Shown here: positions 1-38,726 of the stretch, piece after piece
How the letters are laid out: the number at the start of each line of letters is the position of its first letter
Numbering within the stretch: the stretch's first letter is position 1
Made by a program: the position numbers and the translations under genes
The notes under the pieces: generated by a model
What the model was told of the DNA's origin: nothing
The model's input: only the letters and a program-made list of their open reading frames with translations
The model's database searches: none
Assembly: GCA_902767915.1 (NCBI GenBank)
Contig: CACXJE010000010.1
Location: 1-38,726 of the forward strand
DNA length: 38,726 nucleotides
DNA from: Oscillospiraceae bacterium
Lineage (GTDB): Bacteria > Bacillota > Clostridia > Oscillospirales > Oscillospiraceae
Direction: 5' to 3'

Positions 1-25
1 GACGAGCAGTGCTCGTCCCTACGGC
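1..25. repeat. REP-type palindrome at the window edge
   Basis: Positions 1-17 form a palindrome (GACGAGCA, centre G, TGCTCGTC), followed by CCCTACGGC. Read on the minus strand this is GTAGGGA plus a hairpin, the same layout as the GTAGGGG palindromes near 4939, 5149, 18201, 22207, 22247 and 22302. It may continue beyond the window. Confidence 0.75.
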
Positions 26-81
26 AGCTTTGAAACGCTTCGGCCTCAGTTAGGTGCCGCATTCAGTTGTCAGGCTGAGTA

Positions 82-140
82 AAACCGATAACCAGAATGA
101 ATAATTGCGGCGCTTTGCAGATTGCAATCTGCAAAACACA
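82..140. repeat. Hairpin-core repeat (family C), copy 1
   Basis: Positions 114-135 are a perfect 22-bp palindrome whose half is TTTGCAGATTG. It is preceded by an AT-rich GAATGAATAATTGCGG stretch and followed by AAAACACAT. The same arrangement recurs at 4071, 5058, 18265, 19208, 19331, 22442 and 27043. The rest of 1-222 holds only this element, the edge palindrome and the terminator at 178. Confidence 0.8.
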
Positions 141-177
141 TCTCCCCAGGACCGTCATCAAGGGAAACAGCACAGGA

Positions 178-210
178 CAAAGGACCCCACCGTTTCGGTG
201 AGGTCCTTTG
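178..210 (-). terminator. Terminator hairpin of the SLH protein gene
   Basis: A 15-bp stem with a 3-nt loop lies 12 bases beyond the stop codon of the SLH gene. Its single imperfect pair is a G-U wobble in the minus-strand transcript but a C-A mismatch in the plus-strand transcript, so it fits termination of the minus-strand gene. The U-rich part (CCTTTG) is short. Confidence 0.7.
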
Positions 211-222
211 CTGTATTCTTGT

Positions 223-3200
223 TCAGTTGGCGAAGGCTTTGTACAGGAACGTCACGATCTGCCCCCGGGTGCAGGTCTTGCCTACGCCGAAGGTGGTTTT
301 TGTCGTGCCGCCGGTGACGCCGTTCTCCACGGCCCAAAGCACGGCCGTATAATAGTACTTGCCTTCCTTGACGTCGGTGAAGGGATTCAGGGTACTGGAC
401 AGGATCCCGGGAGAGCCCATGGCCTTCCACAGGAAGGTCATAGCCTGCTCCCGCTTGCAGGGCTGGCCCACGCCGAAGGCGGTTTTTGTCACGCCGCCGG
501 TGATTCCGTTTTCCACGGCCCAGAGCACCGCCTTGTAGTAATACTTGTTGGACTTCACGTCGGTGAAGGGATTCTCGTTTGACTTGGGCTCCGGCGCGCC
601 CTTTGCCTTCCACAGGAAGGTGACGATCTGCTCCCGGGTACAGGTCTTGTTGGGGGAGAAATGGGTGTCGTCCGTGCCGCCGGTGACTTGGGGATCGTGG
701 TAATAGGCCCAGAGCACGGGCTCATAGTAATACTTGCCCTCAACGACGTCCACGAAGGGGTTCACCGGCGACTTGCGCTCGATGTAGATGTAGCCGCCGA
801 AGTCAGACCAGGCGCTTTCATAGGTGGTCTTGAAGTAGATCGTCACGTTCCCGCTGTGGGCTGCGTCCACGGTGTATTCGCTGCCGTCGCCTTCGGGGGG
901 ATAAACCGCATCAATGGCGCCGTCGGTCACGTGGACCACCAGGATCTGGTCGCCCTGGGTCAGCTCGGTGTTCAGCACGTACGTGCCGGGAATGTCGGGA
1001 TTTTCCGCAAAACGGTTGGCGTCGTTGAAGTCGTCCGAGTTCCAGTCCGGCCCGATGAGATAGTAGCCGTCCTGGATCATACCCGGATGGATCACCACGC
1101 GGCTGGCCGGGGTGCCGTCGGGTTCCCTGACGGTGCCGCCGGAGACGTAACCTCCGACAGGCTCCACGATATGGCAGTTGAACAGCTGCATATTGCTGAA
1201 GCCGGAGATCGCGGCGGTGTCCGCCGGGCAGGTCACCTCCACGGACGAGTTGTAGATCCGCAGCGTTTCGCCGGTGCCGCTGCCGACGATCCCCAGCCCG
1301 GTATTCCCTGTGGTGGCGATTTCCGTGTCCCAAACGGTCAGCTTTGCCCCGTTTTCAACCTTGACGGCGGCAATCGCGCGTTCTGTGGTAAACGTGTAAT
1401 AGCTGCTCTTTTCGCCGGTGATTTTCGTATCCGCGGAAACACGGATTCCGGCTTCGGGTGGGTAGATCCAATACAGATGTTCAAAGGGCGTCAGGGTCGC
1501 CGGGTTTTCAAAGCGGATTTCCAGGCCGCTCACGCCAACGTTGCGGATGATGTCGTAAGCGTTATAAGCCGGATATTCAAGGTCCACCATTTCCCCTCTC
1601 CCGGTATAGCTGCCCCGGACGGACAGGACGCCGCTGCCGTCGTAGGAGAACTTCCCGTTTTGGAGCACGTCGGACTGATTCCCGGAATCGACCTGGACGC
1701 CGTCGATAAACAGAGGAATGGGCGGCGCGACGTATTCCATCCAGAAATACCCGCCGAAGTCAGACCAGGCGCTGTCATACTCGGGTTTGAAATAGATCGT
1801 TTTTTGCCCTGCGTGACCGGCGTCCACGGTGTACTCGGTGCCGTAGCCGTCGGGGTACCAGGCGTCAATGACGCCGTCGGTCAGGTGGACCACCTTGATC
1901 GGATCGCCCTCGGCCAGGGTGGTATTCAGCATATACTCGCCGTCATGGAAGGGATTCTCGGCAAAGCGGTGATTCACGCTGACGTCGGCCACGGTCCAAT
2001 CCGGCCCGATCAGGTAGTAGCCGCCGGAGACGCAGGGCTTGACCCACACGTTGGTTGCGATGTTGTTCTCGGCGTCGCCGAAATAGTAGGCCCCGCTGTT
2101 ATTGACGATCTGACCGCCCGCGGGCTCCACGATCTCGCAGCCGGTGAGGCTGATGCCGCTGCGAAAGAGGTTGACGGCATAGTTGACGGCATCCTGGATG
2201 TGCAGGGTGCTGTTCTCCACGGAGAGGGCGCTGTAGCCCAGGGTTCTGCCCTCAATGCCGGTGGTGGCGTTCACGATCGTCAGGGAGCCGTCCGTGATCC
2301 GCAGGGTGTTTCCGTCGGCGCTGCTGCCGGAGCCGGCCAGCTTGACGCCCACGGCGTACTGGCCCTCCACGTGGGTCCGGCAGTACAGGGTCAGGGCATA
2401 GGGCCCCCGGATGGTGAGGTCCCCGGCGCAGCTGAGCAGGGTCTGGCCGGTAATCGTGGGGGCTGCAGCGCCCTCCAGAGCCAGGTTCTTCAACGGGACG
2501 ACGGTCAGAGGATTCCCGAAGGTACCGCTTTCGACCAGATATCTGACCGTATCGTCGGTACTGGAATAACTATCGGAAATCGTCAGGACCCGGGTGTCGG
2601 TGTTCAGGGCGAAGACGCCGTTGCCCAGGACGTCGGCCTTGTTGGCGTCGGTGACGGGGACGTCCTCGATCCAGAAGGAATAGGGAGAGTTGGCGCGAAG
2701 CTTGAGCTCCTCCAGGGGGGTCGTGCCGGAGTAGCAGGCCGTGCCCGTGCTCACGTCGACGGAGGAGCCGGGGAGGGTAAAGGTCGAATCGGTGCGGGTG
2801 ACACCGTCGGCCGCGAAGTTGCAGATGGCCTTGCCGCCCTCCATGGTTTTGGCGTAGAAGGTGGAATGGCGGAAGGCCAGGCTGCCGCCGTTGCCCTGGA
2901 GGCCGCGCTTCATGCCGGTGCAGAAGACCCGGGCCTCGTCCAGAGTCAGATCGCCCCCATACATATAGATGGCAGCGCCAACGTCCCCGGTGCCGGGGCC
3001 TTTCAGTTTCAGCTTGCCGGGGCCGGTGATGGTCAGGTCGCCCTCGGAGCAGATAAAGGTATAGGAATCGTCGTCGTTGGTGATCTCCAGCGTCGTGTCC
3101 TGGGCGACGCAGACCGTCAGTCCGTCGATCTGATTGTCGATGAGGTTCACGTTTGCCACGGCGTAGGAGGTGCTTCTGCCGTTCAGGGTCAGGGTGGCCG

Positions 3201-3666
3201 TATCCGGGTCGAAGGAGAAGACCTGGTTGCCAAGGACGTCGTTCTGGTTTACGTCGGTGACCTGAACGTCGTTGATGTAGAGGTCGTACCAGACAGTGGC
3301 AGGAATCGGCTTGGTATATGCATAGTCGCCATCGAAAAGGATATGCGGCTCCTCGAACTCGCTAACCATCTCGTTCCATCCGAAAACTGTGACATGGTAG
3401 GTGCCGAAGGGGGCGTTTTGGGCGGCAAGCGCCGCCTTCAGGTCGATGACGCCGCTGTCAGGAACATCATCTTCGCAAATCTGGGCGCCCTGCGAATCTG
3501 AGATGACGTACCACTCGCTCACGTAATCGCGTCCTACGTTGAGAATTCCGTCCACGATCTCGTAGGCGACGGGCGGGTTTGGCTCTCCCGGCAGGGCCAG
3601 GACGCTGAGGGGCAGGACCGTCAGCACCAGAGCCAGGGCCAGGAACAGGGCAAATAAGCGTTTCAT
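223..3666 (-). CDS. Secreted S-layer-homology surface protein with beta-helix-like and CBM-like modules
   Basis: This 1147-residue secreted protein is probably attached to the cell wall. Residues 1-25 are a signal peptide (MKRLF, a Leu/Ala-rich core, then LALPGEP). Three modules each open with a motif like DVQVT..N..DVLGN..F..D...LTL and continue as Thr/Gly/Asn-rich short strands that suggest a right-handed beta-helix. Two modules (about 545-640 and 867-960) share YYLIGPDW, RFAENP, YPP/YPDG, YTVDA and SAWSDFGGY and resemble starch-binding-type CBM beta-sandwiches; that assignment is inference. Residues about 965-1147 hold three SLH repeats (NPFxDVxxxKYYYxAVLWA...GVGKxCTRxQxVTFLxKA), known to bind pyruvylated secondary wall polymers. 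The start has AAAGGAGG eight bases upstream. Adhesion or glycan binding is plausible; no catalytic motif is seen. Confidence 0.85.
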   Translation of the reverse strand: MKRLFALFLALALVLTVLPLSVLALPGEPNPPVAYEIVDGILNVGRDYVSEWYVISDSQGAQICEDDVPDSGVIDLKAALAAQNAPFGTYHVTVFGWNEMVSEFEEPHILFDGDYAYTKPIPATVWYDLYINDVQVTDVNQNDVLGNQVFSFDPDTATLTLNGRSTSYAVANVNLIDNQIDGLTVCVAQDTTLEITNDDDSYTFICSEGDLTITGPGKLKLKGPGTGDVGAAIYMYGGDLTLDEARVFCTGMKRGLQGNGGSLAFRHSTFYAKTMEGGKAICNFAADGVTRTDSTFTLPGSSVDVSTGTACYSGTTPLEELKLRANSPYSFWIEDVPVTDANKADVLGNGVFALNTDTRVLTISDSYSSTDDTVRYLVESGTFGNPLTVVPLKNLALEGAAAPTITGQTLLSCAGDLTIRGPYALTLYCRTHVEGQYAVGVKLAGSGSSADGNTLRITDGSLTIVNATTGIEGRTLGYSALSVENSTLHIQDAVNYAVNLFRSGISLTGCEIVEPAGGQIVNNSGAYYFGDAENNIATNVWVKPCVSGGYYLIGPDWTVADVSVNHRFAENPFHDGEYMLNTTLAEGDPIKVVHLTDGVIDAWYPDGYGTEYTVDAGHAGQKTIYFKPEYDSAWSDFGGYFWMEYVAPPIPLFIDGVQVDSGNQSDVLQNGKFSYDGSGVLSVRGSYTGRGEMVDLEYPAYNAYDIIRNVGVSGLEIRFENPATLTPFEHLYWIYPPEAGIRVSADTKITGEKSSYYTFTTERAIAAVKVENGAKLTVWDTEIATTGNTGLGIVGSGTGETLRIYNSSVEVTCPADTAAISGFSNMQLFNCHIVEPVGGYVSGGTVREPDGTPASRVVIHPGMIQDGYYLIGPDWNSDDFNDANRFAENPDIPGTYVLNTELTQGDQILVVHVTDGAIDAVYPPEGDGSEYTVDAAHSGNVTIYFKTTYESAWSDFGGYIYIERKSPVNPFVDVVEGKYYYEPVLWAYYHDPQVTGGTDDTHFSPNKTCTREQIVTFLWKAKGAPEPKSNENPFTDVKSNKYYYKAVLWAVENGITGGVTKTAFGVGQPCKREQAMTFLWKAMGSPGILSSTLNPFTDVKEGKYYYTAVLWAVENGVTGGTTKTTFGVGKTCTRGQIVTFLYKAFAN

Positions 3667-3785
3667 GTTCTTTTCCTCCTTTTGGTTGGATTTGATTCTG
3701 AGGTCAGTTCAGGGGACGAATGCTTCGGGTGAAAACGCGCAAAACGGCGCGGCGAGATCCCTTCAGGACCGCGCTGCGCCGCATA

Positions 3786-3892
3786 GGAGCTGCTTTTGCA
3801 CGTGACAAGAGAACCGGAGGGGGGTTCCCCGCCGGCTGGGCCGAGCGATCGGCTTTCCGTCCGTCCCGTCACGGCTGCCAACTCCTTTCATC
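3786..3892 (-). promoter_or_regulatory. Structured 5' leader of the SLH gene, class unknown
   Basis: The promoter at 3908-3936 implies an untranslated leader of about 235 nt. On the minus strand, CGTGAC (3873-3868) pairs with GTCACG (3806-3801), GGAG near 3885 can pair with CTCC near 3786, and between them lie a GCCGA/TCGGC hairpin and a CCGG...CCGG helix around GGGGAACC. This looks like a folded multi-helix RNA. I could not match it to a known riboswitch. The remaining bases of 3667-4020 show no gene. Confidence 0.4.
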
Positions 3893-3907
3893 AATATCCA
3901 TGAATAA

Positions 3908-3936
3908 AATATACCACAGAATTCCGGACAATGCAA
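3908..3936 (-). promoter_or_regulatory. Sigma-A-type promoter for the SLH gene
   Basis: On the minus strand TTGCAT (3936-3931), a 17-bp spacer and TATATT (3913-3908) form a good vegetative promoter. The start point would lie near 3901, well upstream of the start codon at 3666. Confidence 0.65.
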
Positions 3937-4027
3937 GGTTTTATGTGGAATAAATGACGTATTTGTGCGTCGATGATCCCCTTTCAACTTCCCGTCGGTG
4001 GGTGCGCCGCCGGCGGTGGAGGGGTGC

Positions 4028-4138
4028 TATGAAAGTGAATAGTGAATAATGAATGGTGAATAATTGTGGAGTTTTGCAAATTGCCATTTGCAAAACACAA
4101 TAAATTCTCAATTTTCAACTCTCAATTCTCAATTCTCT
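4028..4138. repeat. Hairpin-core repeat (family C), copy 2, with heptamer arrays on both sides
   Basis: The core is GTTTTGCAAAT / TGCC / ATTTGCAAAAC at 4071-4096, an 11-bp perfect stem. To its left is a 7-bp tandem array of GTGAATA-type units (about 4034-4062). To its right is an array of AATTCTC-type units (4104-4138). The right array runs into the 3' end of the regulator gene and supplies its TGA stop. Confidence 0.85.
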
Positions 4139-4512
4139 TCCTTTCCGCCGTACTGCAGCATGTGGGCCTTGATGGCGTTGAAGGACCTGTCGCTGATATA
4201 GTGCTCGATCCGGCAGGCGTCCTCGGCGGCGGTTTCCTCGTCCACGCCCAGATTCACAAACATCCTGGTCAGAACCGTGTGCCGTTCATAGATGTTTTTT
4301 GCCTTTTGTTCTCCGGATTCGGTGAGCTTCAGATGGCCCATTTCGTCCATGAGTAAAAACCCGTCCTTCTTCAGCAGGCCCACGGCCCGGCTGACGGAGG
4401 GCTTGGAATAACCCAGATGCTCCGCAACGTCGATGCTGCGGACGGTGGAAGACTGCTGTGACAGAACGTAGATCGTTTCCAGATACATTTCTCCGGATTC
4501 CTGCATTGCCAT
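4129..4512 (-). CDS. DtxR-family iron-dependent repressor (short form)
   Basis: This 127-residue metalloregulator probably represses the divergent feo operon when Fe(II) is sufficient. An N-terminal winged helix (about 10-65; YSKPSVSRAVGLLKKDGFL is the recognition region) is followed by the metal-binding dimerisation domain. Likely ligands are M9, E12, H78, C100, E103 and H104. The ACRIEH sequence matches the Cys/Glu/His set of DtxR/IdeR, and Met rather than Asp at position 9 points to iron rather than manganese. The C-terminal SH3-like domain of classical DtxR (about 226 residues) is absent, as in many Firmicutes homologues. The start is supported by GAGGAGG eight bases upstream. The stop codon TGA belongs to the flanking AATTGAG array, so the C-terminus KEEN may have been set by repeat insertion. 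Confidence 0.9.
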   Translation of the reverse strand: MAMQESGEMYLETIYVLSQQSSTVRSIDVAEHLGYSKPSVSRAVGLLKKDGFLLMDEMGHLKLTESGEQKAKNIYERHTVLTRMFVNLGVDEETAAEDACRIEHYISDRSFNAIKAHMLQYGGKEEN

Positions 4513-4542
4513 CAGGATCGCCTCCTCGATTTTATTAGCTTA

Positions 4543-4571
4543 AGAATAGCATATTATTCCGGGTTTTGCAA
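4543..4571 (-). promoter_or_regulatory. Promoter of the DtxR-family gene
   Basis: Minus strand: TTGCAA (4571-4566), 17-bp spacer, TATTCT (4548-4543). A half-site-like TTAGC lies at 4535-4539, just downstream of the -10, so autoregulation is possible but weakly supported. Confidence 0.5.
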
Positions 4572-4598
4572 CGAAAAGAAAAAAATTTACAAACCCTC

Positions 4599-4627
4599 TT
4601 GACAAATAAGCGACTGCTAACTATAAT
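4599..4627 (+). promoter_or_regulatory. Sigma-A promoter of the feo operon
   Basis: TTGACA (4599-4604), a 17-bp spacer and TATAAT (4622-4627) form a perfect consensus promoter. The spacer and -10 are covered by a DtxR-like box, so strong transcription with tight iron repression is expected. Confidence 0.9.
4605..4622. promoter_or_regulatory. DtxR-like operator 1, in the promoter spacer (imperfect)
   Basis: AATAAGCGACTGCTAACT aligns with the more perfect box at 4669 (TTAGC, 4 bases, GCTAA), with one arm degenerate. It fills the space between -35 and -10. Confidence 0.6.
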
Positions 4628-4634
4628 GGAGGCT

Positions 4635-4652
4635 GGTTAGAGAGAGCTAACC
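4635..4652. promoter_or_regulatory. DtxR-like operator 2
   Basis: GGTTAGAGAGAGCTAACC has perfect 6-bp arms (GGTTAG/CTAACC) and lies just downstream of the -10, over the expected start point. The TTAG...CTAA arms match the known DtxR/IdeR operator style. Confidence 0.8.
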
Positions 4653-4668
4653 ATTTTATTTACTATAC

Positions 4669-4686
4669 AATTAGCGAATGCTAATT
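4669..4686. promoter_or_regulatory. DtxR-like operator 3
   Basis: AATTAGCGAATGCTAATT has perfect 7-bp arms around GAAT. It lies in the leader before the first feoA, so three boxes occupy 4605-4686. Confidence 0.8.
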
Positions 4687-4710
4687 CCAGAAAACGGAGG
4701 GAGGAGAACC

Positions 4711-4923
4711 ATGATGCCTCTGAGTTTTGCGGAAATCGGCGCGTCTCAAATCATTAAGCGGATCGGCGGAAGCCCGGAAGTGAAAAAGCATTTGGAGGAT
4801 CTCGGCTTTCACGTGGGCGGAGAGATCAGCGTGGTGAACACGCTGGGCGGAAACCTGATTGTGAACGTCAAGGAAAGCCGTGTCGCCGTCAGCAAGGAGC
4901 TGGCGAATAAGATTATGATTTAG
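4711..4923 (+). CDS. feoA: FeoA-type ferrous iron transport protein (first copy)
   Basis: This 70-residue cytosolic protein has an SH3-like FeoA fold. FeoA proteins are thought to act on the G-protein domain of FeoB. MPLSFAEIG opens the domain, followed by GGSPEVKKHLEDLGFHVGGEISVVN and a C-terminal VKESRVAVSKELANKIMI, all typical. I chose ATG 4711 because GGAGGGAGGAG lies directly upstream; an in-frame ATG at 4678 has no ribosome site and lies in the third DtxR box. It is first in the operon, 340 bp before a second feoA. The stop TAG is the first three bases of a TAGGCAACAGG repeat unit, so the C-terminus coincides with a repeat boundary. Confidence 0.92.
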   Translation: MMPLSFAEIGASQIIKRIGGSPEVKKHLEDLGFHVGGEISVVNTLGGNLIVNVKESRVAVSKELANKIMI

Positions 4924-5088
4924 GCAACAGGCCCGCCCGTAGGGGCGGCCATTGGCCGCCCGCCCGAGGCACCTGCTTGTAGCGCCGGCTATACCCGTGA
5001 AGGGCACAATGTTAGCCGGCCTCGATGAATTGAGAATTGACAATTGAGAATTTGCGGTGCTTTCAAATTGCCATTTGAAAGCATTGGA
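4921..5088. repeat. Composite repeat element (copy 1) inside the feo operon
   Basis: In order it holds a TAGGCAACAGG heptamer unit, the GTAGGGGCGGCC palindrome (4939-4960), an 8-bp-arm hairpin GCCGGCTA...TAGCCGGC (about 4983-5018), a GAATTGA heptamer array (about 5031-5053) and the hairpin core TGCTTTCAAAT / TGCC / ATTTGAAAGCA (5058-5083). The same order of parts is found at 22281-22475, with a different heptamer number. It separates the two feoA genes. Confidence 0.88.
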
Positions 5089-5200
5089 AAACAGTCATTC
5101 CGAGCCGGTGCGCACACCGGCGTGGGAATCTCTCTGAATCAGCGACAGTAGGGGCCGATGCCTACATCGGCCCGAGGGAACAGGGAGCCGACGCCAACCC
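5089..5200. repeat. Further palindromic repeats between the feoA genes
   Basis: Positions 5094-5137 contain CATTCCGAG, a GCCGGTGCGCACACCGGC palindrome and GGGAATCTC. Positions 5148-5185 contain the GTAGGGGCCGATG...CATCGGCCC palindrome that also occurs at 22207 and 22247. No gene is seen in 4924-5263. Confidence 0.8.
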
Positions 5201-5263
5201 AGAATAAACCCTGAACACATACAGAATATGATGTTGTAATTCAACCGGGAAAGGAAGGATAGC

Positions 5264-5485
5264 ATGAAAACTTTAAGAGACGCCAAAATCGGAGAAACCG
5301 TCACTGTGGTCAAGATCCATGGGGAAGGCGCCGTCAAGCGCCGCATCATGGACATGGGCATCACCAAGAACGTGGAGATCTACGTTCGCAAGGTGGCGCC
5401 CCTGGGCGATCCTGTGGAGCTGACGGTCCGGGGCTACGAGCTGAGCCTGCGGAAGGCCGACGCCGAAATGATCGAAGTGAAATAA
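5264..5485 (+). CDS. feoA: FeoA-type ferrous iron transport protein (second copy)
   Basis: This 73-residue FeoA-domain protein starts MKTLRDAKIGETVTVVKI and contains GEGAVKRRIMDMGI, a central FeoA signature, then PLGDPVELTVRGYELSLRKADAEMIEV. It is clearly diverged from the first copy. GGAAAGGAAGG lies upstream of ATG 5264. Its stop is 68 bp before feoB and that gap carries another DtxR-like box. This copy matches standard FeoA best and is the likelier direct FeoB partner. Two FeoA proteins before one FeoB is common in Clostridia; division of labour here is unknown. Confidence 0.93.
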   Translation: MKTLRDAKIGETVTVVKIHGEGAVKRRIMDMGITKNVEIYVRKVAPLGDPVELTVRGYELSLRKADAEMIEVK

Positions 5486-5499
5486 TTTTTTTCAGATGC

Positions 5500-5517
5500 G
5501 GTTAGAGTAAGCTAATC
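5500..5517. promoter_or_regulatory. DtxR-like operator 4, between feoA and feoB
   Basis: GGTTAGAGTAAGCTAATC resembles operator 2 (GGTTAGAGAGAGCTAACC). It sits between the second feoA and feoB, with no strong promoter visible beside it. It could act as a roadblock or control an internal start. Confidence 0.7.
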
Positions 5518-5553
5518 GCTCAAAGTGCATCTGCGCAGAAAGGAAGAAGAATC

Positions 5554-8067
5554 ATGTCTTTGAGAATCGCCCTTGCGGGCAACCCGAACAGCGGCAAAAC
5601 GACCCTGTTCAATGCGCTGACCGGTTCCAACCAGTTTGTGGGTAACTGGCCCGGCGTTACGGTGGAGAAAAAGGAAGGCAAGCTGAAAAAGCATACCGAC
5701 GTGACCATCACCGACCTGCCCGGCATCTACTCCCTGTCCCCCTACACCCTGGAGGAGGTTGTGGCCCGGAACTATCTGATCGGCGAGCGGCCCGACGCCA
5801 TTCTGAACATCGTGGACGGCTCCAACCTGGAGCGGAACCTGTACTTAACCACCCAGCTGACGGAGCTGGGCATTCCCGTGGTCGTGGCCATCAACATGAT
5901 GGACGTGGTGAAGAAGAACGGCGACAAGATCGACACCCAGCAGCTCAGCAAGCAGTTGGGCTGCAGGATCGTGGAGATCTCCGCGCTGAAGGGCACCGGC
6001 GTCACAGAGGCTGCCGAGGCAGCCATCGCGGCTGCCACCACCGGCAAGACCGTGCCGATGCACACCTTCTCCGGCCCCGTGGAGCACACCCTGGCCCATA
6101 TTGAGGAGCACGCGCTGACGAATCTGCCCGAGGAGCAGCAGCGCTGGTACGCGGTCAAGCTCTTTGAGCGGGACAGCAAGGCCATGGAGCAGCTGAAGCT
6201 CCCCGCCAATGTGGCTGCCGACGTGGAGCAGCACATTGCCGACGTGGAGAAGGAGCTGGACGACGACGCCGAGTCCATCATCACCAACGAGCGCTACGTC
6301 TGGATCGGCTCCATCATCAAGTCCTCCTACAAGAAAAAGAACGTGGGCAAGCTTTCCACCTCCGACAAGATCGACCGGATCGTGACCAACCGCTGGCTGG
6401 GCCTGCCGATCTTCGCCATTGTGATGTTTGCCATCTACTGGATCGCCATGGTGGGCGTGGGCGCCCCTGCCACCGACTGGGCCAACGACGGCCTCTTCGG
6501 CGACGGCTGGCATCTGCTGGGCATCGGCTCGTCCAAGGCTGAGGAAGCCGCCGACGACTACACCGCCGCTGTGAACGCCATCAACGCCTACGGCTACGAG
6601 TTCGATCTCGAAGACGAAGAGAATCCCTTCGACGAGGAAGCCTTCCTGGCGGAAATCCAGGCCGACGCTTCCGCTGAGAAGTCCGCTGTTGTGACGGTGG
6701 AGGACGAGGAGACCCTGGAGGAATCCGACATCACCGTGTACTACGACACCATTCCCGACGACGCGGATGAGGAATCCACCAACTCCATGACCTTCAAGGA
6801 CGCCGTGGAATACTTCACCGACAAGGGCTTTGAGGAGCCCGACCCCGCCGACTACGGCGTGTGGGTCCCCGGTATTCCCGTTTTGATCGGCAAGCTGCTG
6901 GACGCGCTGAACGTCCCCGAGGACGGCTGGGTCCGCGGCCTGATTCTGGACGGCATCGTGGCAGGCGTCGGCGCGGTTCTGGGCTTTGTGCCCCAGATGC
7001 TGGTGCTGTTCTTCCTGCTGGCCTTTGTGGAGGCCTGCGGCTATATGACCCGTATCGCCTTCGTGCTGGACCGGGTGTTCCGCCGCTTCGGCCTGTCCGG
7101 CAAGTCCTTCATTCCCATCCTGATCGGTACCGGCTGCGGCATCCCGGGCATTATGGCCTCCCGTACCATCGAAAACGAGCGTGACCGCCGCATGACGATC
7201 ATGACTACCACCTTCATCCCCTGCGGCGCCAAGACCCCCTTCATCGCCATGATCGCCGGCGCCATCTTCGGCGGCTCTCCCTGGATCGCGGTTTCCGCCT
7301 ACTTCCTGGGCATGGCAGCCATCATCGTCTCCGGTATCATCCTGAAGAAGACCAGGATGTTCGCCGGCGACCCGGCTCCCTTCGTCATGGAGCTGCCCGC
7401 CTACCATTGGCCCACCCTGTCCAACGTGCTTCGGTCCATGTGGGAGCGCGGCTGGTCCTTCATCAAGAAGGCCGGCACCATCATCCTGCTTTCCACCATC
7501 CTGGTCTGGTTCCTCACCTTCTTCGGCTGGGTGGACGGCGCCTTCCGGATGCTGTCTGAGGAGGAGATCGAGTACTCCATCCTGGCCCGTGTGGGCAACG
7601 CCATCGCCTGGATCTTCGCGCCTCTGGGCTGGGGCAACTGGCAGGCCACCGTGGCCTCCATCACCGGCCTTGTGGCCAAGGAGAACATCGTCGGCACCAT
7701 GGGCATCCTGTACCGGGCCGGCGAGGGCAGCGTCTACTCTCACCTGGCGGCGGCCTTTACGGGTCTGGCAGGCTACAGCTTCCTGACCTTCAACCTGCTG
7801 TGCGCTCCCTGCTTCGCGGCCATGGGCGCCATCAAGCGTGAGATGAACAACCGCAAGTGGACCTGGTTCGCCATCGGCTATGAGTGCGTCTTTGCCTATC
7901 TGGTGGCCCTGGCCATCTATCAGATCGGCGCCATCTTTGCCTCCAACGTGTCCGTGAACGTGATCGGCCTGATCGTGTCCATCGCGGTTGTGGCGCTGGG
8001 CGTGTACCTGCTGGTTCGCCCCTACAAGGAATCCACCACCCTGACCAAGAAGGTCAAGGTCAAGTAA
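5554..8067 (+). CDS. feoB: FeoB ferrous iron transporter, GTPase fused to membrane channel
   Basis: This 837-residue inner-membrane protein imports Fe(II). The N-terminal G domain shows G1 GNPNSGKT (9-16), G3 DLPG (54-57) and G4 NMMD (114-117), followed by a helical GDI-like region. The membrane part includes two Gate/Nucleoside-recognition-like halves with GTGCGIPGIMASRTI and TTFIPCGAKTPFIAMIAG, which contain conserved Cys residues of FeoB. Between the first membrane segment (about 284-305) and the next (about 465) lies an extra, very acidic loop (about 325-430) rich in Asp/Glu, expected outside the cell. That loop makes the protein longer than the roughly 670-770 residues of common FeoB. 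The start has GGAAGAAG upstream. It is followed by a Cys-rich partner gene. Confidence 0.97.
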   Translation: MSLRIALAGNPNSGKTTLFNALTGSNQFVGNWPGVTVEKKEGKLKKHTDVTITDLPGIYSLSPYTLEEVVARNYLIGERPDAILNIVDGSNLERNLYLTTQLTELGIPVVVAINMMDVVKKNGDKIDTQQLSKQLGCRIVEISALKGTGVTEAAEAAIAAATTGKTVPMHTFSGPVEHTLAHIEEHALTNLPEEQQRWYAVKLFERDSKAMEQLKLPANVAADVEQHIADVEKELDDDAESIITNERYVWIGSIIKSSYKKKNVGKLSTSDKIDRIVTNRWLGLPIFAIVMFAIYWIAMVGVGAPATDWANDGLFGDGWHLLGIGSSKAEEAADDYTAAVNAINAYGYEFDLEDEENPFDEEAFLAEIQADASAEKSAVVTVEDEETLEESDITVYYDTIPDDADEESTNSMTFKDAVEYFTDKGFEEPDPADYGVWVPGIPVLIGKLLDALNVPEDGWVRGLILDGIVAGVGAVLGFVPQMLVLFFLLAFVEACGYMTRIAFVLDRVFRRFGLSGKSFIPILIGTGCGIPGIMASRTIENERDRRMTIMTTTFIPCGAKTPFIAMIAGAIFGGSPWIAVSAYFLGMAAIIVSGIILKKTRMFAGDPAPFVMELPAYHWPTLSNVLRSMWERGWSFIKKAGTIILLSTILVWFLTFFGWVDGAFRMLSEEEIEYSILARVGNAIAWIFAPLGWGNWQATVASITGLVAKENIVGTMGILYRAGEGSVYSHLAAAFTGLAGYSFLTFNLLCAPCFAAMGAIKREMNNRKWTWFAIGYECVFAYLVALAIYQIGAIFASNVSVNVIGLIVSIAVVALGVYLLVRPYKESTTLTKKVKVK

Positions 8068-8072
8068 CGACT

Positions 8073-8131
8073 GCCCTTGCCTTCTCCCCGGGGAGAAGGT
8101 GTCGGCAGAGCCGACGGATGAGGGGCTTGTG
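8073..8131. repeat. Repeat family D palindrome after feoB
   Basis: CTTCTCCCCGGGGAGAAG is a perfect palindrome (8081-8098), followed by GTCGGCAGAGCCGACGGATGAGGGG. A longer relative with GTGTCACGGCCCTGAGTCCGTGACGGATGAGGG lies inside the copper ATPase gene near 13901-14030. Confidence 0.8.
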
Positions 8132-8163
8132 TAATCAGTATTCTTTGAAAGGAGTTGTTGTCA

Positions 8164-8355
8164 ATGTTGTCCTGGCTGCAGGCGAATATCGGATCCATCG
8201 TCGTTGTTTTCGTCCTCTTGATTGTTGTTGCTTTGATTGTCCGACGGTTGGTCCTGGATAAGAAAGCGGGCAAGCACATCTGCGGCGGCTCCTGCGGCTC
8301 CTGCGGGGGCGGCTGCAGCGGCTGCCCCATGCACGGCCAATGCCATAAAACCTGA
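8164..8355 (+). CDS. FeoB-associated Cys-rich membrane protein
   Basis: This 63-residue protein has one N-terminal membrane helix (about 8-28, IGSIVVVFVLLIVVALIV) and a C-terminal tail with six Cys and three His (CGGSCGSCGGGCSGCPMHGQC). It fits the FeoB-associated Cys-rich protein family found after feoB in Firmicutes. The tail could bind iron or an Fe-S cluster; its role is not established. AAAGGAG lies nine bases upstream of ATG 8164. Two TTG codons at 8155/8158 are in frame but too close to that site. It is the last gene of the feo operon, before a terminator. Confidence 0.9.
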   Translation: MLSWLQANIGSIVVVFVLLIVVALIVRRLVLDKKAGKHICGGSCGSCGGGCSGCPMHGQCHKT

Positions 8356-8364
8356 AACCGGCGG

Positions 8365-8393
8365 GGCCCGCAGGAGCGATCCTGCGGGCCTTT
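8365..8393 (+). terminator. Terminator of the feo operon
   Basis: GGCCCGCAGG (8365-8374), loop AGCGAT, CCTGCGGGCC (8381-8390), then TTTG. The 10-bp GC-rich stem starts nine bases past the last feo stop codon; the T-tract is short. Confidence 0.75.
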
Positions 8394-8435
8394 GCCGCTT
8401 TGTAAATCGGGAATTATGGGGATGTTATGAGACTC

Positions 8436-8525
8436 CCGTAGGGGACGGGTTTCCCGTCCCGTGCTTCGTCTTACAGCGTCGTTCCGTGCGGGCCGGGACT
8501 AGCTTCGCGTCGCCGGCCCCTACGG
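8436..8525. repeat. Pair of REP palindromes in opposite orientation
   Basis: GTAGGGGACGGGTTTCCCGTCCC (8437-8461) and the inverted form ending GGCCCCTACGG (about 8488-8525) face each other, an arrangement like a bacterial interspersed mosaic element. Confidence 0.7.
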
Positions 8526-8573
8526 AGTGATCCCCACAAATCCCAATCTCCAATTCCGAAAAGGAGCGATCAA

Positions 8574-9278
8574 ATGAACGAAATCCTGAAATTCCAAGAC
8601 GTCTCCCGGGTCTACACCGCTGGAGACCATACCCTCCGGGCCCTGGACCATGTGGACCTGTCTCTGCCGGAGGGAAAGTTCATTGTGGTGCTGGGCCCCT
8701 CCGGCGCCGGCAAGAGCACCCTTCTGAATCTGATCGGCGGTCTGGACAGCCCCACCGAGGGCAGGATCCTGGCCGACGGCCGGGATATCTCCACCCTGAC
8801 AAACGACGAGCTGGCGGAATACCGGGCCCGGACTGTGGGCTTCGTGTTCCAGAACTACAATCTGATCCCCACGCTGACGGTCTATGAAAACGTGGCCCTG
8901 GTCCGGGAGATCGTGAAGGACGCCCTGCCGGCGGAGGAAATGCTGGAGGCGGTGGGCCTGGCGGACCATCTGAAGAACTTCCCGTCGGAGCTTTCCGGCG
9001 GCGAGCAGCAGCGGGTGTCCATTGCCCGGGCCCTGGCCAAGAACCCCAAGATCCTTCTGTGCGACGAGCCCACCGGCGCGCTGGACTCGGAAACCGGCGT
9101 GGTGGTGCTGAAGCTCCTGCTGCAGATGGCCCGGGAACGGGGCAAGACCATCGTGATCGTGACCCATAACCAGAACATTGCCAAGATGGCGGACGTGATC
9201 GTCCGGGTCAAGAGCGGCCATATCCGCAGCGTGGAGACCCAGGAAAAGCCCCTGTCGGCGGAAGAGGTGGATTGGTAA
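8574..9278 (+). CDS. ABC transporter ATPase, MacB/LolD-like
   Basis: This 234-residue cytosolic ATPase powers the FtsX-type permease encoded next. It shows Walker [10 protein letters not shown] (about 40-48), Q-loop [13 protein letters not shown], signature [15 protein letters not shown], Walker [13 protein letters not shown] and H-loop THN. The Q-loop and signature are those of the lipoprotein-release/macrolide-export (type VII) group. AAAGGAG stands eight bases before ATG 8574. Its TAA stop shares one base with the permease ATG, so the two are translationally coupled. Substrate is unknown; family members export peptides, lipids or drugs, or work as mechanotransmission machines. Confidence 0.93.
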
Positions 9279-11572
9279 TGCTTCGGAAAAAGCTGTTCCG
9301 CACCATGGGCCGCTACAAGGCCCAGTTCATCTCCATGGCCATCATGGTGGCCCTGGGCATCGGGGTCTTTATGGGCTTCAACATGGAGTGGTATACCCTG
9401 GACCGGGACGCCACCAAGACCTATGAGGCCACGGGCTTTGCCGACTACCGGGTGGTTTCGGACCGGTTCTTTTCCCAGGAGGAGCTGGAGGCCGTGGCCG
9501 CCATTCCCGGCGTTTCGGAGGCGACCAGATTTCTGAAGGTCAATGTGGCGGTCGAGGGCAGCACGGATCTTCTGGGCCTGACCGTCACCACCAATCCGAA
9601 GGTCTCCGGCCTGTACGTGACCTCCGGCGCTGCCTATGACCCGGATGTCCGGGGCTTCTGGCTCTCGGACCAGTACGCGGAGAAAAACGGCGTGCGTTTA
9701 GGCGACACGCTGACCCTGCACTATACCGGGCTCATCGGCACCGTGGAAATCTCCGCGCCGGTGGTGGGCCTGTGCAAGGCCTCGGAGTATATGATCTGCC
9801 TCCAGGACGAGACCCAGATGATGCCGGACTACAACACCTACGGCTTCGTCTACATGACCCCCGCCATGCTTCGGGCCTCGGTCCCGGTGGAGGCCTACAG
9901 CCAGATCAATCTGATCTCCGGCCTGTCCAAAAAGGAGCTGATCCCGCAGATCGACGAGGCCCTGGGCCGGACCGCCATGGTCCTCTCCCGGGACGAGACC
10001 GTCTCCTGGGCGGAGACCCAGGGGGAGATCAACGAGGGCGTCACCATGGGCTCCATCCTGCCGGTGCTGTTTTTGGCCATCGCGATTCTGACCATGGTCA
10101 CCACCATGCACCGGCTCACCGCCTCCGAGAAGACCCAGATCGGCCTGCTGAAATCCCTGGGCTTCAAGGACCGGCGGATCCTCTGGCACTATACCGCCTA
10201 CGGTCTGACCATCGGTCTGGTGGGCGCGGGCCTGGGCATCGGGATCGGCTATTTCCTGGCCTGGTTCATTATGAATCCCAACGGAGCCATGGGCACATAC
10301 GTGGATCTGATCGACTGGACCCTCTACGTACCCCCCTTCTGCTGGGCGGTGCTGGCGGCTGTGGTGGGCTTCCTGACCCTGATCAGCTTCCTGTCGGTGA
10401 AGTCCATGCTGCGGGGTACCGCTGCCGACGCCCTGCGGCCCTATTCTCCCAAGCGGGTGCGTCCCCTGCTGCTGGAACGGACCCGGCTCTGGAACCGGAT
10501 CGGCTTCGGGGCCCGGTGGAACCTGCGGGACTGCCTGCGCCATAAGGCCCGGACCGGTATGACCCTGTTCGGGATCGTGGGCTGTATGGTGCTGCTGGTG
10601 GGCGCCCTGGGCATGAACGACACGGCCCGATCCTTCGTCACCGTATTCTATGACGAGGCCACGGCCTATGAGAGCAAGCTCAATCTGACCGTGGACGAGA
10701 AGGCCGGGCCGGAGGCCAACGAAAAGGCCGCTGCAATCGCCGAGACCTGGGAGGGGGACTGGGCCGCTGTGTCCAGCGTCCAGGTGGGGGAAAAGGCCGT
10801 GGGCCTGGAAATTTACCATGTGCCCCATGGACTGATCCGCTTCATCGGCAAGGACATGGAGGAGGTCACCCTCTCCGAGACCGGCGTCTATATCTGCGAC
10901 CGGATCGCCAAGGAAAACGATCTGGCCCCGGGAGACCGGATCACCTTCTCCCCCTACGGCTCCAGCGAGAGCTATGAGGCCCCGGTGGCGGGGATCCTTC
11001 GGTCCCTGTCCGAATCCGTGATCCTGTCCGACGCCGCCGCGGACCGGCTGGGGATCCCGTATCAGATCAACACGGTCTATACCAGGGCGGCGGACGTCCC
11101 CGCCGGGGGGATGATCTCCAGCGTCCAGTCCAAGCAGAGCATCCTGAAATCCTTCGACGAATTCATGGAGCTGATGGTCACCATGATCCTCCTGCTGGTG
11201 ATCGCCGCTGTGGTGCTGGGCGTGGTGGTGCTCTACAACCTGGGCGTCATGAGCTACACCGAGCGCTATCGGGAGATGGCGACCCTGAAGGTAGTGGGCT
11301 TCCGGGACCGGCAGATCGGCCGGATCCTGATCGGCCAGAACCTGTGGCTCACGGTGCTGGGCGTGGTCATCGGCCTCCCTGCCGGCGTTGGGGTGCTGCA
11401 GTATCTGATCACGGCCCTTGCCGCGGAGTATGAGATGAAGCTGACCCTGGGGCCGCTGACCTACGTCGTTTCCATCGCGCTGACCTTCGGCGTCAGTCTG
11501 ATCGTGGGCTGGATGATCTCCCGGAAGAACCGGAAGATCAATATGGTGGAGGCGCTGAAGGGCGTGGACTGA
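9278..11572 (+). CDS. FtsX-family ABC transporter permease
   Basis: This 764-residue membrane protein has the layout of large Firmicutes FtsX permeases. An N-terminal helix (about 17-35) is followed by an extracytoplasmic domain (about 45-245), an FtsX block of three helices (about 255-370) with [16 protein letters not shown], a second extracytoplasmic domain (about 440-610), and a second FtsX block (about 630-750) with [21 protein letters not shown] 9278 overlaps the ATPase stop by one base; an upstream in-frame GTG lies inside the ATPase gene and is unnecessary. No sensor kinase gene is adjacent, so no link to antibiotic sensing can be claimed. No terminator was recognised after it. Confidence 0.92.
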
Positions 11573-11632
11573 TCCGATTCCGGGAGCCTTTCAGGCCCCG
11601 CAGGGAAGTGCCCGCCCGGACAAGCTGAAACA

Positions 11633-11728
11633 ATAACCTTTCCAGGATATTTAATGCCTGAAAAAGTGAAAAAAGCCTTGACTTTTGGGACTTTTTGTGG
11701 TATAATTGAGGTATCCTGGAAGGGTTAT
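11633..11728. repeat. 17-bp inverted repeats enclosing a promoter
   Basis: ATAACCTTTCCAGGATA (11633-11649) and TATCCTGGAAGGGTTAT (11712-11728) are inverted copies with one mismatch. They enclose a complete near-consensus promoter. The copies could be operator arms, recombination sites or a read-through hairpin. Confidence 0.8.
11678..11706 (+). promoter_or_regulatory. Near-perfect sigma-A promoter with no immediate gene
   Basis: TTGACT (11678-11683), a 17-bp spacer and TATAAT (11701-11706). The first downstream coding start is csoR at 12066, which has its own promoter, so this one makes either a long leader or an untranslated RNA. Confidence 0.85.
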
Positions 11729-11838
11729 AATTATTTCATGATCCCACTGCAGGGGCGCTGATCAAGCGTCCGTAAAAAAACATATCTTCCGCCCACCGGG
11801 AAGAAGATCGTCGCGCATCTTTCACCCACTGGGTGAAA
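11713..11838 (+). ncRNA. Candidate small RNA or leader, class unknown
   Basis: The stretch after the promoter has no plausible reading frame but several hairpins: GGGCGCTGATCAAGCGTCC (about 11752-11770), CTTCC/GGGAAG (about 11785-11802) and a perfect 8-bp stem TTTCACCC-ACT-GGGTGAAA (11820-11838). The last lacks a T-tract, so it is not a clear terminator. No Rfam class was recognised. Confidence 0.3.
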
Positions 11839-11920
11839 CAAGAAAAAGAATAAGAATAAGAACAAGAAAAAGAATAAGTACAAGTATAAGGAAGAGAGAA
11901 AGAACGAGTTCAAGTAAAAG
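11839..11920. repeat. Purine-rich tract with 6-bp periodicity
   Basis: About 80 bases consist of degenerate AAGAAT/AAGAAC/AAGTAC hexamers, almost all purine on the plus strand. It would read as alternating Lys-Asn/Tyr ending in a stop, but a TGA directly upstream and no start codon argue against a gene. Confidence 0.7.
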
Positions 11921-11998
11921 GGCACGGCGGCCCGTGGGGATCTGGCCGCGGCCGCGGCCTCCGTTCTTTCTTCCTTCCGAAAAAATAGAAAAGAAGTC

Positions 11999-12027
11999 TT
12001 GACATATACCCCATGGGGGTATATAAT
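11999..12027 (+). promoter_or_regulatory. Promoter of csoR-copA with CsoR operator in the spacer
   Basis: TTGACA (11999-12004), 17-bp spacer and TATAAT (12022-12027) are consensus. TATACCCCATGGGGGTATA (12005-12023) is a perfect inverted repeat (8-bp arms, ATG centre) of the known CsoR type (TACCCC...GGGGTA) and fills the spacer. CsoR bound here would block polymerase until Cu(I) releases it. Confidence 0.93.
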
Positions 12028-12065
12028 GCGCATAGAAACCATACTGTGAAAGGGGAGAGGCTGTC

Positions 12066-12362
12066 ATGGAAGAAGCCTGCGCCTGCAAGAAAAAGCACCG
12101 CTCCGAGGAGGAGCGGACCCGGCTGATCCACCGGCTGAACCGGATCGAGGGCCAGATCCGGGGCATTCGGGGCATGGTGGAAAACGACGTCTACTGCAAC
12201 GACGTGCTGGTCCAATGCTCCGCGGTCAACGCGGCGCTGAACGCCTTTGAGCGGGAGCTGCTGGCCGCCCATATCCGCACCTGCGTGGCGGAGGATCTCC
12301 GCGCCGGGGATGATGCCGTGGTGGACGAGCTGATGGCCACCCTGCAGAAACTGATGAGGTAA
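12066..12362 (+). CDS. csoR: CsoR copper-sensing repressor
   Basis: This 98-residue all-helical, DNA-binding copper sensor carries the Cys-His-Cys Cu(I) site at C44 (VYC), H69 and C73 (HIRTC), the spacing known for Cso[18 protein letters not shown] is the family's first helix. The N-terminal CAC and KKKH are extra and may also bind metal. GGGGAGAGG lies upstream of ATG 12066. The copper ATPase starts five bases after its stop, so the two form one autoregulated operon behind the operator at 12005-12023. Confidence 0.95.
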
Positions 12363-12367
12363 TTCGT

Positions 12368-15112
12368 ATGGAACAATACAACGTCACCGGCATGAGCTGC
12401 GCGGCCTGCTCTGCCCGGGTGGAAAAGGCGGTCCGGGCTGTGCCCGGGGTCACGGACTGCGCCGTGAGCCTGCTCACCAATTCCATGGGAGTGGAGGGCG
12501 CCGCGGCCCCTGCCGCCGTCATTGCCGCGGTCACCGCTGCCGGCTACGGAGCCGAGCTGAAATCGGCATCCGGCAAAGCCCCTGCCGCTTCCGCCCCCGG
12601 GGCCGACGCCCTGGCGGACCGGGAATCGCCCAAGCTGCTGCGGCGGCTGCTGTGGTCCCTGGGCTTTCTGCTGGTTCTGATGTACGTGTCCATGGGCCAC
12701 ATGATGTGGGGCTTCCCCCTGCCCAAATGGTTCGAGGGCAACCACGTGGCCATGGGCCTGACCCAGCTGCTGCTGGCGGCCATCGTGATGGTGATCAACC
12801 AGCGGTTCTTCATCTCCGGCACCAAGGCCCTGCTGCACCGGGCGCCCAATATGGACACCCTGGTGAGCCTGGGCTCCGCCGCCTCCTTCGGCTGGTCGGT
12901 CTATGTGCTCTTTGCCATGACCCGGGCCCAGACCGACGGCAACACCGCCGCTGTGGAGCGGTATATGCATGAATTCTACTTTGAGTCCGCGGCCATGATC
13001 CTGACGCTGATCACCGTGGGCAAGCTGCTGGAGGCCAAGTCCAAGGGCAGGACCACCGACGCTCTGAAGGGTCTGATGCGTCTGGCCCCCAAGACCGCCG
13101 TTCTGATCCGGGATGGGCAGGAGGTCACGGTGCCCATCGAGCAGGTCCAGAAGGACGACGTATTCGTGGTCCGGCCCGGAGAATCCATCCCGGTGGACGG
13201 GGTGGTGCTGGAGGGCAGCTCCGCCGTGAACGAATCCGCGCTGACCGGCGAATCCATCCCGGTGGACAAGGTCCCCGGGGATCTGCTCTCCGCCGCCACG
13301 GTGAACCAGTCCGGCTTTCTGAAGGCCCGGGCCACCCGGGTGGGGGAGGACACCACCCTCAGCAAAATCATCAAAATGGTCTCCGATGCGGCGGCCACCA
13401 AGGCCCCCATCGCCAAGACCGCCGACCGGGTCTCCGGCATTTTCGTCCCCACAGTCATCGGCATCGCCATCCTCACCACGGTGATCTGGCTGCTGGTGGG
13501 CCAGAGCTTTGCCTACGCCCTGGCCCGGGGGATCTCCGTACTGGTGATCTCCTGCCCCTGCGCCCTGGGCCTGGCCACCCCCGTGGCCATCATGGTGGGC
13601 AGCGGCGTGGGCGCCCGGAACGGGATCCTGTTCAAAACCGCCGTGTCTCTGGAGCAGACCGGGAAGGTGAAGGTGGTGGCCCTGGATAAGACCGGCACCA
13701 TCACCAGCGGCGAGCCCCGGGTCACGGATATCCTGCCCGCCCCCGGCGTCACCGAGCCGGAGCTGCTGACCGCGGCCCTGGCCCTGGAGCAGAAGAGCGA
13801 GCACCCCCTGGCCAAGGCCATTGTCGGCTTTGCCGTAGGGGCGGCCACTGGCCGCCCGCCCGAGGCAGACGCAGGCGGGCAACAGGCAACCGGGAACAAA
13901 GCCTTCCCCCTGGGGGCAGAGCTGTCCGGTGGACAGCGAGATTATATGGCCATTTCCGCAGCTATGCTGCGAAAATGGTATCCTACACTTAGTAGGTGTC
14001 ACGGCCCTGAGTCCGTGACGGATGAGGGACGTTCCGAACCCGCTCTGTGTCCGTTGCCCATCCCCGACGTTACCGACTTCCGGGCCCTGCCCGGCAACGG
14101 CCTGGAGGCCCTGCTGGAGGGGCAGCGCCTGCTGGGCGGCAGCGTGAAATATCTCTCCGAACGGACCGCTGTTCCCGAGATTATGCGCGCCAAGGCCGAG
14201 GCCCTGGCCGCCGAGGGCAAGACCCCGCTGCTCTTTGCCCATGGAGATAAGCTGCTGGGCCTCATCGCCGTGGCGGACGTGATCAAGCCCGAAAGTCCCC
14301 AGGCGGTGCAAGAGCTGCAGAACATGGGGATTGACGTAGTTATGTTAACCGGTGACAACCAGCGCACCGCGGAGGCCATCGGCAGGCAGGCAGGGGTGAA
14401 CCGGGTGATCGCAGGGGTCCTGCCGGAGGGCAAGGAGGACGTGATCCGCCAGCTCCAGCAGACCGGCAAGGTGCTGATGGTGGGCGACGGCATCAACGAC
14501 GCCCCGGCCCTGACCCGGGCGGATATGGGCATGGCCATCGGTGCGGGCACCGACGTGGCCATCGACGCGGCGGACGTGGTGCTGATGAAGAGCCGCCTCA
14601 CCGACGTGAGCGGGGCCATCCGGCTGAGCAAGGCCACCCTTCGCAACATCCACGAGAACCTGTTCTGGGCCTTCTTCTACAATGTGATCGGCATCCCTCT
14701 GGCGGCCGGCGCCTTTGTGAAGCTCTTCGGCTGGACCATGAACCCCATGTTCGGGGCTGCGGCCATGAGCCTGTCCAGCTTCTGCGTGGTGACCAACGCC
14801 CTGCGGCTGAATCTGTTCAAATTAGGCAACAGGCAACAGGCAATAGGCAATAGGAGACGGGGATCCGGGGCGGCAGCGGCGCACATCAGTGCGCCACGGG
14901 ACAGCGAAACGGTGATCGCGGTGAAAGGCATGATGTGCCACAACTGCGAGCGGCACGTGCGGGAGGCTCTGGAGGCTCTGCCCGGCGTGGAGGCCGCCTC
15001 CGCGGATTATCAGACCGGCCTCGTGACCCTCACCGGGGACGCGGCGGACGCCGACCTCCGGGAAGCCGTCCGGAGCGCAGGCTACAAGCTGAAAAAGATC
15101 CGGCGAAAATAA
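12368..15112 (+). CDS. copA: Copper-exporting P1B-type ATPase with in-frame repeat insertions
   Basis: This 914-residue membrane pump exports Cu(I). It carries an N-terminal HMA domain with GMSCAAC (Cys 11 and 14), TGES (about 297), the ion-binding CPC in SCPCALG (about 395), phosphorylation site DKTGT (about 439), SEHPLA in the nucleotide domain (about 477-482), GDGIND (about 705) and an additional C-terminal HMA domain with MMCHNC (about 856-861). Two stretches do not belong to the family: about 490-566 between [12 protein letters not shown] and [11 protein letters not shown], and about 818-846 between the last membrane helix and the C-terminal HMA domain. Both correspond at DNA level to intergenic repeat families (13835-14062 and 14822-14905), and the frame stays open. 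Without them the length is close to a normal CopA plus one HMA domain. Whether the pump stays active is unknown. Confidence 0.93.
13835..14062. repeat. Repeat cluster inserted in frame in the nucleotide-binding domain of copA
   Basis: It starts with the GTAGGGGCGGCCACTGGCCG palindrome (family A), continues with GGGCAACAGGCAAC heptamer-like units, then a family D element from about 13901 to 14030 (CCTTCCCCCTGGGGG, GCTGTCCGGTGGACAGC, GTCACGG...CCGTGACGGATGAGGG). All of it is translated. The right boundary is approximate. Confidence 0.85.
14822..14905. repeat. Heptamer array and REP inserted in frame before the copA C-terminal HMA domain
   Basis: Units TAGGCAA, CAGGCAA, CAGGCAA, TAGGCAA and TAGGAGA run from 14823 and are followed by a GCGCAC-ATCA-GTGCGC palindrome (about 14880-14895) related to GGCGCACAGTGTGCGCC at 25723. 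The array reads [14 protein letters not shown] in the copA frame; C-for-T changes in the second and third units keep stops out. Confidence 0.88.
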
Positions 15113-15116
15113 TTTC

Positions 15117-15148
15117 TTTACAACAACCCGGCCCCATGGTATCATGGG
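15117..15148 (+). promoter_or_regulatory. Promoter of the lar genes with overlapping inverted repeat
   Basis: TTTACA (15117-15122), 17-bp spacer and TATCAT (15140-15145) form a moderate sigma-A promoter. CCCATG-GTAT-CATGGG (15133-15148) is a perfect 6-bp-arm inverted repeat over the -10 and a possible operator for an unidentified regulator. Confidence 0.65.
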
Positions 15149-15207
15149 ACCGTACAGAAAATCGACCGCTGCAAAGCGATTCATCATTCAGACAGGAGGA
15201 ACGCCCT

Positions 15208-15963
15208 GTGAAAACCGAAGCCAAACAGATCCTGCAGGCCGTCCGGGACGGAGCCCTTTCCGTGGACGAGGCCCTGCTGAAGCTGAAAACCGAGCCCTAC
15301 TCCGACATCGGCTATGCAAAGGTGGACCTGCACCGGAAGCTCCGCAAGGGTGCCGCGGAGGTGATCTACGGGGCAGGGAAGACCGTGCCCCAGATCGCAG
15401 GCATCCTGCGCACCATGCAGGACCACGGCCAGAACCGGGTGCTGATCACCCGCCTGTCCCCGGAGGCCGCCGAGGCCCTGGGCCGGGACTTTGCGCTGCG
15501 CTATGTGCCGGAGGCCCGGATCGCCCTGCTGGGGGAGCTGCCGGAGCCCGACGGCATCGGCACCGTGGTGGTGGCCACCGGCGGCACCAGCGATATTCCT
15601 GTGGCAGAGGAGGCGGCCTTCACCGCCGAAGCCCTGGGCAGCCGGGTGACCCGGCTCTATGACGTGGGTGTGGCGGGGCTTCACCGGCTGCTGGACCATC
15701 GGGAGGAGCTCATGCAGGCTGCGGTCATTGTGGCCATCGCCGGCATGGAGGGCGCCCTGGCCAGCGTCATCGGAGGCCTGGCGGACTGCCCGGTCATCGC
15801 GGTCCCCACCAGCGTGGGCTACGGCGCCTCCTTCGGGGGCCTGTCCGCCCTGCTGTCCATGCTGAACTCCTGCGCCAGCGGCGTTTCCGTGGTCAACATC
15901 GACAACGGCTTCGGCGCGGGCTTCCTGGCAAATATGATCAACCACATGGAGGTCAAGCCATGA
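15208..15963 (+). CDS. larB: LarB, pyridinium-3,5-biscarboxylic acid mononucleotide synthase
   Basis: This 251-residue cytosolic enzyme catalyses the first step of nickel-pincer nucleotide synthesis: it carboxylates and hydrolyses nicotinic acid adenine dinucleotide. Its C-terminal two thirds belongs to the PurE/AIR carboxylase family (VVVATGGTSDIPVAEEAA, VAIAGMEGALASVIGG, VIAVPTSVGYGASFGG), and the N-terminal LDxxR-like part is typical of LarB. I chose GTG 15208 because AGGAGGA lies seven bases upstream; the frame continues further upstream but overlaps the copper ATPase. The stop overlaps the larC start as ATGA. larA, the lactate racemase that usually uses the cofactor, is not in the window. 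Confidence 0.92.
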   Translation: MKTEAKQILQAVRDGALSVDEALLKLKTEPYSDIGYAKVDLHRKLRKGAAEVIYGAGKTVPQIAGILRTMQDHGQNRVLITRLSPEAAEALGRDFALRYVPEARIALLGELPEPDGIGTVVVATGGTSDIPVAEEAAFTAEALGSRVTRLYDVGVAGLHRLLDHREELMQAAVIVAIAGMEGALASVIGGLADCPVIAVPTSVGYGASFGGLSALLSMLNSCASGVSVVNIDNGFGAGFLANMINHMEVKP

Positions 15964-17270
15964 GAATCCTGTATCTGGACTGCGGCATGGGCGCCGCGGG
16001 GGATATGCTGACGGCAGCTCTGCTGGAGCTGCTGCCGGATCCGGCGGCCTTTGTGGAACGGCTCAACGGCCTGGGGATCCCCGGGGTCCGCTATCAGGCC
16101 GAGCCCGCCGTGAAGTGCGGGATCACCGGCACCCATATAACCGTCACCGTTGACGGGAAAGAAGAGGGCGCCCCCCACGAGCACCATCACGACCATGATC
16201 ACGACCATTATCACGATCATGAGCATACCCACGAACATACCCACGAACACACCCACACCGGCCTTGCCCGCATTCGGCATCTGGTCCGGGACCATCTGCC
16301 CCTGCCGGACCAGGTCCGGGCGGACGTGCTGGGAGTCTATGACCTGCTGGCCCAGGCGGAAAGCCGGGTCCACGGGGTCCCCATGGAGGAGATCCACTTT
16401 CATGAGGTGGGCACCATGGACGCCCTGGCGGACATCACCGCGGTCTGCCTGCTGATCCGGGAGCTTGCCCCGGACCGGATCCTGGCCTCTCCCGTCCACG
16501 TGGGCAGCGGCACGGTCCGCTGCGCCCACGGGATCCTGCCGGTGCCGGCCCCTGCCACGGCGCTGCTGCTGCAGGACGTTCCCATCTACGGCGGGGAGCT
16601 GCAGGGGGAGCTCTGCACCCCCACGGGCGCGGCTTTGCTGCGGCGGTTTGTCACGGGCTTTGGCCCCATGCCGCCCCTGCGGCCCAAGGCCATCGGCTAC
16701 GGCATGGGCCGGAAGGACTTTCCCCGGGCCAACTGCCTCCGGGCCATCCTGGGGGACGCCGAGGAGACCGGCAATGAGGCGCTGGAGCTCCGCTGCAACC
16801 TGGACGACCAGACCCCGGAGGAAATCGGCTTTGCGATGGAGCGGCTGCTGGAGGCCGGGGCCCTGGACGTCTGGACCCAGCCCATCGGCATGAAGAAGTC
16901 CCGGCCCGGTGCCATGCTCTGCGTGCTGTGCCGGCCGGAGGACAGGGCCCGGATGCTGGAGCTGCTCTTTTCCCACACCACCACCCTGGGGGTCCGGGAA
17001 TACCCGGTCAGGCGGTCTGTGCTGACCCGGGAAACCGAAACTCTGGATACCCCCTGGGGCCCGGTCCGCCGGAAGCGCTCCGCGGGCTTCGGCGTGAAAA
17101 AAGAGAAATACGAATACGAGGATCTGGCCCGGATCGCCCGGGAAACCGGCAGGAGCCTGACCGAAGTCAGAGACGCTCTCGAAGCCCAATGCAGGGACAA
17201 GCCTTGCTTGTCCGCTGATTCCCCCGCCCCTTCGGACAAGCAGGGCCTGTCCCTGCAGATAGAACCATGA
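15960..17270 (+). CDS. larC: LarC, nickel insertion protein (nickel-pincer cyclometallase)
   Basis: This 436-residue CTP-dependent enzyme inserts nickel into the pincer nucleotide. It starts MRILYLDCGMGAAGDM, the LarC signature, has a His/Asp-rich metal-storage stretch at about 72-99, then FHEVGTMDALADI and ELxCNLDDQTPEEIG. In Lactobacillus plantarum the protein is split as larC1/larC2 by a programmed frameshift; here it is one continuous frame. The last about 26 residues (after RDALEAQ) are encoded by a large inverted repeat at 17190-17257 and do not look like family sequence. The start overlaps the larB stop and the stop overlaps the larE start, both as ATGA. Confidence 0.92.
   Translation: MRILYLDCGMGAAGDMLTAALLELLPDPAAFVERLNGLGIPGVRYQAEPAVKCGITGTHITVTVDGKEEGAPHEHHHDHDHDHYHDHEHTHEHTHEHTHTGLARIRHLVRDHLPLPDQVRADVLGVYDLLAQAESRVHGVPMEEIHFHEVGTMDALADITAVCLLIRELAPDRILASPVHVGSGTVRCAHGILPVPAPATALLLQDVPIYGGELQGELCTPTGAALLRRFVTGFGPMPPLRPKAIGYGMGRKDFPRANCLRAILGDAEETGNEALELRCNLDDQTPEEIGFAMERLLEAGALDVWTQPIGMKKSRPGAMLCVLCRPEDRARMLELLFSHTTTLGVREYPVRRSVLTRETETLDTPWGPVRRKRSAGFGVKKEKYEYEDLARIARETGRSLTEVRDALEAQCRDKPCLSADSPAPSDKQGLSLQIEP
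17190..17257. repeat. Long inverted repeat at the larC 3' end
   Basis: Two 24-bp arms (17190-17213 and 17234-17257) differ at two positions and enclose a 20-nt loop. The left arm is itself a hairpin (GGACAAGC, CTT, GCTTGTCC). It encodes the LarC tail and lies nine bases before the larE start codon, so folding could influence larE translation. Confidence 0.88.
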
Positions 17271-18112
17271 GCGGCGGGACAAGGAGCGCCGGATATGACC
17301 GGCTGCTTGGGCTGCTGTGGTCCATGGGCTCCGTGGCGGTGGCCTTCTCCGCCGGGGTGGATTCCACCCTGCTGCTGCGGGCGGCCCGGGAGGCTCTGGG
17401 GGACCGGGTGATTGCGATCACGGTCCGGTCCCGCTTCGTGCCCCGGCGGGAGCTGGAGGCCTCCGAGGCCCTGTGCCGGACCATCGGCGTCCCGCAGCTG
17501 ATCCTGGAGGTGGATCCCTTCACGGTGGCGGGGGTCCGGGAGAACCCGGCCGACCGCTGCTATCTCTGCAAACGGGAGCTGTTTACCCGGATCCGGGCGG
17601 CAGCCGAGGCCCGGGGCTTTGCCCAGGTGGCGGAGGGCTCCAACGCCGACGATCTGGGGGACTACCGGCCCGGTATGCGGGCCATCCGGGAGCTGGGGAT
17701 CCGCAGCCCCCTGCTGGAGCTGGGGCTCACCAAGGCGGAGATCCGGGCCATGTCCCGGGAACTGGGGCTGCCCACCTGGGATAAGCCTGCCATGGCCTGC
17801 CTGGCCACCCGGATCCCCACAGGCACGCCCCTGACGGAGGAGAGCCTCCGACGGGCGGAAAAGGCAGAGGAACGGCTGTCTGATCTGGGCTTCGGCAAGC
17901 TGCGGGTCCGGGTCCACGGGGACCTGGCCCGGATCGAGCTGGATCCGGCGGAGCTGCCCCGGCTGCTGGACGAGCAGACGCGGCAAACCGTCCACCGGGA
18001 TCTGCTGGCCCTGGGCTTCCGCTGGGTCTCTCTGGACCTGGGCGGCTACCGGATGGGCAGTATGAATCGGATATCAGGCAATAGGCACCAGGCAATAGGC
18101 ACCAGGCAATAG
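17267..18112 (+). CDS. larE: LarE, ATP-dependent sacrificial sulfur transferase
   Basis: This 281-residue PP-loop enzyme adds sulfur to the pincer nucleotide. The ATP loop is FSAGVDST (27-34), where SGGVDST is usual. EGSNADDLGDYRPG and KPAMACLATRIP follow; Cys 178 lies where the sacrificial Cys 176 of L. plantarum LarE sits, so this looks like the one-cysteine type that loses its own sulfur each turn. A second pair, CYLC (98-101), is also present. The ATG overlaps the larC stop and has no separate ribosome site, so translation is probably coupled. The final about 16 residues (NRISGNRHQAIGTRQ) are encoded by an AGGCAAT/AGGCACC heptamer array, and its TAG provides the stop. Confidence 0.93.
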   Translation: MSGGTRSAGYDRLLGLLWSMGSVAVAFSAGVDSTLLLRAAREALGDRVIAITVRSRFVPRRELEASEALCRTIGVPQLILEVDPFTVAGVRENPADRCYLCKRELFTRIRAAAEARGFAQVAEGSNADDLGDYRPGMRAIRELGIRSPLLELGLTKAEIRAMSRELGLPTWDKPAMACLATRIPTGTPLTEESLRRAEKAEERLSDLGFGKLRVRVHGDLARIELDPAELPRLLDEQTRQTVHRDLLALGFRWVSLDLGGYRMGSMNRISGNRHQAIGTRQ

Positions 18113-18130
18113 GCAATAGGCAACAGGGGA
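18073..18130. repeat. AGGCAAY heptamer array at the larE 3' end
   Basis: About seven 7-bp units (CAGGCAA, TAGGCAC, CAGGCAA and so on). The first five are translated as the LarE tail; the TAG at 18110-18112 ends the gene inside the array. Confidence 0.9.
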
Positions 18131-18330
18131 CGGGGGAACGGATTGCCACGGCCAGTCTGCGGACTGGCCTCGCAATGACAAAAACGAAACCGTTTCCGCC
18201 GTAGGGGCGGCCATTGGCCGCCCGCCCGAGGCACCTGCCTGCAGCGAAGCATTAATAGTTTGGCGTTTTGCAGATTGCAATCCGCGAAACACGTCAAACT
18301 CTCAATTCTCAATTCTCAATTCTCAATTGA
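18131..18330. repeat. Stacked repeats of families E, A and C between larE and deoC
   Basis: Family E (GGATTGCCACGG, CCAGTC/GACTGG hairpin, CTCGCAATGACA) lies at about 18136-18181 and is related to 22478-22516. Family A (GTAGGGGCGGCCATTGGCCG) lies at 18201-18245. Hairpin core copy 4 lies at 18265-18290. An AATTCTC heptamer array lies at 18298-18330. No gene is seen in 18113-18446. Confidence 0.85.
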
Positions 18331-18362
18331 CTCCTCCCGGGATCTTTTTTTTCGAAAACCCA

Positions 18363-18391
18363 TATACATTCCCGGAGAAATGTGGTAAAAT
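18363..18391 (+). promoter_or_regulatory. Possible promoter of deoC
   Basis: TATACA (18363-18368), 17-bp spacer, TAAAAT (18386-18391). The -35 is only four of six. No clear terminator was seen between this site and larE. Confidence 0.4.
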
Positions 18392-18446
18392 AAAAAAAGT
18401 GCAAATCATTTTCGCGTTGATTTTTTCATAGAAAGGAAGGGTACCC

Positions 18447-19121
18447 ATGAGTAACCTGAAATTCACCCCTGCCGAAATGGCAAAGTTTATTGACCACACC
18501 CTGCTGAAGCCCCAGGCCAGCCTGGAGGACATCCGCAAGGTCTGCGACGAGGCCAAGGCCTACAACACCGCCTCCGTCTGCGTCAATCCCAGCTATATCA
18601 AATTCGTCGCCCAGCAGCTGGAGGGCACCGACGTGACCCCCTGCTGCGTGATCGGCTTCCCCTTGGGCGCCACCACCCCCAACGTCAAGGCCTTTGAGGC
18701 CGCCGAGGCTGTCTCCAACGGCGCCGGCGAGGTGGACATGGTCATCAACGTGGGCGCCGTCAAGTCCGGCGACTGGGCCCTGGTGGAGCGGGACATTGCC
18801 GCCGTCGTCACCGCCGTGGACGGCGAGGCCAAGGTGAAGGTCATCATCGAGACCTGCCTGCTCACCGACGAGGAAAAGGTTCTGGCCTGCCAGGCTGCCA
18901 AGCGGGTCGGCGCGGACTTTGTCAAGACCTCCACCGGCTTCTCCACCGGCGGCGCCACCGTGGAGGACGTCCGTCTGATGCGGCAGACCGTGGGTCCCGA
19001 GATGGGCGTGAAGGCCTCCGGCGGCGTGCGTACCTATGCCGACGCCGTGGCAATGATCGAGGCCGGCGCCAGCCGTCTGGGCGCCTCCTCCGGCAAGGCC
19101 ATTATCGAAGGCTGCAAATAA
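18447..19121 (+). CDS. deoC: Deoxyribose-phosphate aldolase
   Basis: This 224-residue cytosolic TIM-barrel class I aldolase splits 2-deoxyribose 5-phosphate into glyceraldehyde 3-phosphate and acetaldehyde in deoxynucleoside breakdown. The Schiff-base lysine is K160 in DFVKTSTGF, with [10 protein letters not shown] holding the catalytic Asp (about 97) and the second lysine in VKASGG (about 187). The length is standard. GAAAGGAAGG precedes ATG 18447. Its product feeds triosephosphate isomerase, encoded next, although 325 bp of repeats and a separate promoter lie between the genes. Confidence 0.96.
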
Positions 19122-19260
19122 CACCGGCTCCGCAGGACGGCCGGCCCCTGGCCGCCGCGGCATGACGAAAAGTTGAAAGTTGAAAATTGAAAGTTGAAAG
19201 TTGTGGTATCGTTCAAATTGCCATTTGAACGATGAAAAACAAAACAGAACGTATCGAATT
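19122..19260. repeat. REP, AAAGTTG heptamer array and hairpin core copy 5
   Basis: A GGCCGGCCCCTGGCCG palindrome (about 19138-19156) is followed by 7-bp AAAGTTG units (19171-19203) and the core ATCGTTCAAAT / TGCC / ATTTGAACGAT (19208-19233, 11-bp perfect stem). Between here and 19320 the DNA is unique and carries the tpiA promoter. Confidence 0.87.
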
Positions 19261-19297
19261 GATTCTCGATTCACTGAACAACGACTGACTTGATACC

Positions 19298-19326
19298 ATG
19301 ACAGACTTTCGCTTTCGGATTATATT
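19298..19326 (+). promoter_or_regulatory. Probable promoter of tpiA
   Basis: ATGACA (19298-19303, five of six), 17-bp spacer, TATATT (19321-19326). The transcript would begin near hairpin core copy 6 at 19331, placing that hairpin at the 5' end of the leader. Confidence 0.55.
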
Positions 19327-19330
19327 TTCA

Positions 19331-19395
19331 GTTTTTCAAATGGTAATTTGAAAAACACATCCATTTTCAACTTTCAACTTTCAACTTTCAATTCA
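19331..19395. repeat. Hairpin core copy 6 with TTTCAAC heptamer array
   Basis: GTTTTTCAAAT / GGTA / ATTTGAAAAAC (19331-19356) is an 11-bp perfect stem. The loop GGTA is close to the complement of TGCC, so this copy is probably inverted relative to the others. A TTTCAAC array follows (19364-19393). Confidence 0.85.
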
Positions 19396-19445
19396 TCCCG
19401 CACCCCGAAAAAATAAAATGATACTATATGACAGGAGGAAACACT

Positions 19446-20189
19446 ATGAGAACCCCCATGATTGCCGGCAACTGGAAAATGAACAAGACCCCCGCTGAGA
19501 CCAAGGCTCTGATCGAGGATCTGAAGCAGGTGGAAAACCGCAGCGGCGCGGAAGTCGTCGTCTGCCCCATGACCGTCTGCCTTTCCGCCGCGGCGGAAGC
19601 CCTCAAGGGCAGCGCCATCAAGCTGGGCGCCCAGAACGTCCACTTTGCTGAAAACGGCGCCTACACCGGCGAATGCAACGCCGCGTCTCTGAAGGAGCTG
19701 GGCGTGGAATACGTGATCATCGGCCACTCCGAGCGCCGTCAGTATTTCGGCGAAACCGACGAGACCGTCAACCAGCGGACCCTGAAGGCCCTGGAAGCCG
19801 GCCTGAAGCCCATCGTCTGCGTGGGCGAGAGCCTGACCCAGAAGCAGCAGGGCATCACCAACGAGGTGGTCTGCCTGCAGACCAAGGTGGCCCTTCTGAA
19901 CGTGGGCGAGAAGATCGACGACGTGGTCATCGCCTATGAGCCCGTTTGGGCCATCGGCACCGGCCTGACCGCCACCCCCGAGGAGGCCAACGCCACCATC
20001 GCCGCCATCCGCGGCGCCATCCGGGAAGTCTTCGGCGAGGCTGCCGACCGGGTCCGGATCCTCTACGGCGGCTCCATGAACGGCAAGAACGCCCACGATC
20101 TGATGGCTCAGCCCGAAATCGACGGCGGCCTGATCGGCGGCGCCTCCCTGGCAGCCGAAAAGTTCTCCGGCGTCATCAACTTCAACTGA
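19446..20189 (+). CDS. tpiA: Triosephosphate isomerase
   Basis: This 247-residue cytosolic TIM-barrel enzyme interconverts dihydroxyacetone phosphate and glyceraldehyde 3-phosphate. Catalytic residues are visible: K11 in GNWKMNKT, H94 in IIGHSERR and E165 in AYEPVWAIGTG; YGGSM is the phosphate-binding end. An in-frame ATG at 19428 precedes the ribosome site, so ATG 19446, eight bases after AGGAGGA, is the start. It stands apart from the usual gapA-pgk-gpmI cluster. Confidence 0.97.
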   Translation: MRTPMIAGNWKMNKTPAETKALIEDLKQVENRSGAEVVVCPMTVCLSAAAEALKGSAIKLGAQNVHFAENGAYTGECNAASLKELGVEYVIIGHSERRQYFGETDETVNQRTLKALEAGLKPIVCVGESLTQKQQGITNEVVCLQTKVALLNVGEKIDDVVIAYEPVWAIGTGLTATPEEANATIAAIRGAIREVFGEAADRVRILYGGSMNGKNAHDLMAQPEIDGGLIGGASLAAEKFSGVINFN

Positions 20190-20202
20190 GAAACCTGAGA
20201 AT

Positions 20203-20234
20203 CGCCGCGGCGGCTGACCCCGCCGCGGCGTTCC
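20203..20234 (+). terminator. Strong hairpin between tpiA and the BMP-domain gene
   Basis: CGCCGCGGCGG (20203-20213), loop CTGACC, CCGCCGCGGCG (20220-20230). The 11-bp all-GC stem is followed only by TTCC, so it may attenuate rather than fully stop transcription into the next gene, whose ribosome site starts ten bases later. Confidence 0.55.
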
Positions 20235-20255
20235 ATTATGAAAGGAGGTCCGAGG

Positions 20256-22196
20256 ATGGACTTTGATGCAGCTGAGCAATACCAAAAAGCCCTGAAGGCG
20301 GGCCAGAAATACGTGAAAAGCGCGCTAAGCGCCGGCACCGACCCCTATCCCGCCGTCCTGGACGAGCTGGAGAAGGGCTACGAGATCAAGGGCCGGGTGG
20401 ACCTGGGCCTGCAGCAGATCCCCATGGATCTGATCGTGGGCACCGTCACCGCCGGCCGCGTCAACGCCCTGGCGGGGAACTTCATGCCCCTGCTGGAGGC
20501 GGAGACCGAGTTCGGCGTCAAGTGGACCCGGCTCTGCGCCGCCCACATGGCCGAGGGCATTCGGGATCCGATCCTCTGTTATGAGTTCCTGGGCAAATTC
20601 TACGTCCAGGAGGGCAACAAGCGGGTCTCCGTGCTGCGGAGCTTCGAGTCCCCCATGGTGGCCGCCGAGGTCACCCGCCTGCTGCCGGCCCAGACCGAGG
20701 ACCCGGAAATTGTGGTCTATTATGAATTTGTCCGGTTCCACAGCATCACCGGCCTGTATGACGTGCATTTCGACCGGCCCGGGAGCTACGCAAAGCTTCT
20801 GGCTGCCCTGGGCATGGCGGAGGATCACGTCTGGACCGAGACCGAACGCCGCAGCTTCCGCTCCGGCTACACCCGGTTCTGTGAGGCCTACGGGAAAATG
20901 AAGGTGCAGCCGGCCCTGCCTGCCGAGGCCCTGCTGGTCTGGCTCCAGGTTTTCCCCTTCGCGGAGATCAAGCAGGCCACCATGGAGGAGCTGGTCCGCA
21001 GGATCTCGGAGCTCTGGACCGACGTGAAGACCCAAAACGAGCCGGAAAGCCCCATCGAGGTCCAGCCCGCGGTCCAGGAAAAGGAAAAGAGCCTGGTGGC
21101 CAAGCTATTGACCAAAACCCAGTCGGACCAGCTGACCGTGGCCTTCGTCTACGGCTTCGACCCAAAAACCAGCAGCTGGACCCGGGCCCATGAGGCGGGC
21201 CGTGCCCACATTGCGGAGGTCTTCGGCGAGAAGCTCCGGGCCCTGACCTACCAGGTGGTGAACCGGGACTATGCCGCTGCCATGGAGGCCGCGGTGGAGG
21301 ACGGGGCCAAGCTGATCTTTGCCACCACCCCGCCCATGATCGACGCCTGCCGGAAAACCGCGGCCCTGCACCCCAACGTCCGGGTCTTCAACTGCGCCCT
21401 GTCCCAGCCCTATACCGGGGTCCGGATGTACCACAGCCGGATCTATGAGTGCAAGTTCATCACCGGCGCCATTGCCGGGGCCATGGCGGACAACAACCGG
21501 GTGGGCTATATTGCCGGCTATCCCATCTTCGGCGAGCCCGCCGGCATCAATGCCTTCGCCCTGGGGGTGCGGATGACCAATCCCCGGGCCCGGGTGAAGC
21601 TCACCTGGTCCAGCACCCGGCGGGACGCCATCGAAACCTATCTGGAGAACGGGATCTCGGTGATCTCCAACCGGGACGCCGCCAGCCCGGATCAAGAGCA
21701 TTGGGCCCTGGAATGGGGCACCTACAAGCTGTCCCAGACCGGCACCCTGCAGCCCCTGGCGGTGCCCTGCTGGAACTGGGGCGCCTTCTATGAGCAGGTG
21801 GTCCGCTCGGTTTTGAAGGGCACCCTGGAGGAGGGCCCCGCCGACAAGGCCATTCATTACTGGCTGGGTCTGGACACCGGCGCCATCGACGTGCGGCTCT
21901 CCGAGGCCCTGCCCGACGGGGTTCGGAGCCTGGCCCTGCTGCTGAAGCAGGAGATCACGGCCGGCAGGGTAGACCCCTTCCGGACCCGGATCCTGGATCA
22001 GAGCGGGACGCTTCGCAACGACGGGGAAAAGACCTTCCAGATGGAGGAGCTGATGCAGATGGATTGGCTCTGCGACAACGTGGACGGAGGCATCCCCTCC
22101 TATGAGGAGCTGCTGCCCGGCTCCCGGGAGCTGGTGCGCCTGCTGGGCCTCTACCGGGAGCAGCTCTCCCCGGTGGTGGAGGAAAAGCAGCTGTAG
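20256..22196 (+). CDS. ParB-like/BMP fusion protein with no signal peptide
   Basis: This 646-residue protein joins two parts. Residues about 30-165 contain IVGTVTAGRVNALAGNFMPL and YVQEGNKRVSVLRSF, which resemble the ParB/sulfiredoxin-like nucleotide-binding fold (GNKR in place of ParB GERR-type motifs). Residues about 290-620 resemble the BMP/PnrA (Med) family of purine-nucleoside-binding ABC proteins: VAFVYGF, ATTPPMIDACRKTAALHPNVRVFNCA, YECKFITGAIAGAMADNNRVGYIAGYPIFGEPAGINAFALG. The region between is helical and charged. There is no signal peptide or lipobox, so it should be cytosolic rather than a transport receptor. AAAGGAGGTCC before ATG 20256 fixes the start; an ATG at 20238 precedes it. 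It may sense or process nucleosides; this is inference. Confidence 0.8.
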   Translation: MDFDAAEQYQKALKAGQKYVKSALSAGTDPYPAVLDELEKGYEIKGRVDLGLQQIPMDLIVGTVTAGRVNALAGNFMPLLEAETEFGVKWTRLCAAHMAEGIRDPILCYEFLGKFYVQEGNKRVSVLRSFESPMVAAEVTRLLPAQTEDPEIVVYYEFVRFHSITGLYDVHFDRPGSYAKLLAALGMAEDHVWTETERRSFRSGYTRFCEAYGKMKVQPALPAEALLVWLQVFPFAEIKQATMEELVRRISELWTDVKTQNEPESPIEVQPAVQEKEKSLVAKLLTKTQSDQLTVAFVYGFDPKTSSWTRAHEAGRAHIAEVFGEKLRALTYQVVNRDYAAAMEAAVEDGAKLIFATTPPMIDACRKTAALHPNVRVFNCALSQPYTGVRMYHSRIYECKFITGAIAGAMADNNRVGYIAGYPIFGEPAGINAFALGVRMTNPRARVKLTWSSTRRDAIETYLENGISVISNRDAASPDQEHWALEWGTYKLSQTGTLQPLAVPCWNWGAFYEQVVRSVLKGTLEEGPADKAIHYWLGLDTGAIDVRLSEALPDGVRSLALLLKQEITAGRVDPFRTRILDQSGTLRNDGEKTFQMEELMQMDWLCDNVDGGIPSYEELLPGSRELVRLLGLYREQLSPVVEEKQL

Positions 22197-22280
22197 AACA
22201 GGCGCCAGTAGGGGCCGATGCCTACATCGGCCCATGGGAACAGCCAATCCGTAGGGGCCGATGCCCACATCGGCCCGAGG
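22197..22280. repeat. Two tandem GTAGGGGCCGATG palindromes
   Basis: Near-identical GTAGGGGCCGATGCC-ACATCGGCCC units at about 22210 and 22251 follow the stop codon of the BMP-domain gene. Similar units lie at 5149. Confidence 0.85.
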
Positions 22281-22475
22281 GAACAGGGAACAGGCCCGCC
22301 CGTAGGGGCGGCCATTGGCCGCCCGCCCGAGGCACCCGCCTGCAGCTCCGGCTATACCCGTGCAGGGCACAATGTCAGCCGGCCAAGATGAATTGAGAAT
22401 TGAGAATTAAGAATTGAGAATTAAGAATTGAGAATTTAAGGTGATTTCAAATTGCCATTTGAAATCATTGAAAAA
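22281..22475. repeat. Composite repeat element (copy 2)
   Basis: Same order as 4921-5088: GGGAACAGG units, GTAGGGGCGGCC palindrome (22302-22323), CCGGCT...AGCCGG hairpin (about 22348-22382), a seven-unit GAATTGA/GAATTAA array (22391-22439) and core TGATTTCAAAT / TGCC / ATTTGAAATCA (22442-22467). The array is longer than in copy 1. Confidence 0.9.
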
Positions 22476-22520
22476 GGGGAACGGATTGCCACGGGCCTTT
22501 GGCCCTCGCAATGACAGAAT
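22476..22520. repeat. Repeat family E copy
   Basis: GGATTGCCACGG, a GGGCC-TTT-GGCCC hairpin, then CTCGCAATGACAG; related to 18136-18181, where the hairpin arms are different but still paired. The rest of 22197-22582 holds no gene. Confidence 0.8.
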
Positions 22521-22582
22521 CGAGATGTTTCCCGCCCACCCGCACCACCATGGAACCATACACAGAAAGAAGGGACACCCAC

Positions 22583-23173
22583 ATGAAGCTGCTGCTGCTC
22601 TCCGACCAGGAGGAGCCCTATCTCTGGGACTTCTACAAGCCCGGAATGCTGGCGGACTACGACCTGATCCTGGCGGCAGGGGACCTGAAGGCGGTGTATC
22701 TGGAATTTCTGGTGACCATGGCCCGCTGCCCCCTGCTCTACGTCCGGGGCAACCACGATCAGCTCTATGACACCCAGCCCCCCGAGGGCTGCGACCAGGT
22801 GGACGATCAGCTGGTGACGATCAACGGCCTGCGGATCCTGGGCCTGGGGGGCTGTATGCGCTACAGCGGCTCTGCCTGGCAGTTTACCGAGGAAGAGATG
22901 GCCCGCCGGATCCGAAAGCTGCGGCGGAAGCTGAAAAAAGCCGGCGGGGTGGACATCGTCCTGACCCACGCCCCACCCCTGGGCTGCGGCGACGGGGAGG
23001 ATCTGTGCCACCGGGGCTTTGCCTGCTTCCGGGAGCTGATCGAGGAATATCAGCCCCGCTACTTCATCCACGGCCATCAGCATCTGAACTATAAAACCGG
23101 TTCTCAGCGGGTCCGGATGCTGGGCAGCACCACCGTCATCAACGCCTGCGGCCGGTATGAGCTGCATTTCTGA
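22583..23173 (+). CDS. Calcineurin-like metallophosphoesterase
   Basis: This 196-residue cytosolic protein has most of the binuclear metal motifs of the superfamily: GDLKA, GNHDQ, LTHAPPLG and HGHQH. The first motif, normally DxH, reads SDQEE, so the His ligand is replaced. The conserved spacing and the GLGGCMRYS and FTEEEMARRI segments suggest a clostridial subfamily with this variant rather than decay. AAAGAAGGGAC precedes ATG 22583. It stands alone between repeats and the arcA promoter. Substrate is unknown; relatives act on phosphodiesters or nucleotides. Confidence 0.85.
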   Translation: MKLLLLSDQEEPYLWDFYKPGMLADYDLILAAGDLKAVYLEFLVTMARCPLLYVRGNHDQLYDTQPPEGCDQVDDQLVTINGLRILGLGGCMRYSGSAWQFTEEEMARRIRKLRRKLKKAGGVDIVLTHAPPLGCGDGEDLCHRGFACFRELIEEYQPRYFIHGHQHLNYKTGSQRVRMLGSTTVINACGRYELHF

Positions 23174-23209
23174 TTCCACGTCGAGGCCTTGTCAGAGTTC
23201 TGACGCCCA

Positions 23210-23260
23210 ATATCCGCAAACCCATTGTTGGCTGTTGACAAACGAGGGGTTTGCGGATAT
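23210..23260. promoter_or_regulatory. 14-bp inverted repeat around the arcA promoter
   Basis: ATATCCGCAAACCC (23210-23223) and GGGTTTGCGGATAT (23247-23260) are perfect inverted copies 23 bp apart. The -35 lies between them and the right arm overlaps the first three bases of the -10. This is a likely operator; it does not resemble an ArgR box. Confidence 0.8.
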
Positions 23261-23263
23261 AAT
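23235..23263 (+). promoter_or_regulatory. Consensus sigma-A promoter of arcA
   Basis: TTGACA (23235-23240), 17-bp spacer, TATAAT (23258-23263). The start point near 23270 leaves a leader of about 40 nt before ATG 23309. Confidence 0.92.
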
Positions 23264-23308
23264 GTATCTATGAAAATACGGCCTCTTTCGGCAAAGGAGC
23301 ACAGTTTT

Positions 23309-24526
23309 ATGCCTATCTATGTAAAAAGTGAGATCGCCCCGCTGAAACGTGTGATGCTGCATCGGCCCGGTAAGGAGCTGGAGCATCTGACGCCCGGTAC
23401 GCTGGACCGGCTGCTGTTCGACGACATTCCCTATCTGGAGGTTGCCCAGCAGGAGCATGACCGGTTTGCCCAGGTGCTGCGGGAGGCGGGCTCCGAGGTG
23501 GTTTACCTGGAGGACCTGGCCGCCGAGACCCTCAAGGCCAATCCCGGCCTGCGGGAGGAGTTTTTGAAGGAGTTCGTCACCTTCTCTCCCAATGTGGACT
23601 ACCGGGGCGAGCTCTATGAGTATCTGCTCTCCATCCCCGACGACAAGGAGCTGATCCTCAAGACGATGGCCGGCGTCTCCTTCCGGGAGCTGGGCGCTTC
23701 CCCGAAGTTCACCCTGCCCGCCATGCTGAACCGGCAGAACAATTTCGTCCTGGAGCCCATGCCCAACCTCTACTTCACCCGGGACCCCTTTGAGTCCATC
23801 GGTGAGGGCGCGGCCATCAACCGGATGTACTCCGTGACCCGCTGCCAGGAGACGATCTTTGCCCGTTACATCTTCAAGTATCACCCCGAATTCGGCGGCA
23901 AGGTCCACCTTTACGCCAACGGCACCGAGCACTACTCCCTGGAGGGCGGCGACGTGCTGAACCTCTCCGACGAGGTTGTGGCCATCGGCATCTCCCAGCG
24001 GACCACCCCCGAAGCCATTGAAAACATCGCCAAGAAGCTCTTTGCCGACGAAGAAGCCACGGTCCGCACGGTCCTGGCCCTGGAGATTCCCTGTATGCGT
24101 GCCACCATGCACCTGGACACCGTCCTGACCCAGGTGGATCACGACAAGTTCGTGGTCTTCCCCGACATGCTGGACTCTCTGCGGATCTTCGAGATCAAGC
24201 CCGGCGCCAAGGGCAGCCTGCTGATCCGGGATATGGGCGGCAACCTGCGGGACGCCCTGCAGTACCACCTGCACCAGGACAATATCCAGCTGATCCTCTG
24301 CGGCGGCGGCGACAACGTGGTTGCCCAGCGGGAGCAGTGGAACGACGGCTCCAACACCCTTTGCGTGGCCCCCGGCAAGGTGGTGGCCTACAACCGCAAC
24401 GTGGTCACCAACCGGATCTTCGAGGAGAACGGCATCACCGTTCTGAAGATCCCCTCCGGCGAGCTGAGCCGTGGCCGCGGCGGCCCCCGCTGCATGTCCA
24501 TGCCCCTCAACCGTGCCAAGCTGTAA
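23309..24526 (+). CDS. arcA: Arginine deiminase
   Basis: This 405-residue cytosolic enzyme hydrolyses arginine to citrulline and ammonia, the first step of the ADI pathway for ATP and acid resistance. NLYFTRDPF, ATMHLDTVLTQVDHD and the catalytic Cys 395 in GGPRCMSMPL match the family. The length is normal. AAAGGAG nine bases before ATG 23309 sets the start; upstream in-frame ATGs at 23225 and 23270 precede or coincide with the start point of the promoter and lack a ribosome site. arcB follows after 103 bp with its own promoter-like site. arcC and arcD are not in the window. Confidence 0.97.
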   Translation: MPIYVKSEIAPLKRVMLHRPGKELEHLTPGTLDRLLFDDIPYLEVAQQEHDRFAQVLREAGSEVVYLEDLAAETLKANPGLREEFLKEFVTFSPNVDYRGELYEYLLSIPDDKELILKTMAGVSFRELGASPKFTLPAMLNRQNNFVLEPMPNLYFTRDPFESIGEGAAINRMYSVTRCQETIFARYIFKYHPEFGGKVHLYANGTEHYSLEGGDVLNLSDEVVAIGISQRTTPEAIENIAKKLFADEEATVRTVLALEIPCMRATMHLDTVLTQVDHDKFVVFPDMLDSLRIFEIKPGAKGSLLIRDMGGNLRDALQYHLHQDNIQLILCGGGDNVVAQREQWNDGSNTLCVAPGKVVAYNRNVVTNRIFEENGITVLKIPSGELSRGRGGPRCMSMPLNRAKL

Positions 24527-24564
24527 CGGCCTGCCTGGTTCGTCACGGCGTCAAATCGTAACTG

Positions 24565-24597
24565 TCAATTGTCATTTTTCTTGACAATTGATAAAAT
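24565..24597 (+). promoter_or_regulatory. Promoter and inverted repeat before arcB
   Basis: TTGTCA (24569-24574), 17-bp spacer and TAAAAT (24592-24597) suggest a separate promoter. TCAATTGTCA (24565-24574) and TGACAATTGA (24582-24591) form a 10-bp inverted repeat across it. The arms resemble the AATTGTC heptamers at 27076-27100, so they may descend from a repeat. Confidence 0.6.
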
Positions 24598-24629
24598 AAC
24601 CAACTGAAATCAAAAAGGAGAACGAAACC

Positions 24630-25622
24630 ATGCCTGTCAATCTCAGAGGACGCAACTTCCTGAAGCTGCTCGACTACACCCCCGAAGAAATCCGCTATCT
24701 GCTGGACCTGGCTCACGAGTTCAAGCGTATGAAGATGGCCGGTGTTCCCCACCGCTATCTCGCCGGCAAGAACATCGTCCTGCTGTTCGAAAAGACTTCC
24801 ACCCGTACCCGCTGCTCCTTTGAGGTAGCCGGCATGGATCTCGGCTGCGGCGTGACCTACCTGGATCCCGGCAGCTCCCAGATGGGCAAGAAGGAATCCA
24901 TCGCCGATACCGCCCGCGTCCTGGGCCGCATCTATGACGGCATCGAGTACCGCGGCTTCGATCAGAGCATCGTGGAAGACATTGCCAAGTACGCCGGCGT
25001 GCCCGTGTGGAACGGCCTGACCAACCAGTTCCATCCCACTCAGATGCTGGCCGACGTCATGACCATCGAAGAGCACTTCGGCTACCTGAAGGGCATCAAC
25101 TTCACCTTCGTGGGCGACGCCCGCAACAACGTTGCCAACTCTCTGATGGTTGTCTCCGCCAAGATGGGCATCAACTTCACCGCCTGCGGCCCCAAGGAGC
25201 TGTGGCCCGAGGAGAGCCTGGTGGAGGAGTGCAAGAAGATCGCCGCCGAGCACGGCTGCACCATCCGCATGACCGATGACGTGAAGGAAGGCACCACCGG
25301 CGCCGACGTCATCTACACCGACATTTGGCTGTCCATGGGCGAGCCCGACGAGATCTGGGCCAAGCGCATTGCCCTGCTGAAGGACTACCAGGTCAACAAG
25401 GAACTGATGGCCAACGCCAAGCCCGAAGCCATCTTCCTGCACTGCCTGCCCTCCTTCCACGACACCAAGACCACCATCGGCGCCGACATTGCCAAGAAGT
25501 TCGGCGTCAACGAGATGGAAGTCTCCGACGAGGTCTTCGAGTCCAAGCAGTCCAAGGTTTTCGACGAGGCCGAGAACCGGATGCACACCATCAAGGCTGT
25601 CATCTACGCCACCCTCTGCTGA
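24630..25622 (+). CDS. arcB: Ornithine carbamoyltransferase, catabolic type
   Basis: This 330-residue cytosolic enzyme converts citrulline and phosphate to ornithine and carbamoyl phosphate when it works after ArcA. The carbamoyl phosphate site is [13 protein letters not shown] (about 54-66), then [10 protein letters not shown] and HCLPSFHD, whose Cys binds ornithine. The [14 protein letters not shown] region and length fit the ArcB branch. AAAAGGAGAACG precedes ATG 24630. Lying just after arcA it is best read as catabolic, although argF-type biosynthetic use cannot be excluded. Carbamate kinase must be elsewhere. A strong terminator follows. Confidence 0.95.
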
Positions 25623-25650
25623 TTGTAGAATTGCGCTGCAATTGCACAAG

Positions 25651-25684
25651 AAAAGAGCACCGGAGCAATCCGGTGCTCTTTTCG
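25651..25684 (+). terminator. Terminator of arcB
   Basis: AAAAGAGCACCGG (25651-25663), loop AGCAAT, CCGGTGCTCTTTT (25670-25682). The 13-bp perfect stem with A-tract and T-tract is a good intrinsic terminator and could work in both directions. Confidence 0.92.
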
Positions 25685-25717
25685 TATCCAGGGAACAGGG
25701 ACTGAGGAAAACGTTGT

Positions 25718-25838
25718 GTAGCGGCGCACAGTGTGCGCCACGGTTTCTGTGCTGTAGCGCGGGCAATTTGCCCGCTGGTTCAGGCAACAGGGTCGCCGTA
25801 GGGGCCGGCGTCCTCGACGGCCCGCAGATCGAGGCCTA
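25718..25838. repeat. REP cluster between convergent genes
   Basis: Three palindromes: GGCGCACAGTGTGCGCC (25723-25739), GCGGGCAATTTGCCCGC (25759-25775, family B, same as those flanking the transposase) and GTAGGGGCCGGCGTCCTCGA with its partner (25797-25838). A GGCAACAGGG unit lies at 25783. The last palindrome abuts and supplies the stop codon of the peptidase E gene. Confidence 0.85.
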
Positions 25839-26543
25839 CGCCTCGTTTTTGCTGATCTGCACGATCTCCCCGTCCGCGATCCGATAGGCCTCGCCGCAAA
25901 CGGTTTCGTTCCCGGCGGCGTCCTTGAAGATATAGCTGCCGTCGTTCAGCGCCAGCAGCGGCCAGCGGCGGCTGCCTTCCAGCAGCAGCGCCTCCACGGT
26001 GCCGCCGTTGGGCGTCGGCTGGCTGCGGAGGTACTGGAAATGCGGAATGAGATGGTGTTCCGTCAAGCCCAGCCCCTGCAGTACGGGCCATTGGTCAGGG
26101 TCCATCGGGTCCTCGGGTGCTTCCGGCGGCACCAGAACCGTATCGGCGGAGTTCATGGAGCCGGCACTGATTCCCACCAGCACCCCGTTCCAGCCCTGCA
26201 GCAGCCCTTTCAGACCAATCCGTTCAAAGAACCGGCTCTGTACAGGGATCTCGCCGCCGGAGAGAATGATCAGATTCGCCCCGGCCACAAGCCGGGCCGC
26301 GTCTTTGGCGTTCAGATCGTCCAGGATGGTATATGCCTCCACGGGAAATCCGGCGTTCACAAAGGCGTCCCGGACTTCCAGGGCAAAGGGAACCGTGGTT
26401 TCGCGGGTCGCCGGATCGTTAGCCACCCAGAGGCCCCGGACCGGCCCGGGCAGGGCAGCCTTCAGCCGATCCACAAAGTGATTTTCGGTGTAGAGCGCCG
26501 GGGTCTGATAGGGCCCCGTGGCACTGGTCAGAAAACAGATCAT
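25836..26543 (-). CDS. Peptidase E (S51)-like hydrolase
   Basis: This 235-residue protein belongs to the class I glutamine-amidotransferase-like fold shared by dipeptidase E and cyanophycinase. The nucleophile is the Ser in GISAGSMN (about 133), preceded by LIILSGGEIPVQ. A His in GLTEHHLIPHF is a candidate triad partner. ATG 26543 has GAGGAG six bases upstream; the longer frame from 26579 begins before that site. Family members cut Asp-X dipeptides or cyanophycin-like peptides; the substrate here is unknown. The stop TAG is the first triplet of a REP palindrome. Confidence 0.82.
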   Translation of the reverse strand: MICFLTSATGPYQTPALYTENHFVDRLKAALPGPVRGLWVANDPATRETTVPFALEVRDAFVNAGFPVEAYTILDDLNAKDAARLVAGANLIILSGGEIPVQSRFFERIGLKGLLQGWNGVLVGISAGSMNSADTVLVPPEAPEDPMDPDQWPVLQGLGLTEHHLIPHFQYLRSQPTPNGGTVEALLLEGSRRWPLLALNDGSYIFKDAAGNETVCGEAYRIADGEIVQISKNEA

Positions 26544-26718
26544 GTTACTCCTCCTATGCAGATTCCAGGGGGGCATCAAACATCCCGGGGTTCGTACAAA
26601 CCTCCCCTAACGCTCGTTAACAGGGAACAGGCTTGGATCTGCCGCAAGGATAATCTGCCCCCACAGGGTTGATCCTTCCTTTTTCCGGCCTTGAAAGGTG
26701 TCTTCACGCGTCCCGGTG

Positions 26719-27015
26719 TCAACCGAAAAAGAGCGCTGCCTTGGAGGAGACCGGTGCTTCCGGAGGTCCCGGGTGATAGAAGAAGATCAGGGAAATTAAT
26801 AGCCCGGTCAATACGATGCCCGCAATCACTGTCAGAACGATCGCAAAGGATCGGGCGACGACATACTTGTGCTGACGTTCCCTGCGGGACTCCTCGCTTC
26901 CGGCAAATCGGGCATGTTTCCGATCATGCAGGCAAATGATCCACGCTGCTATGGCCAGGAAGAACAGGAAATTCGGCAAACCAATCAAGAAGAAATAAAA
27001 GGCATCTATACGCAT
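26719..27015 (-). CDS. Small two-helix membrane protein, unknown
   Basis: A 98-residue protein with two hydrophobic helices (about 5-26, FYFFLIGLPNFLFFLAIAAW, and about 58-82) separated by a basic, polar stretch (HDRKHARFAGSEESRRERQH) that should face the cytosol. I did not recognise a family. Starts at 27015 or 27027 are possible; AGGA lies eleven bases before 27015. Hydrophobic pattern and codon use support a real gene, but no neighbour gives a role. Confidence 0.6.
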   Translation of the reverse strand: MRIDAFYFFLIGLPNFLFFLAIAAWIICLHDRKHARFAGSEESRRERQHKYVVARSFAIVLTVIAGIVLTGLLISLIFFYHPGPPEAPVSSKAALFFG

Positions 27016-27038
27016 TTGCGAACACATCCTGTTCTGTG

Positions 27039-27105
27039 TTTGGCAGATTGCAATCTGCAAAACACAATCAATTCTCAATTCTCAATTGTCAATTGTCAAT
27101 TGTCC
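27039..27105. repeat. Hairpin core copy (8th) and AATTGTC/AATTCTC heptamer array
   Basis: The core is GCAGATTGCAATCTGC (27043-27058) with nearly paired flanks. A 7-bp array follows (27069-27105; AATTCTC, then AATTGTC units). The array enters the 3' end of aspS and provides its TGA stop. Confidence 0.88.
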
Positions 27106-28853
27106 TCGTCCTTGACGATGGCGATATGCAGCTCGTCCAGCTGCTTCTGGGTGACGGTGCCGGGGGCGTCCATCATCACGTCCTGGGCGTTCTTGTTCAT
27201 GGGGAAGGGAATGACCTCCCGGATGGTGTCCACGCCGGCCAGCAGCATGACCATCCGGTCCACGCCGGGCGCCACGCCCGCGTGGGGAGGCGCGCCGTAG
27301 CAGAAGGCGTTGTACATGGCCGGGAACTTGGCCTTCACGTCCTCTTCACCCAGACGGACGAATTCAAAGGCCTTGATCATGATCTCGGGATCATGGTTCC
27401 GAACCGCGCCGGAGGACAACTCCACGCCGTTACAGACGATGTCGTACTGCTGGGCCAGGATGCTCAGGGGGTCGATCTCGCCCCGTTCGGCCTTCAGCAG
27501 GGTCTCCAGGCCGCCCTCGGGCATGGAGAAGGGGTTGTGGCAGAATTCCAGCTCGCCGCTCTCCTCGCCGATCTCATACATGGGGAAGTCCACGATCCAG
27601 CAGAACTCATACCGCTCCTTGTCAAAGTGACCGGGGCAGGCGGCGCCGAAGGTCTTGATGATGACGCCGATGTTCTTGGTCTCGGTGGCCAGCACCACCA
27701 GGGTGTTGGGCCGGAGGTCCAGCAGAGCCTTGGCCTTCTCGCCGTCCACGAACTTGGCCACGCCGCCGGCGATGGCGCCGGTCTCGTCGGTCTTGAACCA
27801 GTAGCCCTTGGTGCCGCTCTGGACCTCGCAGTCCGTCAGCAGCTTTTCAATCTGCTTCCGGGTCAGACTACAGTCGGTGATGGGCACGGCCCGGACGGTC
27901 TTGCCCTGGAAGGGGGCGAACTCGGTGTTCTCAAAGAGGGCGGTGACGTTCTTGGCGGTCAGGTCGATGCGGAGGTCCGGCTTGTCGGAGCCGTAGGTCT
28001 CCAGGGCTTCCAGATAGGGGATGCGCTTGAAGGGAGGCTTGCTGGCGATGTCGTACTTGCCGTACTTGGCAAAGATGGGGGGCAGGACCTCCTCCAGCAC
28101 CGCGAACACGTCCTCCTGGGTGGCGAAGGCCATTTCCATGTCCATCTGGTAGAACTCGCCGGGGCTCCGGTCGCCTCTGGCGTCCTCATCCCGGAAGCAG
28201 GGGGCGATCTGGAAATAGCGGTCAAAGCCGGAGGTCATCAGCAGCTGCTTGAACTGCTGGGGGGCCTGGGGCAGGGCGTAGAACTTGCCGGGGTGCTTCC
28301 GGGCGGGAACCAGGTAGTCCCGGGCGCCCTCGGGGGAGGACACCGTCAGAATGGGGGTGGTGATCTCCAGGAAGCCCCGCTCCAGCATGGCCTGCCGCAG
28401 GGCGGCGATCACGTTGCAGCGGAGGATGATGTTCTCCTTCACGGCGGGATTCCGCAGATCCAGATAGCGGTACTTCAGCCGGGCGGTCTCGTCGGCCTCC
28501 TTGCTGCGGTTGATCTCAAAGGGCAGCTCGTTGTAGCGGCAGCGGCCCAGGACCTCGATTTTGGAGGGGACGATCTCGATCTCGCCGGTGGGCAGCTTGG
28601 GGTTCTTGGAATCCCGTTCCCGAACCAGGCCCTCCACCGCAATGGTGGATTCCTTGTTGATGGACTTGATGATGTTCATCATGTCCTCGGTCTCGATGAC
28701 CACCTGGGTGGTGCCGTAGAAGTCCCGGACCACCACAAAGGCGAAGTTGGCGCCGACGGTACGGACGTTCTCCATCCAGCCGGCAATGCGGACCTGCTTG
28801 CCCGCGTCGGAGAGCCGCAGCTCCCCACAGGTATGGGTTCTGTTTTGGGTCAT
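27096..28853 (-). CDS. aspS: Aspartyl-tRNA synthetase
   Basis: This 585-residue cytosolic class II synthetase charges tRNA-Asp. It shows an N-terminal OB fold (about 1-105; TCGELRLSDAGKQVRIAGW), motif 2 FRDEDARGDRSPGEFYQMD, the bacterial GAD insertion (about 285-420), and motif 3 GVAPGVDRMVMLLAG near the C-terminus. The length is standard for bacteria. GAGGT lies upstream of ATG 28853. It is the last gene of the hisS cluster, 26 bp after the SGNH gene. Its last codons (VKDEDN) and stop run into an AATTGAC heptamer array. Confidence 0.97.
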   Translation of the reverse strand: MTQNRTHTCGELRLSDAGKQVRIAGWMENVRTVGANFAFVVVRDFYGTTQVVIETEDMMNIIKSINKESTIAVEGLVRERDSKNPKLPTGEIEIVPSKIEVLGRCRYNELPFEINRSKEADETARLKYRYLDLRNPAVKENIILRCNVIAALRQAMLERGFLEITTPILTVSSPEGARDYLVPARKHPGKFYALPQAPQQFKQLLMTSGFDRYFQIAPCFRDEDARGDRSPGEFYQMDMEMAFATQEDVFAVLEEVLPPIFAKYGKYDIASKPPFKRIPYLEALETYGSDKPDLRIDLTAKNVTALFENTEFAPFQGKTVRAVPITDCSLTRKQIEKLLTDCEVQSGTKGYWFKTDETGAIAGGVAKFVDGEKAKALLDLRPNTLVVLATETKNIGVIIKTFGAACPGHFDKERYEFCWIVDFPMYEIGEESGELEFCHNPFSMPEGGLETLLKAERGEIDPLSILAQQYDIVCNGVELSSGAVRNHDPEIMIKAFEFVRLGEEDVKAKFPAMYNAFCYGAPPHAGVAPGVDRMVMLLAGVDTIREVIPFPMNKNAQDVMMDAPGTVTQKQLDELHIAIVKDEDN

Positions 28854-28879
28854 GTATGTTTACCTCTTTTTCAAGATGA

Positions 28880-29884
28880 TTAACGGGAATTGCTTCCGTT
28901 GAGATTCAAGTAGGCCAGCCGGGCCTGCCAAAGCGCCTCATCTGCGCCGGGGGTGGGCTCTACGCCCAAATCGGAAAGGTAGCCGCACAGGAAGCGTGTG
29001 AATTTAACCGCGCCGTTCTGGTTGAAGTGCAGACTGTCGTACCAATCTGTTTCATTGTCGATTCCGATCTCCGGGATGAGATCCGTCCAGTCCTCCACGG
29101 CCAGGCAGGGCAGCGCACGCAGGTCGGAAACGAGCCTTTCACTCTGGGCTTCTGTATAATCCTGCATCGTTGGGGTCACAAAAAAGACGCAGGCAATGCC
29201 ATTTTCCTGACAGAGCTCAGCGATCTGTCGGAAGTAATCCAGATTATACAGGTATATTTCATTGCCTGGCTCCACGTTGGGGATCCGGAATTTCCGCTCG
29301 GTCTGCGGGACAGCCTTGGATAACGGAGTATAGCCGCAGAGCATGGTTCCGTCCTGTTCCGGGGGCTTGTCATCGGCCTTGTCATAGATGCGGTAGTGGA
29401 ATTCCTGCAGCGGATACAGCGCCAGCTCCAAAATCCCCTCCTCGCAGGCGGCGCCGGCCAGAACGCGGTTGAAAGAGCCCGGCATGTAGGAAACATTGGT
29501 TTTGGAATGATCCTCGTTGATGCCAAAGTAGGCGGCGGAAGCTTCCACAAACACATACTTCGGGTGCTGGGTCCGAAGACTTTCCCGGAGGTAGTAATAG
29601 GTCAGCGAGGCAGTCTGCGAGGGACCGGCGTTGACAAAGGATGTGGCTCCGGTTTCCTCATAGATGACAGCCGGGATCACGTCGCAGTAGACACGGGAGC
29701 TGCCCAGGAAAAGAATGTCCACAGAGTCTTCCTCCTCCTGCAGGTAGGAGGTCCAGACGGACCCATAGACCGTCCGCTCCGGCATCAGCCAATAACCCAG
29801 CCGGAAAAGCAGCGTCCACAGAAGGACAACAGACAGGGCGAGGACCGCCAGCTCGTAGAGGATCCGCCAAAGCTTACGTTTCAT
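28880..29884 (-). CDS. Membrane-anchored SGNH-type hydrolase or acetyltransferase
   Basis: This 334-residue protein has one N-terminal membrane helix (about 8-32) and an extracytoplasmic SGNH domain. The nucleophile block is FLGSSRV (Ser 62 or 63) and the Asp/His block is DSLHF (D283, H286). It follows an AlgI-type MBOAT gene by 12 bp, a pairing known from AlgI/AlgJ-X, PatA/PatB and DltB/DltD. In these systems the MBOAT protein moves an acyl group across the membrane and the SGNH protein attaches it to a cell-wall polymer. GAGGAGG stands before ATG 29884. The acceptor is unknown: peptidoglycan, teichoic acid or exopolysaccharide. Confidence 0.85.
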   Translation of the reverse strand: MKRKLWRILYELAVLALSVVLLWTLLFRLGYWLMPERTVYGSVWTSYLQEEEDSVDILFLGSSRVYCDVIPAVIYEETGATSFVNAGPSQTASLTYYYLRESLRTQHPKYVFVEASAAYFGINEDHSKTNVSYMPGSFNRVLAGAACEEGILELALYPLQEFHYRIYDKADDKPPEQDGTMLCGYTPLSKAVPQTERKFRIPNVEPGNEIYLYNLDYFRQIAELCQENGIACVFFVTPTMQDYTEAQSERLVSDLRALPCLAVEDWTDLIPEIGIDNETDWYDSLHFNQNGAVKFTRFLCGYLSDLGVEPTPGADEALWQARLAYLNLNGSNSR

Positions 29885-29896
29885 ATGGGCGCCTCC

Positions 29897-31351
29897 TCAG
29901 TATTTGAAATAGACGAAATCCTGGGCGTTGAAGCCTTTGCCGTAGACGCCGAAGAGAGCGGCAGTCAGCAGCAGGATTATCATGGTCAGGTAGTAGGGAA
30001 GAACCGTCTTCGGAAGCCACCGAAAGCGTTTGCCCCTGGCCCGCAGCGCGTCCACAAGGGCGGCGACGCCGATGCAGATCAGCAGCATCGTATCCATACG
30101 GGGCTTCAAGCCCAGGGACCGCAGGCGGAGGGCGCCAAACCCTGTGCGGAACAGCCCGAGGACCTGCCCGAGAATGAAGCGCAGCTGCGCCAGGCTTTCC
30201 ACCCGGAAGCAGAGCCAGGTCAGACTGATGAGGCAATAGGTCAGGGCCCACCGCAGCAGCAGATAGGGCCAGCGCAGAAAGGGAGATCGGATGCGGGATT
30301 CCAAACGCTTCCGCAGGGGAGAGGTGATCCGCTCCCAGACCTGCAAAACGCCGTTGAGAAGCCCCCAGACCACATAGTGAACGGCCGCGCCGTGCCACAG
30401 ACCGGAGACAGCGAAAACCACAAGAATGTTGAAGCAGGTCCGGACGGAGCCCTTTCGGCTGCCGCCCAGGGGAAAATAGAGATACTCCCGGAACCAGCCC
30501 GTGAGCGACATATGCCATTTTTTCCAGAAGGACGTCACCGAGGTGGAATAGTAGGGGGCGTCGAAGTTTTCCGGGACCTGGAGCCCCATGGCCTGCGCTG
30601 CGCCGATGGCCATGTTGGAGTAGCCGGCAAAGTCAAAATAGATCTGAAGGCTGTAGAGCAAAATCAGGACGATCCAGGTCAATGGGGTTACTACGCTTCC
30701 GCTGTAAGCGGCGTTGACCAGCGTTCCGATGTTGTCGGCCAAGACAAGCTTTTGCACCATGCCGTAGGCAAAACGAAGCAGCCCGCCCTTGACGTTTTCG
30801 CTGTGAAAGCGCTGCCTGCCCTTGATCTGGGGCAGAAAGCTTCTGGCCTGGCCGATGGGGCCGGCCAAAATACAGGGGAAGAAGGAGACGAAGACGGCGT
30901 AATCCAGCACGTTGCGCTCCACAGAGATCTTGCCCCGGTAAACGTCGAAGAGATAGCCTGTGATGGCGAAGGTGAAAAAGGAGATCCCCACCGGCAGCAG
31001 CAGCTCCACATGCAGTCCCGCGGCCCCGGGAAGAATCCGCCCGGCCAGGTCCAGGAACATCTGCAGATACTTGCAGGCAAACAGCAGCCCGAAATGCATC
31101 AGGCATGCGAGGGTCAGAATCAGCCTTCTACGGCGCTTTTCCTCCGGACGCGGGTCTCCCATCCATCGGGCGGCCCCGTAGGAGAGGGCCGTGGAGGCCA
31201 GCAAAAGCAGGCCCAGGGCAGGCATGGACCACATATAGAATACGTAGTTCGCTGCCAGGAGCCAAAACCGTTGTGTCCTGCCGGGCAGCAAATACCAGCC
31301 CAACAGGAACACCAGAAGAAAGCCGAAAAACAGAAAGGTTGTAAAAGACAT
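29897..31351 (-). CDS. MBOAT family O-acyltransferase, AlgI-like
   Basis: This 484-residue polytopic membrane protein starts MSFTTFLFFGFLLVFLLGWYLLP, as AlgI/DltB relatives do. Family marks include PVGISFFTFAITGYLFDVYRG, the QIYFDFAGYSNMAIG block, SFWKKWHMSLTGWFREYLYFPLGGSRKG and the catalytic His in SGLWHGA (about 319). It should pass acetyl groups to the outside for the SGNH partner. It begins eleven bases after the hisS stop with no clear ribosome site, suggesting coupled translation. Wall-modification genes within a synthetase cluster are unexpected. Confidence 0.93.
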   Translation of the reverse strand: MSFTTFLFFGFLLVFLLGWYLLPGRTQRFWLLAANYVFYMWSMPALGLLLLASTALSYGAARWMGDPRPEEKRRRRLILTLACLMHFGLLFACKYLQMFLDLAGRILPGAAGLHVELLLPVGISFFTFAITGYLFDVYRGKISVERNVLDYAVFVSFFPCILAGPIGQARSFLPQIKGRQRFHSENVKGGLLRFAYGMVQKLVLADNIGTLVNAAYSGSVVTPLTWIVLILLYSLQIYFDFAGYSNMAIGAAQAMGLQVPENFDAPYYSTSVTSFWKKWHMSLTGWFREYLYFPLGGSRKGSVRTCFNILVVFAVSGLWHGAAVHYVVWGLLNGVLQVWERITSPLRKRLESRIRSPFLRWPYLLLRWALTYCLISLTWLCFRVESLAQLRFILGQVLGLFRTGFGALRLRSLGLKPRMDTMLLICIGVAALVDALRARGKRFRWLPKTVLPYYLTMIILLLTAALFGVYGKGFNAQDFVYFKY

Positions 31352-31362
31352 TTCAGAATATT

Positions 31363-32718
31363 TTATGAACGGATCAGCTTGCCGGCGGCCCGATCGGCCA
31401 TAGCGGCCTGTACCAGGGCGGCGGCCTCCGCCAGGGTCAGCAGCTGCTGGTCGCCGGACTGCATGTTCTTGAGGGAGATTTTGCCCTGGGCGATCTCATC
31501 CTCGCCCAGGAAGGCCACAAAGGGGATGCCCAGCTTGTCGGCGTAGCTCATCTTGGCCTTGAATTTCTTCTGCTCGGTGTAGAGCTGGGTGCGGATGCCG
31601 GCGGCCCGCAGGAAGGTGGCGGCCTCAGCGGCAGCGGTGAGATCCTGGGTCATGGGCAGCACCAGCACCTCGGCGGGGGCGGTGTTCAGACCGTCGTTCA
31701 GCAGCTTCTGCTCCTGCAGCACGTAGAACAGCCGGGTCACGCCGATGGAAATGCCCACGCCGGGCAGCTGCCGGTCGGTGTAGTATTCCGCCAGATTGTC
31801 GTACCGGCCGCCGGAGCAGATGGAGCCGATCTCGGGATGCTCCAGCATCAGGGTCTCATATACCGTGCCGGTGTAGTAGTCCAGGCCCCGGGCGATGGTC
31901 AGATCCACGGCGAAGTGGGTCTCTGGCACCCCGAAGGCGGCCAGATACTTCACCACAGCCCCCAGCTCCTCCAGACCCAGATCAAACAGCTCGTTCCGGC
32001 CCTGATAGCCGGTCAGCTGCTCCAGCACCTGGGCGTTGGAGCCGGAAATGGCGATGAATTTCAAAATCTCGTCAGCCTGGGCCTCGGAAAGGCCCACGTC
32101 CTCCAGCAGGCAGATCCGGACCTTCTCGGGACCGATCTTGTCCAGCTTGTCCACGGTCCGCATGATGTCGCCGGCTTTCTCCGACAGGCCCTGCATGGCG
32201 TAGAAGCCGTTGAGGATCTTCCGGTTGTTGACCCGGATCTGGAACCGCTCCAGACCCAGCCGGGTGAAGGTGGAGTAGATGACAGCGGGAATCTCGGCCT
32301 CGTTGGCGATGTCCAGCTTGCCGTCGCCGATTACGTCGATGTCGGCCTGGTAGAACTCCCGGAACCGGCCCCGCTGGGCCCGTTCGCCCCGGTAGACCTT
32401 GCCGATCTGATAGCGGCGGAAGGGGAAGGCCAGCTCGCCGGCGTGGAGGGCCACATATTTGGCCAGGGGCACCGTCAGATCAAAGCGCAGGGCCAGATCC
32501 GCGTCGCCCTTGGAGAAGCGGTAAATCTGCTTTTCGGTTTCACCGCCGCCCTTGGCCAGCAGGATCTCGGCGGATTCCACCAGGGGGGTGTCCAGGGGGG
32601 TGAAGCCGTAGAGGGAGTAGGTCTCCCGGAGCGTCTGCAAAAAGCGCTCCATCTGCTGCTGCGGCGCGGGCAGCAGCTCCATAAAGCCGGACAGCGTCCG
32701 GGGAGAAATTTTAACCAT
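31363..32718 (-). CDS. hisS: Histidyl-tRNA synthetase
   Basis: This 451-residue cytosolic class II synthetase charges tRNA-His. PLVESAEILLAKGG, motif 2 RRYQIGKVYRGERAQRGRFREFYQADIDVIG-like segment, histidine A box RGLDYYTGTVYE and motif 3 GVGISIGVTRL are all present, with a C-terminal anticodon-binding domain (about 345-440). GGAGGAAC precedes ATG 32718. A family B palindrome lies 23 bases upstream of the start codon and the transposase gene follows, so the native promoter was not located; no T-box leader was found. Confidence 0.96.
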   Translation of the reverse strand: MVKISPRTLSGFMELLPAPQQQMERFLQTLRETYSLYGFTPLDTPLVESAEILLAKGGGETEKQIYRFSKGDADLALRFDLTVPLAKYVALHAGELAFPFRRYQIGKVYRGERAQRGRFREFYQADIDVIGDGKLDIANEAEIPAVIYSTFTRLGLERFQIRVNNRKILNGFYAMQGLSEKAGDIMRTVDKLDKIGPEKVRICLLEDVGLSEAQADEILKFIAISGSNAQVLEQLTGYQGRNELFDLGLEELGAVVKYLAAFGVPETHFAVDLTIARGLDYYTGTVYETLMLEHPEIGSICSGGRYDNLAEYYTDRQLPGVGISIGVTRLFYVLQEQKLLNDGLNTAPAEVLVLPMTQDLTAAAEAATFLRAAGIRTQLYTEQKKFKAKMSYADKLGIPFVAFLGEDEIAQGKISLKNMQSGDQQLLTLAEAAALVQAAMADRAAGKLIRS

Positions 32719-32740
32719 TCAATGTTCCTCCGATATATTT

Positions 32741-32763
32741 GTAGCGCGGGCAATTTGCCCGCC
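32741..32763. repeat. Family B palindrome, left flank of the transposase
   Basis: GTAGC plus GCGGGCAATTTGCCCGC. It is inverted with respect to the copy at 33306-33330, and the two bracket the transposase gene at 17 and 15 bp. Confidence 0.92.
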
Positions 32764-32780
32764 AAAACAACGCCCCTTGG

Positions 32781-33290
32781 TCACGCTTCTCGATAATACT
32801 TATCCAGCGCCCATTTTAAGGGGTTGTTGTCAATATAGTTCCAAATCTCTTGATATTCCCGTTCATCACGAATGATATGGTCATGAAAGCCCAACTGCCA
32901 AATGCTTTTTCCCAGCCGGATGGAAACGGCACGTTTGAATTGCAGTACAATTCTAGAAATGTTCGGCGCATTTTTCAGGCTGGAAGGAATCGCAAGAATC
33001 AGATGGATATGGTTCGGCATGACGACGTATTTATCCAGGATGATACCCGGATAATGCTCCGGGATTGCAAGGATTACCGCGGCAACTGCCTGTCCCGTAT
33101 CGTTGAGAACCATTTCCGAGGAAACCGTTCCGTCCTCATGCGCGCAAATACTTCCGAAAAGCGGTTGATGGTATTCCGTACAGATCGTAAGAAAGTAATA
33201 ACCCGGAGAAGAATAATCGTAACCGGACAGACGATTCGGTTTTCGGTGCTTTGAAGGAATGTTCTTGTCAGAGTGATCCGATCTGTTCAT
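32781..33290 (-). CDS. REP-associated tyrosine transposase (RAYT, Y1/HUH family)
   Basis: This 169-residue IS200-like single-strand nuclease has SGYDYSSPGYYFLTICT at the N-terminus, the metal-binding HUH motif in MPNHIHLIL, and the C-terminal WQLGFHDHIIRDEREYQEIWNYIDNNPLKWA, where the catalytic Tyr is expected. No TnpB gene accompanies it. It appears intact. Known RAYTs cut and move REP palindromes; here inverted family B palindromes flank the gene directly, and related copies lie at 25759 and 33358. Its start codon has only a weak ribosome site. The gene lies 62 bp upstream of hisS on the same strand. Confidence 0.92.
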   Translation of the reverse strand: MNRSDHSDKNIPSKHRKPNRLSGYDYSSPGYYFLTICTEYHQPLFGSICAHEDGTVSSEMVLNDTGQAVAAVILAIPEHYPGIILDKYVVMPNHIHLILAIPSSLKNAPNISRIVLQFKRAVSIRLGKSIWQLGFHDHIIRDEREYQEIWNYIDNNPLKWALDKYYREA

Positions 33291-33305
33291 GAGTGAAAGG
33301 ATTCC

Positions 33306-33382
33306 GGCGGGCAGATTGCCCGCGCTACAGCCTCGGACGGCTGCAGCGAGATCTTGGGGCCGGCAGATTGCCGGCGCTACAG
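33306..33382. repeat. Two family B palindromes, right flank of the transposase
   Basis: GGCGGGCAGATTGCCCGC plus GCTACAG (33306-33330) and GCCGGCAGATTGCCGGC plus GCTACAG (33358-33382) share orientation, opposite to the left-flank copy. Their arms differ (GGGC/GCCC against CGGC/GCCG) yet both pair. The second supplies the TAG stop of the DUF2461 gene. Confidence 0.9.
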
Positions 33383-34051
33383 GGAGACGTATTCCTCCAG
33401 CTCGGGGAGGGCCAGAAAATACGCATAAAAGGGCATCAGCCAGTCAAGACCGTCGCGGACAAAGGGGAGCAGGCGCTCCGACAGATCTAATTCTCCGTGA
33501 TCGCCGCGGTGCTGGAAGCCCAGCCATTTTTTGTCCACCCAGCTCTGCAGCAGGGGAGTGGTCTCCATCCGGTGCTTTTTATACGAATCGCCGCCCAGAA
33601 CGAAGACGTCCTGTTTTTCCAGCTTTTTTGCCAGTTGTTCGGCCGGTGCGGGATCCAGCTTGACCTGGGCCCGGAACCGCTCCATCACGGTGTTTTTTCC
33701 CCCGGACCAGCAGCCCATACCGAAATCCCAGCCCTCCGGGAAGAAGCTGAACCAGAAGGCGGGGGCGCTCCCCTCCTCCCGGTCCGCCCAGAGGGTGAAC
33801 CACAGGTGGTCGTTCATGGGGCCCCGGCCGTAGAGCCGCCGGGCGTCCCGATAGATCCGGGAGATATGCAGATTCCAGTCGTGCTTCGGGTATTTGTCCC
33901 GCAGATGCTCGAACAGGGCACCGGCCAGCTCCTTGGTGGGCCGGAGCATCAGGGCCTCGTAGTCCGCCTTGCGGGCCTGGAACCACTCCCGGGAATTGTT
34001 GAAGCGGAGATTCCAGAGGAACTCCACGGTTTGTTCGCTGTAGGTTGTCAT
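33377..34051 (-). CDS. DUF2461 family protein
   Basis: This 224-residue protein matches DUF2461 (TIGR02453) by its opening FLWNLRFNNSREWFQARKADYEALMLRP, ISRIYRDARRLYGRGPMNDHLW and WDFGMGCW. The biochemical role is unknown; members are soluble and widespread. AGGAGAA lies upstream of ATG 34051. The stop TAG is part of a family B palindrome, so the C-terminus EEYVSL ends exactly at a repeat. Confidence 0.88.
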   Translation of the reverse strand: MTTYSEQTVEFLWNLRFNNSREWFQARKADYEALMLRPTKELAGALFEHLRDKYPKHDWNLHISRIYRDARRLYGRGPMNDHLWFTLWADREEGSAPAFWFSFFPEGWDFGMGCWSGGKNTVMERFRAQVKLDPAPAEQLAKKLEKQDVFVLGGDSYKKHRMETTPLLQSWVDKKWLGFQHRGDHGELDLSERLLPFVRDGLDWLMPFYAYFLALPELEEYVSL

Positions 34052-34069
34052 GACGTTCTCCTGTTGCCG

Positions 34070-34190
34070 GCGCGTCGTAGGGAGGCATCCCCGGATGCCT
34101 CCGGCCGCTTCTGCGAAGCGGCGGCATTGCCGCTGGCAATGACCGGAGCGATGTGGGCATCGCTCCCTACAAAGCAGTTGCCTACCGCTT
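34070..34190. repeat. REP cluster between the DUF2461 gene and the mgsA-like gene
   Basis: GTAGGGAGGCATCCCCGGATGCCTCC (about 34077-34102), GCCGCTTCTGCGAAGCGGC (about 34103-34122), a family E-like GGCATTGCC/GGCAATGACC part and an inverted GAGCGATG...CATCGCTCCCTAC (about 34147-34171). A minus-strand TAGGCAACTG unit at 34175-34184 provides the stop codon of the mgsA-like gene. Confidence 0.82.
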
Positions 34191-34589
34191 ATTGTGGATC
34201 AGCTCCCGCCAATCCAGGTCGCCCCGTTCCAGGCCCAGGATCAGCATCTCGGCGGTGGCCAGATTGGTGGCCACGGGGACGTTGTGGGCGTCGCAGAGCA
34301 GCAGGGTGCGGAGGGTGTATTGGTTGTCCCAGGGGTCTCTGCTGCTGGGATCTGTGAACATAAAGACCAGGTCGATCTCGTTGTAGGCGATCCGGGCGTC
34401 CACCTGCTGATGGCCGCCCTGGTTGTGGGCCAAAAACAGGGAGATGGGAAGACCGGTGGCCTCCGCCACCAGGCGGCCGGTTGTTGCCGTCGCGGATACG
34501 TGATGCTTTGCCAGGACGCTCTTGTAGGCCGTACAGAACTGGACCATGAGCTCCTTTTTCTTGTCGTGGGCCATTAATGTAATATTCAT
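34182..34589 (-). CDS. Methylglyoxal-synthase-like protein with altered active site
   Basis: This 135-residue protein is clearly related to MgsA, which converts dihydroxyacetone phosphate to methylglyoxal. NITLMAHDKKKELM, the ATATTGRL loop, and CDAHNVPVATNLATAEMLI are family sequence. But the key residues differ from E. coli MgsA: catalytic Asp 71 in GGDQQ is His 60 (GGHQQ), His 98 is Trp 87 and Asp 101 is Gln 90. The phosphate-loop Gly 66 is also not kept (AHNQ). His 8, Asp 9 and Asp 80 remain. The rest is well preserved, so a changed function seems more likely than decay. GGAGGT precedes ATG 34589; minD lies 52 bp upstream. Confidence 0.85.
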   Translation of the reverse strand: MNITLMAHDKKKELMVQFCTAYKSVLAKHHVSATATTGRLVAEATGLPISLFLAHNQGGHQQVDARIAYNEIDLVFMFTDPSSRDPWDNQYTLRTLLLCDAHNVPVATNLATAEMLILGLERGDLDWRELIHNKR

Positions 34590-34641
34590 TCCGGGACCTC
34601 CTTCGGAATGGGTCGAGGTGACATACGAACGATCCTTGATT

Positions 34642-35382
34642 TCAGTGAATGCGAAGCAGGGGAACCTTCTCGCCGCAGAGCCGGCGGGCGATGTGCAGGC
34701 AGCCCCGGGCGGCCTTCCGGTCGGTGCAGAGGATCAGGGGCTGGTTGTTGGCGGCGGCCAGCACCACCTTGCTGTCTTCCGGCACGATGCCGATCAGAGG
34801 CAGGCCGATCTCGTCCATCACGTCGTCCACGGTCCAGCGCAGGGCCCGGAAGACGGCGGGGGTGACCCGGTTGACCACCAGCTTGATGTCCTGCTTGCCC
34901 ATGAGGGAGAGCTGATCGGCGGTCTCGGCGGCATCCCGCAGGGAGGCGGGATCCGGGGTGGCCACCACCAGGATCCGGTCGGCAAAGGTGACGGCAAAGT
35001 GGAACCCGTCGCCGACGCCGGCTGCGGAATCAATGAGGCAGAAGTCGAAATACTGCCGCACCGTGTCCAGCAGGGCCCCGAAATCCTGGAACCGGATGGT
35101 CTCTGGCTTTTCCGAAACGGGGGCGGTCAGCAGGAAGAGATTGGGGAATTCCGGGTGGGGCGTGGCCTCGCTGAGACTGTAGCGGTCCGCCAGCACGTCG
35201 GCAAAGGAAATGGGGGCCAGATCCCGCATACCCAGGGAAATATCGAGATTGCGCAGCCCCACGTCGGCGTCGATGCAGAGGACCCGATGGCCCTCCTGCG
35301 CCAGGCAGCAGGCCAGGGCGGCACAGAGCGTGGTTTTACCGGTTCCGCCCTTTCCGGAGGTGAGGGTAATGACCTGTCCCAT
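34642..35382 (-). CDS. minD: MinD-like septum-site ATPase
   Basis: This 246-residue peripheral membrane ATPase has the deviant Walker A motif SGKGGTGKTT (9-18), switch I DADVGLRNLD, and DSAAGVGDG (usually DxPAGI). MinD with MinC blocks division away from midcell. The C-terminus (ARGCLHIARRLCGEKVPLLRIH) is basic-amphipathic, as expected for a membrane-targeting helix. GGAAGGAAG precedes ATG 35382. In many Clostridia minD sits in a mreBCD-minC-minD-minE-rodA-mgsA block; here only minD and the mgsA-like gene remain together, so a general MinD/ParA-like role cannot be excluded. Confidence 0.88.
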   Translation of the reverse strand: MGQVITLTSGKGGTGKTTLCAALACCLAQEGHRVLCIDADVGLRNLDISLGMRDLAPISFADVLADRYSLSEATPHPEFPNLFLLTAPVSEKPETIRFQDFGALLDTVRQYFDFCLIDSAAGVGDGFHFAVTFADRILVVATPDPASLRDAAETADQLSLMGKQDIKLVVNRVTPAVFRALRWTVDDVMDEIGLPLIGIVPEDSKVVLAAANNQPLILCTDRKAARGCLHIARRLCGEKVPLLRIH

Positions 35383-35423
35383 AAGAAAAACTTCCTTCCA
35401 AAGGTAATAAACACTTTCAAATT

Positions 35424-35452
35424 ATTATACCCGATCTTGGATCGGATTTCAA
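35424..35452 (-). promoter_or_regulatory. Promoter of minD with palindrome in spacer
   Basis: Minus strand TTGAAA (35452-35447), 17-bp spacer, TATAAT (35429-35424). CCGATC-TTG-GATCGG (plus strand, 35431-35445) fills the spacer and may be an operator. Confidence 0.8.
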
Positions 35453-35464
35453 TCATAAATTTGC

Positions 35465-35494
35465 GGAATGGAGCGCCAAACCGGCGCATATATT
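35465..35494 (+). promoter_or_regulatory. Possible sigma-E-type promoter of yabP-yabQ
   Basis: CATATATT (35487-35494) resembles a sporulation sigma-E -10 element and GGAATGG (35465-35471) a weak -35 at 15-bp spacing. yabP and yabQ are sigma-E dependent in Bacillus subtilis, which makes this plausible. Confidence 0.4.
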
Positions 35495-35522
35495 ACTGTA
35501 GCAGAAGACGGGAGGGAGCATT

Positions 35523-35816
35523 ATGCCGGTACAACCAAAAAAGGAACCCCAGCGGGACCCCTGGGAGGCCCACAGCCTGCGGCTGGAGCAGCGGAACCGG
35601 TTGACCGTCACCGGTGTGCAGGAGGTGCTGCGGTTTGAAGCCCAAACCGTCGTCCTGCGGCTGGAGGCGGGGCTGCTGCTGGTGTTCGGAGAGGGGCTGA
35701 CGCTGAAGCAGCTGGCCCCGGAGGAGGGCAGGCTGGAGGTTCGGGGCACTCTGGTCAACGCCCTGCGCTATGAGCAGGCGCCGTCAAAGGGCCTGCTGCG
35801 GCGGATCCTGGGCTGA
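35523..35816 (+). CDS. yabP: Sporulation protein YabP
   Basis: This 97-residue protein matches YabP: LEQRNRLTVTGVQEVLRFEAQTVVLRL followed by LLLVFGEGLTLKQLAPEEGRLEVRG. In B. subtilis YabP with YabQ is needed for spore cortex formation in the mother cell. GGGAGGGAG lies before ATG 35523. Its TGA stop overlaps the yabQ ATG (ATGG/TGATG junction at 35814-35818), so the two are coupled. The yabP-yabQ-divIC-yabR order is that of Bacillus. Confidence 0.93.
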   Translation: MPVQPKKEPQRDPWEAHSLRLEQRNRLTVTGVQEVLRFEAQTVVLRLEAGLLLVFGEGLTLKQLAPEEGRLEVRGTLVNALRYEQAPSKGLLRRILG

Positions 35817-36502
35817 TGGAGCTGCCGGTGCTCACGCAGCTCCGGGAGCTGCTGTATGCCCTGGCGGTGGGGGCCGGTCTGGGCCTGTGCTATGATCTGC
35901 TGCGGCCCCTGCGCCGGGGCCGGTGGACCACCGGGCTGACGGATCTGATCTACTGCCTGCTGACGCTGGCGACCCTGCTGGGCTTCGCCCTCTATGCCGG
36001 CCGGGGAAGGCTGCGGCTTTTCGCGGAGCTGGCCATTCTCTGCGGCCTGGGCGCCTACTTTTGGGCCTGGAGCCTGCCGCTCCGGCAGCTGCTTCGGCTG
36101 CTGACAAAGCCCCTGCGAATTTTGGCGGTCGGTTGCCGTCGGATCCGGAAAAAAATTCTGAAAAATTGTAAAAAAATGATTGCATTTGCGGGAAAATATG
36201 CTAAAATAAATAATAGCCAATTTATAGGCAAATTGCATGATCGGAAAGGAGGTTTGCCGGTTGCAGTTCAAGAAATCATCCCTGCTGACGAAGCTGTTGA
36301 TTCTCGCCGTGGCGGTTTATGCACTGATCACACTGGTAAATCTCCAGGATTCCATCAGCGCGGCAAAAAAGGAATCCAACGCCGTCGCCCACCAGCTCAT
36401 GGTCAAGGAGCAGGAAAAGGCCCAGCTCCAGCAGGATCTGGAGGACTTCGGTTCCGACAAAAGCGTGAAAAAGCTGGCCCGCCAGTACCTCGGCATGGTT
36501 GA
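35816..36502 (+). CDS. yabQ: Sporulation membrane protein YabQ with overlong C-terminus
   Basis: This 228-residue membrane protein has a typical YabQ first half: LRELLYALAVGAGLGLCYDLLRPLRR, then hydrophobic helices at about 35-60, 65-85 and 95-110. YabQ localises to the forespore membrane and is needed for cortex synthesis. After about residue 120 the frame crosses two A7 tracts (36149-36155 and 36170-36176) and continues for over 100 residues, about 80 of them within divIC in another frame. That tail is low-complexity and basic and does not look like YabQ. A one-base change at the first A7 tract would stop the protein within a few codons. The tail may come from an indel or be corrected by slippage. 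Confidence 0.85.
   Translation: MELPVLTQLRELLYALAVGAGLGLCYDLLRPLRRGRWTTGLTDLIYCLLTLATLLGFALYAGRGRLRLFAELAILCGLGAYFWAWSLPLRQLLRLLTKPLRILAVGCRRIRKKILKNCKKMIAFAGKYAKINNSQFIGKLHDRKGGLPVAVQEIIPADEAVDSRRGGLCTDHTGKSPGFHQRGKKGIQRRRPPAHGQGAGKGPAPAGSGGLRFRQKREKAGPPVPRHG
36180..36207 (+). promoter_or_regulatory. Promoter for divIC inside the yabQ frame
   Basis: TTGCAT (36180-36185), 16-bp spacer, TAAAAT (36202-36207). It would express divIC-yabR in vegetative cells separately from sporulation genes, and suggests that true yabQ coding ends before this point. Confidence 0.55.
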
Positions 36503-36542
36503 GGAAGGCGAGATCCGGTTCTTCGACGCTGATATGAAGTAG
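36261..36542 (+). CDS. divIC: DivIC/FtsB-type septum formation initiator
   Basis: This 93-residue bitopic protein has a short cytosolic N-terminus (QFKKSSLLTK), one membrane helix (about 10-27, LLILAVAVYALITLVNL) and an extracytoplasmic coiled coil (NAVAHQLMVKEQEKAQLQQDLEDF), then RQYLGMVEEGEIRFF, as in FtsB/DivIC. It links with FtsL and DivIB in the divisome. I chose TTG 36261 because AAAGGAGG lies eight bases upstream; the ATG at 36237 comes before that site. It overlaps the long yabQ frame by 242 bases. Confidence 0.88.
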   Translation: MQFKKSSLLTKLLILAVAVYALITLVNLQDSISAAKKESNAVAHQLMVKEQEKAQLQQDLEDFGSDKSVKKLARQYLGMVEEGEIRFFDADMK

Positions 36543-36574
36543 TTCGGAAGGCAGGAAAGGAAATTAATACAGCT

Positions 36575-37003
36575 ATGGAATATACTCCGGGCATGATCCT
36601 TGAGGGGACGGTCAAAACAATTACCGGCTTTGGCGCATTTATCCAGCTGCCGGATGGGCAGACCGGCCTGGTCCACATCTCTGAGGTGGCGTTTTCCTAT
36701 GTCAGCGATATTCACCAGCATCTGACCGAAGGGCAGACCGTCCGGGTGAAGGTCCTCACCGTGGGTGAGGGAGGCCGGCTGAGCCTTTCCGTCAAGCAGG
36801 CGGCCGAGAAGCCTGTTGCCCCGAAGCCCGCCGCCGCCAGGCGGCCCAAGCCCGCCGAGCCAAAGCCGGATTTTTACGTGCAGCCTGCGCGGCAGGAGCC
36901 CAGCAGCTTCGAGGATAAGCTGAAGCAGTTCATGGCCGATTCCAACAGCAAGATTTCCGGCGTGCGCCAGTATGAGCACCGGACCCGGAGCAGAAAAAGA
37001 TAA
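36575..37003 (+). CDS. yabR: S1-domain RNA-binding protein, YabR-like
   Basis: This 142-residue protein has a single S1 RNA-binding domain (3-75; GMILEGTVKTITGFGAFIQLPDGQTGLVHISEV), like YabR and general stress protein 13, then an Ala/Pro/Lys-rich linker (about 80-105) and a basic end (YEHRTRSRKR). It probably binds ribosomes or mRNA. Its place after divIC matches Bacillus gene order. AGGAAAGGAAA lies upstream with a long spacing. An intrinsic terminator begins three bases after its stop. Confidence 0.92.
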   Translation: MEYTPGMILEGTVKTITGFGAFIQLPDGQTGLVHISEVAFSYVSDIHQHLTEGQTVRVKVLTVGEGGRLSLSVKQAAEKPVAPKPAAARRPKPAEPKPDFYVQPARQEPSSFEDKLKQFMADSNSKISGVRQYEHRTRSRKR

Positions 37004-37005
37004 TC

Positions 37006-37033
37006 AAAAGAGGTGCGACGCACCTCTTTTTTC
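37006..37033 (+). terminator. Terminator of the yabP-yabR cluster
   Basis: AAAAGAGGTGCG and CGCACCTCTTTT flank a single unpaired base (37018); the real loop will open a few pairs. T-rich tail TTTTTTC. A strong intrinsic terminator. Confidence 0.92.
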
Positions 37034-37054
37034 GTAGAAATCCGAAGGATCGCC

Positions 37055-37075
37055 TATGCGATACTTTATGCGATA
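37055..37075. promoter_or_regulatory. Direct repeat TATGCGATA before the SDR gene
   Basis: TATGCGATA occurs at 37055-37063 and 37067-37075, a 12-bp period, 26 bp before the SDR start. Possibly a tandem regulator site; no convincing promoter was identified. Confidence 0.4.
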
Positions 37076-37100
37076 ACCTCGGAGTTCAGGAGGCTTCTGT

Positions 37101-37802
37101 ATGAAACAGGTTCTCATCACCGGCGGCAGCCGGGGCATCGGCGCCGCGGCGGTGCGGCTGTTTGCGGCGCGGGGCTGCCGGGTCGCGTTTTTGTACGAAA
37201 AAAATGAAGCCGCCGCAAGGGCGCTTTCCGCCGAAACCGGGGCGGAGGCCATTGCCTGCGACGTGGCCGACGGACCTGCCGTGGAGCGGGCTGTGGCAGG
37301 CCTTGCCCCCGTGGATATTCTGATCAACAACGCGGGCCTCTCCCATGTGGGTCTGATCAGCCAGATCACGTCGGAGCAATGGGACCGGCTCTTTGCCGTG
37401 AACGTGAAGGGCATCTACCATACGGTCCGGGCTGTGCTGCCCGGGATGCTGCAGAAGCAGGCGGGCTGCATTCTGAACGTCAGCTCCATGTGGGGCCAGG
37501 TGGGAGCCAGCTGCGAGGCGGCCTATTCCGCCACCAAGGGGGCTGTGGACGCTCTGACCAAGGCCCTGGCCAAGGAGCTGGGGCCCTCCGGGATCCGGGT
37601 CAACGGGGTCTCTCCCGGCATGATCGACACGGATATGAACGCCCATCTTTCCGCGGAGGATGTGGCAGCCCTGGCGGAGGAGACGCCTCTGGGCCGGATC
37701 GGCACCCCGGAGCAGGTTGCCGAGGCCCTCTGGGACCTTTCCCGGGCGGAGTTCATCACCGGCCAGATCCTGGCGGTGAACGGCGGCCTTTGCATCACAT
37801 AA
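37101..37802 (+). CDS. Short-chain dehydrogenase/reductase, FabG-like
   Basis: This 233-residue Rossmann-fold oxidoreductase has the cofactor loop TGGSRGIG (7-14), NNAG (about 77), and the Ser-Tyr-Lys set in NVSSMWGQVG and YSATKG, with PGMIDTDM after it. It is close to FabG 3-oxoacyl-ACP reductases and the YmfI-type enzymes. It stands alone, with no fatty acid synthesis genes beside it, so the true substrate is open. AGGAGG lies eight bases before ATG 37101. A strong terminator follows. Confidence 0.9.
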   Translation: MKQVLITGGSRGIGAAAVRLFAARGCRVAFLYEKNEAAARALSAETGAEAIACDVADGPAVERAVAGLAPVDILINNAGLSHVGLISQITSEQWDRLFAVNVKGIYHTVRAVLPGMLQKQAGCILNVSSMWGQVGASCEAAYSATKGAVDALTKALAKELGPSGIRVNGVSPGMIDTDMNAHLSAEDVAALAEETPLGRIGTPEQVAEALWDLSRAEFITGQILAVNGGLCIT

Positions 37803-37807
37803 GAAAC

Positions 37808-37846
37808 CGACCGGCACGATTATCATCGTGCCGGTCGTCGTTTTTC
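37808..37846 (+). terminator. Terminator of the SDR gene
   Basis: CGACCGGCACGAT (37808-37820), loop TATC, ATCGTGCCGGTCG (37825-37837), then TCGTTTTTC. The 13-bp perfect stem also lies past the stop of the convergent kinase gene. Confidence 0.92.
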
Positions 37847-37853
37847 TGCTTCG

Positions 37854-38726
37854 TTATCCCTGCAGGGCCAGGGGATGATAGGCCTTGGGCGGCAGGCAGC
37901 GGGAGAGGGATACCAGCCCGTAATTCAGACTGGAGGATACAAGCCATCTGCCCGCCTGCACCTGATCGTCGGGCTTCTCGGGCATCCGCAGGGACAGGGC
38001 CGTGCGGACAGCGCCGTCCGGATCCGCGGACAGCACCAGGCTGCCGCCGTGGAGTCGGGCACACATGGAAACCAGAGTCAGTCCGAAGCCGGCGCCCTTT
38101 TCCGGGGTGAGTTCCACAGGGGCCGCATGCCGGTCGAACAGGTGGTCCGGCAGGGTGACCGGATCGGTGGGGTGATTGACCAGGGTCAGAAGCAGCAGGT
38201 CCTTGGATTTTCGTTGGAGCTGCAGGCTGATGCCGGACTCGTCCCCGTGGGCGGCGGCGTTGGAGATCAGCTCCCAGAAGATCAGCGTGATCAGCTCCGA
38301 GTCCACGCAGCCGATAAACTCCGCCGGGGGCATCTGGAACCGGAGCGGACACTGCCCATAGCCCAGCAGGGAAGCGGCCTCGCTGCAAAGGTTGTAGAAC
38401 AGGGCCCGAACCGGGACGGGCTGGCAGCTCCGGTGATACTCGCCGGTGGCGAGCCGGTAATACTGCTCCAGCTGATGGGCTGTCCGCTCCAGCTGATACA
38501 GGCTCCTTTGGCCCAGGCTGACGCTCTCTTCCGTGGGCGCAGTCTGGAGGTCGGGATCGGCCTGCAGACGGTAAAGGGCGACGCTGAGCTCCTGAATGGA
38601 GGCCCGAATGGCGGAGGCTGTGTGCAGCAGGCTGGCGGAAACAGGCCGTTCTTCCGTGGGAAGCGCGTCTACTGTGCAGATCAGGATTCCCTCCCGGTTC
38701 AGACAGCGGAGCGCCGCCTCCTGCCC
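37854..38726 (-). CDS. Histidine-kinase-type ATPase, cut by the window end
   Basis: The frame stays open from 38726 to the stop at 37854 (290 residues seen), so the 5' part lies outside. The visible N-terminal part is helical (HTASAIRASIQELSVALYRLQ, LYQLERTAHQLEQYYRLATGEY), resembling a dimerisation region but without a clear H-box (HExRxPL). The ATPase domain has N-box FWELISNAAAHG (Asn present) and G-box GAGFGLTLVSMCARLHGG. It could be a degenerate sensor kinase or an anti-sigma-type GHKL ATPase. The missing part and its neighbours outside the window would decide. Confidence 0.75.
   Translation of the reverse strand, partial: GQEAALRCLNREGILICTVDALPTEERPVSASLLHTASAIRASIQELSVALYRLQADPDLQTAPTEESVSLGQRSLYQLERTAHQLEQYYRLATGEYHRSCQPVPVRALFYNLCSEAASLLGYGQCPLRFQMPPAEFIGCVDSELITLIFWELISNAAAHGDESGISLQLQRKSKDLLLLTLVNHPTDPVTLPDHLFDRHAAPVELTPEKGAGFGLTLVSMCARLHGGSLVLSADPDGAVRTALSLRMPEKPDDQVQAGRWLVSSSLNYGLVSLSRCLPPKAYHPLALQG

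Follow-up and report, generated by a model that had tools for sequence, protein, structure and literature searches.

Hairpins adjoining heptamer arrays in an Oscillospiraceae genome and their relation to elements carrying IVP (S23) genes

Results

Hairpins and heptamer arrays in the window

The window, which is the whole stretch of 38,726 nucleotides analysed from an Oscillospiraceae bacterium, contains eight copies of a short hairpin, located between protein genes or at their ends. The first-pass annotation placed these copies at 114, 4071, 5058, 18265, 19208, 19331, 22442 and 27043, and all eight cores are present there (core starts at 118, 4077, 5064, 18271, 19214, 19337, 22448 and 27044). 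When one mismatch at most is allowed, the core pattern gives 15 strand-matches in the window, as compared with 0.06 expected and a maximum of 2 in 100 shuffles. The claim that the arms compensate in every case holds for five of the eight copies, in which all 5 inner and 6 outer pairs are Watson-Crick, but not for the other three. The copy at 112–137 (plus strand; core CAGATTGCAATCTG) contains a single C-A mismatch in the outer arm, the copy at 27038–27063 (minus strand) contains a single G-A mismatch, and the copy at 18265–18290 (minus strand) contains an outer-arm T-G wobble and an inner-stem A-C mismatch. The defects of the 18265 copy are those that had been named; those of the 114 and 27043 copies had gone unmentioned. 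The fully paired copies include those at 4071–4096 (core CAAATTGCCATTTG, both strands scoring alike), 5058–5083 (plus strand; arms TGCTTT/AAAGCA) and 22442–22467 (plus strand), the last of which lies within a composite stretch of 387 bp (22197–22583).

The hairpins adjoin 7-bp tandem arrays, a feature absent from the first-pass annotation. The 4071 hairpin is preceded by a period-7 array of the GTGAATA type (4032–4055, plus strand; the repeat scan also gives period 14 at 4036–4064) and followed by five copies of AATTCTC (4103–4137, minus strand). GAATTGA arrays lie to the left of the 5058 hairpin (5026–5052, plus strand) and, in 6.7 copies, to the left of the 22442 hairpin (22388–22438, plus strand), and a TCTCAAT array of period 7 adjoins the 18265 hairpin (18296–18331, minus strand). 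An array of 5.3 copies of TCAATTG (27066–27106, minus strand) overlaps the 3' end of a class II tRNA synthetase gene (27096–28853, minus strand).

The 19208 and 19331 hairpins belong, one at each end, to a single inverted-repeat unit (19168–19394, not assigned to a strand), which had likewise not been noted. This unit consists of a left array of five AAAGTTG copies (19168–19204, plus strand), a fully paired hairpin of the ATCGTT end type (19208–19233, plus strand), a 97-nt interior, an inverted, fully paired hairpin of the T-rich end type (19331–19356, minus strand) and an inverted right array of approximately four TTTCAAC copies (19360–19394, minus strand). Its inverted repeats are able to form a terminal stem, and it sits between a DeoC-family gene and a triosephosphate isomerase gene. 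No Rfam family matches the window at the gathering threshold, and the best matches to 19100–19450 are only at E 0.25 and 0.47. A search for tRNAs gave none, and no rRNA is found in the window.

Compensatory changes in the outer arms

The genome contains 47 copies with the exact core, which were gathered by a pattern that leaves the outer arms unconstrained. Watson-Crick pairs are formed at pairs −1 to −6 in 46, 46, 46, 46, 42 and 42 of these copies respectively, whereas the fractions expected if the two sides were independent are 0.53, 0.90, 0.82, 0.62, 0.51 and 0.44. Pair −7 is Watson-Crick in just 4 of the 47 copies, indicating that the pairing ends after six outer pairs. All 47 copies have G at position −8 when oriented with the array to the left, and the neighbouring positions vary. 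Covariation was assessed by counting pairs and comparing them with shuffled and slid controls; 78 double-changed cells are found as compared with 20.9 in shuffles, and none of 500 shuffles reaches 78. These results indicate that the compensatory change initially described from the eight copies is real and strong. The alignment A2 is made up of the 150 best among 165 strand-matches, which come from 78 of 92 loci, so that some hairpins enter twice.

Architecture and distribution of the units

When a looser core plus at least four outer pairs is used, with loci L197–L208 included, sets of 235 and 193 units are obtained. The 193 units comprise 166 single-hairpin and 27 two-hairpin units, and in 20 of the latter an ATCGTT end is combined with a T-rich one. 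The left and right arrays of 18 two-hairpin units match at 6.17 positions, as compared with a shuffle mean of 5.62, and this value ties the highest of 1000 shuffles. Those of the single-hairpin units match at 5.79, which is within shuffles (mean 5.50, maximum 5.89) and counts against a mobile-element reading.

Within one genus, 21 of 23 genomes, including the present one, have matches to the hairpin model, and none of 16 genomes from other genera does. The matches, confined to one of 17 genera sampled, number 0 to 136 per genome, with many palindromes counted on both strands and 150 candidates scored per genome. A match to the hairpin pattern in a sequence labelled 'Bacteroidetes' (L137) was taken as chance, with no array beside it within 300 bases.

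Whole units are present in some congeners and absent from others at orthologous sites, as seen for L157/L164 and L097/L144. At the site between the DeoC-family and triosephosphate isomerase genes, hairpins are present in four genomes including the present one, and a short spacer is present in 10 of 15 congeners compared; in one genome, this site holds an IVP gene between inverted arrays. The 387-bp composite is absent from all nine congeners with a readable junction, out of 14 fetched. A search for empty sites with the 235 hairpin units gave 152 candidate pairs, of which seven were inspected. The unit is absent in four of them, and the subject itself holds a hairpin in two; the pair L163/L056 was rejected as a repeat match without meaning. 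A target duplication is resolved at none of the hairpin units, which counts against a mobile-element reading.

Association with IVP genes

Search of the genus for PF05635 gave 74 matches, from which 70 loci were fetched; no ORF was obtained from L258 and L310. At 16 of the 68 ORF-bearing loci, a 23S_rRNA_IVP (S23 four-helix-bundle) gene has these hairpins beside it. They are present on both sides at 11, of which six are one orthologous site, as judged by the downstream gene, and six depend on a downstream hairpin at E 0.23–0.65. Of 31 distinct hairpins at IVP loci, 28 lie no more than 200 nt from the ORF, 27 of them pointing inward. The number of hairpins tracks that of IVP genes in the 23 genomes (Spearman 0.70, p 0.0002, relatedness uncorrected). 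Two observations count against a mobile-element reading: 52 of the 68 loci have no such hairpin, and genome G012, which is 74% complete, has 52 hairpin matches and no IVP match. The hairpin-linked IVPs do not form a single clade; among 15 hand-labelled rows, with L283 dropped as too short, six changes are needed (14.2 when shuffled), 13 rows falling in one clade and two in another.

In the present genome, the PF05635 scores of the related loci L312 and L247 are 94.7 and 139.9 bits (cut-off 33.8), and the window units contain no PF05635 ORF. Apart from two matches of 16–17 nt, the interiors of two-hairpin units without an ORF share no homology with IVP loci, and no convincing IVP remnants are found within them. 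These units are not plain deletion derivatives, because their interiors lack homology to IVP loci. No nuclease domain is seen in the scanned IVPs, and no IVP match is found in phage records. A T-box leader before L270, L284 and L312 was considered and dropped, because Rfam gives none at the gathering threshold.

IVP genes are often bracketed by inverted heptamer arrays. Their flanks score as an inverted repeat in 71 of 117 pairs; the controls reach 6 of 117 when partners are swapped and 3 of 101 when the flanks are taken farther out. The heptamers vary between elements and agree within one: the arrays of 39 two-array records match at 6.31 of 7 positions, as compared with 3.90 when shuffled. 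Five of the 39 pairs agree at 5 or fewer of 7 positions, and the arrays of L347 are in direct rather than inverted order, both of which count against a mobile-element reading. The median length of 107 arrays is 4.4 repeats, with a mode of 4. The records used in the array and inverted-repeat tests include 70 from the genus, in which the ORF L311 is entered twice, and 31 non-genus records that represent 29 loci, from the best-scoring genomes only. Sixteen plasmid loci were obtained from 30 tblastn records, with L351/L352 and L345/L357 being orthologous pairs; 10 of the 16 score as inverted repeats. Some IVP genes are located within 23S rRNA (L330, L336, L341 and L356), and one is located within RNase P RNA (L339), placements that Rfam confirms.

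Comparison of Trichormus L352 with the empty sites L358/L359 reveals the insertion of an IVP element with a short target duplication, either GTAAT exactly or 8 bp with one mismatch, and in the related copy L360 the agreement with the empty site extends over 7. Among seven IVP sites compared, one target duplication is exact and two are approximate, and the junction is unreadable at four.

The first-pass annotation had captured just the tip of the unit, an inverted-repeat element that has heptamer arrays and is related to the elements carrying IVP genes.

Discussion

The window hairpins are probably, if only by a little, the inner ends of small mobile DNA elements, some of which carry an IVP gene and of which the window copies are ORF-less relatives. 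Such an element runs from a 7-bp tandem array through a hairpin, an interior, an inverted hairpin and an inverted array, and the interior of some copies holds the 23S_rRNA_IVP (S23, four-helix-bundle, Avd-like) gene. The window copies, having no IVP gene, would be non-autonomous, MITE-like relatives or one-hairpin forms. The IVP protein, whose relatives form pentamers, may recognise the folded DNA ends together with a nuclease or host machinery, and the ORF-less copies would be mobilised by the same route as the IVP elements. The symmetry of the arms would be kept because copying of the palindrome, or selection on it, takes place at the level of DNA and not of RNA.

Compensatory arms had been ascribed at first to a folded RNA, to single-stranded DNA or to copying through a hairpin. 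Of these readings, those at the DNA level agree somewhat better with the data, and the RNA reading fares less well. Stated for the whole units, the latter holds that they are IVS-like RNA structures, whose array stem and hairpins fold in transcripts and are cut by RNase III, so that the insertion is neutralised and pairing is under selection in the RNA. In its favour, the RNA fold of the two-hairpin unit has an energy of −74 kcal/mol (z −7.2), and six stretches that surround single copies give z −1.3 to −4.4. IVP genes occur inside 23S rRNA and RNase P RNA, and the Coxiella S23 IVS is removed by RNase III (PMC4990558). However, the wobble-tolerant covariation typical of structured RNA is not seen: wobble pairs account for 4 of 282 outer-arm cells, and the mismatches in the inverted repeats of IVP genes comprise 101 G-U and 137 A-C on the sense strand of the ORF, classes that swap if the RNA were antisense. 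Because G-U is not in excess over A-C, symmetry at the DNA level fits better than selection on RNA, and pairing in sense RNA, which predicts that G-U is favoured, is unsupported. The RNA reading is unlikely. It is similarly improbable that the palindromic units are pre-existing targets for IVP elements, with hairpins that are not element ends and that owe their spread or persistence to replication slippage and quasipalindrome correction. The excess of single-hairpin over two-hairpin units and interiors of the latter unrelated to IVP would agree with such targets, but two complete hairpins flank IVP genes in a fixed inward order, two-hairpin units have two distinct end types, and whole units are gained or lost in one step.

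Inverted pairing of short palindromes is known from REPINs as well, and the units could be repeats of the REP/REPIN type moved in trans by a Y1 (HUH, RAYT) transposase. The existence of inverted two-hairpin units, which resemble REPINs, the G-rich 5' flank marked by the invariant G at −8, and Y1 matches in 12 of the 23 genus genomes point this way. However, copy number does not track Y1 genes significantly (rho 0.31, p 0.15, 23 genomes), no Y1 is found in genomes with 94, 83, 56 and 52 hairpin matches (74–88% complete), and the 12 Y1 loci yield five hairpins, one of them within 200 nt of the Y1 match, at E 0.005. A Y1/RAYT mobiliser, supported neither by copy-number tracking nor by adjacency, is quite unlikely. 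Immobile intrinsic or bidirectional terminators or other regulatory hairpins, dispersed in the genome, would suit the position of the window copies at gene ends or in intergenic regions, but not the restriction to one genus sampled or the wide range of copy number; heptamer arrays, the IVP link and presence or absence at single sites are not terminator features, and this explanation is very improbable. A reverse transcriptase was also considered as an Avd-style partner and is not supported: RVT_1 is matched in 13 of the 23 genus genomes, and in neither this genome nor the copy-rich G003 and G018, these assemblies being incomplete.

The mobile-element reading can be compared with known systems. 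The 23S rRNA IVS with an S23/IVP ORF shares with the related loci the PF05635 protein family and inverted repeats around the ORF, and in the Coxiella IVS heptameric repeats precede the ORF on its 5' side (PMC4990558). The window units differ in being ORF-less and located between protein genes, and many IVP loci found here have arrays on both sides, in addition to the hairpin family and ORF-less copies. MITEs are likewise short, ORF-less inverted-repeat units that are gained or lost at orthologous sites, as are the present ones, but the ends here combine a hairpin with tandem heptamers whose sequence varies, rather than consisting of fixed terminal repeats. REP/REPIN sequences share dispersed intergenic hairpins, compensating arms and, for REPINs, inverted pairs; heptamer arrays at the ends and a link to IVP rather than Y1 distinguish the present units. 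At the 5' side of the hairpin, where REP/RAYT sequences have a GTAG-like tetranucleotide, the present units have the invariant G at −8 with variable neighbours. IVP resembles Avd of diversity-generating retroelements (PMC10053308), with IVP matches to bAvd and DivGenRetAVD that are below the cut-off; unlike Avd systems, the element contains no reverse transcriptase. The heptamer repeats of Xanthomonas and Nostoc (GGGAATC type) are 7-bp intergenic arrays, with 70 and 75 convergent pairs in Xanthomonas (PMC4692102 and PMC4679880), and those of Beggiatoaceae, cyanobacteria and Bacteroidetes (TAACTGA) are likewise 7-bp intergenic arrays. Heptamer arrays are described as generally not associated with mobile elements in PMC4692102, and no connection between arrays and IVP genes is drawn in the passages cited here.

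A broader proposal, which may equally well prove right or wrong, is that IVP/S23 genes represent a widespread class of mobile DNA element in several phyla, each element having its own self-complementary heptamer arrays on both sides, a short target duplication, and ORF-less satellites that include the present hairpin family. For S23/IVP ('four helix bundle') proteins, PMC4990558 states that no function is known, and the origin of their rRNA insertions is debated there. The inverted-array rule, the ORF-less hairpin satellites and the target duplication make the hypothesis of IVP mobility directly testable. Heptamers that are matched yet ever-changing are unusual as element ends and raise the question of what keeps two arrays in step. 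The proposal would trace the separately described heptamer repeats of bacteria to one origin; if it is true, many unexplained repeats of this kind would be the remains of IVP/S23 elements.

Hairpins and covariation of their arms

The eight hairpins reported in the first-pass annotation (114, 4071, 5058, 18265, 19208, 19331, 22442 and 27043) are all present. The core is matched 15 times in the window, far beyond chance (0.06 expected). The arms, described as compensating in every copy, form perfect stems in five of the eight hairpins. That at 18265 contains the wobble pair and mismatch already noted, and those at 114 and 27043 each contain one mismatch that had not been reported. An exact core search of the whole genome gives 67 strand-matches, representing 47 distinct copies. 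The outer arms are left free by the search pattern, which constrains the 14-base core alone, and they therefore provide an unbiased test of pairing. Pairs −1 to −6, numbered outward from the core, are Watson-Crick in 42–46 of the 47 copies, and pair −7 is so in 4. In the 47-row alignment, 98.1% of the cells are paired (80.6% after shuffling), and double changes affect 78 cells, where shuffling gives 20.9. A second alignment from other genomes (150 strand-matches, 147 distinct rows) agrees with this result, with 99.2% paired and a covariation score of 0.358 versus 0.115, although it is model-fitted and therefore biased toward the model, and includes some hairpins on both strands.

Anatomy and distribution of the hairpin units

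Tandem arrays of 7 bp (heptamer arrays) adjoin the hairpins. A complete two-hairpin unit at 19168–19394 consists of an array, a hairpin, a 97-nt interior, an inverted hairpin and an inverted array, and such units are also found in further genomes. The 193 distinct units comprise 166 with a single hairpin and 27 with two. The interiors of the latter vary in length and sequence. The two unit ends differ, because 20 of the 27 combine one ATCGTT-type with one T-rich hairpin.

The window also contains four copies of a REP-like repeat of the CCGTAGGGGCGGCC-N-TTGGCCGCCCGCCCGAGGCA type (4937–4976, 13833–13872, 18199–18238 and 22300–22339), three of which are close to hairpin units, with which they form mosaics. 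AGGCAAT-type period-7 arrays without a hairpin are located at 14821–14855 and 18075–18128, the latter overlapping the end of the ORF at 17267–18112. The array at 27066–27106 extends into the 3' end of a class II tRNA synthetase gene. Similarity to congeners at this gene ends at around 27105–27117, and therefore the array may supply its last codons and stop.

Within the genus, the covariance model matches 21 of the 23 genomes, including that of the window, and the number of strand-matches in a genome ranges from 0 to 136. It matches none of 16 genomes from other genera of the order. Among the matches listed for the strict pattern (80 of at least 92 stretches), nearly all records are labelled Oscillospiraceae, Ruminococcaceae or uncultured Clostridia, and many come from ruminant gut. 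One record labelled Bacteroidetes looks like a chance match.

Link of the hairpins to IVP genes

The interval separating the DeoC-family gene from the triosephosphate isomerase gene contains, in the 15 congener loci compared, a short spacer (10), other sequence (1), hairpins (3) or a gene (1, locus L220). The L220 gene sits between inverted AGGCAAT arrays, in place of the hairpins, and encodes a 23S rRNA intervening-sequence protein (IVP, PF05635). PF05635 is matched 74 times in 16 of the 23 genus genomes. When the hairpin model is run over 70 of these loci, 68 of which have a recognisable ORF, hairpins are found beside 16 of the 68 ORFs and on both sides of 11. By tally, 27 of the 28 hairpins within 200 nt of an IVP ORF point inward. 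Six of the 11 two-sided cases represent one orthologous site, as judged by the downstream gene, so that there are six independent sites; a weak downstream match (E 0.23–0.65) underlies six of the 11. When perfect stems of at least 9 bp are sought independently, 11 of 70 records likewise have hairpins on both sides. In the genome of the window, two of four IVP matches are hairpin-flanked (L247 and L312).

Across the genus, hairpin number correlates with IVP number (rho 0.70), but does not track the number of Y1 (HUH/RAYT-type) transposases (rho 0.31); at 12 Y1 loci, five hairpins are found, one of them within 200 nt. In the IVP phylogeny, hairpin-flanked genes are clustered, but in more than a single clade.

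One IVP clade (L255, L265, L266, L268, L277–L279 and L285; L256, L267, L281, L286 and L288) lies in strings of small variable hairpins separated by constant spacers, CATCACT or TGAAG, as read partly by eye. These hairpins are perhaps further satellite families. In three congeners (L270, L284 and L312), an IVP element precedes what reads as the same downstream gene; the heptamers of L270 differ from those of L312.

Inverted heptamer arrays around IVP genes

Period-7 arrays lie within 200 nt upstream of IVP genes in 34 of 70 genus records and 16 of 31 from the rest of the phylum, and downstream in 24 and 13, compared with 5 of 124 and 3 of 61 control windows. No other period exceeds six records on either side (the maximum, at period 8), apart from period 14, where the period-7 signal itself reappears. 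Arrays occur on both sides in 39 of 117 records (24 genus, 8 phylum, 7 plasmid), with 33 distinct left heptamers. The left heptamer tends toward the reverse complement of the right, matching at 7/7 positions in 21 records, 6/7 in 13, 5/7 in 3 and 3/7 in 2 (mean 6.31, versus 3.90 shuffled and a maximum of 4.59 over 2000 shuffles). An alignment-based test detects inverted repeats in 71 of 117 records (42/70 genus, 19/31 phylum, 10/16 plasmid) and in 6/117 and 3/101 controls.

Among the 117 records, IVP genes are located inside 23S rRNA at L330, L336, L341 and Azospirillum L356, as confirmed by Rfam. At L339, one with inverted heptamer arrays interrupts an RNase P RNA gene, which RF00010 matches over a span of 775 nt. 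Three cyanobacterial plasmid IVP genes (L343, L347 and L355) are flanked by cas genes (cas6/cas4 in two cases and the cas10/Cmr3 family in one); the arrays of L347 are in direct order, and L355 is below the array threshold.

Mobility

The Trichormus plasmid L352 differs from the near-identical empty plasmids L358 and L359 by 428 bp with GTAAT on both sides, a target duplication that is exact over 5 bp and may extend to 8 (computed overlap 8 bases, one mismatch). By reading, the junctions of L346/L369 (one mismatch) and, through diverged flanks, L354/L368 are compatible with a duplication of about 5 bp; those of L345, L343, L349 and L353 are too ambiguous to read. In four of seven pairs inspected, an entire hairpin unit is present at a junction in one congener and missing from the orthologous junction in the other; for hairpin units, the congeners are too diverged for duplications to be read. 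The composite stretch 22197–22583 is missing from nine congeners with a readable junction (14 fetched). At the junction that follows a TraM-domain gene, IVP elements are present in two Nostoc plasmids (L345 and L357), and a third plasmid (L367) has an array element that lacks an annotated gene.

Known relatives, and recognition at the DNA or RNA level

Solved relatives of two tested IVPs are 2rld and 2gsc, and the Xanthomonas protein is reported to form a homopentamer of four-helix bundles (PMC4990558; reference title in PMC10053308). In Coxiella, heptamers lie 5' of the S23 ORF of the IVS, which RNase III removes (PMC4990558). Heptamer arrays are known in Xanthomonas, Nostoc, Beggiatoaceae and others (PMC4692102, PMC4679880, PMC6749651), and these accounts, in the portions available, make no link to IVP. 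Apart from the Coxiella paper, the literature searched, which leaves out most subscription journals, lists no paper that connects IVP genes with inverted heptamer arrays in its title or the opening of its abstract. These sources tentatively suggest that the link is new.

The two-hairpin unit folds strongly as RNA. Despite this, the evolutionary pattern does not appear to favour selection at the RNA level, as argued from counts: sense-strand mismatches in the IVP inverted repeats are less often G-U (101) than A-C (137), and the hairpin arms have few wobble cells. Because of these counts, the reading is preferred in which the palindrome would be recognised or copied at the DNA level.
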